64,000 nt of DNA from Marine Group I thaumarchaeote (GTDB taxonomy: Archaea > Thermoproteota > Nitrososphaeria > Nitrososphaerales > Nitrosopumilaceae). Location: assembly GCA_013390745.1 (NCBI GenBank), contig JACASX010000005.1, forward strand, positions 1-64,000, in the 5' to 3' direction. The position numbers and the translations under genes were made by a program. The notes below the pieces were generated by a model. The model was given only the letters and a program-made list of their open reading frames with translations. It was not told where the DNA came from and did no database searches. Of the stretch, positions 1 through 64,000 are shown in pieces. Within the stretch, counting starts at the first letter, position 1, and every line of letters begins with the position of its first letter.

Positions 1-322
1 CTTGAGATGGTTCTACCTTTTGTGATTCAGTTTTTTCCTCTTCTTTTTCTATTGATTCTTCTTCACCCTCATATTTTGACACTAAAACATAGCCCTCGTC
101 AGTTTTTGTCATTCGAACTCTGATTTTTCTAGGTGGATGTTTTATGCCTCTGGCCCAAAGTAAGTGGCTTACATCTTCTTCAATCTTAACTTGTTCTGTC
201 TTCAAATGATGTCTAGCAAATTCCTTGATCACGTTTACTGCTCTTTTAGCGCGCTGATTATTAGGAGAAAGTAATACTTTTCCTAGATTGACTGTATAAA
301 CACGTTCAACATCCTGAGACAT
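1..322 (-). CDS. rpl31e: 50S ribosomal protein L31e, C-terminus cut by window edge
   Basis: Large-subunit ribosomal protein found in archaea and eukaryotes. The 107 residues visible begin MSQDVERVYTVNLGKVLLSP and contain the RAKRAV..IKEFARHH..K and LWARGIKHPPRKIRVRM segments of the L31e fold. The C-terminal part is a Glu/Lys-rich tail that runs off the window, so the stop codon is not seen. The ATG directly abuts the stop of the upstream L39e gene, so the two are one transcript, the usual archaeal L39e-L31e arrangement. Confidence 0.95.
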   Translation of the reverse strand, partial: MSQDVERVYTVNLGKVLLSPNNQRAKRAVNVIKEFARHHLKTEQVKIEEDVSHLLWARGIKHPPRKIRVRMTKTDEGYVLVSKYEGEEESIEKEEEKTESQKVEPSQ

Positions 323-481
323 CTAACCCACTTCCACATCAGTCTGTCTCCAAGCTCTACGTTTAGGATTAGTTCTTACTGTTTTGTTGGTTCTAAGAAT
401 AACCCATGCTGGAACCGGTGATGTTTCTTTTTGTTTTTTTAATAGGCGTATCTTCCTACCTGAATGCTTACGTGCTCCCAT
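323..481 (-). CDS. rpl39e: 50S ribosomal protein L39e
   Basis: A 52-residue, very basic protein starting MGARKHSGRKIRLLKKQKET and ending with TNPKRRAWRQTDVEVG. The PVPAWVILRTNK..R.NPKRR.WR core is diagnostic of L39e, which lines the peptide exit tunnel in archaea and eukaryotes. It is first in the L39e-L31e transcript; its TAG stop is immediately followed by the L31e ATG. An A/T-rich TATA-like stretch lies about 25-30 bases before the ATG. Confidence 0.95.
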   Translation of the reverse strand: MGARKHSGRKIRLLKKQKETSPVPAWVILRTNKTVRTNPKRRAWRQTDVEVG

Positions 482-537
482 AAAATTTCAGGCATGATAA
501 GCTCTTTTTAAATTAAACTAAAATAATGATGTAGATC

Positions 538-1101
538 TTAAAGCAGATTTTTCTCAGAAAGCAGAACATTGATCTGTTTTAGCATTCTTGCAGAGGCCCC
601 CCAAATATTGTATTTTTCAAATGTAAATGTGTGCATTTCTTTTATTGAACGATGTTCTGGAAGATTGTCCTCAGCCATGGTCTTCAAAAATGATACAAGT
701 GGTATGTGCAATATAGATTCCACTTCAGAACTTACTTTCAGAGAAGGAATGTTCTCTAAAATAGCTACAAATGGTGTGATCTTATACTTTGAATTTAATG
801 TAATCACATTATCTAACTGACCTACAACCTGTTCCTTCGGCACCTCGAGACATAATTCCTCTTTTGTTTCACGAATTGCGGTTTCTAGTAGGTCTTTATC
901 TTTTGCACACCATTTGCCACCCGGAAATGCTATCTCACCAGCATGTACTTTCAAAGTTTTTGCTTTTTCTGTCATGAGAATTGTAGGTTCTTTTCCATAA
1001 ATAATAACCAAAACTGAAGCAAGCTCATTTTCATCTAATTCAGAAAGTGATGTAGGATTAATTTCACTGGTTAAGGCAGAACGTATTTGTTCAATGTCCA
1101 T
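538..1101 (-). CDS. Nudix hydrolase, CoA pyrophosphatase-like
   Basis: A 187-residue Nudix protein. The region HAGEIAFPGGKW followed by ETAIRETKEELCLE carries both the CoA-ase/UPF0035-type segment (LKVHAGEIAFPGG) and the metal-binding REtxEE helix. The glycine that usually follows REUXEE is Cys here (EELCLE rather than EEIGL). Family members cleave the pyrophosphate of CoA and its derivatives or other nucleoside diphosphates; the substrate here is inferred only from the CoA-ase-like N-terminal signature. It is divergent from the MetF-like gene. Confidence 0.85.
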   Translation of the reverse strand: MDIEQIRSALTSEINPTSLSELDENELASVLVIIYGKEPTILMTEKAKTLKVHAGEIAFPGGKWCAKDKDLLETAIRETKEELCLEVPKEQVVGQLDNVITLNSKYKITPFVAILENIPSLKVSSEVESILHIPLVSFLKTMAEDNLPEHRSIKEMHTFTFEKYNIWGASARMLKQINVLLSEKNLL

Positions 1102-1153
1102 ATCATAAGAGAAGCAACATGTGTTATTGATTTATCGATCAAAGGTTTTAATC

Positions 1154-1909
1154 ATGTATAATCAAAAACCACCTATGACTGTTAGGTATGAGATAAACCC
1201 ACCTAAAATTTCTAGTGATGGACAAGACGTTAGAAATGTTCTATTCGAAAGGATTGAAACTATAAGTTCTGTATGTAATGGAATTCATCTTACTGATTCT
1301 GTACTAGGAATTCCAAGAGTATCCCCATTTGAAATTGCAAAACAAATACGGGAATCAGATAAAAACATCAAACTGACCTGTAGTTTAAGAGTCAGGGACA
1401 AAAATCTAAATGACATTGAAAAAATCGTACAAGAGTCAATTGGTACAGTTGATGGCATACTTGTATTGATGGGTGACAAATCAGATACAATGTCAAACAA
1501 TGATAATCTAATTCCAAGCCAAGTTGTTAAGACTCTAAACGATAATGGGTTAGGTAAAAAGCTCGAACTGTTTCTTTCAATTCCAAGTAATCCTAACTTT
1601 GTAAAAATTCAAAAAAAAATTGATGCCAAGCCTGCAGGATTTTTTACGCAAGTAATTCATTCAAAGGACCAAATAGAAAAAATTGTTGTCGGTCTAAAAC
1701 CTAATGGCTTTAAGATTATCCCGTGCTTGCTTCTTCCATCACAAAATAATTTAAAATCTGCAGAATTTCTCAAAATTGATTGGTCAAATTACAAAGAAAA
1801 CATTAGTGGATTTATCAACGAAATACATAGTATAACTGATGATATTCTCATTACTTCGCCAAATGATTTTAAAAGGGCGTACGAAACAATCTCAAAGTTA
1901 GCAATTTGA
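1154..1909 (+). CDS. metF: Methylenetetrahydrofolate reductase-like protein (MetF)
   Basis: About 251 residues, shorter than bacterial MetF (near 290). MetF-type features are the opening YEINPPK, the GI.LTDSVLGIPRVSP strand, LTCSLRVRDKN, ILVLMGDKSD and GFFTQVIHS, which correspond to the E.xPP, HLTC, GDPP and F.TQ segments of the flavin TIM barrel. The ATG used here is favoured over an in-frame TTG 33 bases upstream because homology begins just after it. Its TGA overlaps the TTG start of the MetE N-terminal-domain gene (TTGA), so the three genes are translationally coupled. Reduction of methylene-folate to methyl-folate for methionine synthesis is inferred. Confidence 0.78.
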   Translation: MYNQKPPMTVRYEINPPKISSDGQDVRNVLFERIETISSVCNGIHLTDSVLGIPRVSPFEIAKQIRESDKNIKLTCSLRVRDKNLNDIEKIVQESIGTVDGILVLMGDKSDTMSNNDNLIPSQVVKTLNDNGLGKKLELFLSIPSNPNFVKIQKKIDAKPAGFFTQVIHSKDQIEKIVVGLKPNGFKIIPCLLLPSQNNLKSAEFLKIDWSNYKENISGFINEIHSITDDILITSPNDFKRAYETISKLAI

Positions 1910-2832
1910 TCTCGTCATATACATTTGGAATTTATCCACGCTCAGAGGAATTAATTGAAGCGACTAGAAAGAATACAGAAAATCTTTCTTCACTCTTTCA
2001 AAAGGAAACTGAGGAATATATCACCACACAAACAAATGCAAACCTTGGTTTTGTTTCAGATCCCTTGCTAAAGTGGGATGATATCTTTAGACCGTTTTCA
2101 AATTTATCAGAAGTTACCCCTACCGCATTAAACAGAATTTATGAAATGAATACGTTTTATCGCGTATTATCTTTTGATGGATCTGCTTTCACTGATGGTG
2201 GTAATACGGTTAAATCTAACTTAGATTCATCACTGCCAAAAAACAAAACTGTTGCTATCCCAGAACCATTTACTTTTGCTGAACTACATACTAGTAATGA
2301 GTTCAAAAGAAAGGAAGACTTTGTGATAAATCTTGCAAAAATGCTAAGAGCCGAAATAGATTCTTTAGTTGAATCAGGCTTTGAAGTAATCCAACTTTTA
2401 GCGCCATCAATTGCATACAACAAGGAAGTTGACTTTGGAGTTGTTTCTGATGCGCTAAAGATAATCACTGATGGATTAAATGCAAAGACAATTCTTCACA
2501 CATATTTTGGAGATGTCTCAACAAAGATTGAAAGTCTTTTGGACCTGCCTGTTTCTGGCTTGGGATTTGACATAACTACAACGCCAGCAAGTTCGATAGA
2601 AAAACACAGTTTTTCAGACAAAATACTTACTGTGGGCATAATCAATTCTTTCAATACTGCAATTGAAAAACCCCAAGAATGCATCAAACAAATTGATGAG
2701 ATTAATGCAAAAACAAAGCCAAAAGAATCCTATGTAAGTAATAATTTTGATTTGGAATACGTACCAAAGGAATTTGCGATGAATAAAATATCCGTCCTTG
2801 GAGAAATTGCAAGAGGTGCAAAAGATGTCTAA
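1906..2832 (+). CDS. MetE N-terminal domain-like protein
   Basis: 308 residues related to the cobalamin-independent methionine synthase barrel, in the form that archaea encode as a separate polypeptide from the catalytic half. It contains the QLLAPSIAYNKEVDFG and LHTYFGDVSTKIESLLDLPVSGLGFDIT segments typical of the MetE N-terminal barrel, but the zinc-binding residues of the catalytic half are absent. It starts at TTG overlapping the metF stop and overlaps the next gene by 8 bases (ATGTCTAA). A partner or regulatory role with the catalytic half is inferred from the coupling. Confidence 0.8.
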   Translation: MISSYTFGIYPRSEELIEATRKNTENLSSLFQKETEEYITTQTNANLGFVSDPLLKWDDIFRPFSNLSEVTPTALNRIYEMNTFYRVLSFDGSAFTDGGNTVKSNLDSSLPKNKTVAIPEPFTFAELHTSNEFKRKEDFVINLAKMLRAEIDSLVESGFEVIQLLAPSIAYNKEVDFGVVSDALKIITDGLNAKTILHTYFGDVSTKIESLLDLPVSGLGFDITTTPASSIEKHSFSDKILTVGIINSFNTAIEKPQECIKQIDEINAKTKPKESYVSNNFDLEYVPKEFAMNKISVLGEIARGAKDV

Positions 2833-3835
2833 GCTGTTCCCAACACAGGAAATTGGCAGTTTGAAAAAACCCGCTGATATGCTAAAAAAGGTAAAGGATC
2901 CAAATGTTTCAGCTGAGGAAAAAATTAAAGCAAGAAATGATGCCGCGCTTTTGAATATCAAGACACTTGAGGATATTGGGCTTGACATTGTTTATGATGG
3001 CGAAGTACGTCGTGTAGAAATGTATGAGGAACCAGTAAGATATGTAGATGGCTTTGAATTTGCTGGTAGAGTTCGCTCATGGGATAACAAATACTACAAC
3101 AAGGCAAGAGTAGTAGGACCTGTAGCCTTTAAACAAAACTTTCATGCGGAAGAATTCAACTTTGTAAAAGATAATTCTAACAGAGAACTTAAGGTTCCAA
3201 TTACTGGTGCATATACATTAGCAGACTGGTCATATGATGAACACTACAAATCAAAGGATGAACTTGTACTAGCACTAGCAAAGAACGTTGTCAGACCATT
3301 AGTGAAAGATCTGGTAGGATTGGGCGCAAAAATTATTCAGATTGATGAGCCAGCTGCAACAACACATCCAGCGGAAATGGATATTTTCAGAGAGTCAATC
3401 AATGAATCTGTAAAGGGAATAGATGCAAAGTTTGTAGTTCATGCGTGCTTTTCTGGTAACGATTACAAGGCATTAGCACCACAGATGCCGGAAATTAAGG
3501 CGGAACAATACACATTGGAATTTGCAAATCGTGATACATGGAACACAGGACTTGATGATGACGCAAGAAAAGGATTTCAGGTCTTGAAACTATTCAAGGA
3601 ACATGGATTCGAAGGTGAGATTGGAATTGGAGTCTCGGACGTTCATGTAAATGAAATAGAATCCCCTGAGCTCATAAGGGACAGGATATTGTATTCAGCA
3701 AAAGCACTGGGTGATCCTACAAAGGTGTACGTCAACCCTGACTGTGGTCTGCGTACAAGAACAAGGGAAGTTTCCTTTGACAAAATTAGATCAATTGTTA
3801 AGGGAGCCGAACTTGCTAGGAAAGAAATAGAATAA
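2825..3835 (+). CDS. metE: Cobalamin-independent methionine synthase, catalytic domain (core MetE)
   Basis: 336 residues from MSKLFPTQEIGSLKKP. It corresponds to the C-terminal catalytic barrel of MetE. Zinc ligands are visible as HAC in FVVHACFSG and Cys in VNPDCGLRTR, and the IQIDEPAATTHPAE loop carries the acidic substrate residues. It transfers a methyl group to homocysteine. Whether the donor is methyl-folate or another methyl carrier is not settled for stand-alone core MetE proteins; the MetF-like gene in the same operon favours folate. An upstream in-frame extension is ignored because the internal ATG overlaps the previous stop. Confidence 0.9.
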   Translation: MSKLFPTQEIGSLKKPADMLKKVKDPNVSAEEKIKARNDAALLNIKTLEDIGLDIVYDGEVRRVEMYEEPVRYVDGFEFAGRVRSWDNKYYNKARVVGPVAFKQNFHAEEFNFVKDNSNRELKVPITGAYTLADWSYDEHYKSKDELVLALAKNVVRPLVKDLVGLGAKIIQIDEPAATTHPAEMDIFRESINESVKGIDAKFVVHACFSGNDYKALAPQMPEIKAEQYTLEFANRDTWNTGLDDDARKGFQVLKLFKEHGFEGEIGIGVSDVHVNEIESPELIRDRILYSAKALGDPTKVYVNPDCGLRTRTREVSFDKIRSIVKGAELARKEIE

Positions 3836-3848
3836 TTTTTAAAAAATT
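3836..3848. terminator. Putative bidirectional T-tract terminator
   Basis: Between the convergent metE and ABC permease genes lies TTTTTAAAAAATT: a T5 run on the plus strand and an A6 run that is T6 on the minus strand. Archaeal RNA polymerase terminates at oligo-T tracts, so this short spacer can serve both transcripts. No strong hairpin is needed or evident. Confidence 0.4.
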
Positions 3849-4607
3849 CTAGCGTAATCCCCATCTGGTCATAACCTTGTCTTCAATTTTCTTAAAGACT
3901 ACTCCATCAACCAGTATGCCAATTCCCATTATTACTAGCATTATTGCTATGACCTGAGATACATCGTTAAGCTGACGACCAACATTAAGAAGGAAACCAA
4001 GACCTAGGAATGAGAATAAGAGTTCTGCACCGATTACGCCTCTCCAGGCAAATGCCCAACCCTGCTTGAATCCAGATATGATAAATGGAAATGCTGCGGG
4101 AATTAATATGGAAGTGATAAGTTGACCTTCTTTCGCACCCATGTTTCGTGCAGCTTCAATATAGGAAGGATTGATGTTCTTCACACCAGTGTAAGTATTG
4201 ATGGTTACAGCAAATATTGCACCAATAACTACGACAAAGATAATTCCAGTGTCTGTAAGACCAAACCAAAGAATAGCAAGTGGTACCCAGGCTATGGATG
4301 GAATTGACTGTAGTCCAAGAACCAAAGAACCAATTGTCTGATTAACAGTTTCGACTCTTGCCATGAAAATTCCAAGTACCAAACCACCAGCAATAGCTAT
4401 TGATAGACCTATAATCAGTCTCAATAAGCTTGTTCCAATTCCATAAAACAGACTTGCATCAGCAACGCCATACGCTAGGTCTTCTACAACATCTACTGGC
4501 GATGGAAAAATATTGTCTGGCCAAATATCAGCACTGTCAAGACCCTGCCATACTATAATTATCATTGCGTAAAAGCCAATTTTTTTCGCAAGTGTACTTG
4601 ATTTCAT
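3849..4607 (-). CDS. ABC transporter permease, nitrate/sulfonate/taurine type
   Basis: 252-residue membrane protein with about six hydrophobic segments. The SsuC/TauC-type permease loop is visible as EAARNMGAKEGQLITSILIPAAFPFIISGFK (the EAA motif that docks on the ATPase), followed by AWRGVIGAELL. It is last in a three-gene operon after the binding protein and ATPase. The substrate cannot be read from sequence; a sulfur source such as a sulfonate fits the adjacent methionine operon, but nitrate, bicarbonate or thiamine precursors are alternatives. Confidence 0.88.
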   Translation of the reverse strand: MKSSTLAKKIGFYAMIIIVWQGLDSADIWPDNIFPSPVDVVEDLAYGVADASLFYGIGTSLLRLIIGLSIAIAGGLVLGIFMARVETVNQTIGSLVLGLQSIPSIAWVPLAILWFGLTDTGIIFVVVIGAIFAVTINTYTGVKNINPSYIEAARNMGAKEGQLITSILIPAAFPFIISGFKQGWAFAWRGVIGAELLFSFLGLGFLLNVGRQLNDVSQVIAIMLVIMGIGILVDGVVFKKIEDKVMTRWGLR

Positions 4608-4616
4608 TTTTCCAAC

Positions 4617-5372
4617 CTACTTTTTTACCTCAGGTCGTAATTCTGCCAAAATCTTTTGCTGATACGGCAAAAGATTTTCGTCTTCTGATATCCTAGGACG
4701 TTTATAATCAATCTTGAATTCCTTCTTAATCCTTCCAGGTCTGTGAGTAAACACCAGGACACGTGTGCCCAACATAACAGCCTCGGCAACATTATGAGTC
4801 ACAAAAATTATGGTTTTCTTTGTCTTCTGCCAGATTAACTGCATTTCTACTAGTAGAAGATCTCTAGTCTGCGCATCAAGTGCTGCAAATGGCTCATCCA
4901 TAAGTAATACATCAGGCTCCATTACCAAAGCCCTTGCTATAGCAACACGTTGCTTCATTCCAGTAGAAAGTTGGTAAGTGTAAGAAGTTGCAAATTGAGT
5001 AAGCTGCATCATGTCTAGATATCTATGTGAAATCTGATTTCGTTTTTCCTTTGGTATACCAGCTATCTTGAGTCCATATTCCACATTATCTTGAACATTC
5101 AGCCAAGGAAACAAAGCACCTTCTTGAAACACCATTATTCTATCAGGTCCAGTGTTGTTCAGTGGCTGATTATCAAGTAAAATTTCACCATCATCTGGTT
5201 TTTCTAACCCTGCTGCAATTCTTAGAAAAGTAGTTTTCCCACAGCCTGAAGGGCCAACAATGCATACAAACTCACCATCCTCAACATTTAGATCAATTCC
5301 ATCCAACGTCTTTAGTGGTTTTCCGTCATGCGTGAAATATTTTTCAATATTTCTAGATTCTAGTTTACCCAT
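4617..5372 (-). CDS. ABC transporter ATP-binding protein, nitrate/sulfonate/taurine type
   Basis: 251 residues. Walker A is GPSGCGKT (about 40-47), the signature is LSTGMKQRVAIARAL (Thr in place of the second residue of LSGGM) and Walker B is VLLMDEPFAALD, followed by FVTHNVAEAV. This is the SsuB/TauB/NrtD ATPase group. The start overlaps the end of the binding-protein gene by 8 bases and the permease gene follows after 9 bases, so a single operon is clear. Confidence 0.92.
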   Translation of the reverse strand: MGKLESRNIEKYFTHDGKPLKTLDGIDLNVEDGEFVCIVGPSGCGKTTFLRIAAGLEKPDDGEILLDNQPLNNTGPDRIMVFQEGALFPWLNVQDNVEYGLKIAGIPKEKRNQISHRYLDMMQLTQFATSYTYQLSTGMKQRVAIARALVMEPDVLLMDEPFAALDAQTRDLLLVEMQLIWQKTKKTIIFVTHNVAEAVMLGTRVLVFTHRPGRIKKEFKIDYKRPRISEDENLLPYQQKILAELRPEVKK

Positions 5373-6399
5373 TTAGCTGTTTCACCATTGCGTTCGGATT
5401 TAAATCCGTTTCATAAAAAATTCCATCTAAATTGTAACCAGTTCTTCCAAGATATCCTAATGCATCAGCACGCTCTGCAAAGGTTAACACAGAATTTTTA
5501 ATTGGATCAGATGTAATTATTAAATTTGAAAATGACTCATCAATAATTTTTGTTGGTAGTGATTTTCCCATGTATTTTTTCAAAAAGCTTTCGAAGATGG
5601 ATTTTGTCTGATCTGGATTTGAATTAATCCATGATACAGTTTCCTCGTGTGATTTTAACCAATTTTGAATAATTTCAGGGTTGTTTTCAAGATAGTCTGT
5701 CCTCGCTATTAGTAGTACTGAGGCAAATTGTTCATTTGGCCACAACTTTTCTTCATTGAATAATCTAACGCCATCAAGTTCTTGCACCAACATTGTGGCC
5801 CAAGGCTCTGGTATCCACGCTCCATCAATATCGCCTTTTGCAAATAAAGTATAGATGTCAGGGTTTGAAATATTCAAAACAAACACTGTCCCACCTTTTT
5901 CAATTGGTTTTAGATCATTTGATGCAAGATAATATCTAAGAGACACATCTTGACTGTTGCTAATTTGTGGTGAGGCAATGCGTTTCCCATCAAAGTTTTC
6001 AATTGACTCCAAGCCAGAATTTGGTTGTACAATAAAACTTGCGCCGCCACTGGCTGCTCCGGCTAAAATCCTGATGTCTTTTCCGTGAGATTTTAAGAAC
6101 CCATTGATAGTTGGGCCAGGTCCAACATAAGCTACATCAATAGAACGAGCAAAGATAGATTCTATAACTTGTGGTCCGCTATCAAAAAGTTTAATTTCGA
6201 TTTGAATCTGTTCTCCAATTCCATTTTCAAAAATGCCATTTTCTAATCCAACTATGGGCACTGCATGACTGATGCTAGGAAAAAATGCAACTCTAATTTT
6301 GCTCTGACTTGACTGATCCAAGCTACCACCTATTGTAGCAATTACAGCTATCGCTATTATTGACACAATTCCGAGTGTAACTGCCGTTGAAATTTTCAT
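5365..6399 (-). CDS. ABC transporter substrate-binding protein, SsuA/NrtA-like
   Basis: 344 residues with an N-terminal hydrophobic segment (about 5-27) that can act as a membrane anchor or signal. The mature part has the NMT1/SsuA pattern: IRVAFFPSISHAVPIVGLENG, DVAYVGPGPTINGFL, LAGAASGGASFIV and DIDGAWIPEPWATMLV. It would capture the ligand outside the membrane for the permease and ATPase encoded downstream. Divergently oriented to argG with about 118 bases between the start codons holding both promoters. Confidence 0.88.
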   Translation of the reverse strand: MKISTAVTLGIVSIIAIAVIATIGGSLDQSSQSKIRVAFFPSISHAVPIVGLENGIFENGIGEQIQIEIKLFDSGPQVIESIFARSIDVAYVGPGPTINGFLKSHGKDIRILAGAASGGASFIVQPNSGLESIENFDGKRIASPQISNSQDVSLRYYLASNDLKPIEKGGTVFVLNISNPDIYTLFAKGDIDGAWIPEPWATMLVQELDGVRLFNEEKLWPNEQFASVLLIARTDYLENNPEIIQNWLKSHEETVSWINSNPDQTKSIFESFLKKYMGKSLPTKIIDESFSNLIITSDPIKNSVLTFAERADALGYLGRTGYNLDGIFYETDLNPNAMVKQLNG

Positions 6400-6517
6400 A
6401 AAACAGCGTTATAATTCGGGGATAAATAGTGATCGGATTTTAGCTCCAGCTATTACAAAACAATCTAAAATATTCAGAACAAAGAGATAAATGCAAAACA
6501 TGTAACTCATTTGCCTT

Positions 6518-7705
6518 ATGAAACAAAAGGCAATACTTGCATTTTCAGGCGGATTGGATACTTCTGTTGTAGTAAAATATCTGCAGGAAAAACACAACAT
6601 GGATGTTGTTACAGTTACAGTTGATGTTGGGCAGGAAGATGACTACAAAAAAATTTCAGCGAAGGCAAAAAAACTCGGAGTAAAAAAACATTACAACATT
6701 GATGCAAAAAAAGAATTTGTTACTGATTATATCTTTCCTGCAATCAAAGCTAATGCACTATACCAAAAAAAATATTGCTTAGCTACTGCGCTTGCTCGAC
6801 CATTAATTGCTCGGAAAGTATTAGATATTGCAAAAAAAGAAAAAGTTACCTCACTTGCACATGGATGTTCAGGCAAAGGTAATGATCAAGTAAGGTTTGA
6901 CTTGACCTTCCATGCAGGTTCCAACCTACCAATAATTGCACCAATAAGGGATCTTAATTTAGACAGGACAGAGGAATTAAAATTTGCAAAAAAACATGGA
7001 ATTGAGATCGAAAATGTCGCAAAAAAGTTTAGTATTGATCAGAACTTATGGGGTCGTGCAATTGAGGGTGGAGTTTTAGAGAATCCTAATAATGAACCTC
7101 CTGACGATGCCTTCATCTGGGTAAAAACAAAAAATCTTCCTAACAAACCAATGTATCTAACGATAAAGTTTGAAAAAGGAATTCCTGTAGCGGTGAATGG
7201 AAAATCTATGAATCCTATAAAAATAATCGACTACATTAACAAAAAGGCAGGTTCCTGTGGGGTTGGTATTATTGATCATATTGAAGATCGTGTAGTTGGA
7301 ATAAAATCACGTGAGGTCTATGAAACCCCTGCTGCTGCCTGTTTGATCGAAGCACATTCTGACTTGGAAAAGATGGTACATACTAAACATGAAACAAAAT
7401 TCAAGTCGCTAGTGGATGATGAGTGGTCTTGGTTGGTGTACTCTGGTCTTTGGGAGGATCCATTAAAAAACGATCTTGACATGTTTATACAAGAAACACA
7501 AAAACGAGTATCTGGAACTGTAAAACTGAAGTTATACAAGGGAAGTCTTAGGGTAGTTGGTCGCGAATCAAAGTATTCATTATACAGTCATAAAATTGCA
7601 ACTTATGGAAAAGGCTCAAAGTTTGACCAAAAATTGGCAAAAGGTTTTGTAGAATTATGGGGAATGCAGTCAACAGAAGCTAATAAATTACAAAAGAAAA
7701 AGTGA
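6518..7705 (+). CDS. argG: Argininosuccinate synthase
   Basis: 395 residues. The N-terminal ATP pyrophosphatase loop AFSGGLDTSVVVKYL is intact, followed by LAHGCSGKGNDQVRF and the substrate segment SIDQNLWGRAIEGG, all characteristic of ArgG. It condenses citrulline and aspartate in arginine synthesis. It is followed after 8 bases by the first LysW gene and by the amino-group-carrier genes, which ties this half of the locus to arginine. Confidence 0.96.
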   Translation: MKQKAILAFSGGLDTSVVVKYLQEKHNMDVVTVTVDVGQEDDYKKISAKAKKLGVKKHYNIDAKKEFVTDYIFPAIKANALYQKKYCLATALARPLIARKVLDIAKKEKVTSLAHGCSGKGNDQVRFDLTFHAGSNLPIIAPIRDLNLDRTEELKFAKKHGIEIENVAKKFSIDQNLWGRAIEGGVLENPNNEPPDDAFIWVKTKNLPNKPMYLTIKFEKGIPVAVNGKSMNPIKIIDYINKKAGSCGVGIIDHIEDRVVGIKSREVYETPAAACLIEAHSDLEKMVHTKHETKFKSLVDDEWSWLVYSGLWEDPLKNDLDMFIQETQKRVSGTVKLKLYKGSLRVVGRESKYSLYSHKIATYGKGSKFDQKLAKGFVELWGMQSTEANKLQKKK

Positions 7706-7713
7706 AAAAAATT

Positions 7714-7881
7714 ATGAAATGCCCAGAATGTGATGCGGATCTAAATATCCCTGAAGATGCTGCTGTTGGCGAGATTGTTTCCTGTAGCGATTGCGGAGCA
7801 GACTATGAAATTTCAAAGAAAGATGGTTCTACGGTTGAAATCAAGGAAGCGGAAACAGTAGGCGAAGATTGGGGAGAATAA
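7714..7881 (+). CDS. lysW: LysW amino-group carrier protein (copy 1, arginine-side)
   Basis: 55-residue acidic protein beginning MKCPECDADLNIPEDAAVGE, with a CPEC...CSDC zinc ribbon and ending EDWGE. The C-terminal Glu is the residue to which LysX/ArgX attach aminoadipate or glutamate, protecting the amino group and presenting intermediates to the following enzymes. The stop is directly followed by the TTG start of the ArgX/LysX gene. Position after argG suggests it serves the glutamate-to-ornithine branch. A second, C-terminally different copy lies 5.8 kb downstream. Confidence 0.93.
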   Translation: MKCPECDADLNIPEDAAVGEIVSCSDCGADYEISKKDGSTVEIKEAETVGEDWGE

Positions 7882-8739
7882 TTGTCAAAAATTTGCATAG
7901 TATTTGACCGATTAAGAACGGAAGAGAAGATGCTTCAGAAAGAGGCGGCAGAACTTGGGCATGATACCTCTCTTATTGATGCTAAAACCACACAAATCAA
8001 CACATCTAGTCAAATACAAGATTTTGACTTTGGGGATATAGTCTTAGAACGCTGTGTTAGTTACTATAGGGGATTGTACTTTACTGCGTGTCTAGAATTT
8101 TTAGACATTCCTGTCATCAACGAGTTTAATGTTTCTACCATTTGTGGTAACAAGCTATTAACATCAATGCTGTTAAAAAAGAATAACATCCCAACACCAA
8201 AAACATACTTTTCTTTTTCTGGTGACGCAGCACGAGAAAATCTTGATAAGATTGGTTACCCTGTAGTAATAAAACCAATTATTGGAAGTTGGGGTAGGAA
8301 CGTTATACCTCTTAAGGACAAGGACACAGCAGATGCAATCATTGAACAACGAGAAATTACTGATGGTCCTTTGGATAGAATTTTCTATCTTCAAGAGATG
8401 ATAGACCGACCTCCAAGAGACATTAGAGTAATTACAATTGGAGATAAGGCAGTTGCTGCAATGTATAGAAAATCTTCAGGCGATTTCAAGACAAATATTG
8501 CACTAGGTGCAGAGCCTGAAATTTGTGACATAACAAATGAAATAGAAGACTTGTGTGCAAAAGCCTCAAAGGCTGTTGGTGGGGGAATTCTTGGAGTTGA
8601 CTTGATGGAAGACAAAGAAAAGGGGCTAGTTGTACATGAAGTGAATAATACTGTAGAGTTTAAGGGTCTAGTCAAAGTCGCAAACGTAAACATCCCAAAA
8701 GAAATGATTGAGTTCGTACGAAACTCGATTAGAAAGTAA
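7882..8739 (+). CDS. argX: LysW ligase, ATP-grasp (ArgX/LysX copy 1)
   Basis: 285-residue RimK-type ATP-grasp enzyme. VVIKPIIGSWGRNV is the ATP-binding glycine loop, PPRDIRVITIGDKAVAAMYR the central strand and GVDLMEDKEKGLVVHEVNNTVEF the metal/substrate end. It ligates glutamate or alpha-aminoadipate to the terminal Glu of LysW. The TTG start abuts the LysW stop, so expression is coupled. Assignment to glutamate (ArgX) rather than aminoadipate rests on its position after argG and before the shared LysY-Z-J genes; it is an inference. Confidence 0.88.
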   Translation: MSKICIVFDRLRTEEKMLQKEAAELGHDTSLIDAKTTQINTSSQIQDFDFGDIVLERCVSYYRGLYFTACLEFLDIPVINEFNVSTICGNKLLTSMLLKKNNIPTPKTYFSFSGDAARENLDKIGYPVVIKPIIGSWGRNVIPLKDKDTADAIIEQREITDGPLDRIFYLQEMIDRPPRDIRVITIGDKAVAAMYRKSSGDFKTNIALGAEPEICDITNEIEDLCAKASKAVGGGILGVDLMEDKEKGLVVHEVNNTVEFKGLVKVANVNIPKEMIEFVRNSIRK

Positions 8740-8783
8740 ACCGTTAATAATAATAAATTATATCAAATCCGAATGATGTTACA

Positions 8784-9836
8784 ATGAAAGTTGGAATAGT
8801 AGGTGCGTCTGGATATGTTGGCGGCGAAGTAGTCCGTCTACTGTTAAGTCACCCTGAAGTTGAAGTCTCTATGGTTACATCAACGAAACATGTTGGGGAA
8901 TATCTGCATAGAATACACCCAAGCCTAAAGAGTTTTACAGAATTAACATTTTCGGAACTTAATTATGACAAAATGTCAGATAACTGTGATTTAGTTTTCA
9001 CTGCAGTACCACATGGAACCGCAACCGAGATTGTAAAGGCATTTTATGATAGGGGAATGAAAATTATTGATCTTAGTGCAGATTATAGATTACACAATGC
9101 TGATGACTATACAAAATGGTATGGTTGGGAACATCCACATCCTGATTACTTGTCAAAATCCATATTTGGTATTCCAGAACTTCACAGAGATAAAATCAAA
9201 AATGCACAGTTAGTTTCTTGTCCAGGATGTATGGCAGTAACATCTACGCTTGCGTTGTATCCACTGATCAAAAATGATCTTATTGACACAGAACACATAG
9301 TTGTTGACTCAAAAATTGGTTCGTCTGGTGCTGGTGCTGGAGGTACATCTGGTACACAACATGCAATGAGAGCTGGAGTAATTCGACCTTACAAGCCTGC
9401 AAAACACCGTCATACGGGTGAAATTGAACAGGAACTTAGTGAGATTGCTGGAAAAAAAATCAAAGTTTCAATGAGCCCACATGCAGTAGATGTAGTTCGA
9501 GGAATTCTTTGTACGAATCACACATTCTTGAAAAAGAAAGTTGACGAAAAGGAAATTTGGAAAATTTATCGTGCTGAATTTGGCGAGGAACCATTCATCA
9601 GGCTAATACGTGACAAAAATGGCTTGTATAAGTTTCCTGACCCAAAGTTTGTAGTTGGTTCGAACTTTTGTGATATTGGATTCGAGCTTGATGAGGATAA
9701 CAACCGATTGATTGCACTTTCTGCGTCTGACAACTTGATGAGAGGTGCGGCAGGATCCGCTGTTCAAAACATGAACATAATGTCAGGCTTTGATGAGAAG
9801 CAAGGAATTATGTATTCCCCACTCACACCAGTATAA
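8784..9836 (+). CDS. lysY: [LysW]-aminoadipyl/glutamyl phosphate reductase (LysY/ArgC)
   Basis: 350 residues. N-terminal NAD(P)-binding GASGYVGGEVVRLL, catalytic Cys in VSCPGCMAVTSTLALYPL, and SKIGSSGAGAG with the downstream HRHTGEIEQEL His, as in N-acetyl-gamma-glutamyl-phosphate reductases. In LysW organisms it reduces the LysW-bound acyl phosphate to the semialdehyde. With one copy present and two LysW-LysX pairs, it probably serves both arginine and lysine synthesis. Confidence 0.94.
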   Translation: MKVGIVGASGYVGGEVVRLLLSHPEVEVSMVTSTKHVGEYLHRIHPSLKSFTELTFSELNYDKMSDNCDLVFTAVPHGTATEIVKAFYDRGMKIIDLSADYRLHNADDYTKWYGWEHPHPDYLSKSIFGIPELHRDKIKNAQLVSCPGCMAVTSTLALYPLIKNDLIDTEHIVVDSKIGSSGAGAGGTSGTQHAMRAGVIRPYKPAKHRHTGEIEQELSEIAGKKIKVSMSPHAVDVVRGILCTNHTFLKKKVDEKEIWKIYRAEFGEEPFIRLIRDKNGLYKFPDPKFVVGSNFCDIGFELDEDNNRLIALSASDNLMRGAAGSAVQNMNIMSGFDEKQGIMYSPLTPV

Positions 9837-9839
9837 CAA

Positions 9840-10643
9840 ATGATCACAATCAAAATTGGAGGGAGTGTAGTTAATGACTTACATCCCTCTGTCGTAGCGG
9901 ACATAAAAAAAGTAGTAGAGCAAGAGGAAGTAATTCTAGTTCATGGTGGGGGAAAGGAGGTTACCAAAGTAACGAAGCAGCTAGGCAAGGAACCAAGGTT
10001 CGTTGTTTCCCCTGGTGGTGTAAAGAGTAGGTATACCGACTTGGAAACTGCAGAAATTTTTACCATGGTTATGTCTGGAAGGATCAATAAAACAATTGTA
10101 AGGATGTTACAAAAAAATGGAATCAATGCAGTGGGTTTGTCTGGAATTGATGGAAAAATAATTCAGGCCGACAGAAAGAAAAAGCTCATAATTATGAATG
10201 AAAAAGGGCGAAAACAAGTGATTGATGGAGGATATACAGGTAAAATTACCCACGTTAACGCATCTCTGATAAAATCCATTCTTGAACAAGGTTACACGCC
10301 AGTCATTTCTCCAATAGCAATTAGCGAGGAATCTGACTTTCTCAATGTAGATGGCGATAGAGCAGCTGCTAATATTGCAGGACAAGTAAAGACTGACAAG
10401 GTTTTATTCCTAACAAATGTTGATGGGCTGTTAATGGATGAGAAACTAGTGGATACTTTAACGCTAGCGAAAGCAAAAGAAATTTTGCCGCAAATTGGAT
10501 TTGGCATGGAAAAAAAGATACTTGCTGCAACTGAAGCGCTTGAGATGGGAGTAACGGAAGCAATAATTGCAAATGGTCAAAGGGAAAACCCCATATCGTC
10601 TGCAATTGCACATAATCATTGTACGGTAATCAAAAATGAGTGA
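9840..10643 (+). CDS. lysZ: [LysW]-aminoadipate/glutamate kinase (LysZ/ArgB)
   Basis: 267-residue amino acid kinase. IKIGGSVV and VHGGGKEVTKVTKQLG are the phosphate-binding loops of the NAGK fold, and DGDRAAANIAG plus GFGMEKKILAA are the nucleotide-site segments. It phosphorylates the side-chain carboxylate of the LysW-bound amino acid before LysY. It lies 3 bases after lysY and overlaps the aminotransferase gene by 8 bases (ATGAGTGA). Confidence 0.94.
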   Translation: MITIKIGGSVVNDLHPSVVADIKKVVEQEEVILVHGGGKEVTKVTKQLGKEPRFVVSPGGVKSRYTDLETAEIFTMVMSGRINKTIVRMLQKNGINAVGLSGIDGKIIQADRKKKLIIMNEKGRKQVIDGGYTGKITHVNASLIKSILEQGYTPVISPIAISEESDFLNVDGDRAAANIAGQVKTDKVLFLTNVDGLLMDEKLVDTLTLAKAKEILPQIGFGMEKKILAATEALEMGVTEAIIANGQRENPISSAIAHNHCTVIKNE

Positions 10644-11811
10644 GGATCAATATTTAGGAAATCTTTACCAGAGATTTCCTGTAACCATAGAAAAGGGACT
10701 AGGCTCTCATGTATGGGATACCGATAACAACGAGTACATTGATTGCATGGGAGGATATGGAGTTGCACTGGTTGGTCATAGAAATGAGCGTGTTGTAAAC
10801 GCGATTAAATCTCAAATTGACAAAGTGATTACTGTTCACAGCTCTTTTTACAATAAGACTAGGGAGGAGTTTTTACAGACTTTGATTAGCGCTGCACCAT
10901 CAGGACTTTCTCAGGTTCACCTCAACAATAGTGGGGCTGAGTCTGTAGAGGCTGCTATAAAATTCGCGAGGAAATTCACTGGCAAAAAGAAAATGGTCGC
11001 AATGAAAGGTTCCTATCATGGAAAATCCATGGGTGCCTTATCACTAACCTTCAATCCAAAATATAGGGAGCCATTCCAACCTCTTGTTGAAAAGGTATCA
11101 TTTTCACCGTATGGAGATGTGAATGCGTTACAAGATGTTGTTGATAAGGATACAGCATTTGTAATCTTGGAACCTATTCAAGGGGAAAGTGGAATTCGTG
11201 TACCACCTGAAGGATTTTTACAAGAAGTTAGAAAGATATGTGATGAAAATGATAGCCTGCTAATATTTGACGAAATTCAATCTGGATTGGGTAGAACTGG
11301 ACGTATGTGGGCATCAGAACATTGGAAAACAGTTCCGGATATAATGTGTCTTGCCAAAGGAATTGCTGGCGGAGTTCCCATGGGTGTTACGTTAGTAAGA
11401 CCAGATATACTATCTGTAATGAAAAAAGGAGAACACTCATCAACATTTGGAGGAAACCCGTTAGCGTGCGCTGCAGGAACTGCTACACTTCATGCACTAA
11501 CACAAGATGGTTTGATTGAAAACGCAAAAAGTATTGGAGAAAAATTCTCGAATGGTTTGGAAGAGCTCAAATCAAAGCATCCAATCATTAGAGAAGTTAG
11601 AGGCAAAGGGCTAATGATTGGCGTTGAATTGAAATTTGAAGTAAAGGACATCTTAATGGAAGGAATCAAAAACGGATTACTGCTCTTGTACTCTGGCAGA
11701 AACATCCTAAGATTTCTTCCTCCGTTGGTCATTTCCGAGGAGGATATTGTAAAAACACTACAAATACTAGATAAATTACTCACAAACGAGGAGAATAGAA
11801 GAAATGCATAA
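10636..11811 (+). CDS. lysJ: [LysW]-lysine/ornithine aminotransferase (LysJ/ArgD)
   Basis: 391-residue class-III pyridoxal-phosphate aminotransferase. It shows SGAESVEAAIKFAR, GSYHGKSMGALS, LIFDEIQSGLGRTGRMWA and the PLP lysine in CLAKGIAGGVPMG. It converts the LysW-bound semialdehyde to LysW-lysine or LysW-ornithine. The start overlaps lysZ and the end overlaps the lysM regulator gene by 8 bases (ATGCATAA), so all are co-transcribed. Confidence 0.94.
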   Translation: MSEDQYLGNLYQRFPVTIEKGLGSHVWDTDNNEYIDCMGGYGVALVGHRNERVVNAIKSQIDKVITVHSSFYNKTREEFLQTLISAAPSGLSQVHLNNSGAESVEAAIKFARKFTGKKKMVAMKGSYHGKSMGALSLTFNPKYREPFQPLVEKVSFSPYGDVNALQDVVDKDTAFVILEPIQGESGIRVPPEGFLQEVRKICDENDSLLIFDEIQSGLGRTGRMWASEHWKTVPDIMCLAKGIAGGVPMGVTLVRPDILSVMKKGEHSSTFGGNPLACAAGTATLHALTQDGLIENAKSIGEKFSNGLEELKSKHPIIREVRGKGLMIGVELKFEVKDILMEGIKNGLLLLYSGRNILRFLPPLVISEEDIVKTLQILDKLLTNEENRRNA

Positions 11812-12220
11812 GGACAAAGTAGACGAACATATTTTGGAATTTTTGCGTAAGGATTCCAGAGAGTCTTTTGTTGAAATTGGGAAAAAACTGAAACTTTCAG
11901 AATCGGCTATCAGACATAGAGTAAAAAATATGGTTGATAACGGAGCGATAACTAAATTCACGATTGAGGAAGGAGGTGGTCAACCAGAGGCGCTCGTTCT
12001 GGTATCAGCTGATTCATCAATTGATACATCAAAGGTTTCTTTAAAACTCACAAAACTCAACGGGATAAAAAAAATCTATGAAATTACTGGCCAGTATGAT
12101 ATCTGTGTAATCATTCAGGCACCAACTATAAGCGAGATTAACGCATGTATTGATAATTTGCGAAAAATTAGTGGTGTAACTGACACCAACACTGTAATAA
12201 TTCTTAAAACTATATCATAA
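11804..12220 (+). CDS. lysM: Lrp/AsnC family regulator (LysM-like)
   Basis: 138 residues with an N-terminal helix-turn-helix (DEHILEFLRKDSRESFVEIGKKL then LSESAIRHRVKNMVDNG) and a C-terminal RAM effector domain (VLVSADSS, KIYEITGQYDICVII). Sulfolobus LysM is the named Lrp-type regulator of the lys genes, and this gene is the last of the lysYZJ operon, immediately before the lysS promoter. Repeated (G/T)ACGAT elements in that promoter could be its binding sites. Confidence 0.86.
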   Translation: MHKDKVDEHILEFLRKDSRESFVEIGKKLKLSESAIRHRVKNMVDNGAITKFTIEEGGGQPEALVLVSADSSIDTSKVSLKLTKLNGIKKIYEITGQYDICVIIQAPTISEINACIDNLRKISGVTDTNTVIILKTIS

Positions 12221-12280
12221 ACGACAATCGTCATATTTTTGTAAATGCTAACTAATTTAGGATCAATTGGTTTCTAAAAC

Positions 12281-12310
12281 GACGATCTTAGTACGATTAT
12301 CTTTATATTA
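12281..12310 (+). promoter_or_regulatory. lysS promoter with repeated ACGAT elements
   Basis: TTTATATTA (about 12302-12310) is a good archaeal TATA box 26 bases before the lysS ATG, implying a nearly leaderless message. Just upstream are GACGATC (12281-12287) and TACGATT (12292-12298), in the same orientation and one helical turn (11 bases) apart. A third copy, GACGATT on the opposite strand, ends an inverted repeat ACGACAATCGT right after the lysM stop (12221-12231). Binding by the adjacent Lrp-type protein is inferred. Confidence 0.5.
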
Positions 12311-12335
12311 ATGATTTTATACACCGAATTCAGCA

Positions 12336-13505
12336 ATGAATGATCCGAATTACTATGCAGAGGAATATAACTCCCTTGGGAAGGAACCTAAGAAAATAAG
12401 AATTTTAGATTCTACACTAAGGGAGGGAGAACAACATCCGGGCGTTTCATTTACTGTTAAACAAAGAATTCAGATTGCCTGGGAACTTGATTACTTTGGT
12501 GTTGATCAGATTGAGATATCACCAATTATTTCTAATGATCACGCTGAAGCAACTAAAACAATTATCAAGCAGGGATTACGAGCGGACATTGTAGCACATG
12601 GAAGAGCACTGAAGGATGACATTGATATTTCATTGAAGTGTGATGCGTCTTGGGTTGCAGCATATCTCGGAATATCTGATATTCATCTAAAAGATAAGCT
12701 CCGAATATCAAGAGAGCAAGCGCTAGATAGAGCAGTTCAAACTGTAGAATACGCAAAATCACATGGATTGAAAATTAGGTTTACTGTTGAAGATGGAAGT
12801 AGGGCGGATCCACAATTTCTGATCAATGTCTGTAAGGCAATAGAAGATGCAGGGGTGGACAGGATTAGTCTTCCTGACACTGTTGGAATCTTAAGACCTA
12901 TAGGAATGTATAATTTCGTTAAGAGTGTCCGTTCTGAAATCAAAACACCACTTGATGCACATGTTCATAATGATATTGGTTTTGCATTGGCTAATGCGTT
13001 TGCTGCATGTGACGCCGGAGCTGATCAAATTCATACAACAATCGATGGTATTGGAGAAAGGACGGGGATACCATCTCTTGCAGAGACTGCAGTAGCACTT
13101 ACCTATTTGTACAAATCACCAAATGATTTCAGGCTTGACATGCTAGCTGATCTTTCAAGACTAATTGAACAATACACAGACATTAGACCTTACGATTCAA
13201 AACCAATAGTTGGCTCTTCAGCCTACAAGCATAAGGCTGGCACACATCTTGCTGCGGTTTTACGTAACCCAGCTGCATATGAACCAATTAATCCAAGAAT
13301 GGTAGGAAACAGACGAAGAATTGTATTTGGCGAATTAGCTGGTAAGACTGGTGCAGAATATCTAATGTCACTCTTAGGTATGAAAAAAGATACAGAAAAT
13401 GCAAAAAATATTGCTGCAGGTTTGAAGAATATTAGAATGGGTGATCTGATTGATATACCACTTGAAGATGAAATGGAAAGAAAGATAATTAGTGACAAAA
13501 AATGA
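12336..13505 (+). CDS. lysS: Homocitrate synthase
   Basis: 389 residues of the DRE-TIM (HMGL-like) family. ILDSTLREGEQHPGV supplies the metal/2-oxo-acid site, DTVGILRP and HVHNDIGFALANAFAACDAGA the second metal-binding motif, and GERTGIPSL the homocitrate synthase/isopropylmalate synthase signature. Homocitrate synthase is preferred over isopropylmalate synthase because it lies inside the LysW lysine cluster and directly upstream of the second lysW-lysX-lysK. It opens its own transcript. Confidence 0.9.
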   Translation: MNDPNYYAEEYNSLGKEPKKIRILDSTLREGEQHPGVSFTVKQRIQIAWELDYFGVDQIEISPIISNDHAEATKTIIKQGLRADIVAHGRALKDDIDISLKCDASWVAAYLGISDIHLKDKLRISREQALDRAVQTVEYAKSHGLKIRFTVEDGSRADPQFLINVCKAIEDAGVDRISLPDTVGILRPIGMYNFVKSVRSEIKTPLDAHVHNDIGFALANAFAACDAGADQIHTTIDGIGERTGIPSLAETAVALTYLYKSPNDFRLDMLADLSRLIEQYTDIRPYDSKPIVGSSAYKHKAGTHLAAVLRNPAAYEPINPRMVGNRRRIVFGELAGKTGAEYLMSLLGMKKDTENAKNIAAGLKNIRMGDLIDIPLEDEMERKIISDKK

Positions 13506-13506
13506 A

Positions 13507-13512
13507 GGAGGT
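13507..13512 (+). promoter_or_regulatory. Shine-Dalgarno site of lysW copy 2
   Basis: GGAGGT, a strong match to the anti-Shine-Dalgarno, lies 6 bases before the ATG of the second lysW gene and supports that start over an in-frame ATG-less upstream extension through the end of lysS. Confidence 0.6.
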
Positions 13513-13518
13513 ACAGAA

Positions 13519-13686
13519 ATGACTAATTGCCCTGAATGTGATGCAGGAATAACAATTCCTGAGGATGCGGTTGATGGTGAGATTGTAACCTGCGCTGAAT
13601 GTGGAGCAAGCTTCGAACTGGCTAAGGGTTCTGATGGATTTGAGCTAAAACCGGCCCAAACTGTTGGAGAGGACTGGGGGCAGTGA
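13519..13686 (+). CDS. lysW: LysW amino-group carrier protein (copy 2, lysine-side, ends EDWGQ)
   Basis: 55 residues starting MTNCPECDAGITIPEDAVDGE, with CPEC...CAEC zinc ribbon and 55-residue length identical to copy 1. The C-terminus reads GEDWGQ: the last codon is CAG, not GAG, so the Glu that normally accepts the substrate is Gln. The CAG-TGA end is overlapped by the GTG start of lysX (GTGA). Location between lysS and lysX-lysK indicates the aminoadipate-to-lysine branch. Either the side chain is deamidated, attachment is on the alpha carboxyl, or there is a sequencing error in one base. Confidence 0.9.
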   Translation: MTNCPECDAGITIPEDAVDGEIVTCAECGASFELAKGSDGFELKPAQTVGEDWGQ

Positions 13687-14531
13687 CCGATAAAATCACA
13701 GTTCTTTATGATACAATCCGTCTCGAAGAAAAACTGTTGATCAAAGCCGCAGAAAGGCATGATATCAATATTGAGATGGTTGATTGTAAGCAACTGTTTG
13801 TAGATTTGAACAAAAATACACAAGAATTTGAGACTGTTTTACAGCGCTGTGTAAGCTATTATCGGAATATTCACTCTACTGCAACACTTGAGGGTCTTGG
13901 GGCTAGGGTAATCAACTGCCTAAACACTGGACTTCTTGCTGGAAACAAGCTTTTCACACATATGTTACTGCAAAAGGCAGGAATTCCCACGCCTGAAGCT
14001 ACGATAGCTTTTTCGAAGGAAGCTGCTATGGAATCGCTTGAAAAAAGTGGATATCCGAAGATTATCAAACCAACGGTTGGTAGCTGGGGTAGAATGGTAT
14101 CAAAACTAAATGACAGGGATTCAGCTGAAGGTATTATTGAATCAAGAGAATCGATGCATCCAGCGTATCAGATGTACTTCTTAGAGGAATTTGTACAAAG
14201 ACCACCTAGGGATATACGCGCAATAGTGATAGGCGATACTGTTGCAGGTGCAATTTACCGAGTTTCTAATGATACTAATTGGAAAACAAATACACACTTG
14301 GGTGGATCAGCAGAAGCATGTAAAGTTTCAAACGAGTTAGAAGATATTTGCATAAAAGCTAAAAACACGGTTCAAGGAGAAATTGTAGGTGTTGATCTAA
14401 TGGAAAGCAACGACAAGGGATTAGTAGTTCATGAGATTAATAATACAACTGAATTTCGAAACGTTGTAAAAGTAACAGGCGTTGACATTCCAACGCAAAT
14501 GCTGGACTATCTAAAAAATTCAAGTAGGTAA
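13683..14531 (+). CDS. lysX: LysW-aminoadipate ligase, ATP-grasp (LysX copy 2)
   Basis: 282 residues, paralogous to the ATP-grasp ligase 5 kb upstream: QRCVSYYRNIHSTATLEGLG, IIKPTVGSWGRMV, PPRDIRAIVIGD and GVDLMESNDKGLVVHEINNTTEF. It should couple alpha-aminoadipate to LysW. It begins with GTG overlapping the lysW stop and is followed after 2 bases by lysK. The lysS-lysW-lysX-lysK order makes the lysine assignment likely; substrate specificity was not tested from sequence. Confidence 0.88.
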   Translation: MTDKITVLYDTIRLEEKLLIKAAERHDINIEMVDCKQLFVDLNKNTQEFETVLQRCVSYYRNIHSTATLEGLGARVINCLNTGLLAGNKLFTHMLLQKAGIPTPEATIAFSKEAAMESLEKSGYPKIIKPTVGSWGRMVSKLNDRDSAEGIIESRESMHPAYQMYFLEEFVQRPPRDIRAIVIGDTVAGAIYRVSNDTNWKTNTHLGGSAEACKVSNELEDICIKAKNTVQGEIVGVDLMESNDKGLVVHEINNTTEFRNVVKVTGVDIPTQMLDYLKNSSR

Positions 14532-14533
14532 AA

Positions 14534-15658
14534 ATGGAACAACATTTTACTGTTACAACAAGGTTCTACGTAAAAACATTGGAGAAAGCATTAAAGTTTT
14601 ACACGCCATCTTTGCGTGAAAAAAATCTGGCCGATTTTCTTGCTGACAAATGTGATGATTTAGGTTTCAGGGATATACATACAGATGATGTGGGAAATAT
14701 TATTGCGACAAAAGGTTCTGGTTCACCTAAAATTCTTTTATGTGGACATATGGATACTGTACCTGGAAGAATTAGGGTAAGAAAGGAAGGTGATTATCTT
14801 TTTGGAAGGGGTTCATCAGATGCAAAGGGTCCACTCCTCGCGATGTTATTTGCTGCTGCAAGTGCGCAAGAAAAAACTGGCACGGTAATATTTGTAGGTG
14901 CAGTGGATGAGGAAGGAAATGCTACTGGAATTAAAAGTTTGACTAGTGACAAACCTGATGTAGATTATGCAATTTTTGGTGAGCCCAGTGGAACAAAACA
15001 GATTACCATTGGATACAAAGGACGTATTGCCATTAACCTAAAAATTAACGTTGAGGATAGTGCACATGCTAGTGCACCTTGGCTGGCAAAAAATGCAATT
15101 CATGAATCATCATTATTTGTTAATGAAATTAAGAATGTTTTAGAATCTGGACAGGAAGACAAAAAGAAAGGCATGATGTTGACTGCCACCTTAACGGAAA
15201 TAAAAGGTGGTCTAAGTCATAATGTTACACCCAGAGAGTGTGATTCAACCTTGGATATTAGAATCCCAGTTGGCACTAGTTGTAAATCTGTTGAAGAAAA
15301 AATTTCCAAAGCAGTACAGGAAATTTCTAAAAAGCAGCAAGTAGAGGCATTTTATTCCATTATAGATGAAACTGAACCATTTGAGGCAGAACACAATTCT
15401 CCTCTTGTAAGGGCGCTCACTCTAGGAATTTTAGACATAGAAAAGAATAGGCCTACGTTGATTAGAAAAACAGGTACAGGCGACATGAATGTTATAGGCA
15501 ACAAACTAAGCATACCGGTTGTAACGTATGGTCCAGGTGACCCTCATGCTGCACATACAATTGATGAAAAAATCTCCATTGATGAATACCTTCGAGGAAT
15601 AGAGGTTCTGAAAAGAACCATACAGCATTTAAAACGACTGCATGATAAAATCAAGTAA
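14534..15658 (+). CDS. lysK: [LysW]-lysine/ornithine hydrolase (LysK)
   Basis: 374-residue M20-family metallopeptidase. Zinc ligands and catalytic acids are visible in LLCGHMDTVPG, GRGSSDAKGPLLAML and VGAVDEEGNATG, with FGEPSG and the C-terminal GPGDPHAAHTIDE. It releases lysine (or ornithine) from LysW. The stop shares one base with the ATG of the diphthine synthase gene, so the lysine operon reads through into it. Confidence 0.93.
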   Translation: MEQHFTVTTRFYVKTLEKALKFYTPSLREKNLADFLADKCDDLGFRDIHTDDVGNIIATKGSGSPKILLCGHMDTVPGRIRVRKEGDYLFGRGSSDAKGPLLAMLFAAASAQEKTGTVIFVGAVDEEGNATGIKSLTSDKPDVDYAIFGEPSGTKQITIGYKGRIAINLKINVEDSAHASAPWLAKNAIHESSLFVNEIKNVLESGQEDKKKGMMLTATLTEIKGGLSHNVTPRECDSTLDIRIPVGTSCKSVEEKISKAVQEISKKQQVEAFYSIIDETEPFEAEHNSPLVRALTLGILDIEKNRPTLIRKTGTGDMNVIGNKLSIPVVTYGPGDPHAAHTIDEKISIDEYLRGIEVLKRTIQHLKRLHDKIK

Positions 15659-16695
15659 TGCTGTGGTTTGTAGGACTAGGTATATCTGGCACTCGATCAA
15701 TTCCAATTGAAGTTGTAAAAATCATTCAGGAAGCAGATTTTGTATATCTAGAAGCATTCACAAGTCCAATTTCCAAGCAACATGAAGACGAAATTAAAAA
15801 CATGGTTAATGGAAGTTTCAAAATTGCAAAAAGATGGTTGGTTGAGGATGGACAAGAGATACTCAAGACGTCAAAAAGTTCTACTGTTGTCTTATTATCA
15901 TACGGAGATCCATACGTGGCAACAACGCACATAGAACTTAGGACTAGGGCAAAACTAGAAAATATTGAAACAAACACGATTCATTCTGCTTCAGCAATAA
16001 CATCAATGGTAGGTGAAGCTGGATTGCAATTCTACAAAGTTGGGAGAATGGTAACTATAATGAATGAAAAAAAGTCTACAATAACTCCTTACACTGCTAT
16101 TTTCAAGAATTTAACACAGGGTCTTCATTCTATAATATTATTAGAATACAATCATGATGAAAACTATTTTCTTGACCCAAAGGATGCAATTTCAAACCTA
16201 CTGGATGTTGAAAAGGAACAAAAAAGAAATGTTCTAAACAATGATACGTTTGCTATAATTGCTTCAAGAATTGGATTTGAAACACAAAAAATTATCTCTG
16301 GAAAATTCAGTAATCTGCTTAAAGTTGACTTTGGCGAACCGCCACACAGTATAATTATTACAGGAAAATTACATTTTACAGAATCAGATGCAATTAACGT
16401 GCTGACAGAATGCTTAGATAAACCATCAGATAATTCAACTAGAATTAAAAGTACTTCAGTGCAAATGATTGAAAAATATGTGCCAATGGTTAGGAAAGCA
16501 TTAGAAGAAATTAGACCACTGTATAATGACTCGAAGGAATTCCAAGAAGTTTTTGAGAATGCAGAATTATACATTAACGACGCAGAAAATTTCCTAAAAC
16601 AAGGAAAGGATGAAAATGCAGTTTTGAGTATTGGTTATGCAGACGGTCTGGTTGATGCGTTAAGAATTGCAAAGGGTATAGACCCAAAAATGTAA
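15658..16695 (+). CDS. dphB: Diphthine synthase fused to a C-terminal DUF357 domain
   Basis: 345 residues, about 80 longer than usual Dph5/DphB. Residues 1-265 are the SAM-dependent tetrapyrrole-methylase-fold enzyme (MLWFVGLGISG, LLSYGDPYVATTH, SAITSMVGEAGLQFYKVG) that methylates the diphthamide precursor on EF-2. The tail, from about 265 (EKYVPMVRKALEEI..ENAELYINDAENFLKQG..AVLSIGYADGLVDALRIAKG), matches the small helical archaeal DUF357. DUF357 is often a separate gene near nucleotidyltransferases; here RibL follows within 45 bases. The role of the added domain is unknown. Confidence 0.9.
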   Translation: MLWFVGLGISGTRSIPIEVVKIIQEADFVYLEAFTSPISKQHEDEIKNMVNGSFKIAKRWLVEDGQEILKTSKSSTVVLLSYGDPYVATTHIELRTRAKLENIETNTIHSASAITSMVGEAGLQFYKVGRMVTIMNEKKSTITPYTAIFKNLTQGLHSIILLEYNHDENYFLDPKDAISNLLDVEKEQKRNVLNNDTFAIIASRIGFETQKIISGKFSNLLKVDFGEPPHSIIITGKLHFTESDAINVLTECLDKPSDNSTRIKSTSVQMIEKYVPMVRKALEEIRPLYNDSKEFQEVFENAELYINDAENFLKQGKDENAVLSIGYADGLVDALRIAKGIDPKM

Positions 16696-16739
16696 TTTAA
16701 CGATGCGTTAAAAAGTGAAGAAATAATGATGAACTACCA

Positions 16740-17189
16740 TTGGATTTAAAAAAATCACCAACAAAAAAAATTGTATTAGCTGGAGGAGTTTTTGATATAA
16801 TTCATCCAGGACATATACATACACTTAATGCAGCAAAAGCTTTAGGCGATGTGTTGGTAGTTGCAATTGCTACTGACAAAACTGCTCAAAAGATGAAAAA
16901 GAGACCACCATTACATAATCAAGAATTAAGACGTGAACTAGTAAGCTGCTTATCTATGGTTGACAGGACCATTGTTGGTCATGAAGATGATATTTTTGAG
17001 ACGGTAAGAGCGATAAAACCAGACATCATTGTGTTAGGATATGATCAAGTTCATCAGGAACAATTCATAGCTGATGGATGTAAACGGATCAATCTTGATG
17101 TTGAGATAGTAAGGCTGCAATCTCCAGTACCTCATCTATCAAGCTCAGAGATCGAAAAAAAATACGGAAAGGATATTCATGGTCTGTAG
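16740..17189 (+). CDS. ribL: FAD synthetase (archaeal RibL), cytidylyltransferase fold
   Basis: 149 residues. AGGVFDIIHPGHIHTLNAAKALGD carries the HPGH nucleotidyltransferase signature (usually HxGH), followed by KMKKRPPLHNQELR and DIIVLGYDQ, the pattern of archaeal RibL, which adenylates FMN to FAD. Glycerol-phosphate cytidylyltransferase is the main alternative. It starts at TTG. The riboflavin kinase that makes FMN is the next gene, convergent, so both steps of flavin nucleotide synthesis are here. Confidence 0.85.
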   Translation: MDLKKSPTKKIVLAGGVFDIIHPGHIHTLNAAKALGDVLVVAIATDKTAQKMKKRPPLHNQELRRELVSCLSMVDRTIVGHEDDIFETVRAIKPDIIVLGYDQVHQEQFIADGCKRINLDVEIVRLQSPVPHLSSSEIEKKYGKDIHGL

Positions 17190-17200
17190 TTTACTATGAT

Positions 17201-17878
17201 TTAAGAATCGATTTTAATCGTAACTTTAGAGCCAGTTTTCAACCTAGCAATTTTACGTAAGTTATTTTTTGATACCAATTCAATTACTGAATTATCGTGA
17301 TGTGTTCTTTCAAGACGTATTAATTCACATTTGATAGAATCATTCAGTGTAGCATGAAAACATTTTACCCAACCATATGTTCTTTTCCCATCAGAAAATG
17401 GATCTATGATTATATCATCAAGATCATCTAACTGTTGAATGATTTGAGTAGCCTGCAACTGATTTAATTTTATATTTAGCGTACCCGGAAAAGGAATGTA
17501 GCCAATCTTTACTTTGAATTGTTTAGTGTAGCCATTTAATGACATGTAATAAGCTCCCTCACCAAGCCCTGAAATTACTGAACCATTTAATTCTAGGTGC
17601 GAAGGAGACGAGTCTAAACTACAACCCAAAATTGAATGAAGTTTAACAAGCTCAGAGTACCCCTTCTGGGTAATTTTAACAGAAAGTTGTCGTCCAGTCA
17701 TTACCCTATCAATGAACCCACCATTTTCTAACTCCAAAATGTGCTTTGAGGCAGCCTGTTGAGATTTTTTTATGCTTCTCCCAAGGGACGATGTAGTAAT
17801 CTGAACAAAGCTATGCCTAGCACCTTTCGATAATAACTCTGCTAAGGTGATAATATGTTGAATTTTAAGATCAGGCAT
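17201..17878 (-). CDS. ribK: CTP-dependent riboflavin kinase with N-terminal HTH
   Basis: 225 residues. An N-terminal winged helix-turn-helix (about 10-85; SLGRSIKKSQQAASKHILELENGG) precedes the archaeal RibK barrel with GLGEGAYYMSLNGY, KIGYIPFPGTLNIKL and TYGWVKCF. Archaeal RibK uses CTP to make FMN. The HTH suggests that the protein also represses riboflavin genes, as proposed for HTH-RibK fusions; this is inference. It follows dnaG after 3 bases. Confidence 0.92.
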   Translation of the reverse strand: MPDLKIQHIITLAELLSKGARHSFVQITTSSLGRSIKKSQQAASKHILELENGGFIDRVMTGRQLSVKITQKGYSELVKLHSILGCSLDSSPSHLELNGSVISGLGEGAYYMSLNGYTKQFKVKIGYIPFPGTLNIKLNQLQATQIIQQLDDLDDIIIDPFSDGKRTYGWVKCFHATLNDSIKCELIRLERTHHDNSVIELVSKNNLRKIARLKTGSKVTIKIDS

Positions 17879-17881
17879 TAA

Positions 17882-19024
17882 TTAACTAATGCCAAGCTCC
17901 GTAAATGTTTTTAGAGTAATACCATCACTATTTGATAAATTTGCAATTCTATGACCTATAATATATTCAATTCCAGATTGTTTAGCGCCATCTAACAGCC
18001 GTTGAGTTATTATCCCATCTAAAATCAGATACTTCATTCCAGACTGTGTGGATAATTTTTCAACCAGCTCACTAATGGGAACTTTGAATAATTGATTGTT
18101 ATCAGAATCGAGCCCTATAGCTTCCAGTGTTTCGTTTAGGTCTTGATACACTTTGCTTGTAGCCTCTGCTAATGGCTTATCAGCTTCACTTACTTCTTTC
18201 GGTTCGGCGGTTTGTTGTTTTATATCATCTGTTACAACCTTTAGAATATCTGCAACACGCTGAGGGGTTAGTTCTTCCACTTCAACACCTTCATCTGCAC
18301 GAAGCTCAAGATCAATGTTAACAACTGACTTTAACTCTTTGAGAATAAATCCTCCAGCCCTGTCACCGTCTAAAAATGCTACCACTTTATCTTTTTTTGC
18401 ACAAAGGTCTTTGATAGTTTCATCAATCTTTGCACCCTCGATAGCTAAAGCATTATCATAACCCGCTCTCAATAAATTTAAGATGTCTGCTCTACCCTCA
18501 ACAAGAATTACCCATGATGAATCAAAAACTCCTGTACTGCATGGAAGCTTGTTTGGTCCATATGTAGTAATTTTGCCTGCAGAACCCTCATGAACATCTT
18601 TTAGCATGGTATCTCCTTCACTAACAGATTTGGTAGACCATTTCTGTTTGATCTCCTTCGCTCTGCGTACAATGTCTTCCTTTTTTGAGGCCCGGACATC
18701 ATCAATAGAGTCAAGATTAAACTTAGAGTCAAATGGACCGACCTTGTCTATACTTTCAATTGCAGCTGCAATTAACGCACAAGTATCAACATCAGTACTC
18801 ATTGGAAGTAATACGGTACCGGAAGTAGTGTTTTCAGTAGCTTTGGTGTCTACTTCAATTCTACCAACCTTAGAAACACGCTGAAGCTCATTCAGATTCA
18901 TCTCAGGGCCTAAGAGACCCTCAGTTTGACCGAATACAGCCCCTACAATGTCTGCTCGCTCAACCAGACCGTCGACTTCAAACGATAATTTAACGTGGTA
19001 TTTGACGATGCCTGTGTATGGCAA
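17882..19024 (-). CDS. dnaG: Archaeal DnaG-like primase
   Basis: 380 residues. After an N-terminal archaeal DnaG domain (YHVKLSFEVDGLVERADIVGAVFGQTEGLLG) there is a Toprim domain with VILVEGRADILNLLRAGYDNALAIEGAKI and VVAFLDGDRAGG. Archaeal DnaG is associated with the exosome as well as having primase activity. It begins with TTG, supported by a GGAG ribosome-binding stretch about 12 bases upstream. The C-terminal part after residue 250 is acidic and variable. Confidence 0.94.
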   Translation of the reverse strand: MPYTGIVKYHVKLSFEVDGLVERADIVGAVFGQTEGLLGPEMNLNELQRVSKVGRIEVDTKATENTTSGTVLLPMSTDVDTCALIAAAIESIDKVGPFDSKFNLDSIDDVRASKKEDIVRRAKEIKQKWSTKSVSEGDTMLKDVHEGSAGKITTYGPNKLPCSTGVFDSSWVILVEGRADILNLLRAGYDNALAIEGAKIDETIKDLCAKKDKVVAFLDGDRAGGFILKELKSVVNIDLELRADEGVEVEELTPQRVADILKVVTDDIKQQTAEPKEVSEADKPLAEATSKVYQDLNETLEAIGLDSDNNQLFKVPISELVEKLSTQSGMKYLILDGIITQRLLDGAKQSGIEYIIGHRIANLSNSDGITLKTFTELGIS

Positions 19025-19139
19025 ATTATTTTCATCTCCTTAATATTCAATAAGCATGAAGTTTCAAATCATGGTTATAAGTGCTTGTGGCAAAAAATTA
19101 GTTTTTAGTAATAAAATAAAATAAAAATTAAAAAAATAA

Positions 19140-19616
19140 TTATTCAGTAGTAAACGATGAACCACATGAGCAACTTTTTGTTACATTTGGGTTATTGATT
19201 TTGAAACCCGAACCCATTAGACTTTCAATATAGTCAACGTTTGCACCTTTTAGGTGATCCTGACTCATTGAATCTACTAGCACTTTGACACCATTTTCTT
19301 CAATAGTTAGATCATCTTCTTCTGCTGCTTTCTCGAAACCCATTCCGTAAGAAAGTCCAGAACAACCACCACCTTGAACATAAATTCTAAGAAATTGTGG
19401 GCTGTCTTTTTCTTCAGACATGAATTCATTGATTTTCTCAGCAGCTTTTGCAGTGATGGTAATCAATTTTCCTGATTGTGTTTGAGGTTGTGGTGATTCA
19501 ACAACTACTTCTTGAGGTTTTGAGGATTCATGAGATTCTCCATGAGATTCTCCATGAGATTCTCCACATCCACATGAATGATCAGCAGATGTTTCGTGAC
19601 TTTGTTCTGTAGTCAT
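19140..19616 (-). CDS. A-type Fe-S carrier (HesB/IscA-like) with His/Cys-rich N-terminal extension
   Basis: 158 residues. The core (about 50-158) has RIYVQGGGCSGLSYGMGFE and the terminal SCSCGSSF, giving the three conserved Cys of IscA/ErpA-type carriers that bind and pass on Fe-S clusters. The first 45 residues are unusual: CGCGE followed by GESH repeats, rich in His and Cys and able to bind metal. That extension is encoded by three perfect 12-base tandem repeats. Confidence 0.92.
   Translation of the reverse strand: MTTEQSHETSADHSCGCGESHGESHGESHESSKPQEVVVESPQPQTQSGKLITITAKAAEKINEFMSEEKDSPQFLRIYVQGGGCSGLSYGMGFEKAAEEDDLTIEENGVKVLVDSMSQDHLKGANVDYIESLMGSGFKINNPNVTKSCSCGSSFTTE
19529..19564 (-). 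repeat. Three perfect 12-base tandem repeats coding GESH units
   Basis: CATGAGATTCTC occurs three times without a break on the plus strand; on the coding strand each unit adds Gly-Glu-Ser-His to the Fe-S carrier's N-terminus. Perfect identity suggests recent expansion by slippage, so copy number may vary between strains. Confidence 0.85.
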
Positions 19617-19698
19617 ATACTAAACTTTCTTTGGTTCAAATTATAATAACCTTTTCATACAAAGTATACATTAAATGATTGTAATTGATTAGGTGAAG

Positions 19699-20460
19699 CT
19701 ATTTTTTAGACTTGTTTACAAAATCTAACATTCTTTTTTCTCGTTCTGGATCTGAGAAACAGTTTCGCCATGCAAGCAACTCCACACCAAGACCTGTATC
19801 AAGATCTGCATTTCGTCCTTTATTGATAGCAATCTTTGACATATGAACAGCAAGAGTAGAGTTTGCAGCAATTGTTTTTGCCATCTTTACAGCTTCATCC
19901 ATTAAAGCAGATTGTTCAAAAACATGATTGACAAGACCGATTTCTTTTGCGCTGCTAGCGTTAATCGCTTTTCCAGTAAAAACAAGTTCCTTGGCTTTTG
20001 CAATTCCTACTATTCTCATCAATCTTTGTGTTCCACCCCAGCCGGGTGGTATTCCGATTGTTACTTCTGGCTGACCAATTTTTGCATTATCAGATGCAAG
20101 TCTTATATCACAAGACATAGCAAGCTCACAACCGCCACCTAGTGCGAAACCGTTAACAGCTGCAATAGTTGGTTTTGTTATATTTTCAACAGTAGCTGTA
20201 AGTTCTTGACCAAGTTTTGCATAGCGTTCAGATTCTTCTGGAGATATTTTTGACATATATTCAATATCAGCGCCAGCAGAAAATGCCTTATCACCCTCGC
20301 CAGTTAAAATAATTACTTTTACGTTATCGTCTTTCTCTAGTTGCTTAAATGTAGAAATTATCTCCTTGGCAACATCAATATTCATGGCATTTAGTTTTTG
20401 AGGACGGTTAATCTTAACAGTGCAAATCCCATCATCAATTTGAGTAGTAATATTAGTCAT
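19699..20460 (-). CDS. Enoyl-CoA hydratase: 3-hydroxypropionyl-CoA dehydratase/crotonyl-CoA hydratase
   Basis: 253-residue crotonase. The oxyanion-hole loop [10 protein letters not shown] and the two catalytic Glu in [17 protein letters not shown] and [19 protein letters not shown] are present. In Nitrosopumilus the crotonase beside the ADP-forming 3-hydroxypropionate-CoA ligase (Nmar_1308 by memory) acts in both halves of the 3-hydroxypropionate/4-hydroxybutyrate carbon-fixation cycle. The same neighbour is present here, 34 bases upstream, which makes that role likely; the sequence alone shows only a functional crotonase. Confidence 0.88.
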
Positions 20461-20494
20461 ATAGAAAATCCTTCTCTGATAAAATTAAATGTTA

Positions 20495-22609
20495 TCAATC
20501 TCGGGCAGAACCCCATTGGGCTAATGCAGATGCAGCAGCCACCCATGTTCTTAAATCATCATAAACTGGTATACCTCTTTTTTCAACTAATTTAGCCATT
20601 TTTTGGGTATATGGACCGCCATTGGCCCCAACTAACAATGGCTTTGTTCTTTTCTTAGAAAAGTTAGAAAGGTAATCAACTATTGTTTCTTCAAGGGGGT
20701 CATCCTGAAAAACAAACCATGGCATGGCAATATCTACATTCTTTTCATCATAAAATTGCTGAATAACATATCTATAGTCATCTGCAGTCGCACCACCACC
20801 TACATCCGCTGGATTACCATTATGAATAGGAACAGTTGGAGGAAAACGAGCCTTCATTTTTTTGATAAGTCGTGGGGACATCTTTCCTATCGTAAGACCG
20901 AATCTGTCTAAATGATCAATTCCACCAATCATAGGACCAGCACCATTACTGCACATAGCAACTTTGTTACCCTTTGCAGATGGCTGCCAAGCCAAAGCCT
21001 TTGCCACTCCGACAAGTTCTTGATAACTATCTACAGAAATAATTCCAGCCTGCTTAAACGCACCCATGATAATAGCATTTGAACCACCTAGAGAACCTGT
21101 ATGAGATGCAGCTTGTTTTGCACCAGCAGCACTTCGTCCACTTTTCCAAATCACTATAGGTTTCTTTTTTTCTTTCATAACACGCTTTGCAGTATTGATA
21201 AACTTCCTACCATCACCAAATCCTTCCACATAAAGACAAATGACTTTAGTTTGAGGATCACTTCCCGCATACAAAATCATATCTGCTTCGTCTACATCTG
21301 ACCTATTTCCATAACTAATCATCTTTGAAAGGCCAAAAGAATCAGCACTCTCCAACATACTAATTCCCATCGTTCCACTTTGAGAGAAGAATGCAACATT
21401 GCCAAGTCTTGCGCGAACCATCCTCGCTTGACCTTGAAATGCACAGTCAAGACGATTTGCGGCGTTAAACATTCCAATGCAGTTTGGACCGATAACTCGT
21501 ATCTTATGCTTTAATGAAAGATTTTTTACTTCAGCTTCCATTGCAGCCCTGTCACCACCAAGCTCTTTACCACCGCCTGAAACAATTACAACATTATGAA
21601 TTCCTTTCTTTGCGCATTCTTTCATAAGAGGACCGCAATATGCAAGATCAATACAAACAACAACCAGATCAACTCTTGCCTTGATTGCTTCCAATGATGG
21701 ATAACATTTGATTCCAAGAATTTTCTTTTGCTTAGGATTAATTGGATATACCTTACCCTTGTAATCTTGTTTTCCAAGAGCATCTAATACAGAGTTACCA
21801 ATCTTTCCTGGTGTTGCAGATGCACCTACTAATGCAACAGACTTCGGAGTAAAGAATTTCTCCATAGATTTTATGTTTGGTTTAGCACGTGAGATTGAAT
21901 TCTTTTTAATTTCTTTGTTGAGAATGATTTTTGCATCTACCACATTGTATGATTTTGGATAGACTACGATAGGATTGAAATCTATACTGTTAATGTAATC
22001 TGCATTATCAACCCCAATCTTTCCAATTTGAACAAGAGCCTTTGCAAGCATGTTCAAGTCAATAGGCTTGCTTCCACGGAATCCTTTGAGAATTTTAGAG
22101 CCCTTAAGCTCGCTTAGCATTGATTTTGCATCTGATGTCGTAATTGGAAGCATTCTAAACGCAACATCCTTGAAAATTTCAGTTAGAACACCGCCCAAAC
22201 CAACCATAATTACAGGACCGAACTGTGGATCATTTTGTATTCCAACTATTAACTCAACTCCTTTTGGAACCATTTTCTCAAGTAAAATTCCTTTTACGTT
22301 AACGCCTTTCTTTTTGGAAAGTCGTCCATACATGTCGTTAAATGTACTCTTTACATCAGCAGTATTATCTACACCAACCTTAACGCCACCAACATCAGTT
22401 TTATGAAGTATTTGTGGTGAAACCACTTTCATTACTAGAGGAAATCCAAGTCTTTTTGCATATCTGACTGCTTGATTGGCAGATGTTGCTAATGAAAATC
22501 CTGGCACTGAAACTTTATACTTTTTTAGAATTGATTTGGCAGCCTCCTCTGTAATGATTTTATGATCAGTTTTTATTGTATCGTCAAAAATTTTTGTGAT
22601 AGAGTTCAT
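20495..22609 (-). CDS. ADP-forming acyl-CoA synthetase, probably 3-hydroxypropionate-CoA ligase
   Basis: About 704 residues from the ATG that sits 28 bases after a TATA box (TTTAATATAAT); a TTG 15 bases upstream is less likely. Order: an ATP-grasp domain ([39 protein letters not shown], about 20-230), a CoA-binding Rossmann domain ([23 protein letters not shown]) and two succinyl-CoA-ligase-like domains ([24 protein letters not shown]). This is the NDP-forming acyl-CoA synthetase class that thaumarchaea use to activate 3-hydroxypropionate or 4-hydroxybutyrate while making only ADP. The adjacent crotonase favours 3-hydroxypropionate. Confidence 0.88.
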
Positions 22610-22656
22610 AGTAGATCGATCCAAAAGTTTGTTATTATATTAAACTTATTACCATT

Positions 22657-23034
22657 ATGGAATTTCCGGAAAGCGAAATAGCTGAAATTAAAAAATTCAT
22701 AAATCTGCTCAACTCGCAAAAAGATGGTGTGGTAGTAGTTGAAGGAAAACGTGATTCAGCCGCACTAGTAAAATTGGGTTATTCAGGTAAAATTTTGGAG
22801 TTTCATAAGTTCAATGGGATGATAAAATTTGCTGATTCAGCAGCCAAATATCGTAAACTCATTCTTCTACTAGATGGTGATAGAAAGGGCAGGTACCTGA
22901 CAAAAAAAATTATTGAATTGCTCGAACATCGAACAAAAATTGATCTTCTGTTTAAGAAGAAGTTAGTTTCAATCACGAAAGGAAAGATACGGTTTATTGA
23001 ACAGTTGGTCTGCTACGAATCTTATTTTGTTTAA
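22657..23034 (+). CDS. Small Toprim-domain protein
   Basis: 125 residues that are essentially one Toprim domain: GVVVVEGKRDSAALVKLGY holds the conserved Glu and LILLLDGDRKGR the DxD pair, with GKIRFIEQL near the end. Stand-alone Toprim proteins of this size resemble ribonuclease M5 and primase-type nucleases; the substrate is unknown. It is divergent from the acyl-CoA synthetase gene and its end overlaps the convergent glutamate dehydrogenase gene by 4 bases. Confidence 0.85.
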   Translation: MEFPESEIAEIKKFINLLNSQKDGVVVVEGKRDSAALVKLGYSGKILEFHKFNGMIKFADSAAKYRKLILLLDGDRKGRYLTKKIIELLEHRTKIDLLFKKKLVSITKGKIRFIEQLVCYESYFV

Positions 23035-24305
23035 GGCCAAATGCCTTTATGATTGAATGCTTCTAAGACACGGCTTACAGCCAAGACCATTGCAGCTCTT
23101 CTATTGTCAATGTTATGTTTTTTAGAAAGTTCGTACATGTCTTTCAAGCCTTTAACAATTTTAACCTCCATCTTACTTGCAACTTCATCGAATGGCCAGT
23201 AGTAACCCATGTTGTTCTGCACCCATTCCAGGTAAGAGATACAAACTCCACCAGAATTTGCCAAGATGTCCGGTATAACAAAAACTCCTTTCTTGTGAAG
23301 AATTGGATCAGCCTCAGGCAAAGTAGGACCGTTTGCAGCTTCACCAATAATTTTACATTTTAATTTCTCTGCAATTGCAGCAGTGATTTGATTTTCAAGT
23401 GCGCCAGGAACCAAGACGTCACATTCAGTTGTAAGCAATTCTTCTGTCGAAATTTCTTTGCTGCCTGGATAGCCAACCACAGATCCTTCCTTTTGCTTCC
23501 AATCAATTAATTCCTGAACCTTAAATCCGTCAGGAACAAGAATTGATCCCTTTGAATCACTTGCTGCAATACATTTTGCGCCCAGTTTTTCTAGATATAC
23601 ACCAGAAAAGGTTGAAGCATTTCCAAATCCTTGCAGTACAACTTTAGCGCCTTTCAGTTCAACATTCAAAATTTTTGCTGCTTCTCTTATGCAATAAGAA
23701 TTACCTAAACCTGTAGCAACATCTCGTGCAAGAGAACCACCCACAGGAATTGGTTTTCCGGTAATAGTTCCTGGGGAATAATTATTTCCATTCATTTTGG
23801 TAAATGTATCCATAATCTGTGTCATTTCTTTTCCAGTTGTATAAACATCTGGAGCAGGAATATCTTTCTGTGGACCAATTACTTCAGCAATTCTAGATGC
23901 AAACTGTCGAGTTAATCTTTCAAGCTCGCCGTCACTGAGTTTTTCTTTTTTAGGGTTTACGAAAACTCCTCCCTTAGCACCACCTAGTGGAATATCAACA
24001 ACAGCACACTTCCATGTCATCCAAGAAGAAAGAGCCATTACTTCTCGTTCCATGTACTTAACGCCGCCCTCAGGGTCAAAGTATCTTATACCGCCCTTGT
24101 ATGGCCCTCTATCGTTGTTATGCTGACATCTGAATCCTGTAAAAACTCTAATCTTACCATCATCCATTTTTACCGGAACTTTGACTCGAAGGAACCTATT
24201 TGGCATAATCAAATAATCTCTTATGCCCTTATCGTTTATTCCTAAAACATCACATGCATCGTTAACCTGCTTTGTGGCATTCTCAAATGGGTCTGGTTGA
24301 GCCAA
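23031..24305 (-). CDS. gdhA: Glutamate dehydrogenase
   Basis: 424 residues. The Glu/Leu/Phe/Val dehydrogenase signature is visible in VVDIPLGGAKGGVFVNP with the catalytic Lys, followed by PDVYTTGKEM and the NAD(P)-binding VVLQGFGNASTFSG. It fixes ammonium to 2-oxoglutarate or does the reverse; in an ammonia oxidiser it is the likely assimilation route next to glutamine synthetase. Length and motifs are complete. Confidence 0.95.
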   Translation of the reverse strand: MAQPDPFENATKQVNDACDVLGINDKGIRDYLIMPNRFLRVKVPVKMDDGKIRVFTGFRCQHNNDRGPYKGGIRYFDPEGGVKYMEREVMALSSWMTWKCAVVDIPLGGAKGGVFVNPKKEKLSDGELERLTRQFASRIAEVIGPQKDIPAPDVYTTGKEMTQIMDTFTKMNGNNYSPGTITGKPIPVGGSLARDVATGLGNSYCIREAAKILNVELKGAKVVLQGFGNASTFSGVYLEKLGAKCIAASDSKGSILVPDGFKVQELIDWKQKEGSVVGYPGSKEISTEELLTTECDVLVPGALENQITAAIAEKLKCKIIGEAANGPTLPEADPILHKKGVFVIPDILANSGGVCISYLEWVQNNMGYYWPFDEVASKMEVKIVKGLKDMYELSKKHNIDNRRAAMVLAVSRVLEAFNHKGIWP

Positions 24306-24390
24306 GATGGATCAGATCTCATTCAATTTGTATTTAAATGTCTCTGGAATAATCAAATTTTTAAAAAAAGTTGAGCAAGTTTAAAAAATT

Positions 24391-24765
24391 CTAATCGATT
24401 AATTCAATGGAATAAACAACAAGGTTTCCTTTTTGAGACGTAAATATACTTGTTAATCTAGCAAGCATGCCATATTTTTTCTTACGAAGTTTAATGATTT
24501 CATCTGCTTCCTCGCCTGTAATCATTTCTGCCTTACCTTTTACCCATTCATTTTTTGGTTCCCCTTTGAATGAACAAGGAACAATTCGTACATCCTGATT
24601 ATTTCCAAGTCTCTTAACTTTGCCTGTGCTATCCCTGGTTATAACATAGATTAGATCTTTATCAATTACAAACCAAACAGGAGTTCTAATAGGAGTTCCA
24701 TCCTTTTTGTATGTTTCAAGATTAATGTATTTTTGATCAAGAAACTGTTCTAATTGATTCCCCAT
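24391..24765 (-). CDS. PPOX-class F420/flavin-dependent oxidoreductase
   Basis: 124-residue split-barrel protein. The opening NLETYKKDGTPIRTPVWFV, the DSTGKVKRLGNNQDVRIVPC segment and a final Val-Tyr-Ser-Ile-Glu strand are typical of the PPOX-class F420-dependent family. Substrate unknown. Its own promoter region is shared with the divergent proteasome gene. Confidence 0.82.
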   Translation of the reverse strand: MGNQLEQFLDQKYINLETYKKDGTPIRTPVWFVIDKDLIYVITRDSTGKVKRLGNNQDVRIVPCSFKGEPKNEWVKGKAEMITGEEADEIIKLRKKKYGMLARLTSIFTSQKGNLVVYSIELID

Positions 24766-24867
24766 GCTTCATCAAATCCAATTGTATATTTTAATGGATA
24801 TAGAATTGTGATTTAGATCATACCAGTAACTAACCCTTAAATTGACTTGTAATTGAATCGAAATGTT

Positions 24868-25587
24868 ATGATGACATCACGTGGTTATGATATGACACCT
24901 ACAATGTATTCACCAGACGGTAGAATTTACCAGGTAGAATATGCTATTGAGACAGTTAAAAGAGGAGCAATTGCAATTGGATTACAAGCTAAAGATGGGA
25001 TTATAATAGCTGTAGAAGAAGTATCACGGGATCTTCAAGTAGAAGATATTACACAAAAAATTTTCCAGGTGGATGATCATGTAGGTATTGCGGCAGCAGG
25101 ATACATTCCAGATGCTCGTGTTCTGGTAGACAACGCACGTTTTTTTTCACAAAGTAACAAATTAACTTATGATGAATCAGTAGAGATTGAAGCAGTTGCA
25201 AAACATTTAGCAGATCAATCACATCAATTTACACAATATTCTGGAGTTCGTCCATTTGGTGTCGCACTAATCATTGCTGGTGTGGACAGAAAGGGTACTA
25301 GAATCTTTGTTACCGATCCAAGTGGAACATACATTCCATATACTGCAGTTGCAATAGGTGGAAATTCAGATGAGGTTACTGACTTTTTAGAAAAGAATTA
25401 CAAAAATGGAATGTCAATGGATGAGACGATGTCGTTAGCAATTACCGCAATAAATCTAAAGAGTGATGAAAAGAATGTGAAACATATTAGGATGTCAAAG
25501 ATTAGAACAGATACTAAACTATTTGAAAAAGTGTCTAATGAAGAACTGGCAAAGCATGTGCAGGCAGAAGGCGCATCTTCCAAATAA
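24868..25587 (+). CDS. psmA: 20S proteasome subunit alpha
   Basis: 239 residues from MMTSRGYDMTPTMYSPDGRI. The N-terminal YSPDGRIYQVEYAIE is the gate-forming alpha-subunit signature, and RPFGVALIIAG with TDPSGTY follow in the usual places. There is no N-terminal catalytic Thr, as expected for alpha. The ATG at 24868 is preferred over an upstream TTG because a TATA-like CTTAAAT lies about 28 bases before it. Confidence 0.95.
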   Translation: MMTSRGYDMTPTMYSPDGRIYQVEYAIETVKRGAIAIGLQAKDGIIIAVEEVSRDLQVEDITQKIFQVDDHVGIAAAGYIPDARVLVDNARFFSQSNKLTYDESVEIEAVAKHLADQSHQFTQYSGVRPFGVALIIAGVDRKGTRIFVTDPSGTYIPYTAVAIGGNSDEVTDFLEKNYKNGMSMDETMSLAITAINLKSDEKNVKHIRMSKIRTDTKLFEKVSNEELAKHVQAEGASSK

Positions 25588-25624
25588 GAGCACATAATAT
25601 AATATCAAAAATAACAGTACACCT

Positions 25625-26314
25625 ATGGGCTTGGGCAGCTATTGGGGCGAAGTGCTTGATGTTTTACAGGAAATCATACCTGTTTACGATAAGGTAAATT
25701 CGTATATCTCGTTAGGAAAAGATTCTGAACATCGTAGTAGGGCAATAAAGGGGAAAATACAAAACGGCGATAAAATTCTTGACGCCGGCTCTGGATTTGG
25801 CAACATGTCAAAAACTGCATTAGATGCCGTCAATGGAGATGTGGAGATCATGCTATATGATCCTCTTTTACCAATGATAAAAAACACTGACAGACTTTTC
25901 CAAAAAAAACCGGAAGCAACATGCGGAGTGTTTGAACATGTACCGTTTAAGAGCCAACAGTTTGATGTAGTTCTTTCTGGATATTCGCTACGTGACGCCA
26001 TTAGTTTGAAGACAGCTATTTCAGAGATTCAGAGAGTTTTGAAAGACGGTGGTAAATGGATTATTGTTGATTTAGGAAAACCAGATGAGCCAATCGCCAG
26101 GTTTGGCGTTTCATTTTATCTCAAACTAATTTTGCCCATCATAGCATATGCAGCAGGAGGAAGGCTTGGATTAAAATTTGCAGCACTATATGAAACATAC
26201 AGACTGTGGCCAAAAAACAAAAAGCTAGAATCTATGCTTCTTGAAAAATTTTCAAGTGTTGAGTTTGAGAAAGATATGATGGGCGGGGCAATTATGGTTA
26301 CTGCCTATAAATGA
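25625..26314 (+). CDS. SAM-dependent methyltransferase, UbiE/MenG-like
   Basis: 229 residues. Motif I is ILDAGSGFGNMS, followed by DVVLSGYSLRDAISLKTAISEIQRVLKDGGKW, the region that resembles UbiE/COQ5/MenG methyltransferases (VPFKSQQFDVV..S.SLRD). A role in methylating an isoprenoid quinone head group is plausible but not shown. It lies 38 bases after psmA. Confidence 0.78.
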   Translation: MGLGSYWGEVLDVLQEIIPVYDKVNSYISLGKDSEHRSRAIKGKIQNGDKILDAGSGFGNMSKTALDAVNGDVEIMLYDPLLPMIKNTDRLFQKKPEATCGVFEHVPFKSQQFDVVLSGYSLRDAISLKTAISEIQRVLKDGGKWIIVDLGKPDEPIARFGVSFYLKLILPIIAYAAGGRLGLKFAALYETYRLWPKNKKLESMLLEKFSSVEFEKDMMGGAIMVTAYK

Positions 26315-26367
26315 ACAAAATTTAGGATAATACAAATATTTAATTTTGTAAGGAATGAATTGATTTT

Positions 26368-26712
26368 GTGTTCGAATACCTGCTGAATATTATCGGAGGC
26401 GAATGGATGATAATTATCTTCGTTGCACTGATCCTACTTTTAGGCACAAAACGTTTTCCTGATGCAGCAAAGAAAATTGGGAAAATTGTTAGTGAGTATA
26501 AAAAAGCGAAGGATACAGTTGAAAAACAAATGAAAGATGTTACAAAGGAAAACTTGGAAGTTACCGGTCCCGTAAAAGATGAAAGGCAAAAGCTAGACGT
26601 TATGTCGAAGACCTTAGGAATAGACTCCAAAAGCAAGAGCGATGAAGAATTGAAAGGAATCATAAAAAATAAAATCGGACAGCCAGAAAATGAAACACAA
26701 ACTAAAAAATAA
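26368..26712 (+). CDS. tatA: Sec-independent translocase TatA/MttA-like
   Basis: 114 residues starting with GTG. One N-terminal membrane helix (about 12-26, MIIIFVALILLLG) is followed by the hinge TKRFPDAAKKIGKIVSEYKKA, the standard TatA short helix and amphipathic helix, then a charged tail. It forms the pore or scaffold for export of folded twin-arginine substrates. TatC is not in the window. Confidence 0.87.
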   Translation: MFEYLLNIIGGEWMIIIFVALILLLGTKRFPDAAKKIGKIVSEYKKAKDTVEKQMKDVTKENLEVTGPVKDERQKLDVMSKTLGIDSKSKSDEELKGIIKNKIGQPENETQTKK

Positions 26713-27495
26713 TCAAGTGTCTGTTTCTTTTTTTAATCTATAAATATTTTTTTGGAGACGTTTATTTGCAAAATCATAATATTGTTTTACTATTTCAAAT
26801 CCCAAATATTGTCTTCCTAACATCTTGCTTATTATCGCAACCTGACCAGAACCAAGAAAAGGATCGAATACCAAATCTGTTTTTTCACTAGAATACTTGA
26901 GCATCTTTTTAATTATTTCAGCGGGAAGTTTTGTGGGTGTTTTATCATCACCAGTCCAGTATTCCCGATTTATAATCCAAACATCTTCCTTATCTTTGTA
27001 ATGAAGACTTTGTCCATTAGATGTTTTGGCATTTTTTTTAAATCTTGAGAAGGGAAAAAATTTTCGTTTTTTATCGTCCTTACACACAAAAAGACAGTGA
27101 TAATGAGAGGTAACAAACTTTTTTGAAGTGACTACACCAAATTGATATTTCCAGATTATATGATTAATTGTAGTAAATCCATTATTATCTAATGCAGTTA
27201 GGATGTCTTTGAGATTATTCCAACCAGAAAATACATACATACTTCCAGATTTTTTTAAAATTCGATATACTTCCTGCATCCAAGCATTTGTAAAATCATA
27301 GTAGTCTTCAACTTTGATCTCATTGTAACCGGACAAAACTCTTGAAGCTGTTCTGTTGTAGTTTGCTTTTTTAGCCTTGAAATTAATGGCGAATGGAGGA
27401 TCAGTGACAACTAAATCTATTTTTTCATCAGGTATTGCCTTCATTCCAATAATACAATCTTTATTGTAGATTTTGTTAACACTTAATTTTTTCAA
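26713..27495 (-). CDS. Orphan DNA (adenine/cytosine-N4) methyltransferase, beta class
   Basis: 260 residues with the catalytic TDPPF motif first (about 31-35) and the SAM-binding FDPFLGSGQV motif near the end (about 210-219), the order of the beta class of amino-methyltransferases. DPPF rather than DPPY is a normal variant. It modifies N6-adenine or N4-cytosine in a site that cannot be predicted. No restriction endonuclease is next to it. The stop codon abuts the end of the convergent tatA gene. Confidence 0.88.
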   Translation of the reverse strand: MKKLSVNKIYNKDCIIGMKAIPDEKIDLVVTDPPFAINFKAKKANYNRTASRVLSGYNEIKVEDYYDFTNAWMQEVYRILKKSGSMYVFSGWNNLKDILTALDNNGFTTINHIIWKYQFGVVTSKKFVTSHYHCLFVCKDDKKRKFFPFSRFKKNAKTSNGQSLHYKDKEDVWIINREYWTGDDKTPTKLPAEIIKKMLKYSSEKTDLVFDPFLGSGQVAIISKMLGRQYLGFEIVKQYYDFANKRLQKNIYRLKKETDT

Positions 27496-27557
27496 TTATG
27501 TAAGTACATACATGTCACATAATAATTAATTAATCAAAAAAATTCAAAATATAGATA

Positions 27558-27752
27558 TTATCTATATTTGATCTTGGATTTTATTCGGTTGACTTGAGCC
27601 ATTTCTTCTTTAAGATGTTGTTTCAAAAGTTTATCGTGTTGAGCCTTGTGTTTCCAATAGGCGTTTAAAACCGCCTGTCTTGACTTGGCCCTCTTGAGTG
27701 CAGTATTAAATTGTCGGTGAATTGTGGCTACTTGACCTGTGTAACTTGTCAT
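27558..27752 (-). CDS. Small basic protein of unknown function
   Basis: 64 residues, rich in Lys, Arg, Gln and His and predicted mostly helical, without Cys. I do not recognise it. It has its own intergenic space on both sides and an ATG preceded by A/T-rich sequence, and the charge pattern suggests nucleic-acid binding; this is only a suggestion. Confidence 0.6.
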   Translation of the reverse strand: MTSYTGQVATIHRQFNTALKRAKSRQAVLNAYWKHKAQHDKLLKQHLKEEMAQVNRIKSKIKYR

Positions 27753-27893
27753 ATTGTTGACTTATTTCAACTGTAAATATTAGTTTCGGATTTTTTGTCT
27801 TGGTATACAATGGTTAGATAACTGTCCCACTCTCTAACGGATCACATACAATTGAATCATAAAACTATTAGATAGTAATGATAAGAAATCTGC

Positions 27894-28727
27894 ATGGAAA
27901 AAGTTGCAGTTGTTACTGGGACATCCAGTGGAATAGGATTTGAGACTGCATTGGCACTAGCAAGGGAAGGATATTACACATATGCAACAATGAGAGACAC
28001 AACAAAAAGTGACAAAATTAAAGAGTTAGGACAAAAAGAGAATTTGAACATTGATGTCTTAGAACTAGATGTTGACGATGAGAATTCGGTTAAAACTGCT
28101 ATACAAAAAATTCTTGATCAAAAGCAAAGGATTGATGTTCTTGTAAACAATGCAGGCTGGGCTCTCTGGGGCTGTGTCGAGGACGTATCTGTTGATGAAT
28201 TTAAGGCACAATTCGATACAAACTTCTTTTCAATAATAAGACTGATTCAGGAAGTTGGACCAACAATGAGAAAGCAGGGTTCTGGGACAATAGTAAATAT
28301 TAGTTCAGTTGTAGGCCGTATTGGATTTCCAGCATCTCCTGCATACATTAGCTCCAAGTTTGCTTTAGAAGGACTGAGTGAATCTTTGAGATTTGAACTG
28401 GCACCGTTTGGTGTTAATGTTGTGATAATTGAACCTGGAGTCATCAAAACAAACTTCATGAAAAATATGAGGATGGCTGAGAAATCAGAGTCAAATACTG
28501 TATACAGAGACATTACTGTTAAGGTAGTCTCGGGTGTCAAGATGATGGCAGAAATGGGAACGCATCCAAAGGAAGTTGCCGACACTATCGTTAAAGCTGT
28601 CAAAGATGAGAAACCACTGCCAAGATACATTGTTGGAAACGATGCATCAATGTTCTTGGAGGCAAAGAAGAATAAAACGGATATTGAATTTGAGAATTAT
28701 TTAAAAAAGGAACTATACGGAGAATAA
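27894..28727 (+). CDS. Short-chain dehydrogenase/reductase
   Basis: 277 residues. Cofactor loop VVTGTSSGIGFETALALAREG, NNAGWALWG, and the catalytic Ser and Tyr-x3-Lys in NISSVVGRIGFPASPAYISSKFALEGLSE define a classical SDR. The substrate is unknown. It is monocistronic, with about 100 bases before the topoisomerase gene. Confidence 0.92.
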   Translation: MEKVAVVTGTSSGIGFETALALAREGYYTYATMRDTTKSDKIKELGQKENLNIDVLELDVDDENSVKTAIQKILDQKQRIDVLVNNAGWALWGCVEDVSVDEFKAQFDTNFFSIIRLIQEVGPTMRKQGSGTIVNISSVVGRIGFPASPAYISSKFALEGLSESLRFELAPFGVNVVIIEPGVIKTNFMKNMRMAEKSESNTVYRDITVKVVSGVKMMAEMGTHPKEVADTIVKAVKDEKPLPRYIVGNDASMFLEAKKNKTDIEFENYLKKELYGE

Positions 28728-28826
28728 TTCTTTAACAGTTATTATCTTGACTTGCTTTTGAAGACATTTTTGTGGTTAGATTGATATACAGTTTTAATCA
28801 ATTTTTATCAAAGTCGTATTGCATTA

Positions 28827-30527
28827 GTGAAATATATGAAATGGAAAACATTACAACATAACGGAATACTTTTTCCTCCAGACTTTGAGTCCAAGGAAAT
28901 TAAGATAAAGATCAAGGGCGAAAACGTAGTACTTGACCTAGTCCAAGAAGAGATGGTGTATCAGTGGGCAAAAAAGAAGGATGCACCAAAACCCGGTATG
29001 ACAGAAAAATATGTAGAAGATCCAATCTTTCAGAAAAATTTTGTATCAGATTTTGTTCAAACGTTTAACGGAAAATTTAGTAACTTAGAATATAGTGAGA
29101 TTGATTTTTCTGAAGCATACAAACTAGCAGACAAAGAAAAAGAAGAGAAGGAGTTGATGACAAAGGAAGAAAAGAAGGCTCTCACGTTAACCCGCAAGGA
29201 AATTCGTGAAGAGATGAAGGCAAAATATGGGAGAGGGGTTATCGATGGAAAAGAAGTCGAAATTGGAAATTACATGGCTGAGCCACCGGGAATTTTTATG
29301 GGCAGGGGCGAACATCCAATGCGAGGCAGATACAAACCACGCGTGACATCTAAAGATGTAACACTAAATCTAGGTAAAGAAGCAAAAGTTCCTGAAGGAA
29401 AATGGGGTAAGATTGTACATGACAGAGATTCTATGTGGATAGCAAGTTGGATGGATATTCTAACTCAAAAGCGAAAATATGTTTGGCTGGCTGATACTGC
29501 TGGAATCAAGCAAGAGAGAGATCAAGCAAAGTATGACAAGGCAAAAAACTTGTCAAGAGAAATTGAAAATGTCAAGACACAAATTATCAAGGACATGCAG
29601 AACAAAGAACAAAAAAATAAAAGAATAGCTACTGCCTGTTATTTGATTTATCGTACTGCAATGAGGGTTGGCGATGAAAAAGATCCAGATGAAGCTGACA
29701 CTGTGGGTGCTACAACATTACGAAAGGAGCATATCAAACTGACTGAAAACACAATTGAGTTTGATTTTCTTGGTAAAGATGGTGTGAGATGGACAGAGAC
29801 AATTCCTGCAGAGGGACATGATAAACAGTTTCACGACAATCTGAAAGAGTTTATCTCAAATAAAAAAGAAAGCGAAGAAATTTTTGACGGGATTACGTCT
29901 AGACATGTTAATGCTTATTATTCAACTATAGTCAATGGTCTTTCTGCGAAGGTCTTTAGAACATATCTAGCCTCAAGTGTTGTTTCAAAAAATCTTCGAG
30001 ACCATGATAATATTAAATCTGAATCTGATATGAAAAAATTGTTCCATGCAAAATCAGCAAATCTAGATGCTGCCATTATGTGCAATCATAAAAGAACGAT
30101 TCCAAAGAACTTTGAAGCGTCATTACAAAAGAAAAAGGACACGCTAAAAAATGTGGAAAAAGCAAAACCGTGGGAAAAGTCAGAAGATTTACTGAAAAAA
30201 GCGGAATCTAAGATTACAAAAACTGAAAAACAGAAAGAGCAACAAAAAGAACGGATCAAAAAAATAAAGAATGTGATAAGAAAGAGAAAGGCAAAGCATG
30301 CTGAACGAATTGAAAAGCTAGAACTTCAGATAAATCTCACAGAAAAAACAAGAGACTATAATCTTGGAACATCACTCCGAAACTACATCGACCCAAGAAT
30401 TTTCAAAACATGGACTGATGAAGTTGGTGCAGAATGGGAAAAGCTGTACACGTCAGCACTGCAGAAAAAATTTCTCTGGGTAAAAAATACCAACGCAAAA
30501 TGGAGCCAGATTTCAAAAGAATACTAG
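28827..30527 (+). CDS. DNA topoisomerase IB (eukaryote-like)
   Basis: 566 residues from GTG (an ATG 9 bases later is possible). The N-terminal clamp (WKTLQHNGILFPPDF, PPGIFMGRGEHPMRGRYK) is like eukaryotic Top1. Catalytic-core motifs are YRTAMRVGDEKDPDEADTVGATTLR, AIMCNHKR and the C-terminal RNYIDPRI with the nucleophilic Tyr near residue 520, between two basic coiled-coil stretches. It relaxes both positive and negative supercoils. Among archaea this enzyme is a hallmark of Thaumarchaeota and relatives. Confidence 0.96.
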   Translation: MKYMKWKTLQHNGILFPPDFESKEIKIKIKGENVVLDLVQEEMVYQWAKKKDAPKPGMTEKYVEDPIFQKNFVSDFVQTFNGKFSNLEYSEIDFSEAYKLADKEKEEKELMTKEEKKALTLTRKEIREEMKAKYGRGVIDGKEVEIGNYMAEPPGIFMGRGEHPMRGRYKPRVTSKDVTLNLGKEAKVPEGKWGKIVHDRDSMWIASWMDILTQKRKYVWLADTAGIKQERDQAKYDKAKNLSREIENVKTQIIKDMQNKEQKNKRIATACYLIYRTAMRVGDEKDPDEADTVGATTLRKEHIKLTENTIEFDFLGKDGVRWTETIPAEGHDKQFHDNLKEFISNKKESEEIFDGITSRHVNAYYSTIVNGLSAKVFRTYLASSVVSKNLRDHDNIKSESDMKKLFHAKSANLDAAIMCNHKRTIPKNFEASLQKKKDTLKNVEKAKPWEKSEDLLKKAESKITKTEKQKEQQKERIKKIKNVIRKRKAKHAERIEKLELQINLTEKTRDYNLGTSLRNYIDPRIFKTWTDEVGAEWEKLYTSALQKKFLWVKNTNAKWSQISKEY

Positions 30528-30529
30528 CT

Positions 30530-30694
30530 TTACTTTTTTGTTTTCACTTTTTGCTTTCGTAATTCTTCTTGCTCCTTGAGAGCATCCTCAAGTTCTTTGT
30601 GTTGGCGGTGAAGTTCAAATTTTGTCTCCCTAATCTGGCTTGCAATCCAATCAATCTTCTTCTGTATGCGCTTATCTTTGTCATCAAAACTCAT
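30530..30694 (-). CDS. Small coiled-coil protein
   Basis: 54 residues beginning MSFDDKDKRIQKKIDWIASQ, highly charged with a heptad-like helix (RETKFELHRQHKELEDALKEQEEL) and a Lys-rich tail. The internal ATG is chosen because the upstream 18 residues are hydrophobic and unlike the rest. Its stop is 2 bases from the convergent topoisomerase stop. No function recognised. Confidence 0.6.
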   Translation of the reverse strand: MSFDDKDKRIQKKIDWIASQIRETKFELHRQHKELEDALKEQEELRKQKVKTKK

Positions 30695-30769
30695 TAATTT
30701 TTGTATAACATTGAAGAATATAATTTTGAGCAAATCATTTAATTGCATAAGAGACTCACGCGTACTTAT

Positions 30770-30865
30770 GCCGGGGTAGCTCAGCCTGGCCTAGAGTGCC
30801 AGCCTCTCCAAAGAAGGGCAATACTCATAATCTGGAGGTCGTGGGTTCGAAACCCACCCCCGGCA
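30770..30865 (+). tRNA. tRNA-Met (CAT, elongator type) with 20-base intron
   Basis: Acceptor GCCGGGG pairs with CCCCGGC, followed by discriminator A. T-arm is GTGGG-TTCGAAA-CCCAC. The anticodon loop is CTCATAA. The anticodon stem CCAGA/TCTGG forms only if 30803-30822 are removed, placing the intron between positions 30 and 31 instead of the usual 37/38. The junctions form a bulge-helix-bulge: TGCC pairs with GGCA, with bulges AGC and ATA cut as AG^C and AT^A, and an outer GAG-CTC helix. Elongator Met is preferred over initiator from the acceptor; a lysidine-type tRNA-Ile(CAT) is the alternative. Confidence 0.9.
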
Positions 30866-30902
30866 CTACAGATAATGTTAAATTGAGTTTTTTATCGATC
30901 GA

Positions 30903-32099
30903 GTGCACATGTCAGAGTTTGATGAATTTGCTGAGGCATTGATGGGACAACTTTCTGTTGAAATTGATGAGGAAAAAGTAATAGTAGAACTTGCAAAAAA
31001 GATCAAAGAGGATAGAAGCTTTACTGTAGAATTTGATGATATTGAAAGTGTTTCAAAAAACTTGTTTGTGGATTTAGCTCAAAGTGTAAATGAATACATG
31101 GGTTTGGAAGTTTCCAAGGAGCTGTCTATTGAGTATCTGAAACTCGATGAATTTAAGCGGCTAAAAGGAAAAAAAGTATTCACAGAGAATGGACGGATGT
31201 ATGTTGATAAACTATTTGATGCTGTTGCAAAAAATGATCTGAAAACAATTTCTGAATTAATTAAGGAGGATACAACAAAATTCCTGGTTTATTCTACTTA
31301 TGTGAAATCATACATCTCAAAAATATCGACTACCTACGGTGACTATCTTGATTCAAAGATCTACCTTAACAGGTTTATCTTGGATGATTACCCAAGAATA
31401 ATTCTATACAAGCAAGGTTTACCATACGAATCTAATGCAGAATCGGTAAAATCTGGTTATTTTGGAGCTATGAAAATGACAATTTTGGAGGAGATTGTTC
31501 ATTCCGTACAAGACAATCTTCACAGATTGAACATTCAAGCTGTAATGCAGGTTAATACAATAAACGAGGAACTGGCAAAAACCATCTTAGCGTTAGATGA
31601 TAAAACTGTCACTCAACTAACTGAATACCTACAGTTACAACTTGTACCTGAAGAATTCCAAATTGCCAAGAAAGCAAACTTATTTTTCATGCTGAATCCT
31701 GACAATTTTATCACCAATGTTATGGGACCAGATGTTATGACATACACTCATGTTGAAATTGACCCCAAGATTTCAGATCTTATTCCATCGTTAGAGGAAA
31801 TCTACAAAAAATGGCTAGAACCTATTCAGGCTCAGCATGCTGTATTTACCACCATGGAGGGAATGGCAGAATTTGTGGTGCAACAAATACTGAAAGATGA
31901 TATTGATTTTCAAAATTATCTTAGTACATTTGTAGGTACTAATTATTCTGACTACAGTGTAAAAAAGAGCACAGGTAAAGAATTTACCCAACATGTATTT
32001 GACGTGCATGGTAAAGATACATTTGTGAAACTAATCGCAAATCCTCCCAACACAAGAGAGTTAAAAGATCCACAACTATATCTAAATAGAATCAAATAA
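30903..32099 (+). CDS. Uncharacterised protein with gluzincin-like motifs
   Basis: 398 residues, acidic and mainly helical, without signal peptide. I do not recognise the family. Two places resemble a zinc metallopeptidase: TILEEIVHSVQ (about 193-203), where HExxH would read EExxH, and MEGMAEFVV (about 318-326), like the third-ligand EGxAEY helix of gluzincins. The first His is missing, so an inactive or altered-metal protein is possible. Start is GTG or the ATG two codons later. It is followed after 11 bases by the SirB1-like gene. Confidence 0.7.
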   Translation: MHMSEFDEFAEALMGQLSVEIDEEKVIVELAKKIKEDRSFTVEFDDIESVSKNLFVDLAQSVNEYMGLEVSKELSIEYLKLDEFKRLKGKKVFTENGRMYVDKLFDAVAKNDLKTISELIKEDTTKFLVYSTYVKSYISKISTTYGDYLDSKIYLNRFILDDYPRIILYKQGLPYESNAESVKSGYFGAMKMTILEEIVHSVQDNLHRLNIQAVMQVNTINEELAKTILALDDKTVTQLTEYLQLQLVPEEFQIAKKANLFFMLNPDNFITNVMGPDVMTYTHVEIDPKISDLIPSLEEIYKKWLEPIQAQHAVFTTMEGMAEFVVQQILKDDIDFQNYLSTFVGTNYSDYSVKKSTGKEFTQHVFDVHGKDTFVKLIANPPNTRELKDPQLYLNRIK

Positions 32100-32110
32100 T
32101 ATGAAATCTA

Positions 32111-32938
32111 TTGGACGCAGAAAAATTTGATCCATTTATTGCCGAATGGATATCTTTTTCTAAAAATCCAAATTATAATTTGATTGAAAAATGTCTAAAG
32201 ATGGCACAAATTCTGGAATATCCTGAACTGAATATATCAAAATACATCGAAAAAATAAATGAGATGGGTAATTCCCTGAAAATAAAAATAGGCGAAATTA
32301 AAAACTCAACATATCTTATATCCATGCTTAATGAGTACTTCTTTGACGAACTTGGTTTTCATGGAGCCGAAGAAGATTATTACGATCCGGGAAATAGTTT
32401 TCTTAACATAGTACTTGACAAAAAAACTGGTATACCAATTACTCTCTCTATAATATACTCAGAAGTTGCCAAGAATATAGGACTTGATCTTCAGATTGTT
32501 GGATTCCCTGGACATGTAATTGTAAAATACAAAGAGGAGATTAACTTGGATCCATTTTATCGTGGAAAGTTGCTTACAATTGATGATTTAGAGGAAATTC
32601 TGGACAGAAATTTTGGAGAGGGTGTTGAATTTGTTCCAGAATATCTAAACGAAGCTACAACGGAACAACTTTTGACTAGATTATTAAGAAATCTAAAAAA
32701 TGCATACACCCAATCGTATGCATATGATAATGCTATGAAATGCACAGATATGATTTTAGGAATACAACCAGAATCTCCTGAGGAAATTAGAGATAAGGGT
32801 ATTTTAGAAGAACGGCTTTTGCGTTATGATAAGGCATTACCTTTACTCAATAAATATCTGGAGCTAGAACCAGAGGCGGACGATGCAGATTTTATTCTAG
32901 AATTAATTAAAAGTGTCAGAGAAAAGTCTAATCTATAA
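32111..32938 (+). CDS. SirB1-like transglutaminase-fold/TPR protein
   Basis: 275 residues from TTG. The SirB1 signature is clear in PGNSFLNIVLDKKTGIPITLSIIYSEVAKNIGLDLQIVGFPGHVIVKY (about 97-145), followed by a TPR-like region (RLLRNLKNAYTQ.., LLNKYLELEPEADDA). The domain resembles transglutaminase-like cysteine-protease folds but its function is unknown. The end overlaps an antisense coiled-coil gene by 11 bases. Confidence 0.8.
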   Translation: MDAEKFDPFIAEWISFSKNPNYNLIEKCLKMAQILEYPELNISKYIEKINEMGNSLKIKIGEIKNSTYLISMLNEYFFDELGFHGAEEDYYDPGNSFLNIVLDKKTGIPITLSIIYSEVAKNIGLDLQIVGFPGHVIVKYKEEINLDPFYRGKLLTIDDLEEILDRNFGEGVEFVPEYLNEATTEQLLTRLLRNLKNAYTQSYAYDNAMKCTDMILGIQPESPEEIRDKGILEERLLRYDKALPLLNKYLELEPEADDADFILELIKSVREKSNL

Positions 32939-33101
32939 GTGAAGATACTTCTGTACCTTTCTTTGCCATTTTCACTTCATGACGTGCTAATTCATTACGT
33001 AATGCACGTTTTAGAAAATCTATTTCACTTCTCAATGCTGCAACCTCATCCTCAAGCTTAGCAATTCTATCATAAATGGTTTCAGATTCTTCTGATGACA
33101 T
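32928..33101 (-). CDS. Small coiled-coil protein
   Basis: 57 residues beginning MSSEESETIYDRIAKLEDEV and continuing as a regular heptad coiled coil (AALRSEIDFLKRALRNELARHEV) with a short polar tail. It overlaps the 3' end of the convergent SirB1-like gene by 11 bases. Not recognised; the clean heptad pattern and ATG support a real gene. Confidence 0.6.
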   Translation of the reverse strand: MSSEESETIYDRIAKLEDEVAALRSEIDFLKRALRNELARHEVKMAKKGTEVSSLID

Positions 33102-33159
33102 GTTGCTTTAAAAAAATGAAAAGGCATTAAAAAAGTTATGGGTGGATTTGTACAGACAA

Positions 33160-33321
33160 CTATAGATCAAACAATTTGTTGCAGGCAGGACACTTTGCTC
33201 GCTCTTGACCAACCTGACCGATGATAAATATTCTGCCTATAGTCTTACATTCTGGACACATGCCAGTAGTTGCATTTTTTGGACCAGCTTTGATAATTTT
33301 TTGTGTTTTTCTTCGTCCCAA
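33160..33321 (-). CDS. Small zinc-ribbon protein
   Basis: 53 residues: a basic N-terminus (GRRKTQKIIKAGPKNA) and a single zinc ribbon with CPEC and CPAC pairs separated by about 20 residues, ending NKLFDL. The TTG start is chosen because a TATA-like ATTTAAAA lies about 25-30 bases upstream, fitting a leaderless message. The ribbon resembles those of transcription or ribosome-linked proteins, but no family is assigned. Confidence 0.65.
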   Translation of the reverse strand: MGRRKTQKIIKAGPKNATTGMCPECKTIGRIFIIGQVGQERAKCPACNKLFDL

Positions 33322-33365
33322 TGATGAAAACGTGTATCAACGCACTTTTAAATTTAATTAAAAAA

Positions 33366-33450
33366 GCGCGGGGAGGGGGATTTGAACCCCCGTGTCCTTG
33401 CGAACATGGAATTAGCAATCCCACGCCCTACCAGGCTAGGCGATCCCCGC
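33366..33450 (-). tRNA. tRNA-Ser (GCT)
   Basis: On the minus strand GCGGGGA pairs with TCCCCGC, with discriminator G as expected for tRNA-Ser. The anticodon arm is GGGAT-TGCTAAT-TCC with anticodon GCT, and there is a long class-II variable arm (ATGTTCGCAAGGACAC). T-arm is GGGGG-TTCAAAT-CCCCC. No intron and no encoded CCA. Confidence 0.95.
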
Positions 33451-33566
33451 ATGTTTGTTGCTTAATGAATTCAGTTAATTAGTATAACGTGCTCACGTTA
33501 ATAATTATAGAAATACTCAATTATTTCACAGTAAAAATTTAATTGTATAATTTTAGTAAACCAAAT

Positions 33567-34310
33567 TCAATCTGTTAACTGTGTATAGTTTTTTACAATA
33601 TCTCGTAATTGTATCCTTTTACCGCCAGGAATTTTTAGGTCAACACGGAAAGTTCCATTTTGAATATTTATTATATTATACGAGTTTTCAAAGAAGCCTC
33701 TAACTCTTTCAGATGAAACAGTGCCAGCATTTGCAATCGACAATGTATTGAAATCCCAAATCCATGGTCTGTGTTTATGACCACACAGAACCAAGTTTAC
33801 GTTAGAGTCTAAGATAGTTCGTAATACATCACCCGCATCATTTACAGTCAATCTGTCAGAACCAGTATCAGGAATACTGATCAAATGATGATGCATTGCC
33901 ACTATCTTTAATTTATCTTCATATTTTTTCAAAGTTCGCTCAAGCCATACGTTTTGATGGTGACCAACCTCCCCCTCATCACGATCTGGTCTAGCTGATC
34001 CAAGCGTTACAAGTATTGTATCGTCTCCCAATTCATTTTCAGTCCTAAATGGAAAATATTTCTTAAACAGCAAGTAACCAGTGTTTCTATAATCATGATT
34101 TCCACTAATTGCAATTATTTTATCAACATCAATTTGTGAAATCAGTTTTTTACATTTTTCATATTGGTCGATTAATCCTTCATTAGTAAGATCCCCAGTG
34201 ATCACTACAGCTTCCGGTTTTAATGAATTAATTTCATCAATTACTTTTTGAAATATTTCTTCACGGAATTGTGAACCAACGTGAATATCTGATAATTGGA
34301 CAATTTCCAT
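33567..34310 (-). CDS. Metallophosphoesterase, calcineurin-like
   Basis: 247 residues. The five metal-site motifs are in order: LSDIHVG, VITGDLTNEG, SGNHDYR, MHHHLIS and LCGHKHRPW. This is a cytoplasmic class-III phosphodiesterase of the CpdA/Icc type. Cyclic-nucleotide or nucleic-acid phosphodiesterase activity is possible; the substrate is unknown. Confidence 0.92.
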   Translation of the reverse strand: MEIVQLSDIHVGSQFREEIFQKVIDEINSLKPEAVVITGDLTNEGLIDQYEKCKKLISQIDVDKIIAISGNHDYRNTGYLLFKKYFPFRTENELGDDTILVTLGSARPDRDEGEVGHHQNVWLERTLKKYEDKLKIVAMHHHLISIPDTGSDRLTVNDAGDVLRTILDSNVNLVLCGHKHRPWIWDFNTLSIANAGTVSSERVRGFFENSYNIINIQNGTFRVDLKIPGGKRIQLRDIVKNYTQLTD

Positions 34311-34371
34311 TTAGCTTACTTGTTTATATTGACAATTAATCATTGTTCTAGATTTTTTTTGACTTTTCTAT

Positions 34372-34455
34372 CTATACATTATCGTGAGATATCATATGTT
34401 TTTGTAATAATTCATCTGTTTCAAATTCTTCAGTACACAATGGGCATTTGACCAT
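34372..34455 (-). CDS. C2H2 zinc-finger microprotein
   Basis: 27 residues: MVKCPLCTEEFETDELLQKHMISHDNV on translation, that is C-x2-C-x12-H-x3-H, a single complete C2H2 finger with the usual Phe and Leu core residues. The ORF is shorter than automated gene finders accept. TATA-like sequence lies 25-35 bases upstream, and an inverted repeat lies about 40 bases upstream. Thaumarchaeal genomes encode several such single-finger peptides; the role is unknown. Confidence 0.6.
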   Translation of the reverse strand: MVKCPLCTEEFETDELLQKHMISHDNV

Positions 34456-34494
34456 AATCTTGTAAGAATCCTGTAATATGTAAGATATAGCTAA

Positions 34495-34509
34495 GCTTAA
34501 TCGTTAAGC
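34495..34509. promoter_or_regulatory. Inverted repeat GCTTAA-TCG-TTAAGC
   Basis: A perfect 6-base inverted repeat with a 3-base centre lies in the 314-base space between the divergent phosphoesterase/zinc-finger side and the isocitrate-type dehydrogenase gene. It is 40 bases upstream of the zinc-finger ATG and 116 bases upstream of the dehydrogenase ATG. It could be an operator. The remainder of this spacer (34510-34624) is A/T-rich with no gene that I can see. Confidence 0.35.
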
Positions 34510-34624
34510 CCTTTCCATATTATAAAAAATAAGTCTAGATGTTTTAAACAGTTAATGTAATACAATTTCAACAAATTAAGAAATTTCAAGGTAGGAATAA
34601 ATAATTAAAAATTAGAACTATCGC

Positions 34625-35653
34625 ATGACAAAGAAGGCAGCAGTAATCAAGGGTGATGGAACAGGACCTGAGCTTGTCAATGCAATGCTTCATGTCTTAA
34701 AGGAATGCAATACGCAAATTGAACTAGTTTTATGTGAAGCAGGTTCTGAACAGTGGGAAAAACATGGTGGTCAGACATACATTCCTGAGGAAACTCAAAA
34801 AATCATGGATGAAAGCGATGCCTGTTATAAAGGACCGACAACTACTATCCCTTCTCCAAATGCACCAAGAAGTGTTGCAGTTTCGACCAGACAAAAATTT
34901 GAGCTGTATGCAAATGTAAGGCCAATTAAGACATATGACAGATTATCACCAGATAAAAAATTAGACTTTATATGCTTTAGAGAAGCAACTGAGGGACTAT
35001 ATGCAGGAATTGAATTTAATCTATCTGATGACTCTGCAATTGCAATTAGAAAAACTACAAGAAAAGGTTGCAAAAGAATTGTTGATGCTGCTTTTGATTG
35101 GGCTAAAAAGAACAATTTATCCAAAGTTACAGCAATTACAAAAAGAAATATCCTAAAGAGAACTGATGGAATTTTCTGGGGAGAAGTAGAACGCGCTGCA
35201 AGAGAGAATCCTGAAATCGAGATCGAAGAGTATTACATTGATAATATGACACAGCAACTGGTTAAAAATCCAGAGAGATTCAACAATTCTGTTTTAATTA
35301 GCACAAACTTGTTTATGGATATTATTTCAGAGTGTGCATCAGGCAATATTGGTTCCATTGGAAATGTGTACTCTGCAAACATGGGAGACAATTATGCAAT
35401 GTTTGAACCAGCACATGGCAGTGCTCCAAAATACAAAGGAATGGACAAGGTAAACCCAACTGCATCAGTCTTATCAGGAGCGTGGATGGCTGAATACCTA
35501 GGTGAGCCTGAGATAAGAAATGCAATGTTTGCTGCAACAGATGATGTAATCAATGAGGGAAAATATGTCACATATGATATTGGTGGTAATGCTACTACAA
35601 CTCAGATGGCTGATGCAATATCTACCATTGCAAAAGAAAAACTACGGAAGTAA
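34625..35653 (+). CDS. Isocitrate/homoisocitrate dehydrogenase family
   Basis: 342 residues of the decarboxylating dehydrogenase family. Features: VIKGDGTGPELV, substrate loop TRQKFELYANVRP, Lys/Asp residues in IDNMTQQLVKNPERFN, and the cofactor end HGSAPKYKGMDKVNPTASVLSG. The Lys-Tyr pair in APKY is the NADP-binding pair of E. coli-type isocitrate dehydrogenase. Isocitrate dehydrogenase is favoured, but homoisocitrate or isopropylmalate dehydrogenase cannot be excluded, and the lysine pathway upstream needs the homoisocitrate activity. Confidence 0.85.
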   Translation: MTKKAAVIKGDGTGPELVNAMLHVLKECNTQIELVLCEAGSEQWEKHGGQTYIPEETQKIMDESDACYKGPTTTIPSPNAPRSVAVSTRQKFELYANVRPIKTYDRLSPDKKLDFICFREATEGLYAGIEFNLSDDSAIAIRKTTRKGCKRIVDAAFDWAKKNNLSKVTAITKRNILKRTDGIFWGEVERAARENPEIEIEEYYIDNMTQQLVKNPERFNNSVLISTNLFMDIISECASGNIGSIGNVYSANMGDNYAMFEPAHGSAPKYKGMDKVNPTASVLSGAWMAEYLGEPEIRNAMFAATDDVINEGKYVTYDIGGNATTTQMADAISTIAKEKLRK

Positions 35654-36184
35654 TTTAACAGCCTTAACAAGTATTAATTCTTCAAAGAATAGTTTCTTTT
35701 TTGCAAGAATGCTTACACCAAATCCTTCTAGTTTTGTATAGGAAATCAATTTTTTAAAATCAGACAGTGACGATGTAACATAGATGAATTTACCGCCAAG
35801 TTTAATCTGTGATTTAGCTGAATCAATTATTTTAATCGGGATTTCCAATCCATCTTTGCCACCATCTGTTCTGACATCTGACACATCATCTGTATTTAGG
35901 TATGGCATATTACAAATAACAAGATCAAACTGTTGATTTATGGCATCTGCACCATTACAACAAACATTATTGGTCGTAAAATATTCATGTTTTTTTAAAA
36001 CATTGAAAACTAGATCTGTGGCTACAACTAAGGAAAATGATTTCTCTAAAAGAGCAGCCAGATAACCAGACCCCGTACCAATATCTAATGCGCATTCACC
36101 TTTTTCATTTTTAATATAATCAGCTAAAAAGAATGTATCCTCAGATGGAGGATAAGGCTCAGATTCTGACAATTTTTTGTGCAA
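35642..36184 (-). CDS. HemK/Mtq2-like protein methyltransferase
   Basis: 180 residues. PPSEDTFFLADYI, the SAM loop ALDIGTGSGYLAALL and the catalytic NMPY (ICNMPYLNTDD) show the archaeal HemK group, which methylates the Gln of the GGQ loop of release factor aRF1. The usual NPPY is NMPY. It overlaps the upstream KsgA gene by 26 bases and the convergent dehydrogenase gene by 12, so it is the last gene of the L21e-Rpo4-DUF655-KsgA cluster. Confidence 0.88.
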   Translation of the reverse strand: MHKKLSESEPYPPSEDTFFLADYIKNEKGECALDIGTGSGYLAALLEKSFSLVVATDLVFNVLKKHEYFTTNNVCCNGADAINQQFDLVICNMPYLNTDDVSDVRTDGGKDGLEIPIKIIDSAKSQIKLGGKFIYVTSSLSDFKKLISYTKLEGFGVSILAKKKLFFEELILVKAVKLLP

Positions 36185-36860
36185 TTTTTATAATTTCATC
36201 TCCTGACAATTCATCAAGACGCTTTTTAGAAGTTGAATTTAGACCGAACTGTTTTAAAATATTTTGCAAAGTTTTACGTCTATATGAAAAAACCCTGTTA
36301 ACGGTAGAAATCAACACCTTCGATATTAGCTTCTTTTGCTCCAAAAGAATTACAACAGAATCTACTTTTGGGACTGGAGAAAAATTTGATTTTTTAACAT
36401 TCATCAAAAACTTTATCCTAAAACCATAATTTGCTAAGACTGATACTGCCTTATGTTTTTCGTCTGAGCTCAATTTCTCAGCAAACTCCTTTTGTACCAT
36501 TATAACTGCTCGTGAAAATTTTTTTTGCAATAACCATTCTAGAGCAAATCTACTTTTTGAATAAGGAAGATTTGAAACAAAAATAGAAAAACTATGGTCA
36601 GAATCAAAGCCGTCTCCATATTCTAAAACTAGGTTTGGATAATCATGAAAATTAGATTTCGTTGAAAGGTACAAATCTTGATCATTTTCTATTGAAAAAA
36701 CTTGTTTTGCATTTTTGCATAGATATGGAATTAAAATTCCATAGCCGGTTCCTATCTCAAGGACTACATCGTTTCTTGTAATCTTAGCACTGGAAACAAT
36801 GTCTTTTGCAATTGTTTTTGATTTCAGAAAATGCTGTCCCAGATTTTTACGTTTGTTCAT
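36159..36860 (-). CDS. ksgA: 16S rRNA adenine dimethyltransferase (KsgA/Dim1)
   Basis: 233 residues. NLGQHFLKSKTIAKDIV, VLEIGTGYGILIPYL and the catalytic NLPY (VSNLPYSKSRFALEWLL) identify KsgA/Dim1, which dimethylates two adenines near the 3' end of 16S rRNA. The C-terminal part is short compared with bacterial enzymes. It overlaps the DUF655 gene by 4 bases. Confidence 0.95.
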   Translation of the reverse strand: MNKRKNLGQHFLKSKTIAKDIVSSAKITRNDVVLEIGTGYGILIPYLCKNAKQVFSIENDQDLYLSTKSNFHDYPNLVLEYGDGFDSDHSFSIFVSNLPYSKSRFALEWLLQKKFSRAVIMVQKEFAEKLSSDEKHKAVSVLANYGFRIKFLMNVKKSNFSPVPKVDSVVILLEQKKLISKVLISTVNRVFSYRRKTLQNILKQFGLNSTSKKRLDELSGDEIIKIAQKIVRI

Positions 36861-37423
36861 CGTTTAACAAAGAGATTCATTCTTGTTTCCCCTGAAATCT
36901 CTTCAACTATTCTTTGTGACATGTGTTTTATTGGTTCTTTCAAACCTACTCGTTTTTCTATATCAACAAAACTTTCAAATGGTGCTTTTTCTCTTTCCTT
37001 AATTATAATAGTAAGGTATGTTTTGCCAATACCTGGGATCAACTCAAGCGCGTGAATTCTTGGCGTAAGAGGTTGTGCGTTGTTTATGTAATCTACAAAT
37101 TTTGCTTCATTTTTTGTTACAATTGATTCAACTACTGTAGGAATTTCATCTTTTGCAGAATCGGAAATTTTTACATAATCCATTTTGCCTAACACTGACT
37201 GAACTTTAGTTCTTCCTTCTTTTCCAATGTATATCCTCTCACCAACATCAAATGTTGAATTTTCTATTCCCAATATTTCTAGTAGCGTAAGTCTTTCTTC
37301 TCCTAATGCAACCACAATTATTCCTGTCCTTCCACGAACTGTAGTTGATTTAGCACGTGATTTACAATCCAAAACGTATGCGTATTCCTCATACTTTCTT
37401 AACTGGGTATTCCCCATCTCCAA
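36857..37423 (-). CDS. DUF655 protein with helix-hairpin-helix
   Basis: 188 residues of the archaeal DUF655 family: an N-terminal OB-like part (YEEYAYVLDCKSRA, VGERIYIGKEGRTKV) and a C-terminal helix-hairpin-helix (HALELIPGIGKTYLTIIIKERE). The family is a nucleic-acid binder conserved in archaea between Rpo4 and KsgA, as here. Its biochemical role is not established. Confidence 0.88.
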   Translation of the reverse strand: MEMGNTQLRKYEEYAYVLDCKSRAKSTTVRGRTGIIVVALGEERLTLLEILGIENSTFDVGERIYIGKEGRTKVQSVLGKMDYVKISDSAKDEIPTVVESIVTKNEAKFVDYINNAQPLTPRIHALELIPGIGKTYLTIIIKEREKAPFESFVDIEKRVGLKEPIKHMSQRIVEEISGETRMNLFVKR

Positions 37424-37440
37424 AATTAATCACCTAAAAT

Positions 37441-37767
37441 TTATGGATTCTCGTCAATTATTTTGAGGATCTTCTCTAGTGTTTCTGAGAGAATTAATTT
37501 TTTCCATCCAAAAGTGAATGAACGTAATTCTGGTAATGACTTGGGCAGAATATTTATAATTTCAACCGCTTCTTCTTCAGTTAAACCACATTGACTAGTT
37601 AGTTCCTGTTTCATTTTCTTTGCAGCTTTGGGTTCAATCTTGGCAAATTTTGATACGTAATCAAATGTCCAACGCTGAATCTGATCCAGTGATTCAGGAT
37701 TACCTTCTGATAATATCTCCTTAACTTCTGGCAATGAGATCATTCGTTTCTTTACTACTTCTTCCAT
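37441..37767 (-). CDS. rpoF: DNA-directed RNA polymerase subunit Rpo4 (F)
   Basis: 108 residues. The helical HRDC-like pattern RMISLPEVKEILSE..., KFAKIEPKAAKKMKQELTSQCGLTEEEAVEIINILPKSLPELRSF is that of archaeal Rpo4, which pairs with Rpo7 to form the polymerase stalk. It follows L21e after 3 bases, the classic archaeal order. Confidence 0.93.
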   Translation of the reverse strand: MEEVVKKRMISLPEVKEILSEGNPESLDQIQRWTFDYVSKFAKIEPKAAKKMKQELTSQCGLTEEEAVEIINILPKSLPELRSFTFGWKKLILSETLEKILKIIDENP

Positions 37768-37770
37768 AAA

Positions 37771-38070
37771 TTAAACACCAAATGGTTTGATATGATCAAA
37801 TCTTGTGATTAAGGTTTTCGATTTATTACCAAGTTTAATATCAAGAGTAACACTGCGTCTACCAACCTGATTTATTATACCAACTTTGCCATGATATCGC
37901 CTATGTGGTAATCCTTTGTGTTGCCTAGGATCAATAATCACTAGTGCTCTATCACCCTCATGATATTCACGGAGTAAAAATGAAACACCTCTGGGAGCAT
38001 TCTTTGTCATGATAGATCGTGACTTGTGCCTAAATCCATGAGAACGACCAGATGTTTTCTTAGTAGTCAT
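37771..38070 (-). CDS. rpl21e: 50S ribosomal protein L21e
   Basis: 99 residues, strongly basic. RSHGFRHKSRSIMTKNAPRG, DPRQHKGLPHRRYHGKVGII and ITRFDHIKPFGV are L21e signatures. First gene in the L21e-Rpo4-DUF655-KsgA-HemK cluster. Confidence 0.97.
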   Translation of the reverse strand: MTTKKTSGRSHGFRHKSRSIMTKNAPRGVSFLLREYHEGDRALVIIDPRQHKGLPHRRYHGKVGIINQVGRRSVTLDIKLGNKSKTLITRFDHIKPFGV

Positions 38071-38104
38071 ATCAGAATATGACTTGTAAACCCTATTTTA
38101 ATAC

Positions 38105-39208
38105 TTATTCGGAATCTTCAGGTATATCTTCAGTTTTACTATCTACATCAACGCTAGAATCACTTTCTGGTGCATCTTTTGCATCAGATTTTGTCTCTGC
38201 TTCTAATTTTGATGGTTTTGCTGATTTGGCAGATTTTTTCTTTGTGTCTGAATCAGGGTCTTGTACACCAGCTTCTCCCAGCATAAAGATAACTTCCTGT
38301 TCTGGATGATGCGGACTGTCTACCATTCGTGCTATTCTTTTTTTGCCAGATTTTTTAAAGTATATTCTGTATGTGCTTGTATGAGCCACCACATTACCGC
38401 CTATTGGACGTGTAGGGTCACCAAAGAATACATCTGGTGATGCCATTACCTGGTTCGTAGCCAATGCAGCACAATTGTATGTCTCTGCAATTCTAACTAG
38501 TAAGTGAACAAATTTGTTTAATCTTTGTTGACGTACTGAAAGTGTTCCCCTACCTAGATATTCCGCTCTAAACAGACCCACAGCTGAATCAACAATAAGC
38601 AATTTTATGTTATTTTCTCGAATCAACTGACTTGATTCTTCTAAAATTAATGTCTGATGTGCACTGTTGTACGCTCTTGCTACAATGATTTTATCAAGGG
38701 CTTTTTCTGGATCCATTCCAAATGATTTTGCTATAGTCACAATTCTTTCTGGTCGGAATGTATTTTCAGTGTCAATATACAGTACTGTTCCATCTAATCC
38801 GCCTTCCTCTTTTGGTTTTTGAACAGTTACACACATTGTATGGCAAAATTGTGTTTTGCCAGATCCAAATTCACCATAAACTTCAGTTAATGCCTGTGTT
38901 TCAAGTCCACCATCAAGCAACGAATCAAGACATTCTGTGCCTGTGGTTATTCTGCCAATTTCCTGTCGTCTCTTGTAAATTTCTGTTGCGCTAACAAAGT
39001 CCTTAGATATCATTCCTCCTTCAACCAGACACTGTCTTGCCTTTTCAACAATGTTTCCTGCTGTGTCCTTATCCATACCAGTAATTTCTGCTAGTTCTAC
39101 CGGTCCACGTACTATCAGATCCATTATGTGGTGTATCCCAGCGTCACTGAGTTTTTTTGTGGTTACTGGACCTACTCCGGGTAAACTATCTAATCTTAAA
39201 TCTTCCAT
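38105..39208 (-). CDS. radA: DNA repair and recombination protein RadA
   Basis: 367 residues. An N-terminal helix-hairpin-helix (SLPGVGPVTTKKLSDAGI) is followed by the RecA-family ATPase: Walker A GEFGSGKTQ, RIVTIAKSFGMDPE, Walker B LLIVDSAVGLFRAEY, and L2-region ALATNQVMASPDVFFGDPTRPIGGNV. It is the archaeal Rad51 strand-exchange protein. The C-terminus carries an unusual acidic, Ser/Lys-rich tail of about 45 residues. A perfect inverted repeat lies between TATA box and ATG, suggesting regulation. Confidence 0.97.
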   Translation of the reverse strand: MEDLRLDSLPGVGPVTTKKLSDAGIHHIMDLIVRGPVELAEITGMDKDTAGNIVEKARQCLVEGGMISKDFVSATEIYKRRQEIGRITTGTECLDSLLDGGLETQALTEVYGEFGSGKTQFCHTMCVTVQKPKEEGGLDGTVLYIDTENTFRPERIVTIAKSFGMDPEKALDKIIVARAYNSAHQTLILEESSQLIRENNIKLLIVDSAVGLFRAEYLGRGTLSVRQQRLNKFVHLLVRIAETYNCAALATNQVMASPDVFFGDPTRPIGGNVVAHTSTYRIYFKKSGKKRIARMVDSPHHPEQEVIFMLGEAGVQDPDSDTKKKSAKSAKPSKLEAETKSDAKDAPESDSSVDVDSKTEDIPEDSE

Positions 39209-39209
39209 A

Positions 39210-39226
39210 TACCGTATTGTACGGTA
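39210..39226. promoter_or_regulatory. radA operator candidate TACCGTA-TTG-TACGGTA
   Basis: A perfect 7-base inverted repeat with a 3-base centre begins 2 bases before the radA ATG and ends before a TATA-like ACTTAAGTA on the coding strand. A repressor here would cover the start site of a leaderless transcript. The same 7-base arm, in the other orientation, forms the repeat in front of a zinc-finger gene 21 kb downstream. Confidence 0.6.
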
Positions 39227-39292
39227 CCCATACTTAAGTTTGTTCTTTTATTACTTTTATCTCAAAGTGAAAAATTGGTGTAAAATTAACGA

Positions 39293-39481
39293 TTAGTTTC
39301 TACGTGGTCTTCGCCTTCGTCCAGGTTTGTTTTGACCGGGAACTCTCGAGAGAATAAATCGTTTCCTAAAGTTACTTTTATTTCTCAGACTAGCAGAAGT
39401 GCCTACACGTTTACGACCTTCTACCTTTGGTGTCTGGCCTCTAACTTTACCTGCTTTGGTAAGTGAACCGTGTGTTGGCAT
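39293..39481 (-). CDS. rps30e: 30S ribosomal protein S30e
   Basis: 62 residues: MPTHGSLTKAGKVRGQTPKV, ending PGQNKPGRRRRPRRN. This is archaeal/eukaryotic S30e (the ribosomal half of the FAU protein), with no ubiquitin-like fusion. Monocistronic in front of radA. Confidence 0.95.
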   Translation of the reverse strand: MPTHGSLTKAGKVRGQTPKVEGRKRVGTSASLRNKSNFRKRFILSRVPGQNKPGRRRRPRRN

Positions 39482-39525
39482 AGTAAATCGGTTAGTTGTT
39501 GGAATTTATGTATTTGTATATTGAC

Positions 39526-41253
39526 CTACCAGTAATTTGCTTTGACCTTTTCAAGCACCCTTTCATGCTCTCCACCCTTCCGCCTTGCATATTTTTCCAT
39601 AGCACCAAGTGGAACACCGCCCAGAGTTCTGGCTAGACCATTAAATGCTGCTCGTCTAAAAGATCCACGCTGACCAGTTTTGCTCATAAACTTCTTTATT
39701 CCATATTTGAAATTATGCTGCCAAGTCTTGTACATTACAGCAAGTTGTGTTGGATCTGAATCGTTGCCCATATCATAAAACTCTGATTTTTCAAGCAAGC
39801 CTATTGGAATGAACGTTAATGGGGTGGCTGTAAACATAGAGTCAGGCTGTTCCTGTTCAAGCTCACTAATGAGTCTGATTGTTTCCCAGCCATCTTCAGG
39901 TGTCTCATCGTTATCAAGACCCATGATTAATGTAAACGCAGGAATCCAATGATTCTCGTTTAAGGTTTTAACAGACTCTTTGACAACCCAATGCCATTCT
40001 TCTGGCTGGTATGGAGCAAGTTTTCTATCAGCATATTTTTCAATTAATCTTATGCTTCCAGTCTCCAATCCACATTGAATACCTATCAGGTTATCTGCAC
40101 TAGCGTTAATTATCTTTGATAGATTTGGGATTAGTTTCTCGTCTGCAATTGCACCTGCCAGCGTTCCATGAGTTGGGTTTGTATGTTTAACACCAGTAGA
40201 CATGATTGCGGTGAACAGTTCCTCAAGAGCATCACGGTTGGGTTCCATGTTTTTTGTGGTAGTTGGATCCATGCCATAAACAAAAATGTCATCACTATGA
40301 ACCCAAGCTCTATCAAGTCCACCTTTCTTTATGTTCACTTCGATTTCTTTAACTACTTTTTCAGGAGAATAGTATCTTAATGATCTTAATGTAACATCAC
40401 AAAACTTACAGCCTCTTCCACATCCACGCATCACCTCTATCATGCCATGCATGGTTGGTCCAACAATTTCTGGAATATCATCTAGGTCTGGTCTGTCCCA
40501 AAAGTTGACAAACCTTCCATGAATTGTTTTTCCATCGTGTTTAAACTCTTTAATGTCAACTTTGAAATCCTTTCTTTTTCTGAAAGGATCCATATTTTCA
40601 AATTGGCCATCAATTAGATATCTAAAGAAGTCACCCGCATGCCCATCTATTTCAGGAGCAATTCCACCAAGTTCCCCTTCTAAAATTGCATACAAACCAT
40701 ATTCTTCAATCTTTTCAGGTGCATAGTTATACTGCCAAGTACCGGAAGCGCCAGCAATTACCTTTGCATGACTGCCAGTTTTTTTCTTTGCCGCATTGAT
40801 TCGTTGATGTAGTTCACGGCAGTAAAACTCATCGTAAGACATCTGCCTTCTCCCAAATGTGAAAGTCATGGTTACTGGTCCCATTCCAAGTGGATCCATT
40901 TCATGAGTTCCAACAACCTCAGTTTCAGGTCCAATGAATTTTTCAATATGATCAGGATGGGCAACTACTACGTCCTCACGTTTGAAACCGTCACGAAGTA
41001 ATCCAGCCTCTACTTTGCGTAAACCATATGGGGCATATTTTGCCACGCCGTTGATATGAGGTGCATAATTACAAATAAAATCAAACAAAATTTTTGGTGT
41101 TACCTGATTTCCTAAAATCTTGTACCAAATACTGCTTTTATCACGATTTGGATCAAGTGCCGGCGCGCATCCAAAAAATGTAGCCAACGAAAGTCCACGA
41201 TATAAGGACATTAATGTTCGATCTGCGGTTAAAACGATCTTTGGACTTGGCAT
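39526..41253 (-). CDS. Radical SAM protein with N-terminal B12-binding-like region
   Basis: 575 residues. The first 270 (IVLTADRTLMSLYRG..FFGCAPAL, AHPDHIEKFIG, ASGTWQYNY) look like a Rossmann/B12-type region; the radical SAM core starts with EVMRGCGRGCKFCDVTLR (Cys-x3-Cys-x2-Cys), then GIQCGLETGSIRLIEKYA and FTLIMGLDNDETPEDGWETI. The C-terminus is basic. Archaeal members of this broad class include the GDGT ring synthases, so a role in membrane-lipid modification is one possibility; it is not established here. Confidence 0.85.
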   Translation of the reverse strand: MPSPKIVLTADRTLMSLYRGLSLATFFGCAPALDPNRDKSSIWYKILGNQVTPKILFDFICNYAPHINGVAKYAPYGLRKVEAGLLRDGFKREDVVVAHPDHIEKFIGPETEVVGTHEMDPLGMGPVTMTFTFGRRQMSYDEFYCRELHQRINAAKKKTGSHAKVIAGASGTWQYNYAPEKIEEYGLYAILEGELGGIAPEIDGHAGDFFRYLIDGQFENMDPFRKRKDFKVDIKEFKHDGKTIHGRFVNFWDRPDLDDIPEIVGPTMHGMIEVMRGCGRGCKFCDVTLRSLRYYSPEKVVKEIEVNIKKGGLDRAWVHSDDIFVYGMDPTTTKNMEPNRDALEELFTAIMSTGVKHTNPTHGTLAGAIADEKLIPNLSKIINASADNLIGIQCGLETGSIRLIEKYADRKLAPYQPEEWHWVVKESVKTLNENHWIPAFTLIMGLDNDETPEDGWETIRLISELEQEQPDSMFTATPLTFIPIGLLEKSEFYDMGNDSDPTQLAVMYKTWQHNFKYGIKKFMSKTGQRGSFRRAAFNGLARTLGGVPLGAMEKYARRKGGEHERVLEKVKANYW

Positions 41254-41304
41254 TGCGCTAACGTTCGATTTTAGTTATTCAGTTTAAACCTTTTGAACAT
41301 GATT

Positions 41305-42132
41305 CTACACCTTCTCCAATATTCCAGATTTTGCCCTATGTTGGTAACCAAATTCAGCATTTTGCATTAAATGATCCCCATCAAAAATAGTGCCATCTCG
41401 ACACACCAGATCTTCATTAATACAACAGCTTCCACAGATACCAACACCACATTTCATCATGCGTTCAAGGCTTGCTTGAACAAAAATCTGGTTTGATCTT
41501 GCTAGGTTCACTGTCTTATACATCATAAGTTCCGGTCCACAAGTATAAACTGCATCAAAACTATTCTGTCCAAGCAATTCCTCTAATACATCAGTAACAA
41601 ATCCTTTTTTTCCATATGTCCCATCTTCTGTCACGACAATTATTTGGTGTTTATTCTTTTCAAGTAATTTGTTTGCTAGATCTTCAAAAAAAACTTCTTC
41701 CTTTGTCTGAGAACCAATCAAAAGTGTAATCTCATGTGAAGGTTTACAGAAAGTTATCAGTCGTAATAAAGGAACCAATCCAGTTCCTCCACCAACTAGC
41801 AATAGTTTTCCATCCTTGATGTCAAAACAATTTCCATATGGACCACGAACCCCAATATAATCACCCACAGAAAGATTATACATTCCAGTTGATGATTCGC
41901 CTCGCTTTCTAACTGTAAATGCAGCTTTGCCATTCTCTTGTGTGACCATTACGCTCATTGGTAATTCGTTAACGCCTGGAATCCACACCATTGCAAATTG
42001 ACCAGGTAAAACTTTGGATAATACTTGATCAGTAAAGATCAAGGTACGCACAGTTGGTGTTTCATCAATAATTTTTTCAACCGTACACATGTAATGGCTA
42101 TTAGGATCCCTTTGACTGTCCAACCATCTCAC
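41305..42132 (-). CDS. pyrK: Dihydroorotate dehydrogenase electron-transfer subunit (PyrK)
   Basis: 275 residues from the first ATG; an ATG 42 bases later would remove overlap with pyrD and give 261. FAD-binding VRGPYGNCF, GGGTGLVPLLRL and the [2Fe-2S] cysteines in MKCGVGICGSCCINEDLVCRDG identify PyrK, which passes electrons from dihydroorotate dehydrogenase to NAD or a quinone. It overlaps the end of pyrD. Confidence 0.92.
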   Translation of the reverse strand: MRWLDSQRDPNSHYMCTVEKIIDETPTVRTLIFTDQVLSKVLPGQFAMVWIPGVNELPMSVMVTQENGKAAFTVRKRGESSTGMYNLSVGDYIGVRGPYGNCFDIKDGKLLLVGGGTGLVPLLRLITFCKPSHEITLLIGSQTKEEVFFEDLANKLLEKNKHQIIVVTEDGTYGKKGFVTDVLEELLGQNSFDAVYTCGPELMMYKTVNLARSNQIFVQASLERMMKCGVGICGSCCINEDLVCRDGTIFDGDHLMQNAEFGYQHRAKSGILEKV

Positions 42133-43009
42133 CTATACTCGAATATCCCTTTTGTTCCATATAATTCTGAATTCCACTGTTTATCTCCGCAAAAACTTCT
42201 GTCCAATGCTCACCCAATACACTACCAAACTGTACAGCACATGCGCCCGCAAGAATAAATTCTACAGCATCTTGCCAGGTAGAAATACCACCACATCCAA
42301 TAATGGGAACGTCAAACTTGGATGAAATTTCATAAACACATCTAACAGCAATTGGCTTAATGGGAGTTCCAGATAAACCACCAATTTTGTTACTTAGTAT
42401 TGGTTTTCTAGTTTCAACATCTATCGCCATTGCACGAATAGTGTTAATCGCTGTAATACCATCTGCTCCTGCATCACATGCTGCACTAACTGTATCTAGA
42501 TAGTTTGTAGTTCCTAATCCTACTTTTGCTATAACTGGTACATCAGTAAGTAATTTTACTTTTTTCACAATTTTTTTTACAAGTTCAACATCATCGCCAA
42601 CCTCCAGACCTACCTTAGCTACATGAGGACATGACAAATTCAGTTCGTAGGCTGAAACCTTGCAGTTTTCAAACTGCTTGACCATAAAATCAAAATCATC
42701 TTCCACTGAACCAACTAAACTGACAATTATTGGAACATCCTTGTTTGAGGTAATCATTTTTGCAAAATTCGGTGCGCCTGGATTTGACAATCCAACTGCA
42801 TTTAACCATCCACCACCTTTCACACTAAAGATTGTTGGGTTTGCATAGCCATCCCAAGGTTCCTTACTTAATGACTTTGTAACAACAGCACCAGCCCCAG
42901 CGCGGTACAATCGTTCAAAAATATTAAGTGATATACCCAAAATACCAGAAGCAAGAATAGTAGGCCTCTCAAGAGTTAATGTTCCTATTGAAGTTGAGAG
43001 ACTGACTGC
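42101..43009 (-). CDS. pyrD: Dihydroorotate dehydrogenase, catalytic subunit
   Basis: 302 residues from an internal GTG. That start is preferred over an upstream ATG (111 bases earlier, overlapping the divergent nop5 gene) because the family begins at ILASGILG and a TATA box (TTATATGA) lies about 26 bases before the GTG. Family residues include NAVGLSNPG, YELNLSCPH (Cys of class 1B), VIAKVG and IGCGGISTWQDAVEF. Together with PyrK this is the class 1B enzyme of pyrimidine synthesis. Confidence 0.92.
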   Translation of the reverse strand, partial: AVSLSTSIGTLTLERPTILASGILGISLNIFERLYRAGAGAVVTKSLSKEPWDGYANPTIFSVKGGGWLNAVGLSNPGAPNFAKMITSNKDVPIIVSLVGSVEDDFDFMVKQFENCKVSAYELNLSCPHVAKVGLEVGDDVELVKKIVKKVKLLTDVPVIAKVGLGTTNYLDTVSAACDAGADGITAINTIRAMAIDVETRKPILSNKIGGLSGTPIKPIAVRCVYEISSKFDVPIIGCGGISTWQDAVEFILAGACAVQFGSVLGEHWTEVFAEINSGIQNYMEQKGYSSIGEMVGQSKGS

Positions 43010-43100
43010 CACTTTGAATAGTTTGATTATATTCTCATATAACAGTTGATTATCAAATTGTGTTGTTAACTTTTTAACGAGGACAAAGTCGTTATTTGTT

Positions 43101-44300
43101 ATGTATTCAACTATCCTCACAGAGCTAGGAATTGCAATCTTTGATGACGAGAAATGTTTGAAATCATTTCCTTTTAAAAATCCAGCCGAAGAATATATTG
43201 CAGTTAAAAAAGGTGAATCAAGACTTGGTGAAATTGGAAAATTTCTTGCAGATGGTCAAGTAACAATTGTGAATAATCATGGGTTACTAGATATTTTGAA
43301 AAAAAAATCAATTGATGCACAAATGATGGATAGCAACCAAATGGATAGTATACAATCAACAAAGACTAATCTCTTGATAAATTCAGGGCTTGCAAATGAT
43401 GAAAATGATGCAATGGAAAAATTACGTGAGTTTGCCATACAACTTTCATCATCCAAAGTAACTGAAGTCTCGCAAAGTCCAGACCTTCATCTCATTCAGG
43501 CTATAAACACACTAGATGAAACTGATAAAATAATTAACAGTCTTAGTTCAAGGCTACGAGAATGGTATGGTTTACACTTTCCAGAGCTTGATAATTTAAT
43601 TGACAGTATAAACGGATATTCGCAGATAGTTCTATCAGGTAAGCGAGAAAATATTTCAAAGGAAGATTTTGAAAAGGCTGGATTTTCTAAAGACAAAGTC
43701 GAAATGCTTTGTTTGATAAAAGAAAAAAGTAGGGGTGGAGATATTTCAGAGAAAAACTTTGCCATAGTGGAATCTTTGGCTAAACAGATTTTGAATCTTT
43801 TTGAGCTTAGAAAAAATATTGAAGACCATGTTGAGGAACAAATGAAGGAACAAGCACCAAACATATCTGCGATTCTTGGAACTGCGGTGGGAGCCAGAAT
43901 TTTGGCGCGTGCTGGAAGTTTAAGGAGATTAGCAACTATGCCTGCAAGCACAATCCAAATTTTGGGAGCAGAAAAAGCATTATTTCGTTCGTTAAAAACT
44001 GGTGCAAATCCACCCAAACATGGAATTCTTTTTCAACATGCATTAGTTCATGCAGCTCCTAGATGGCAAAGAGGAAAGCTTGCCAGAGCAATAGCTGCAA
44101 AGGGGGCAATTGCAGCAAGAGTTGATGTCTTTGGCGGTGGATTAAATGAAATGCTTTTGGATAAACTAAGTGTTAGAGTGAAGGAAATTGGGGTCAAGTA
44201 CAAAGAACCTGTAATAAAAGAATCAAAACCTGAACCCAAAGTAAAAGGAAAAAAATCAGGGCGCTTTATGAAACGAAGACGGAAGAATTTTGGTAGATAA
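43101..44300 (+). CDS. nop5: C/D box RNP protein Nop5 (Nop56/58 homologue)
   Basis: 399 residues. LREWYGLHFPELDNLI and the C-terminal NOP domain (LGTAVGARILARAGSL, TIQILGAEKALFRSLKTG, KHGILFQHALVHAAP) are diagnostic. A Lys/Arg-rich tail ends the protein. It scaffolds box C/D methylation RNPs with fibrillarin, whose gene overlaps it by 11 bases. Confidence 0.96.
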   Translation: MYSTILTELGIAIFDDEKCLKSFPFKNPAEEYIAVKKGESRLGEIGKFLADGQVTIVNNHGLLDILKKKSIDAQMMDSNQMDSIQSTKTNLLINSGLANDENDAMEKLREFAIQLSSSKVTEVSQSPDLHLIQAINTLDETDKIINSLSSRLREWYGLHFPELDNLIDSINGYSQIVLSGKRENISKEDFEKAGFSKDKVEMLCLIKEKSRGGDISEKNFAIVESLAKQILNLFELRKNIEDHVEEQMKEQAPNISAILGTAVGARILARAGSLRRLATMPASTIQILGAEKALFRSLKTGANPPKHGILFQHALVHAAPRWQRGKLARAIAAKGAIAARVDVFGGGLNEMLLDKLSVRVKEIGVKYKEPVIKESKPEPKVKGKKSGRFMKRRRKNFGR

Positions 44301-44961
44301 ACAAACATTTTTTTGGATTCAGGTAGAAGGAGAAAAAAAATTAGCAACTCAAAACTTGGTCCCTGGAAATCAGGTTTACAATGAAAAGCTTGTTCAACAT
44401 AAGGGATCCGAATACAGGATTTGGAATCCTTTTAGAAGTAAACTGGCTGCTGCAATAATGAATGATTTAAAGAATTTTCCATTTAATCAAAAATCTGATG
44501 TCTTATACCTTGGAGTATCAACTGGAACTACAATAAGTCATATTTCAGATATTGTTAACCAAGGTGGAACTATCTTTGGAATTGAACATGCAAGTAGAGT
44601 TGCAAGAGATTTTTTAGATAGGGTAGCATCACACAGAAAAAACATCGTACCGATAATTCAGGATGCAAGAAGGCCAGAAGAGTTTTTCTCCGTTTACAAG
44701 AAAGTTGATATCGTATATGTAGACATTGCTCAACCAGATCAAACAAACATAGCCATTGAAAACTGTAGATTATATCTAAAATCAGGCGGTTACTTGTTTT
44801 TGGTTATAAAAACCAGAAGTATAGATGTTGTAAAAGATCCAAAAATGGTAATCAAAGATGAAATAAAAAAACTGGAAACGTTGTTTGAAATCAAGCAAAC
44901 AATTGACTTGTACCCATATGATAAGGATCATGCAATGGTAATAGCAACATTACTGAGATAA
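44290..44961 (+). CDS. flpA: Fibrillarin, rRNA/tRNA 2'-O-methyltransferase
   Basis: 223 residues from TTG. EYRIWNPFRSKLAAAIMNDL, VLYLGVSTGTTISHISDIV and VDIVYVDIAQPDQTNIAIENC are fibrillarin motifs; the SAM loop and the catalytic Asp-rich strand are present. It is the methyltransferase of box C/D guides, translationally coupled to nop5. The end overlaps the convergent RNase HII gene. Confidence 0.96.
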   Translation: MVDKQTFFWIQVEGEKKLATQNLVPGNQVYNEKLVQHKGSEYRIWNPFRSKLAAAIMNDLKNFPFNQKSDVLYLGVSTGTTISHISDIVNQGGTIFGIEHASRVARDFLDRVASHRKNIVPIIQDARRPEEFFSVYKKVDIVYVDIAQPDQTNIAIENCRLYLKSGGYLFLVIKTRSIDVVKDPKMVIKDEIKKLETLFEIKQTIDLYPYDKDHAMVIATLLR

Positions 44962-45591
44962 TTTTCTTTTCTTCATTAAGATTTTTACCGGCTTCCAACT
45001 TTTCCGTAGAAAAGTCAGGTTCTGATTTCTTCGTATTGATTTTTTCACAAAAACCTTAGTTTTTGGGTCTGAGGGGTAACCACTGCCTATATCATATTTT
45101 TTACTCAGTCTAGTTATTGCCCTGTCCCTAGAAACTTTAGCAAGAATAGATGCGGCAGAAACTGTGATAAATTTGCTATCAGCATGATGATATGATCTTA
45201 TCTTCGTGTTTGATGTAAGTTCTGAAATCTCTTTTCCAAATCTTTTGGAATTCACATCACATGAATCTACAAATGCAGTTGATGGTGAAAGTTTGGATAT
45301 CACCTTTGCCATATACTTCGCTTCCAGATGATTCAAAGAATGAGTTGAAACACTCTTATCAATTATCCGTGGAGGAATTCTCACCACATAATAGTCATCA
45401 ACTATTTCAATAATTTTCTTGTAAAGGCGCTCCCTTGCCGTGGGTGAAAGTTTCTTTGAATCCCTAACACCAAGTTTTTTCAAGAGATTAACTTTTGATT
45501 TACTTATGCTGACACCTGCAACAACTAAAGGACCCAACATGGATCCACGTCCCGCCTCGTCAACACCACAAATTTGCATATGGTTTTTCAT
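44950..45591 (-). CDS. rnhB: Ribonuclease HII
   Basis: 213 residues. ICGVDEAGRGSMLGPLVVAG has the first catalytic Asp-Glu, followed by ADSKFITVSAASILAKVSRD with later catalytic Asp residues and GSGYPSDPKTK. It removes RNA from RNA-DNA hybrids. The first ATG or the one four codons later may be used; the gene is divergent from trm1, whose first codons it overlaps. Confidence 0.95.
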   Translation of the reverse strand: MKNHMQICGVDEAGRGSMLGPLVVAGVSISKSKVNLLKKLGVRDSKKLSPTARERLYKKIIEIVDDYYVVRIPPRIIDKSVSTHSLNHLEAKYMAKVISKLSPSTAFVDSCDVNSKRFGKEISELTSNTKIRSYHHADSKFITVSAASILAKVSRDRAITRLSKKYDIGSGYPSDPKTKVFVKKSIRRNQNLTFLRKSWKPVKILMKKRKLSQ

Positions 45592-46782
45592 TTTTTAGGA
45601 GTATTAACCGTTATAGGTAAAAAGAATTCAAGAGATCTATTGCAAAGAATAGAAGAAAAGTTAGTGGAGATAACAGAGGGTACAACTAAAATTCTTGTTC
45701 CAAAAAAATCGCTTGATAAGAAAGTTCCACCAAAGGAACCTGCCTTTTTCAATCCTGCTGCAAAATTAACCCGTGATTTTTCAATTTTAGCCTATTCTGC
45801 TTTTTGGGAAGATTTTGACAAGCCGAAAATATTTCTAGATGGACTAGCTGGTCTTGGCGCCAGGTCACTTAGAGTTGCAAATGAAATTTCAGATGTGGAA
45901 ATGGCTGTGGCTAACGATGTGAATTCTGAAGGCCTAAACATTGCGCAGGATTCCATGAAGCTAAATGAGATTTCAAATTTTGATACATCTGAAAACGAGA
46001 TATGCCGCTTTTTTGGTTCGTATTCAAAGAAGGGGAAGAGAGGTTCAATTGTAGATGTTGATCCTTTCGGTTCACCAACAAAATATTTTGACTGTGCGAT
46101 TCGTGCTACGATGCATGGTGGTATGTTATCAGTTACTGCTACAGATTTGCAGGTGTTACATGGACTATCAAAACGATCATGCCAAAGAAAATACCATGGA
46201 GTGCCAATAAAAACAGAATATTCTAATGAAATTGCAATTAGACTTATTCTGGGCTGCTTGGAATTTGTTGCGGGAAGATTAGAGATTCAGATAATTCCAC
46301 AGTTTGTACAACATGATATGCATTATTACAGAGCGTATCTTAAAATTTTAAACAAACCAGGACAAAAAGAACAGCTTGGATACATTATACATTGTAAATC
46401 ATGTGGAAGAAGAAAATCTGTTATGAAACAGAAAGAGGTTTGTGAGATTTGTCATTCTAAGCTAGATGTTGCTGGTCCACTATGGGTAGGACAATTGTTT
46501 GAAAAAGAATTTGTCATGAAAATGAATGAGATGGTTCCAAAGCTTGTAGTGGATAAAAGATGTCAAAAAATCTTGGAAAAATGTATTCTAGAATCAGAAA
46601 TGCCAGTGACATATTATACACTTGATGAGATTGCATCAAAAATGCAAAAATCTCCACTCAAAATGAAAAACATGATTAAAAAACTACAGGACGCTGGTTT
46701 CGTGGCAAGTCCAACCTCGCTTAATCCAAATGGATTCAGAACGGATTGTAGTATTGATGAAATTATAAAATTACTATCATAA
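45580..46782 (+). CDS. trm1: tRNA (guanine26-N2)-dimethyltransferase Trm1
   Basis: About 400 residues. FFNPAAKLTRDFSILAYSAF, FLDGLAGLGARSLRVA, IVDVDPFGSPTKYFDCAI and TATDLQVLHG are Trm1 signatures, and the C-terminal zinc-binding CKSCGRRKS...CEICHSKLD is complete. The exact start is uncertain: the family homology begins near ITEGTTKILVP and the ATG used here overlaps the divergent rnhB start region. Confidence 0.92.
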   Translation: MVFHFLGVLTVIGKKNSRDLLQRIEEKLVEITEGTTKILVPKKSLDKKVPPKEPAFFNPAAKLTRDFSILAYSAFWEDFDKPKIFLDGLAGLGARSLRVANEISDVEMAVANDVNSEGLNIAQDSMKLNEISNFDTSENEICRFFGSYSKKGKRGSIVDVDPFGSPTKYFDCAIRATMHGGMLSVTATDLQVLHGLSKRSCQRKYHGVPIKTEYSNEIAIRLILGCLEFVAGRLEIQIIPQFVQHDMHYYRAYLKILNKPGQKEQLGYIIHCKSCGRRKSVMKQKEVCEICHSKLDVAGPLWVGQLFEKEFVMKMNEMVPKLVVDKRCQKILEKCILESEMPVTYYTLDEIASKMQKSPLKMKNMIKKLQDAGFVASPTSLNPNGFRTDCSIDEIIKLLS

Positions 46783-46791
46783 ACGATTGAG

Positions 46792-47094
46792 ATGAAGTTT
46801 AAGGCAGTCTTAGAAACAAAAGGAAGGGATACTGGAAAGATGCATAGGGTATGGCTTCTTGCCGTCAAATATGAGGGAAAGTTGTACTTCTCACGAAGAA
46901 ATACCAACAGTGATTGGTTAAAGAATGCACAAAAAAATCCAGATGTAAGAATAGAATTTGACGGACAAAGTTTCGCTGGAAGAGCTAGTTTGGTCAGTGA
47001 TGATTCTCTTTGCAAAAAAATATCTCAGTTAAAGTATGATGATGAAAAGCGTGCGAATGAACCTAGAGTAGTTTTAGAAGTGGATTATAATTAA
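46792..47094 (+). CDS. Split-barrel nitroreductase-like protein (DUF385-type)
   Basis: 100 residues. WLLAVKYEGKLYFSRRNTNSDWLKNAQKNPDVRIEFDGQ has the pattern of F420-dependent nitroreductase/quinone reductase (DUF385-type) split barrels, shorter than usual. It lies 9 bases after trm1 and overlaps an antisense gene by 4 bases. Enzymatic function is unknown. Confidence 0.75.
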   Translation: MKFKAVLETKGRDTGKMHRVWLLAVKYEGKLYFSRRNTNSDWLKNAQKNPDVRIEFDGQSFAGRASLVSDDSLCKKISQLKYDDEKRANEPRVVLEVDYN

Positions 47095-47300
47095 AGAAAC
47101 TGCGCTGCATATGCTAAACCAAATCCTACAACAATTAATCCATACCACTTGAAGTTTCTTTTATTCAAGAATATGTTTGGGCTGCCTATCGAATCTTCAC
47201 CATATGTTCTAGTACGTATCTTTCGCATTTCAATGGCCTGTCCTATCAATGCTATAGTGATTACAGCCAGCGCGGCGATTGCCATAATTGGTTGTGGCAT
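47091..47300 (-). CDS. Small two-helix membrane protein
   Basis: 69 residues with two hydrophobic segments (about 4-22 and 52-69) separated by a charged loop (EMRKIRTRTYGEDSIG..NKRNFKW). No family recognised. It has its own upstream spacer before the AMMECR1 gene, divergent from it. Confidence 0.65.
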   Translation of the reverse strand: MPQPIMAIAALAVITIALIGQAIEMRKIRTRTYGEDSIGSPNIFLNKRNFKWYGLIVVGFGLAYAAQFL

Positions 47301-47359
47301 GTGTTAGGGAATAATCTGTAAAATTTAATGTTTTTTTAATACATCTAAGTTGATCACAT

Positions 47360-47971
47360 ATGTCCAGGGATACTCAGTTATCCGATTCAGATGGAGTTGT
47401 TTTGGTCAAAACCGCAAGAAAGGCAGTTACCGAATTTCTTTCAAATGGTAATAGGATGAAATTAGAATCAGATCTTGAAGAAAAATTCTCTTTTAATTCA
47501 GGTGTGTTTGTTACCCTGAACAATCCTGATGGGTTACGAGGCTGCATTGGATTTCCAATGCCTGAAAAAAAATTGTCGCATGCAATAATAGAAGGAGCCA
47601 TAGCTGCCGCTACTGAGGATCCAAGATTCCCATCGGTAAAAACAAATGAACTGAATGACATTGTGTTTGAAGTAACTGTTCTCACACCACCAATTGTAGT
47701 TGATGTATCTGATCCTATGGAATACTTGGAAAAAATTAAAGTTGGAAGAGACGGTCTGATCATAAGACATTCTTTTTCATCCGGCTTGCTATTGCCACAA
47801 GTTCCTGTTGAATACGGTTGGAATGTGGAAGAATTTCTTCAACACACATGTGAAAAGGCTGGACTGTCAAGGGACACCTGGAAAAATGAAAGTGTAAAAA
47901 TTGAAAAGTTTGAGGGCATTATATTCAAAGAAGAAACACCTAATGGAGTAATCGTAAGGGAGGAAACCTAA
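47360..47971 (+). CDS. AMMECR1 domain protein
   Basis: 203 residues of the AMMECR1 family: VTLNNPDGLRGCIGFPMPEKKLSHAIIEGAIAAATEDPRFPSV contains the LRGCIG core, then VEYGWNVEEFLQHTCEKAGL. Function unknown in all domains. The stop shares one base with the MEMO1 gene's ATG, and a radical SAM enzyme of the same three-part system lies 1.8 kb downstream. Confidence 0.93.
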   Translation: MSRDTQLSDSDGVVLVKTARKAVTEFLSNGNRMKLESDLEEKFSFNSGVFVTLNNPDGLRGCIGFPMPEKKLSHAIIEGAIAAATEDPRFPSVKTNELNDIVFEVTVLTPPIVVDVSDPMEYLEKIKVGRDGLIIRHSFSSGLLLPQVPVEYGWNVEEFLQHTCEKAGLSRDTWKNESVKIEKFEGIIFKEETPNGVIVREET

Positions 47972-48807
47972 TGAAAGTTAGAACGCCTGCGGTATCTGGA
48001 ACGTTTTATCCAGGAGATGAAAAGGATCTAAAAAACCTCATACATGAATGCTTTTTGCATGAGTTGGGTCCTGGTAAAATACCTCCTACAGATTCTGATC
48101 AAAAGATTTACGGTGTGATATGCCCCCATGCAGGGTTTGTTTACTCTGGTCCCGTTGCGTGTCATTCGTTTTATTCAATCTCATCATCAACAAGCAAGCT
48201 AGCAATAATTACTGGACCCAATCACTATGGAATTGGTCAAAATGTTGCATCTATGGTTGATTCCAGTTGGGAAACTCCACTTGGTTTAGTTGAAGTGGAT
48301 TCAGAATCCGCACTAGAATTAAGAGAAGACTTGGATATCTTGGAACTTGATTCCTTCTCTCACTCAAAAGAACACAGCATCGAAGTTCAAATTCCAATGT
48401 TGCAGGAAACATTTCCTAATGAAATGAAAATACTTCCTGTCTCGCTAATTGCCCAAGAGCAAAAAACAGCAACTAAAGTGGGCTCTGCAATTGCAAAACT
48501 TGCCCAAAAAAAAGACGCCTTATTGATTGGTTCATCCGACTTTACACATTATGAGGAAAATGGATTTGCACACAAACAAGACATGGCGCTAATTGAGCCC
48601 ATCTTGAAATTGGATGTGGATGAATTTTACAAGGTTTTGCATGAAAGGAATGTCACTGCATGCGGTTTTGGTGCAATTGCATCTACCATGATTGCCTGCA
48701 AGGAACTAGGTGCCACTGAGGGAAAACTGCTAAAGTATGCTACCAGTGGCGACATTTCAGGCGACAAAAGCTCAGTTGTTGGCTATGCGTCGATAATTTT
48801 TGTCTAA
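47971..48807 (+). CDS. MEMO1 family protein
   Basis: 278 residues. RTPAVSGTFYPGDE, ICPHAGFVYSGPVACHSF, SFSHSKEHSIEVQIPMLQ and GSSDFTHYEENG are MEMO1 motifs with the His, Asp and Cys that form a metal-binding site in the dioxygenase-like fold. MEMO, AMMECR1 and a radical SAM protein occur together as the AmmeMemoRadiSam system, whose reaction is not known. The end overlaps the cupredoxin gene by 4 bases. Confidence 0.93.
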   Translation: MKVRTPAVSGTFYPGDEKDLKNLIHECFLHELGPGKIPPTDSDQKIYGVICPHAGFVYSGPVACHSFYSISSSTSKLAIITGPNHYGIGQNVASMVDSSWETPLGLVEVDSESALELREDLDILELDSFSHSKEHSIEVQIPMLQETFPNEMKILPVSLIAQEQKTATKVGSAIAKLAQKKDALLIGSSDFTHYEENGFAHKQDMALIEPILKLDVDEFYKVLHERNVTACGFGAIASTMIACKELGATEGKLLKYATSGDISGDKSSVVGYASIIFV

Positions 48808-49655
48808 AGTTTTGGGATTAGTGCTGTCTTTGTCTTTGCAGTTATTGCAATGATGCTTACTATTGCTACAGCAAGTATAATCATGGCAATTGTTCCAAAT
48901 TCTGGAACCGCATAACTACCTACGATTTCAATCTTTTCTGTTCCTGCTTCATATGGAATATGTAAAGTATCACCCATTTGTTTAAAGTCAGTTTCCTCAC
49001 TATTTACAAGAACAAAGTAACTGCCATCATCAAATGGAGTTATGATATCACTGTTTAGAGTAATTTTCAGTTCACCGTCATCATCTGCACTGAATAAGTG
49101 AACAGTTAATGTAGCATCGTCAGTGTTTCCTCCAATGTGGTGAATCACGCCGGATGTAACTGTGGCTGTAAGCTGGTCAGACAGATCAATCATTCCAGTC
49201 ATTCCACTCTGTTCCATTCCTTCCATGTCTCCCATTTCCTCATGTCCCATTTCTTCCATTTCCTCATGTTCAGCGCTAACTGTTACAATTCCTGTCATCC
49301 ATGGATGAACCATACAGAAATAACCGTATGTTCCTGCTTCTTCAAATTTATAAGAAAACATTCCTCCTACCGGAACTAAACTGCTGTCAAATACATCATC
49401 AAGTCCTTCTGCTGGTGTTCCAGATGATACAGTATGAGCCATTGTATCTACATTATGCCACATTGCCTCACCACCAATGTCAAGTGCTGCATTATATGGC
49501 ATGTAACACATGTTGTTTGTCTCACAGCCTGGAGTACTAGAGCCAACTACCATGTTAATGTCAACCTTCGAATGGTCTGCAAATGCTGATGGGGCTACCA
49601 CTATAAGTGAAAAGATTGCGAGTAATGAAAATGATAAACAAACTGATTTCTTCAT
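48804..49655 (-). CDS. Secreted cupredoxin with PEFG-CTERM anchor
   Basis: 283 residues. Signal peptide about 1-26 (ends SAFADHSK). A plastocyanin-like copper site is seen as His74 in DTMAHTV and Cys114, His117 and Met120 in YGYFCMVHPWMTG. A Met/Glu/His-rich linker (about 129-150; HEEMEEMGHEEMGDMEGM) may bind metal. The C-terminus has PEFG followed by a hydrophobic helix and short basic tail, the thaumarchaeal PEFG-CTERM sorting pattern, so the protein is anchored outside the membrane. It likely carries electrons. Confidence 0.92.
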   Translation of the reverse strand: MKKSVCLSFSLLAIFSLIVVAPSAFADHSKVDINMVVGSSTPGCETNNMCYMPYNAALDIGGEAMWHNVDTMAHTVSSGTPAEGLDDVFDSSLVPVGGMFSYKFEEAGTYGYFCMVHPWMTGIVTVSAEHEEMEEMGHEEMGDMEGMEQSGMTGMIDLSDQLTATVTSGVIHHIGGNTDDATLTVHLFSADDDGELKITLNSDIITPFDDGSYFVLVNSEETDFKQMGDTLHIPYEAGTEKIEIVGSYAVPEFGTIAMIILAVAIVSIIAITAKTKTALIPKL

Positions 49656-49744
49656 GTTATGAAATTTGCTTTGATAACGATATTTTAGTTTTACCTCGAT
49701 TCCAGATATTAGGAATAATTTAAACTGGTATAATGACCAAAATG

Positions 49745-50803
49745 TTATACCACAAACTGGAATCTTTCCTGCTTGTATCCCTTAGCCAGTGAACCAGTTA
49801 TTGGTATTTGATTTCCACAAAACTTGCACTTGTTGTTCTTGTCAAGATGCCATTCCTGAATGTCAAACCCAAATCTTTTCACAACAATTTCGTTACATCC
49901 TGCACAGTAGGTATGTTCCCATGGATGTCCCGGAACGTTTCCAAGATATACATACTTGAGCCCCTCGCTTTTTGCAATTTCATAATGCTTTTCCAAAGTC
50001 TTTACCGGCGTAGTTGGATATTCCATCATCTTGTAATCAGGGTGGAATCGCAGAAAGTGGATTACAGTTTCCGGACCTAACTCATCATAGACAAACTTTG
50101 CAAGCTTTCTTGCATGCTCAAGACTGTCACCAACTTGTGGGACTATCAAGTCTGTAATCTCCGTGTGAATCTTTGTCTTGTCCCTGATTTCCAGAATGGT
50201 ATCAAATATTGGCTGTGGATCCGGTACTCCGATAAATTTCCTAGTAAACTCTGGCTCTGCACTTCCCTTAAAGTCAATAGTAATACAATCCAAGAATTCA
50301 TCCATCATCTTTACTGATTCAGGCGTGTCATATCCATTTGAGACAAAGATGTTAAAGAGACCTTTCTTTCTTGCAATCACACCGCAGTCACGAGCAAACT
50401 CGATGAATATGGAAGGTTCATTGTAGGTGTATGCTATTCCATCTGCTCCATGCTCAATAGCAGTATTTGCCACCTGCTCAGGTGTCATGTCAACACCCTC
50501 CACTTTGCGTCTCTGGCTGATATCCGAATTTTGACAATATTTGCAAAGCCAGTTACACCCAGTTGTTGCGATTGAGAAAATCTTGCTTCCTGGATTATAG
50601 TGAATTACAGGTTTCTTTTCTATCGGGTCAACATGGCCTGCAATAACTTTTCCATAAACATAAAGATCAAGCTTTCCATTTTCATTTCCTCTGACACCGC
50701 AAAGACCAATCTGTCCTTTTCCCATCTCACAATATCTAGCACATGCAGTACACAAAACCTTGCCATTAGGTCTCTTTTCGTAAAGAATAGCTTCCCTTGT
50801 CAT
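49745..50803 (-). CDS. amrS: AmmeMemoRadiSam system radical SAM enzyme
   Basis: 352 residues from MTREAILYEK; an upstream ATG adding 29 poorly conserved residues is less likely. CEMGKGQIGLCGVRGN precedes the radical SAM motif TTGCNWLCKYCQN (Cys-x3-Cys-x2-Cys), then IAYTYNEPSIFIEFARDCG and HFLRFHPDYKMMEYP. The C-terminal Cys (YCAGC, CKFCG) probably bind zinc or a second cluster. It is the third member of the AMMECR1-MEMO1-RadiSam set; cupredoxin lies between. Confidence 0.93.
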   Translation of the reverse strand: MTREAILYEKRPNGKVLCTACARYCEMGKGQIGLCGVRGNENGKLDLYVYGKVIAGHVDPIEKKPVIHYNPGSKIFSIATTGCNWLCKYCQNSDISQRRKVEGVDMTPEQVANTAIEHGADGIAYTYNEPSIFIEFARDCGVIARKKGLFNIFVSNGYDTPESVKMMDEFLDCITIDFKGSAEPEFTRKFIGVPDPQPIFDTILEIRDKTKIHTEITDLIVPQVGDSLEHARKLAKFVYDELGPETVIHFLRFHPDYKMMEYPTTPVKTLEKHYEIAKSEGLKYVYLGNVPGHPWEHTYCAGCNEIVVKRFGFDIQEWHLDKNNKCKFCGNQIPITGSLAKGYKQERFQFVV

Positions 50804-50843
50804 ACTTCTAGTGTTATGTTTTAGATCATTATTAATAACTTGA

Positions 50844-51287
50844 ATGAAAAATATACTCGTGGACAATAAATCTGAAGCACATCTTATCAAATTCCTAAAA
50901 TCACTTCCAGATAATCAGATTAAGCAATTTTATGATGCTGTAGAATGGACACCATATCCTGTTCTTGTCATTAAAGAATTTCAGAGACGCTTCCAACCAA
51001 ATGATGATGAGTTTGTAGACAAGCTTTTGGAATCCATAGGTGAAGCAAAGAAGAAGGGTCAGAAAATTGGTAAGCTGGCAAAAATAAGGGGTCTAAAACT
51101 GAGTAAACAGGTCAAAGCACAAGCCAAAAAGACTGTCTCAAAAAAGATCAGCGGGGCAAAACGCATGATTAGATCTTCTGAAGATAATGTGGAATTAATC
51201 AAAAAACTGGGCGAGTTAAAAAAGGCTGGTATTATTAACAGTAAGGAGTTTCAGACAAAGAAAAAACAACTGCTTGATAAAATCTAA
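50844..51287 (+). CDS. Lys-rich protein with C-terminal SHOCT domain
   Basis: 147 residues. The N-terminal half has helical repeats like those in small scaffold proteins (LIKFLKSLPDNQIKQFYDAVEWTPYPVLVIKEFQRRF), a Lys-rich middle (about 75-110), and a C-terminal SHOCT domain (ELIKKLGELKKAGIINSKEFQTKKKQLLDKI). SHOCT helices usually mediate oligomerisation. It is divergent from the radical SAM gene. Function unknown. Confidence 0.72.
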   Translation: MKNILVDNKSEAHLIKFLKSLPDNQIKQFYDAVEWTPYPVLVIKEFQRRFQPNDDEFVDKLLESIGEAKKKGQKIGKLAKIRGLKLSKQVKAQAKKTVSKKISGAKRMIRSSEDNVELIKKLGELKKAGIINSKEFQTKKKQLLDKI

Positions 51288-51301
51288 CTCTTAAATCAAA
51301 A

Positions 51302-51955
51302 CTAGACAATGTGAACTACTGTACTAACTCCACGTCGATCAATCTCCATCCCATCTTTCATTTCGCTAATGATAACAGTGAATGATATAACGTCACGCTG
51401 TTTGCATTCCGTAGCATTTAGCTTCAGATTAACGTCCAAAAGATCAAACTCATCTTCTGGAATATTTGATTCGTCAAAGAATACCTTACCGGTTGATTCT
51501 ATTCTAAACCTTTGGTCCTTTGTGTGTAATCCTATCTTTGTTTTGTTATTCTCCCTACCTGCGGCCTTTACGTTTACATCAATAATTCCTGGTTTTGCCA
51601 GTGTATAGCCAGACTTTTTGTCCACAAAAACACCAATCTGTGATGGTCTTCCAGCTGTAGCCTCTGCCATCTTTTGTATTCCGTCATTCATTACCACATC
51701 AACAGCCTTGAAAGTTTGTGGAATCTTAGCAATCCATTCATTGGTTCGCTCAATTATACTTGCTATCTCTGTACGTCTTTTTTTGTCCTCATCCTCTGGT
51801 AACTCATAACGATCTACCCAAGCAATATAGTCGTGTGAAATATCCTTGATGAAATCAATGCAAGTAATTCTATAACTATCTACATTGGGAGCACGCTCTG
51901 AATTCTCATCATCAGGTACAAAACTATCATCCGATGGCATTGCCATGAATTTCAA
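51302..51955 (-). CDS. Uncharacterised protein
   Basis: 217 residues, acidic, without signal or membrane segment. The first half is helical with a conserved-looking HDYIAWVDRYELPEDEDKKRRTE stretch; the second half is beta-rich (SQIGVFVDKKSGYTLAKPGIIDVNV, KVFFDESNIPEDEFDLLDVNL). I do not recognise the family. Convergent with the SHOCT gene. Confidence 0.72.
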   Translation of the reverse strand: MKFMAMPSDDSFVPDDENSERAPNVDSYRITCIDFIKDISHDYIAWVDRYELPEDEDKKRRTEIASIIERTNEWIAKIPQTFKAVDVVMNDGIQKMAEATAGRPSQIGVFVDKKSGYTLAKPGIIDVNVKAAGRENNKTKIGLHTKDQRFRIESTGKVFFDESNIPEDEFDLLDVNLKLNATECKQRDVISFTVIISEMKDGMEIDRRGVSTVVHIV

Positions 51956-52018
51956 ATAATACCATGGCTAAAAAAACCAACCTCAATTAATATATTCGGA
52001 AAAATTTCTTAGTTTTTC

Positions 52019-52579
52019 ATGATCTTCACTACAATCACAAAAGATCTGCAAAAGGAACTAAAATCAAACATGCCACAAATCATGATCTTATTAAAAAAGC
52101 AACCCGCAATTGCATACAAAAAGATAGGAGATATCGGGAAAGAAGTTGGGAAAAAATACGATATTGAATTACTGGTAAATTTTCCACACAAAGGAAAAAT
52201 AGAAAATTTTGACATGTATGGAAAACGGGACTTGAGTTTCATTGTGGACATGAAAAGAACAAATTTTCCCATTAAGCGTAGTATAATCAAAGAAAAGGCA
52301 AGAGAGGTTTTTGGAGATGTGGAAACAGAGGATGCTTACATGTATGAAGGTAAGGAAGGCGTAAAGGTATTTCTTGGTCAGGCAAATGAGGCTGGTAGAA
52401 AAGAAGAGAGGATTGACATTCTGCCACATTCTTTGCACGTATGGTATGAATTTACAGATAAGGTGACAGAATTTTGTGATTGGCTTTTGGAAAATGTGTA
52501 TTTAGTGAAAGATGTAGACCATAAAGGAGAAACAAAATACGAGAAATTCAGAATTAAGCAAAAAGAAGAAAATGTGTAA
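52019..52579 (+). CDS. Uncharacterised protein
   Basis: 186 residues, soluble and charged. It has an N-terminal helical part and an alpha/beta middle (ELLVNFPHKGKIENFDMYGKRDLSFIVDMKR), then FCDWLLENVYLVKDVDHKGE. No family motif recognised. The stop abuts the convergent TPR gene. Confidence 0.7.
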   Translation: MIFTTITKDLQKELKSNMPQIMILLKKQPAIAYKKIGDIGKEVGKKYDIELLVNFPHKGKIENFDMYGKRDLSFIVDMKRTNFPIKRSIIKEKAREVFGDVETEDAYMYEGKEGVKVFLGQANEAGRKEERIDILPHSLHVWYEFTDKVTEFCDWLLENVYLVKDVDHKGETKYEKFRIKQKEENV

Positions 52580-52939
52580 TTATTTCCCTTCTAATTCATT
52601 AAGAATAGTCCTAACGTCGTAAGCATCAGAATCAACCTCTAGAATTTTTTTGCAACACTCTATTACTTTGTCATTTTCCTTCAAATGTTGATGAACACGT
52701 AATTTGAGACCAAGTGCGTCAGTATCATACTCGTTAATTTCTAAAACACGCTCAACATACTGCAGAGTCTTTTTTGGATCTTGTAGAATATAGAATATAC
52801 TTGCCATTATAACAATAAAATCAGGATCACATTGGTATTTTTCTTCCATACTGTTTCCTAATGCAATGGCTTCTTCAAATTCACCCTCTTTGATTAGTTT
52901 TCGTAGTTTTCTTTTTGGGTAAGAAAATAAGCCGACCAA
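52580..52939 (-). CDS. Small TPR-repeat protein
   Basis: 119 residues with about three tetratricopeptide-type units, e.g. EFEEAIALGNSMEEKYQCDPDFIVIMASIFYILQDPKKTLQYVERVLEI. Such proteins are adaptors; the partner is unknown. No signal peptide. Confidence 0.75.
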   Translation of the reverse strand: MVGLFSYPKRKLRKLIKEGEFEEAIALGNSMEEKYQCDPDFIVIMASIFYILQDPKKTLQYVERVLEINEYDTDALGLKLRVHQHLKENDKVIECCKKILEVDSDAYDVRTILNELEGK

Positions 52940-52985
52940 AATTTTTCAATATTTAGAGAATCCTAGTTAGATTTTAACAATTGTA

Positions 52986-54512
52986 TTACGAAATCTTCAT
53001 GATTCCGTTTGACATAAGCCACTGAAGGCCAGAAACAAACGCATCATCAGGAATCATTCCATCAGCCCACCATCCTGCGTTATTTTTGATCCAGTCGGGT
53101 ATTACATTACCTCCAGTACCTGTTCCCTGTTCAGTAGGTGGTATATTCATCACACCAGTTGAAATTAGCCACTGTATGCCAGAAACAAATGAACCGTCGT
53201 CAATCAATCCATCAGCCCACCATCCTGCGTTATTTTTAATCCAACCAGGAATAGACGTTTCAGATTCTACTGGTGTGGGTGTAAGAGTTTCTAGACCGCC
53301 AGATACTGATTTCTTGCTTTGTAGATCAACATCAAAAAGTACATAGCCAAATTTTGCAGGATCAGGCACACTATATTCTGGACCAGTGCCATAAACAATT
53401 ACAGCAAATTTTTGCAGTCCAGGATCTCCTTGCATCTGCCAATGTCTTTGTGCTTTTCCTGATACAGAAAATAACTTGTCATATCCTTCATCATCAGCGG
53501 CAGAAGCTATTGGTATTGTTTGACCATCTATCACATTGACTTTTAAAATGTCATAATGCACCTGATTTTCAAACAAGTCCGTAGAAAATGCTTTCTTAAA
53601 TTCTAAACTCCAGTAAATGTCACATCCAATTCTAGGTTTTTCAGGACCATATAGTATGTTAATAACCATTGAGTTCGTGTTTGTATTTTCATAAATTTTT
53701 ACCAATTCATAATTAGTAATACAACCCTCTCCCTTCTTTGTCGCTCCCGTATCTATAATACCTGCAAATGGACTTGAAGAAACATTTTCTCTGTATTCAT
53801 ATAATGAAAATCTGTATTCTGGAGGTGGTATTCCTTCCGTCACCTGAACCCACGTGTTGGCTTTCACTGGGAAAGGAAAATCATCAACAACGGAAATGTG
53901 ACTGGTTATGCCACCACTCTTCCAACCAACAAGAATTGTATCATATTCGCCTGCTGGAACGGTTATAGTTTCCATTCCTATAGGCGATACTTGTTCACCA
54001 CCAATATTTGCAATCTTGCCCCATGATACCTTGGAGAATGCCTTTGGTCCTTTACCAGGCTGATCAATTTCTGCAGTAGCAAAAGAAGAAAGCCACGTAA
54101 TTGAATTTTTGTATACAGATGCATATTCCAAAATATTATCACTGACAGTACCACCTATAGGCTCTGGAGCAACTTTGCCTACATCCATGTAGCCTTTTAG
54201 TATCTTGTTTCCATCTTCAACTAGAACTTGAAAACGAAGCATATCTTCAGGACCATCAAACACTTCCTTTTCTAGCCACATTGAAAACCAAAAATCTGTA
54301 CAATCCTTGTATTCTGCATGACATACTTTGTACTTGAAGTAATCACCAACTTTGAGATTTTCACCCGGATACCAGGATCCAGGATGATTAACACCGCCAA
54401 GACCTGCACCAATGCCAGAACCAGCAGACACATGATCCGCAAATGTTGCTGGAACAACACTACCACTAACAAGAATAACTGAAAATAAAACTATGAAAAT
54501 TGTATTACGCAT
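52986..54512 (-). CDS. Secreted protein with C-terminal WIKNNAGWWADG repeats
   Basis: 508 residues. Signal peptide about 1-25 (ends ATFADHVS). The central part (about 30-400) is beta-rich with regions DYFKYKVCHAEY and VSWGKIANIGGEQ; it has no recognised catalytic motif. The C-terminus has two repeats of 38 residues (421-458 and 471-508), each with WIKNNAGWWADG and FVSGxQWL, a repeat widespread in thaumarchaeal secreted proteins. A role at the S-layer or in cell contact is inferred. Confidence 0.88.
   Translation of the reverse strand: MRNTIFIVLFSVILVSGSVVPATFADHVSAGSGIGAGLGGVNHPGSWYPGENLKVGDYFKYKVCHAEYKDCTDFWFSMWLEKEVFDGPEDMLRFQVLVEDGNKILKGYMDVGKVAPEPIGGTVSDNILEYASVYKNSITWLSSFATAEIDQPGKGPKAFSKVSWGKIANIGGEQVSPIGMETITVPAGEYDTILVGWKSGGITSHISVVDDFPFPVKANTWVQVTEGIPPPEYRFSLYEYRENVSSSPFAGIIDTGATKKGEGCITNYELVKIYENTNTNSMVINILYGPEKPRIGCDIYWSLEFKKAFSTDLFENQVHYDILKVNVIDGQTIPIASAADDEGYDKLFSVSGKAQRHWQMQGDPGLQKFAVIVYGTGPEYSVPDPAKFGYVLFDVDLQSKKSVSGGLETLTPTPVESETSIPGWIKNNAGWWADGLIDDGSFVSGIQWLISTGVMNIPPTEQGTGTGGNVIPDWIKNNAGWWADGMIPDDAFVSGLQWLMSNGIMKIS
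52989..53102 (-). repeat. WIKNNAGWWADG coding repeat, copy 2
   Basis: Encodes IPDWIKNNAGWWADGMIPDD and its continuation to the stop. The DNA is nearly identical to the copy 150 bases upstream over the stretch coding WWADG and NNAG, suggesting recent duplication or conversion. Confidence 0.75.
53139..53252 (-). repeat. WIKNNAGWWADG coding repeat, copy 1
   Basis: Encodes IPGWIKNNAGWWADGLIDDG and continuation. It precedes a Gly/Thr-rich linker (TEQGTGTGGNV) and the second copy. Confidence 0.75.
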
Positions 54513-54571
54513 ACAATGTTAATACTCGTCAAAGTTAGTTAAATGTTGCAAATAAGCAAATATAGAGGATA

Positions 54572-54757
54572 GTGTTCGATTTATTGGATATGTGTGAATG
54601 CCCAAAAATACACTTTTACGAAGTTGAATTCAAACTTGATGGTATGATTGTTGTCCCAACGCATAAAAACTGTGGAGATAGATTAAATGAAAAACAAGCT
54701 GACACATTTCAGAAAGAGTTAGTCAAATCATGGGGATTTGAAGAAGAAGAGGAATAA
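54572..54757 (+). CDS. Small Cys-containing acidic protein
   Basis: 61 residues from GTG (or 55 from an internal ATG): CECPKIHFYEVEFKLDGMI...HKNCGDRLNEKQADTFQKELVK and an acidic end. Three Cys and a His could bind a metal. Not recognised. It points away from the repeat protein and towards the Cys-rich peptide gene. Confidence 0.55.
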   Translation: MFDLLDMCECPKIHFYEVEFKLDGMIVVPTHKNCGDRLNEKQADTFQKELVKSWGFEEEEE

Positions 54758-54814
54758 TTTTTCAAATAAAAAAACTTTAGACTTTTACTAATAAAAAGGA
54801 AAAAATTGTGAAAT

Positions 54815-54961
54815 TTATTTCAGTCCCGATACAGCTTCTTTGCAGATGCTACATCCACAGGAACAATCTGCACTACAAATGCAGGCTCCTTGCATTTCAC
54901 AATCACATTTGTAAGTGTCATCACCAGTAGCGGCTTCACAGCCACATGCTTGATCCGTCAT
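54815..54961 (-). CDS. Metallothionein-like Cys-rich peptide
   Basis: 48 residues with 10 Cys: MTDQACGCEAATGDDTYKCD continuing as CEMQGACICSADCSCGCSIC and a short tail. CxC and CxxxC spacings (C6,C8,C19,C21,C27,C29,C33,C35,C37,C40) and the absence of aromatic residues other than one Tyr match small metallothioneins, which bind Zn or Cu in thiolate clusters. It is a complete ATG-to-TAA frame, too short for usual gene finders. Similarity to a specific metallothionein family has not been checked. Confidence 0.7.
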   Translation of the reverse strand: MTDQACGCEAATGDDTYKCDCEMQGACICSADCSCGCSICKEAVSGLK

Positions 54962-55053
54962 GCAAAATGGATCATGTACATGGTTTTAAAACTTTATCAA
55001 AAAAATCACACCGTTATACTAGTTTTTTATTATTTTGAGCGTCATGCCAAAAA

Positions 55054-55941
55054 TCATTCATGCGATAAAGAAAGCAAAGAATTTGTGGCCTGATGTAATT
55101 TATTTGCCTCTGACTCAATCTTCGTTGTATCACTTTCCAGATCAAATCCAGTTTTCAATATATGAATTAATTCTGGCTTTCTATGAAGATCTGGAATTTT
55201 TATGAAATTGTTTCTGTTAATGTATCCCAAATAAAAGTAACAATCAGAAAATAATGAATTTTCTATCATATAGCGATATTTCTGGGAAATCATCTTAGAG
55301 TGAGAATTATCCTCTACCAAATCTGAAAAGCCTATAGTTGACTTTAACATCCTAGAAAGGAGAGATGGCGTGGCTCTCTCTATTCCAATTGACTCGGTTA
55401 TTGGTGAGATTAACTCGTTGATTTTATTTTTGTCGAACTCACGGAGTATCTTTAGCATATGTACAGGGCTGGGACGCTGAAAATTTAACACGGATACGGC
55501 ATCAGCAAGAAAATATGCCGCACATTTTAGCCACGAAGAAGAATATGGATCAGTGTTTAATCCATATTTTGTCTTCGTTATACATATTCCCGCTTCTACC
55601 AAACAATTTTTAATGTAGGCGTTAAAAATTTGTTCTTTTTTTTCTTTAATTTTTGATAATAGCATACGAAGCTCCCACTGTTCGTCAAGTAAAATAGTCA
55701 TACCGTCATACTGCAATAAAATATCAGGCGATGTTTCCTGTAACGTTCCATGATAAATATGATAAAATATTCCGTCAGATTCAAGAAAAGACTCTTTTTG
55801 TTTTTTCCCATCAAATATTGTTATATCATATTCACAGCAATCATAGCTATGTCCCTGGCTCTTACAACCCCCCATACCAACAGGGCAATTCTCAATTGAA
55901 AGTTTTTCTAATATGTTTTTAGCTTCCAAATCAAAAATCAT
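55054..55941 (-). CDS. Uncharacterised protein with Cys-rich N-terminus
   Basis: 295 residues from MIFDLEAKNILEKL (an upstream ATG adds nine residues). Near the N-terminus are clustered Cys (ENCPVGMGGCKSQGHSYDCCEYD) that may bind metal. The rest is helical: ILLDEQWELRMLLSKIKEKKEQIFNAYIKNCLVEAG, WLKCAAYFLADAVSVLN and a polar end. Family not recognised; it looks like a conserved thaumarchaeal protein from its orderly composition. Confidence 0.65.
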   Translation of the reverse strand: MIFDLEAKNILEKLSIENCPVGMGGCKSQGHSYDCCEYDITIFDGKKQKESFLESDGIFYHIYHGTLQETSPDILLQYDGMTILLDEQWELRMLLSKIKEKKEQIFNAYIKNCLVEAGICITKTKYGLNTDPYSSSWLKCAAYFLADAVSVLNFQRPSPVHMLKILREFDKNKINELISPITESIGIERATPSLLSRMLKSTIGFSDLVEDNSHSKMISQKYRYMIENSLFSDCYFYLGYINRNNFIKIPDLHRKPELIHILKTGFDLESDTTKIESEANKLHQATNSLLSLSHE

Positions 55942-56071
55942 GAGATTAGATTTTGTATAAAGTTTCAAAATGATAATTTTTTACCATTAATGTAAATGCT
56001 GGTGGTTTTTACTTGTTGTATACGAAAGCAAGACAATTGCTTTAAATTATAATTAATTCTCGTTTTTACGA

Positions 56072-56147
56072 GCTCCTGTGGTGTAGTCCGGCCAAGCATA
56101 TTGGCTTCTCAAGCCAATGATCTCGGGTTCAAATCCCGACGGGAGCA
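56072..56147 (+). tRNA. tRNA-Glu (CTC)
   Basis: Acceptor GCTCCTG pairs with CGGGAGC (one G-T), discriminator A. Anticodon arm TTGGC-TTCTCAA-GCCAA gives anticodon CTC. T-arm CTCGGGTTCAAATCCCGA. A strong TATA box (TTTAAATTATAA) lies about 30 bases upstream. No intron; CCA is not encoded. Confidence 0.95.
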
Positions 56148-56196
56148 TTTTCCTTTCAATGTGTTCCTTAAATAATTCATACTTGTCTTTATTTTA

Positions 56197-56880
56197 TTGA
56201 CGTTACGTGATTTATCCTTAAAACAGGAATATAGATCAGACAGAGATGATGTCGTGTCAGAATTTTTCATTCCTTGTTTAACTAATAGCATTCAGTATGA
56301 CAGAACGATAGAATTTATCTCGGTAAAAAGTTTGAGTACATTGACTTTTGGTTTGGAAAATATACAAAACCATCACGCCAAGATCAGACTGGTTTCAGGG
56401 CACAGATTTACTACTTCTGACTTGAATGCCATAGTAAAGCTCTTTGACCAACATAATTCTGGTAGATTAAACGGCAGACTTTATCTTGATAAGAAGATTA
56501 GTAATCTTATTCAAGATAATAAAATTAGACAGCTAAAGAAGGTAATAGAAGATTTTAAACTTGAAGTGAAAGTTGCTATTCCAAATTCAGAATATGTAGA
56601 TGGGGTTTTTGAGGAACGTATGGGAATATTTAGGGATACAAATGATGATGTTGTTGCTTTTTCAGGTACGTCAAATGTTACTTTTGATGCAGAAAATCGA
56701 AACTTTGAGTCAGTTGATGTTTTTACATCGTGGGATGACAAATCACGTGTAGATACTAAGATAAAGAATTTTGAAAACCTGTGGGCTAATAAGACAAATT
56801 ATGTTGAAATATATGATCTGGTATACGCGGAGAAAAAAAATCTTTTAAAATATACAACAGAATGGGCAGTGTATACATAA
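56197..56880 (+). CDS. Orphan PLD-like domain (helicase N-terminal type), degenerate active site
   Basis: 227 residues from TTG. QEYRSDRDDVVSEFFIPCL...YDRTIEFIS and VAFSGTSNVTFDAENRNFESVDVFTSW match the phospholipase-D-like domain found at the N-terminus of some DEAD-type helicases of defence systems. In the HxK site, the usual FHEKIGIF reads FEERMGIF (about 138-145), so both the His and Lys are replaced and nuclease activity is doubtful. No helicase follows. It begins 50 bases after tRNA-Glu, a usual integration site. Confidence 0.75.
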   Translation: MTLRDLSLKQEYRSDRDDVVSEFFIPCLTNSIQYDRTIEFISVKSLSTLTFGLENIQNHHAKIRLVSGHRFTTSDLNAIVKLFDQHNSGRLNGRLYLDKKISNLIQDNKIRQLKKVIEDFKLEVKVAIPNSEYVDGVFEERMGIFRDTNDDVVAFSGTSNVTFDAENRNFESVDVFTSWDDKSRVDTKIKNFENLWANKTNYVEIYDLVYAEKKNLLKYTTEWAVYT

Positions 56881-56884
56881 TAGA

Positions 56885-57481
56885 TTAGAATTCAAAGTCT
56901 TTCATATCCATTTTTGATGTGTTTTGATAAAAATTCATTCTTGAAATTTTATAATAAATTATTTCGCCCTGTCGTTGTATCACTGCAATGATTGGTTCTT
57001 TACCCATCTTGGTTATTTCTTCAACTTTTTTTTGTAATTTTCCCACCTTTTCCTGTTTGCCCTCATTGAGGCCAAAGACCAAAAACTTGGCTCCCTTTTC
57101 TCCAAAATCTCCTTTGCCATAAACTCTAAAGTCTGAACCAAAACCAAATCCATCTTTAACGGTATAACCTTTGTTTCTTAAATCGCGATAAACTAAAAAT
57201 TTTGTTAGAATATCCCCATGTTGTTTTTTGCAAATTTGTAAAAACGAATCAAAGTCTATGTTCTTTTTTCCCTTAAAAAGAGCAAGTCTGCCAATGTATA
57301 AAAGATAAAGAGATTCAAATGGTTTTAGGAATAATTTATCTTTCTCCATCTCTCCGTAACCTTTCCGCTCAAGATCTTGTTGTCTATTAGGTTCTAAGAT
57401 TATGGTCTGGTTTTTTATCAAGACACCTTGTATTTCTGGGTCTGCTTCAATCGACATGAAAAATTTGCTATTATTTACCAT
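56885..57481 (-). CDS. endA: tRNA-splicing endonuclease subunit
   Basis: 198 residues. KFLVYRDLRNKGYTVKDGFGFGSDFRVYGKG is the diagnostic C-terminal domain, with catalytic Tyr121 in FRVY and Lys161 in GKEPIIAV. The catalytic His, which in homologues precedes the segment AKYLV (EHAKYLV), is Gly130 here (EKGAKFLV). It is either a structural subunit, an altered catalytic subunit, or works with another subunit elsewhere. The window has at least one tRNA gene with a non-canonical intron that needs it. Confidence 0.88.
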   Translation of the reverse strand: MVNNSKFFMSIEADPEIQGVLIKNQTIILEPNRQQDLERKGYGEMEKDKLFLKPFESLYLLYIGRLALFKGKKNIDFDSFLQICKKQHGDILTKFLVYRDLRNKGYTVKDGFGFGSDFRVYGKGDFGEKGAKFLVFGLNEGKQEKVGKLQKKVEEITKMGKEPIIAVIQRQGEIIYYKISRMNFYQNTSKMDMKDFEF

Positions 57482-57534
57482 ATAAGGTGTTAAGTATAAC
57501 CGTTAAAATATGGGCTGAAAAACATCTGTAAATT

Positions 57535-58056
57535 ATGCACGGTGAATGCTACAGAAGAGGCAATGGACAACCATACACTAGAAAGGAGTACATAAAAGGC
57601 AAACCACAAATCAAAATCACCAAATTTCAAAGTGGTAGTGCAGATAGATTGCAAGACTATGATTATAGCGTACAGCTTTTGATTAACGAAAAAATGCAGA
57701 TAACCCATATGGCTATCGAGTCAACTAGACTTGCAGCAAACAAAACACTTGAAAAAACTACTGGAGAAACTGGCTATTTTTCAAAACTTAGAATATATCC
57801 TCACGTCTTGCTTCGGGAGAACAAGATGATTGCAGCTGCTGGTGCAGATCGATTGCAAGAGGGAATGAGAAGGGCTTTTGGAAAGGCAGTAAGTCTAGCA
57901 GCACGTGTAAAGCGTGGACAGTGTATAATGGAACTACAAGTAAAAAAGGAACATTTGGAAGCGGCTAAAAAGGCTCTAAAATCAGCATGTGTAAAACTAC
58001 CTGGAACACCTACAATTCGAGTTGTTCCACTAAATTCATCCAAAGATAATCTCTAA
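57535..58056 (+). CDS. rpl10e: 50S ribosomal protein L10e
   Basis: 173 residues of the L10e (L16-like) family. CYRRGNGQPYTRKEYIKGKPQIKI, ESTRLAANKTLEK and YPHVLLRENKMIAAAGADRLQEGMRRAFG are diagnostic. It sits near the tRNA and peptidyl-transferase region of the large subunit. The end overlaps an antisense small gene. Confidence 0.96.
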   Translation: MHGECYRRGNGQPYTRKEYIKGKPQIKITKFQSGSADRLQDYDYSVQLLINEKMQITHMAIESTRLAANKTLEKTTGETGYFSKLRIYPHVLLRENKMIAAAGADRLQEGMRRAFGKAVSLAARVKRGQCIMELQVKKEHLEAAKKALKSACVKLPGTPTIRVVPLNSSKDNL

Positions 58057-58308
58057 TTCATTTTTATGCTCTTTTAGTAATTGAATGAATTCAGAAAATT
58101 CTTGTTCTGTTGGGTTTCTTTTTAAAATTCTTCGAGATTGGTAATAAAATGAGTTATACAATCTTCCAATTATTATGCCATAACCAAACGCATTTGCCTC
58201 ATCTGTTCCAATTTCTTTGAATGAATCAATAAGTATAGTGAGTTCTTTATCCCGTTCAAGAGCATCATGTATTTTCTCTTCCAGAACTTTTTGGATTTTT
58301 TCATCCAT
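58036..58308 (-). CDS. Uncharacterised helical protein
   Basis: 90 residues from MDEKIQKVLEEKIHDALER; the upstream in-frame part is A/T-rich and Asn-rich and is left out. Helical, with GIIIGRLYNSFYYQSRRI and an acidic C-terminus. Not recognised. It overlaps the end of rpl10e by 21 bases on the other strand. Confidence 0.6.
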   Translation of the reverse strand: MDEKIQKVLEEKIHDALERDKELTILIDSFKEIGTDEANAFGYGIIIGRLYNSFYYQSRRILKRNPTEQEFSEFIQLLKEHKNELEIIFG

Positions 58309-58389
58309 GACTTGATTAGATTGATTATAGTTAAAAAGAATATGAAAAATCATTACGCTTTAATAGACTTGTGCAAAATTATCGATCAG

Positions 58390-58463
58390 GCAGTTGTAGT
58401 ATAGTTTGGTTATTATTCTAGCTTGCCAAGTTAGTGACCCGGGTTCAAATCCCGGCAACTGCA
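58390..58463 (+). tRNA. tRNA-Gly (GCC)
   Basis: Acceptor GCAGTTG pairs with CAACTGC, discriminator A. Anticodon arm CTAGC-TTGCCAA-GTTAG (one G-T pair) gives anticodon GCC. T-arm CCCGGGTTCAAATCCCGG. Standard tRNA-Gly without intron or encoded CCA. Confidence 0.95.
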
Positions 58464-58468
58464 TTGTT

Positions 58469-58903
58469 TTAGTTAGATTTTTTTCTCAATCCATTTTTTA
58501 TTATATCTATTGCTTCTATGGCTTTATCTGGCTTTGGTAACTGAACCATGAAAATTTTGTCTTGGTTAACTTCAGAATAATCTGGCGGAGACAAAGCAAG
58601 CATGGTTGTATTCGCCAAAGACTCAAAAAATTCAAGTGATTCATTTGCGTAAACTAGGAATTCTTCATGTATTTCTCCATAGGAAAAATCAAGCATGATT
58701 TCAACAAAGACATGACCTAATCCATCATGTAATATGTTGAGATTAGTATTAACAGAAACAGGCTTGCCTTGAATTTTTGACATTATATCGTCAAATTTTC
58801 TATCATCTAATATGATCCTAGGCACATTTTTTCCATTAAAATCAAAAACATCAATATCCTTGTATACGCGCTCAAGCAGTTTTTCCATTTCTTCGTTGGC
58901 CAT
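58469..58903 (-). CDS. Uncharacterised protein
   Basis: 144 residues from MANEEMEKLL (an upstream ATG six codons earlier would overlap the antiporter gene). Acidic, with NLNILHDGLGHVFVEIMLDFSYGEIHEEFLVYANESLEFFESL in the middle and IFMVQLPKPDKAIEAI at the end. No family recognised. It follows the antiporter gene closely and may be co-transcribed. Confidence 0.65.
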   Translation of the reverse strand: MANEEMEKLLERVYKDIDVFDFNGKNVPRIILDDRKFDDIMSKIQGKPVSVNTNLNILHDGLGHVFVEIMLDFSYGEIHEEFLVYANESLEFFESLANTTMLALSPPDYSEVNQDKIFMVQLPKPDKAIEAIDIIKNGLRKKSN

Positions 58904-58907
58904 TTTT

Positions 58908-60230
58908 CTAAGATTTAACAAGTTTTGGAATTATTTTGTCTCCCATACGAATAAGGAAAGGTGATATGAACGCAGTAATTATTGTTATCAGCCCAATTAA
59001 CGGGAAAAGAAATGCACTAACTACACCCATGTCTACTCCAACTTTCACAATAATAATTGAAAATTCACCCCGAGGTGCAGATAATGCAAAGGCTGAACGT
59101 AATGCCTTTCCTTTTTCCTGCCTGAATGCCATAGTTCCAAGAAGATTTCCACAAAACTTCATTGCGACAGTGACTGCGATTAGCGCAATTGCGATGAAAA
59201 TATAACTTTCTAATTGTGTTATATCCATCAGTGCACCCACAGATACAAAGAAAATAGCAACAAACATGTCTTTTATAGGGCTAGACAGAATTTTTGAAAC
59301 TTCAGAAGACTTGGATTCTGCCACTAAAACACCTGCCAAAAATGCGCCTATGGCTACAGAAAGTCCTACCACGTTTGCTAAAAGTGCATATCCAAAGCAA
59401 ACACCAAGAACACTAAGCAATAAAATCTCTCTATTTTGCGCGCTTGCAACCTTATCAATTAAGGGAGGAATAACTCGTCTTCCAATTGTAAACGTTCCAA
59501 TAAAAAGTCCACCTGCCACTACTGTGACTACAACTACAGTTTCAATGGAGACAGCACCAACCAAACCAACTGATTCAAGAGATGCAATTAGAATAACAGC
59601 AATAACGTCTTCAACAATTAAAACTCCCAAAACAAGTATAGAGGACTCTTTTTTTATCTTTCCAGAATCTTGTAGAATTTTAATAATTATCGCTGTACTA
59701 CTGATTGATAACGCTGCTGCGATAAACAATGAATCCATAAAGTTTAGACCTAAAGCAGATGCCGCTAGAAAAACTACACCTAATGTGACAAATAGACCCA
59801 ATGTACCAGCTCCAATCGCTACCCTGCCAATTGAACGAATTTTTGCAAACGGAAATTCAATACCTATAACAAAAAGCAACAAGATAACTCCTATGTCAGC
59901 AAAAAGGTTCAATGCAGATATGTCTGACAGAATACCAATTCCTGCAGCCGGACCCGAACTTCCATTTTCCGGTAGAATGGATGTCCATAATGGAGAAAGA
60001 GGACCTATCAACATTCCGGCAAACAGATACCCTATAATCAAAGGCTGTCGAATTTTAAAAAATGCAAGGGTTACTATTGCTGCTAGGATCATAATGATTG
60101 CAAGATCAGTTACAAAAGTTTCGTGGGGAAGCTGCAAAGGGTTAACCCTTTCAATAAATGTAGAAATGTTTTCGCTCAGGGAAGATTGAACACTATCCTG
60201 AGACTGTATTTGTAAAAAAAAATCTCTCAC
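58908..60230 (-). CDS. Monovalent cation:proton antiporter (CPA2/Kef type)
   Basis: 440 residues with about 12 membrane helices. VTLAFFKIRQPLIIGYLFAGMLIGP and FVIGIEFPFAKIRS, followed by LSISSTAIIIKIL (extended helix of the ion path) and DVIAVILI, are features of CPA2 antiporters. It exchanges Na+ or K+ for H+. No C-terminal RCK regulatory domain, so it ends after the membrane part. The N-terminus carries about 30 residues before the first helix. Confidence 0.9.
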   Translation of the reverse strand: MRDFFLQIQSQDSVQSSLSENISTFIERVNPLQLPHETFVTDLAIIMILAAIVTLAFFKIRQPLIIGYLFAGMLIGPLSPLWTSILPENGSSGPAAGIGILSDISALNLFADIGVILLLFVIGIEFPFAKIRSIGRVAIGAGTLGLFVTLGVVFLAASALGLNFMDSLFIAAALSISSTAIIIKILQDSGKIKKESSILVLGVLIVEDVIAVILIASLESVGLVGAVSIETVVVVTVVAGGLFIGTFTIGRRVIPPLIDKVASAQNREILLLSVLGVCFGYALLANVVGLSVAIGAFLAGVLVAESKSSEVSKILSSPIKDMFVAIFFVSVGALMDITQLESYIFIAIALIAVTVAMKFCGNLLGTMAFRQEKGKALRSAFALSAPRGEFSIIIVKVGVDMGVVSAFLFPLIGLITIITAFISPFLIRMGDKIIPKLVKS

Positions 60231-60338
60231 CTATTAAATACACATTCGCGTGTTAAAAGTGATCGCTACAAAAGTTCAATCTTTCCAATGTTACCCAAAC
60301 TTGAGTGGTAATTGTAAAATTACCGTTGCTATTAATAG

Positions 60339-60355
60339 TACGGTACCATACCGTA
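60339..60355. promoter_or_regulatory. Operator candidate TACGGTA-CCA-TACCGTA
   Basis: Perfect 7-base inverted repeat with a 3-base centre, between a TATA-like TATTAATA (60330-60337) and the ATG of a 35-residue zinc-finger gene at 60360. A related half-site, TACCGTT, lies 12 bases upstream. The arm sequence is the same as in the radA promoter repeat. Confidence 0.6.
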
Positions 60356-60359
60356 ATAT

Positions 60360-60467
60360 ATGATAGAATGTGAATACTGCACAAAAAATTTTGTAGAGAG
60401 TATGAATGGCTTGGCTGAGAAAACATTTCACGAAATGTTACATGAGCCAGAAATTGTCAATCAGTAA
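60360..60467 (+). CDS. C2H2-type zinc-finger microprotein
   Basis: 35 residues: MIECEYCTKNFVESMNGLAE...HEMLHE, that is C-x2-C-x16-H-x3-H, one finger with a longer loop than classical C2H2. It is too short for automatic gene finding, but has a TATA box at the right distance and an operator-like repeat between. A regulator or metal sensor is possible; function unknown. Confidence 0.6.
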   Translation: MIECEYCTKNFVESMNGLAEKTFHEMLHEPEIVNQ

Positions 60468-60530
60468 AGCCCAATTCTTTTATTTTATTTTAGCGACCTT
60501 TTTAACAATCCGAAAGCAGATTAAGATATA

Positions 60531-61169
60531 GTGCCGACAAAAACAAATAATGATAACACTCCGAACTATTCTTCGCTGATAAAAAATCTTGAGAACATAA
60601 AAGCCGAGTTTGTAACGCTTAGAGAATATGTAGGTGACAATGAGGATGAATTGTTAGAAAAAATTTCAGGTATATCAGAGATGATAAATAGAACAGAGGC
60701 ATCTTCTGCAGAATTCCATAAAAAAGCCGATTCAATAATTCAGGAGTTACAAAAAATTAGAAATATTACGAATAAGGCATCAATTACAACATCAAACGAA
60801 GTTATTGGATTATTGAAATTATCAGAATATCAATCGAACACACGTATGCTGGCTGAATCAAAATATGGCTCGTTAGGAGACATTGAAAAAATGGCAGAGC
60901 AAACAGCAGAAATTGTTAATCTTTTTGATAAGATGTCAATCGAATCAGAAAAGAAAATTCCACTGCCTAATGAAGTTAGGCAGTGGGCCATAGGCACCAT
61001 TTTTGATTGTGCGGATAGGTGGGAAATCAGATTTGATGATTTGTTTGAGATGTTATTAGATTCTTTGGGAAAAAATTTACTAAAGGAATCAATAAGGACA
61101 CAACAAGTTAGGGATATCTTTGGTATGAAAGCGGTTGATAAAATCAAAAATGAATTAAAATTATCCTAG
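60531..61169 (+). CDS. Uncharacterised coiled-coil protein
   Basis: 212 residues from GTG. Mainly helical, with coiled-coil stretches (NLENIKAEFVTLREYV..., EKISGISEMINRTEASSAEFHKKADSIIQELQKI) and a C-terminal globular part (RQWAIGTIFDCADRWEIRFDDLFEMLLDSLG). No membrane segment. It overlaps the convergent glycosyltransferase gene by 4 bases. Not recognised. Confidence 0.68.
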   Translation: MPTKTNNDNTPNYSSLIKNLENIKAEFVTLREYVGDNEDELLEKISGISEMINRTEASSAEFHKKADSIIQELQKIRNITNKASITTSNEVIGLLKLSEYQSNTRMLAESKYGSLGDIEKMAEQTAEIVNLFDKMSIESEKKIPLPNEVRQWAIGTIFDCADRWEIRFDDLFEMLLDSLGKNLLKESIRTQQVRDIFGMKAVDKIKNELKLS

Positions 61170-63196
61170 ACTCCTTCTGATTTATCAAAAGCTTCCAAAC
61201 TCTGCTTTTTCCTTTTAAGGATAGCAAATATTCCAATAATTACTGCGATCCATATAGAGGCAAAAAGAATGTTTGAAACGCTTGCATACATGTATGGTAC
61301 CATGTCCATCGTCTGTTCCTGAAGTATCTCTGCCCTAAGACTGACATCCATCATTCCTGTGTGAAATGCAGAACTGTCCCTAGGAACAGCAGATATTTTT
61401 TCCGCGCTAGCAAACATTACATCCAAGTCAGCCTGTATTCTGGTAAAATTTGTGGTATCAGTTGGAAATATCCAGACTGGGTTCCCCGTGGCAGGAAGAT
61501 ATTCCTTGATTGTGCTAATATCCGTCATTATGGTTTTTGGTTCAGAAGATGCCATAATTCTATCAAACAGTCCTATTGATAGATCCATGGGATAAACATC
61601 ATTCTGATAGCCAGTATATGCCATATATGCACCAAAGCAGATTACTGCCATTATGCCAGCAACTGCAAGTTTGTGTAAAATATCAGCCATCTTTTCCTCT
61701 TTTGTTTTGGTATAGTCAATTTTTGAATTACCTCTTTTAAATCTTGTATGCGAGAAACTCAAGCAAGCAATGTACAAGAATCCCATTGTCTGCAAGGCGA
61801 TGATGGGAATCCATATGGGATTTCTTGAATAAAATGCGATTAAAATTGCCATAATTCCATAAATGCCAAAGAAGAGCTCTAGCAGTGTAGTCTTAGAAAA
61901 TGGCAGATTGTATGCCTTTTCTCTCCAATCATCAGTATTTTTAACAATGCCGTATTTTGGAGTTCGCAGAAATTCGCTCTTCTTTCCCACCATAGCATCT
62001 ATTACAGCTATGGTATTGTTTACCGCCATTCCCATGGAATAAATTATCAGATAAGGCATGGCTATTGCCTTTGCCCTCCGATCTTTATCATACATGTTAT
62101 GAATTATGAATAGATAAGCTCCTGGTCCCATGGCAAGGTATGTTGCAAGCGTTACCACTGGAAGGAAACTAATAACATAGAGATTCACATTAGATGCTAA
62201 AAGAATTGGAAGTGCAATAAATTGAATTAGCATTAATGGAAAAACGATGTGACGAGTTAGTTGTACAAAAGCCTGAAGTTTTGCATCAATTGATATTTTT
62301 CGTTTTAGTAAAATACTGCCAAGAAGTTTAATTGCACATTGAATCGAGCCCTTGGCCCATCTGAACTGCTGTCTCTTGGCACCATTCATCTGTACAGGCA
62401 GTTCTGCATTAACAACTATATCCGGTATGAAAAGGCATTTCCAACCCTTCATTTGTGCTCTATAACTCAAATCCAAGTCTTCCACTAGAGTTGCAGTGTG
62501 CCAACCCCCTGAATCATCAATGCATTCTTTTCTCCAAATTCCCGCAGTACCGTTAAAATTCATAAATAGATGTGAGTTACTTTTTGCCCTCTGCTCAACT
62601 AAGAAATGGAAATCTAGGCTCAGTGCCTGTGCCTGAGTCAAAGCAGAATAATTTTCGTTAACATGTCCCCATCTGCATTGGACAAACCCAATGTTTGGTT
62701 TTGCAAAATAAGGTATTGCTCTCCTTAGATACCATGTTGGTGGAATAAAGTCTGCATCAAAAATTGCGACAAACTCACTTTTAGTATATTTCATCGCGTA
62801 CTTTAGTGCCCCAGCCTTGTAACCCTGTCTTGTTCCACGTCTAATGTGGGATATATCAAAGCCCTTGCCCTTGTAATTTTCTACAAGTTCTGCTATTTGC
62901 TCTGTAGTGCTATCATCAGAATCATCTAGGATCATGATACACATCTTTTGTTTTGGATAGTCAAGATCACAGACAGAGTTTATCAGACGACTCGCAACAT
63001 ACTTTTCATTATATATCGGAAGATGAATTGTAACAGTTGGTTCACCTATTGATATGGTATCCTGATTTTCTTTTCTTCGTCCTGAAAGAAATGCCAAATA
63101 ATAGAAATTACATGTATAAGAAATTATGATAATTGCGCAGGCTATGAAAATATAAAAAACAAAACCAGTGAACGGATTCGGTGCTATAGGCTCCAT
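61166..63196 (-). CDS. Membrane glycosyltransferase, family 2 (cellulose synthase-like)
   Basis: 676 residues. An N-terminal membrane helix precedes the GT2 catalytic domain: VTIHLPIYNEKYVASRLI, FVAIFDADFIPP (DxD), TLVEDLDLSYRAQMKGW (ED) and QQFRWAKGSIQ (QxxRW), the processive-glycosyltransferase motifs. About six further helices and a C-terminal extracellular segment (about 530-640) before a last helix follow. It probably makes or exports a surface polysaccharide; the sugar is unknown. Confidence 0.92.
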   Translation of the reverse strand: MEPIAPNPFTGFVFYIFIACAIIIISYTCNFYYLAFLSGRRKENQDTISIGEPTVTIHLPIYNEKYVASRLINSVCDLDYPKQKMCIMILDDSDDSTTEQIAELVENYKGKGFDISHIRRGTRQGYKAGALKYAMKYTKSEFVAIFDADFIPPTWYLRRAIPYFAKPNIGFVQCRWGHVNENYSALTQAQALSLDFHFLVEQRAKSNSHLFMNFNGTAGIWRKECIDDSGGWHTATLVEDLDLSYRAQMKGWKCLFIPDIVVNAELPVQMNGAKRQQFRWAKGSIQCAIKLLGSILLKRKISIDAKLQAFVQLTRHIVFPLMLIQFIALPILLASNVNLYVISFLPVVTLATYLAMGPGAYLFIIHNMYDKDRRAKAIAMPYLIIYSMGMAVNNTIAVIDAMVGKKSEFLRTPKYGIVKNTDDWREKAYNLPFSKTTLLELFFGIYGIMAILIAFYSRNPIWIPIIALQTMGFLYIACLSFSHTRFKRGNSKIDYTKTKEEKMADILHKLAVAGIMAVICFGAYMAYTGYQNDVYPMDLSIGLFDRIMASSEPKTIMTDISTIKEYLPATGNPVWIFPTDTTNFTRIQADLDVMFASAEKISAVPRDSSAFHTGMMDVSLRAEILQEQTMDMVPYMYASVSNILFASIWIAVIIGIFAILKRKKQSLEAFDKSEGV

Positions 63197-63261
63197 CTAC
63201 AATACTGACAAAATATTATACAATATTAACAGTTATGGAATTTATTACTAAAATCTAGAGT

Positions 63262-63996
63262 TTAATCCACTGGGTAAATCTTGATCGCCGTTGGTGGACA
63301 GACACCCTCACATGCAAGACAAAAGATACAGTCTGGTTCGTTAATTTGTAGCGGTTTTTTTGTAGATGCTACATTTCCCGGAAAGTCAAAGAATTCGAAA
63401 ACACCCACAGGGCAGGCGTCAATGCATGCACCATCTGCAATACAGATGTCAAAGTCTACAGAAACAAACTCGCCCCAAACGCCCATGACCTTGTTATCTG
63501 CTCCGATACGCCCCCAAGTCTTAAGATCATTTCCAGTTTTGGTTTTGAATGGTGCGGACTGGTCCATCTTATCTTTATAGTCAATATCAATTGGTCCCGG
63601 AACCACTTCCTCTCCGTCCCTCGTGATTACTTGTTTTTTACCTTCAATTGCTGGTTTTGGCTTTTCAATTTTAGCTATTGGTTTTGCATCTAATACTATT
63701 TGTGCCAGAGGAGTTAATTCCTCCAATTTTGTTACTGCCTGTACTTCTGACACATTTTCTGATTTCATAAGATATTCAATCATCTTGTCAGAAAGTATAG
63801 TATTTCTAAGAAGTGTGTCAATTATCATTTTTGCAAAGTGGTCAGCCTTTTTTCTATAGTTTTGTACCCATTGAGGTGCACTAAATTTTTCAACCGGATA
63901 AATCTGATAAATGGCATCAATTACTTCACCCGTTACAATTTCAACAGTGACGCCAAGTTCTACGTATTCATATCCATCAGCATCTGGATCCGGCAT
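63262..63996 (-). CDS. Ferredoxin-domain protein (two 4Fe-4S sites)
   Basis: 244 residues, apparently complete from MPDPDADGYEYVELGVTVEI to the stop. The last 70 residues form a bacterial-type ferredoxin: CIADGACIDACPVGVFEFFDFPG and CIFCLACEGVCPPTAIKIY, two 4Fe-4S motifs. The first has the pattern CxxxxxCxxxCP, the loop of zinc-containing or 7Fe archaeal ferredoxins. The first 150 residues are unlike ferredoxin and not recognised. It may be an electron donor; the start is four bases from the window edge. Confidence 0.88.
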   Translation of the reverse strand: MPDPDADGYEYVELGVTVEIVTGEVIDAIYQIYPVEKFSAPQWVQNYRKKADHFAKMIIDTLLRNTILSDKMIEYLMKSENVSEVQAVTKLEELTPLAQIVLDAKPIAKIEKPKPAIEGKKQVITRDGEEVVPGPIDIDYKDKMDQSAPFKTKTGNDLKTWGRIGADNKVMGVWGEFVSVDFDICIADGACIDACPVGVFEFFDFPGNVASTKKPLQINEPDCIFCLACEGVCPPTAIKIYPVD

Positions 63997-64000
63997 ATTT

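Follow-up and report, generated by a model that had tools for sequence, protein, structure and literature searches.

In the SOS system of bacteria, LexA acts on palindromic operators at promoters to repress both the gene that encodes it and that of the main recombinase. A similar arrangement can be predicted from sequence in the archaeal family Nitrosopumilaceae, where the same motif is present at the promoters of radA and of a gene for a winged-helix (wHTH) protein, although the latter is an unrelated small protein with no protease domain and the targets number about four, radA being the only repair gene found among them. Archaeal regulators offer several partial parallels. TrmBL1 of the Thermococcales, with its TGM operator, is a winged-helix regulator that acts through a palindromic site, repressing from downstream of the TATA box and activating from upstream (PMC4706686); it differs from the system described here in its half-site (TATCAC-N5-GTGATA), its role in sugar metabolism and its 28 binding sites upstream of coding regions, and the wHTH protein does not match the TrmB family in sequence. 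OxsR of Haloferax volcanii is a single winged-helix regulator with a conserved cysteine that likewise represses from downstream of the TATA box and activates from upstream, according to the position of its site relative to BRE/TATA, but it belongs to a different family and has a CG-rich motif (PMC9426492). AspA of plasmid pNOB8 and the Sso10a family have a similar wHTH fold, but the former works in partition and the latter in chromatin, neither with a promoter-specific regulon. Finally, Orc1-2 of Saccharolobus regulates DNA repair genes and has a winged-helix DNA-binding domain, but it is an AAA+ origin-recognition homologue, whereas the wHTH protein has no AAA+ domain (PMC9738581).

The window analysed here is a stretch of 64,000 nucleotides from a Marine Group I thaumarchaeote (contig JACASX010000005.1). 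The first-pass annotation had described in it two palindromes built from the same arm, one at radA and one at a gene starting at 60360, each between a TATA-like box and the ATG. Both were located exactly at the positions given, with TATA-like boxes just upstream: TACCGTATTGTACGGTA (39210-39226) stops one base short of the radA ATG (minus strand, ATG at 39208), and TACGGTACCATACCGTA (60339-60355) stops four bases short of the ATG that opens a 35-codon gene. The features are as follows:

38105 to 39208, minus strand: radA, 367 aa, a RecA/Rad51-family recombinase (Pfam PF08423 Rad51, E=2e-92).
39210 to 39226, minus strand: operator TACCGTA-CAA-TACGGTA, in the interval from TATA box to ATG at radA, where it is conserved family-wide.
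39230 to 39238, minus strand: TATA-like box CTTAAGTAT of radA, from the sequence and aligned radA promoters.
60307 to 60324, plus strand: GGTAAT-TGTAAA-ATTACC, a second inverted repeat, placed before the TATA box and found only in zinc-finger-gene promoters.
60330 to 60337, plus strand: TATA-like box TATTAATA of the 35-aa gene, TATTAATAG being the consensus over orthologous promoters.
60339 to 60355, plus strand: operator TACGGTA-CCA-TACCGTA of the 35-aa gene, in the interval from its TATA box to its ATG.
60360 to 60467, plus strand: gene for a 35-aa C2H2-like zinc-finger microprotein (profile search across genera, alignment, dN/dS).

Each TATA-like box is centred about 26 nt from its ATG, which is the spacing expected of leaderless archaeal transcripts, and the two operators fill the whole interval from TATA box to start. 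Taken one at a time, 7-base inverted repeats around a 3-base centre should turn up by chance some four times in 64 kb, and the palindromes could in principle be fortuitous or belong to a repeat that regulates nothing. The claim that a pair sharing one arm is far less likely to arise by chance was borne out: the window holds three matches with two mismatches or fewer against a mean of 0.07 in dinucleotide shuffles, none of 100 shuffles reached three, and orthologous promoters in many genera keep the motif while the surrounding DNA diverges. The shuffles, together with this conservation, refute chance as an explanation, and we regard its probability as negligible.

The whole assembly (1,075,201 bases) contains four exact TACSGTA-N3-TACSGTA sites, at radA, the 35-aa gene, a wHTH gene and a 35-37-aa CxxC gene; the reversed control pattern does not occur in it. 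The slightly relaxed TACNGTA-N3-TACNGTA was present in all 31 sampled genomes of the genus Ca. Nitrosopelagicus/Marine Group I, in one to five copies each (91 sites versus 9 for the reversed control). Comparing this genus only with the other families of the order, where the exact motif was found in none of 16, made the motif look genus-specific, which was a sampling artefact: it is present in 16 of 18 other Nitrosopumilaceae genera, with 50 sites in all, the two genera with no intact copy being G047 and G061, and its occurrence at orthologous promoters of these genera rules out a genus-specific repeat.

The motif is neither absent from the radA promoters of related genomes nor spread equally inside genes. 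It is kept at radA in 13 of the 16 motif-bearing genera and is degenerate or missing in the other three (no site in G058, one half-site degraded in G048 and G056), and 47 of the 50 sites lie at four gene families: 15 before the 35-aa gene, 13 at radA, 10 at the gene for the 114-aa wHTH protein and nine at a gene of 54-75 aa with a CxxC...CxxH pattern (the 65-aa gene), divergent from trpE; three sites are unassigned. Five further genera carry the motif at the wHTH gene with a 4-bp spacer, beyond the 10 counted with 3 bp, and the 35-aa gene has the operator in 15 of the 16 genera. The clade of the window lacks the 65-aa gene, and a separate 35-37-aa CxxC...H...C microgene (the 37-aa gene) takes its place. 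When one mismatch was allowed in six genomes, the additional matches were mostly further half-sites in the wHTH and radA promoters, plus a few places that were not assigned to genes, and in four of these genomes the control pattern gave about as many matches; a larger regulon was rejected on these grounds. Judged by this conservation, the palindromes are promoter-specific operators of one small regulon with a closed target list. No earlier description of the motif or the regulon was found in the full-text literature searched.

The 114-aa wHTH gene (MRARLTYVP...) lies outside the window in the same genome (G000:C12:9989-10330). Promoters of this gene were read from named genomes, among them Nitrosopumilus, Nitrosotalea, Nitrosotenuis and Nitrosarchaeum, and 56 of the 58 have the operator directly before the start codon, with a spacer of 3 bp, or 4 bp in Nitrosotalea and related lineages. 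The protein is 67-93% identical among the relatives retrieved and 41-45% in the most divergent genera. It was found in the same 16 of 18 other genera as the motif, G047 and G061 having neither, so that protein and intact 3-bp-spacer motif agree in 18 of 18 genera (16 both, two neither), although the radA tree does not resolve whether G047 and G061 represent two independent losses. No full-length relative was found in the 16 other families of the order. The presence of the operator at its own start codon, and the fact that the genera with no motif are those with no wHTH gene, make the 114-aa protein the likely autoregulated regulator of the predicted regulon.

A Pfam search with the wHTH protein gave no family above the cut-off and no TrmB (PF01978) match at E<=1. 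An AlphaFold model built from 37 sequences (an earlier one from 10 close sequences was poor) is a winged helix with pLDDT of about 92 over residues 41-100, whose nearest solved folds by Foldseek are HxlR/MarR/ArsR-type regulators, AspA and Sso10a (best E 7.5e-4). The likeness to HxlR/MarR is in fold only, with no family-level sequence match above the Pfam cut-off; the profile similarity to AspA/Sso10a was weak and its matches marginal, with E=0.09 for PDB 4rs8 and, for NF053610, hits from 10 of 37 members at a best E of 0.0016.

The anatomy of the site argues for recognition of DNA by a protein over an RNA hairpin. The half-site TACSGTA is itself nearly palindromic, and its two copies are 10 bp apart, i.e. 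one helical turn; a third, weaker copy (TAAGGTA) lies another 10 bp upstream in many wHTH promoters and, in some genera, at radA. An RNA hairpin or leader element is disfavoured by the central half-site bases, which show no pair covariation (pairable in 68 of 118 sites versus 54 expected if independent), and by the position of the site, abutting the start codon.

We infer from these comparisons that the wHTH protein binds the operator and represses. A dimer would bind the half-sites one helical turn apart, and, on a site between the TATA box and the start codon, at radA, the 35-aa gene and its own gene, it would block initiation, resulting in repression and in negative autoregulation; radA would be released once some signal lowered DNA binding by the wHTH protein. 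The inducing signal could plausibly be genotoxic or redox stress. We assign a probability of roughly 0.7 to the existence of a small Nitrosopumilaceae regulon with the wHTH protein as the predicted repressor of radA, the zinc-finger gene and itself. This would provide a well-defined predicted regulon for an abundant family of ammonia-oxidizing archaea: a single operator, a candidate regulator that can be named, and a closed list of roughly four target genes, the central recombinase among them. It would turn control of recombination in the family into a directly testable question and give two strongly conserved, uncharacterized zinc microproteins a likely functional context. Besides the radA sites missing in G058 and half degraded in G048 and G056, two other genera run counter to this reading: G050, a reduced genome, keeps the operators at radA and the 35-aa gene despite a wHTH frame that looks broken (G050:C3:4176-4507), and G047, which has no wHTH gene, retains a degenerate radA site. 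Such remnants, also left in G061, are as expected if the site decays after loss of the regulator.

The operator could also be real and bound by another conserved factor, the wHTH gene being merely one of its four conserved targets. The 35-aa zinc-finger protein, for instance, is also specific to the family and missing in G061, and its promoters bear a second, different operator. This is unlikely, considering that motif presence follows the wHTH protein in all 18 genera, while the zinc-finger protein persists in G047 with no intact motif; besides, it is usual for a DNA-binding protein to regulate its own gene, and a single 35-aa finger would hardly read a 17-bp, two-turn site alone. The proposal of the first-pass annotation, that a common repressor controls radA and a small regulator encoded by the zinc-finger gene, is thus upheld in part: a shared regulator is strongly supported by the radA site in 13 of 16 genera and by the four families that account for 47 of 50 sites, but the zinc-finger gene is at most a putative regulator and the 114-aa wHTH protein is the likelier candidate.

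The spacer of the operator is asymmetric (C-N-A/T), and its orientation flips between two classes of promoters. In the radA, zinc-finger and wHTH promoters the site follows the TATA box and leaves a gap of about 0-5 nt to the ATG, versus 31-32 nt at the 65-aa and 37-aa genes, where the site is upstream of the TATA box, ending 2-3 bases from it, over the BRE position; as a result of the flip, most sites of either class point the same end toward the TATA box. By analogy with TrmBL1 and OxsR, which act as repressors when their sites follow the TATA box, repression is probable for the first class. For the upstream class the sign is ambiguous, with activation also possible, because a site only 2-3 bases away from the TATA box is expected to overlie the BRE. 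The wHTH protein may have a dual role, repressing radA, the zinc-finger gene and itself and activating the 65-aa or 37-aa genes in response to zinc or a redox signal and not to DNA damage. The difference in site position and the constant end toward the TATA box fit such a role, as do the change of sign with site position in TrmBL1 (PMC4706686) and OxsR (PMC9426492), the two or three targets that encode small Cys/His proteins, and an invariant cysteine (Cys79) in a protein whose fold neighbours include thiol-sensing regulators. We hold it only tentatively, as a site so close to the TATA box could equally block TFB, the site at the 65-aa gene is also suitably spaced from a TATA-like sequence that points toward the divergent trpE, and a single cysteine does not make a metal site.

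An SOS-like response to DNA damage, a possibility raised in the first-pass annotation, and one in which the wHTH protein would be a functional counterpart of LexA that derepresses radA and itself after damage, shares with LexA the logic of a regulator gene and a recombinase gene under one operator, and radA is a conserved target. It appears somewhat unlikely: radA was the only repair, polymerase or cell-division gene found with the site in the genome of the window, the other genera and the six genomes searched with one mismatch; the 114-aa protein, modelled with one winged helix, showed neither a LexA DNA-binding domain nor an S24 peptidase in searches of Pfam and NCBIfam; and the co-regulated genes encode small, uncharacterized zinc-binding proteins. 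A broader version, a LexA-like damage or stress circuit built from the unrelated 114-aa wHTH protein, with itself, radA and one or two zinc microproteins as outputs, the latter serving as recombination accessories or modulating the repressor by feedback, we consider unlikely.

Regarding the 35-aa gene, the constant length of 35 codons in every aligned orthologue, the invariant C-X2-C-X16-H-X3-H pattern, the median dN/dS of 0.10 and its presence by profile search in 17 of 18 other Nitrosopumilaceae genera (gone in G061, kept in G047) establish, at the level of sequence, that the microgene is a real gene; outside the family no convincing profile score was obtained. A second inverted repeat, GGTWAY-N6-RWWACC, is located 13-14 nt upstream of the first operator in 27 of 36 zinc-finger-gene promoters and in none of 28 radA or 71 wHTH promoters, and this confinement indicates that a second regulator probably acts at the zinc-finger gene. 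A conserved GGGGTATCTGAC element was also noted in many genera 50 to several hundred bases upstream of this gene (e.g. L195:1138-1149 and L044:2081-2092); among the fetched loci it occurs only there, and an Rfam search near the gene gave no match, to this element or otherwise.

Some additional observations concern the neighbourhood and relatives of these genes. The broken wHTH frame of G050 may be a pseudogene or an assembly error. Relatives of the wHTH protein are encoded in two putative viral contigs, L294 (2787-3149; 52% identity) and L295 (about 2498-2860; 36% identity), with the exact operator absent nearby, and might interfere with the host regulon. At the 65-aa gene, the operator is also downstream of a TATA-like sequence that faces trpE, with a leader of 47-89 nt (L216, L221, L214, L218), and trpE may share control with its divergent neighbour. 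In the window, radA is followed, closely spaced on the same strand, by the genes for ribosomal protein L21e and Rpb4/RpoF (37441-39208, minus strand), to which the control of radA might extend if there is no internal promoter.
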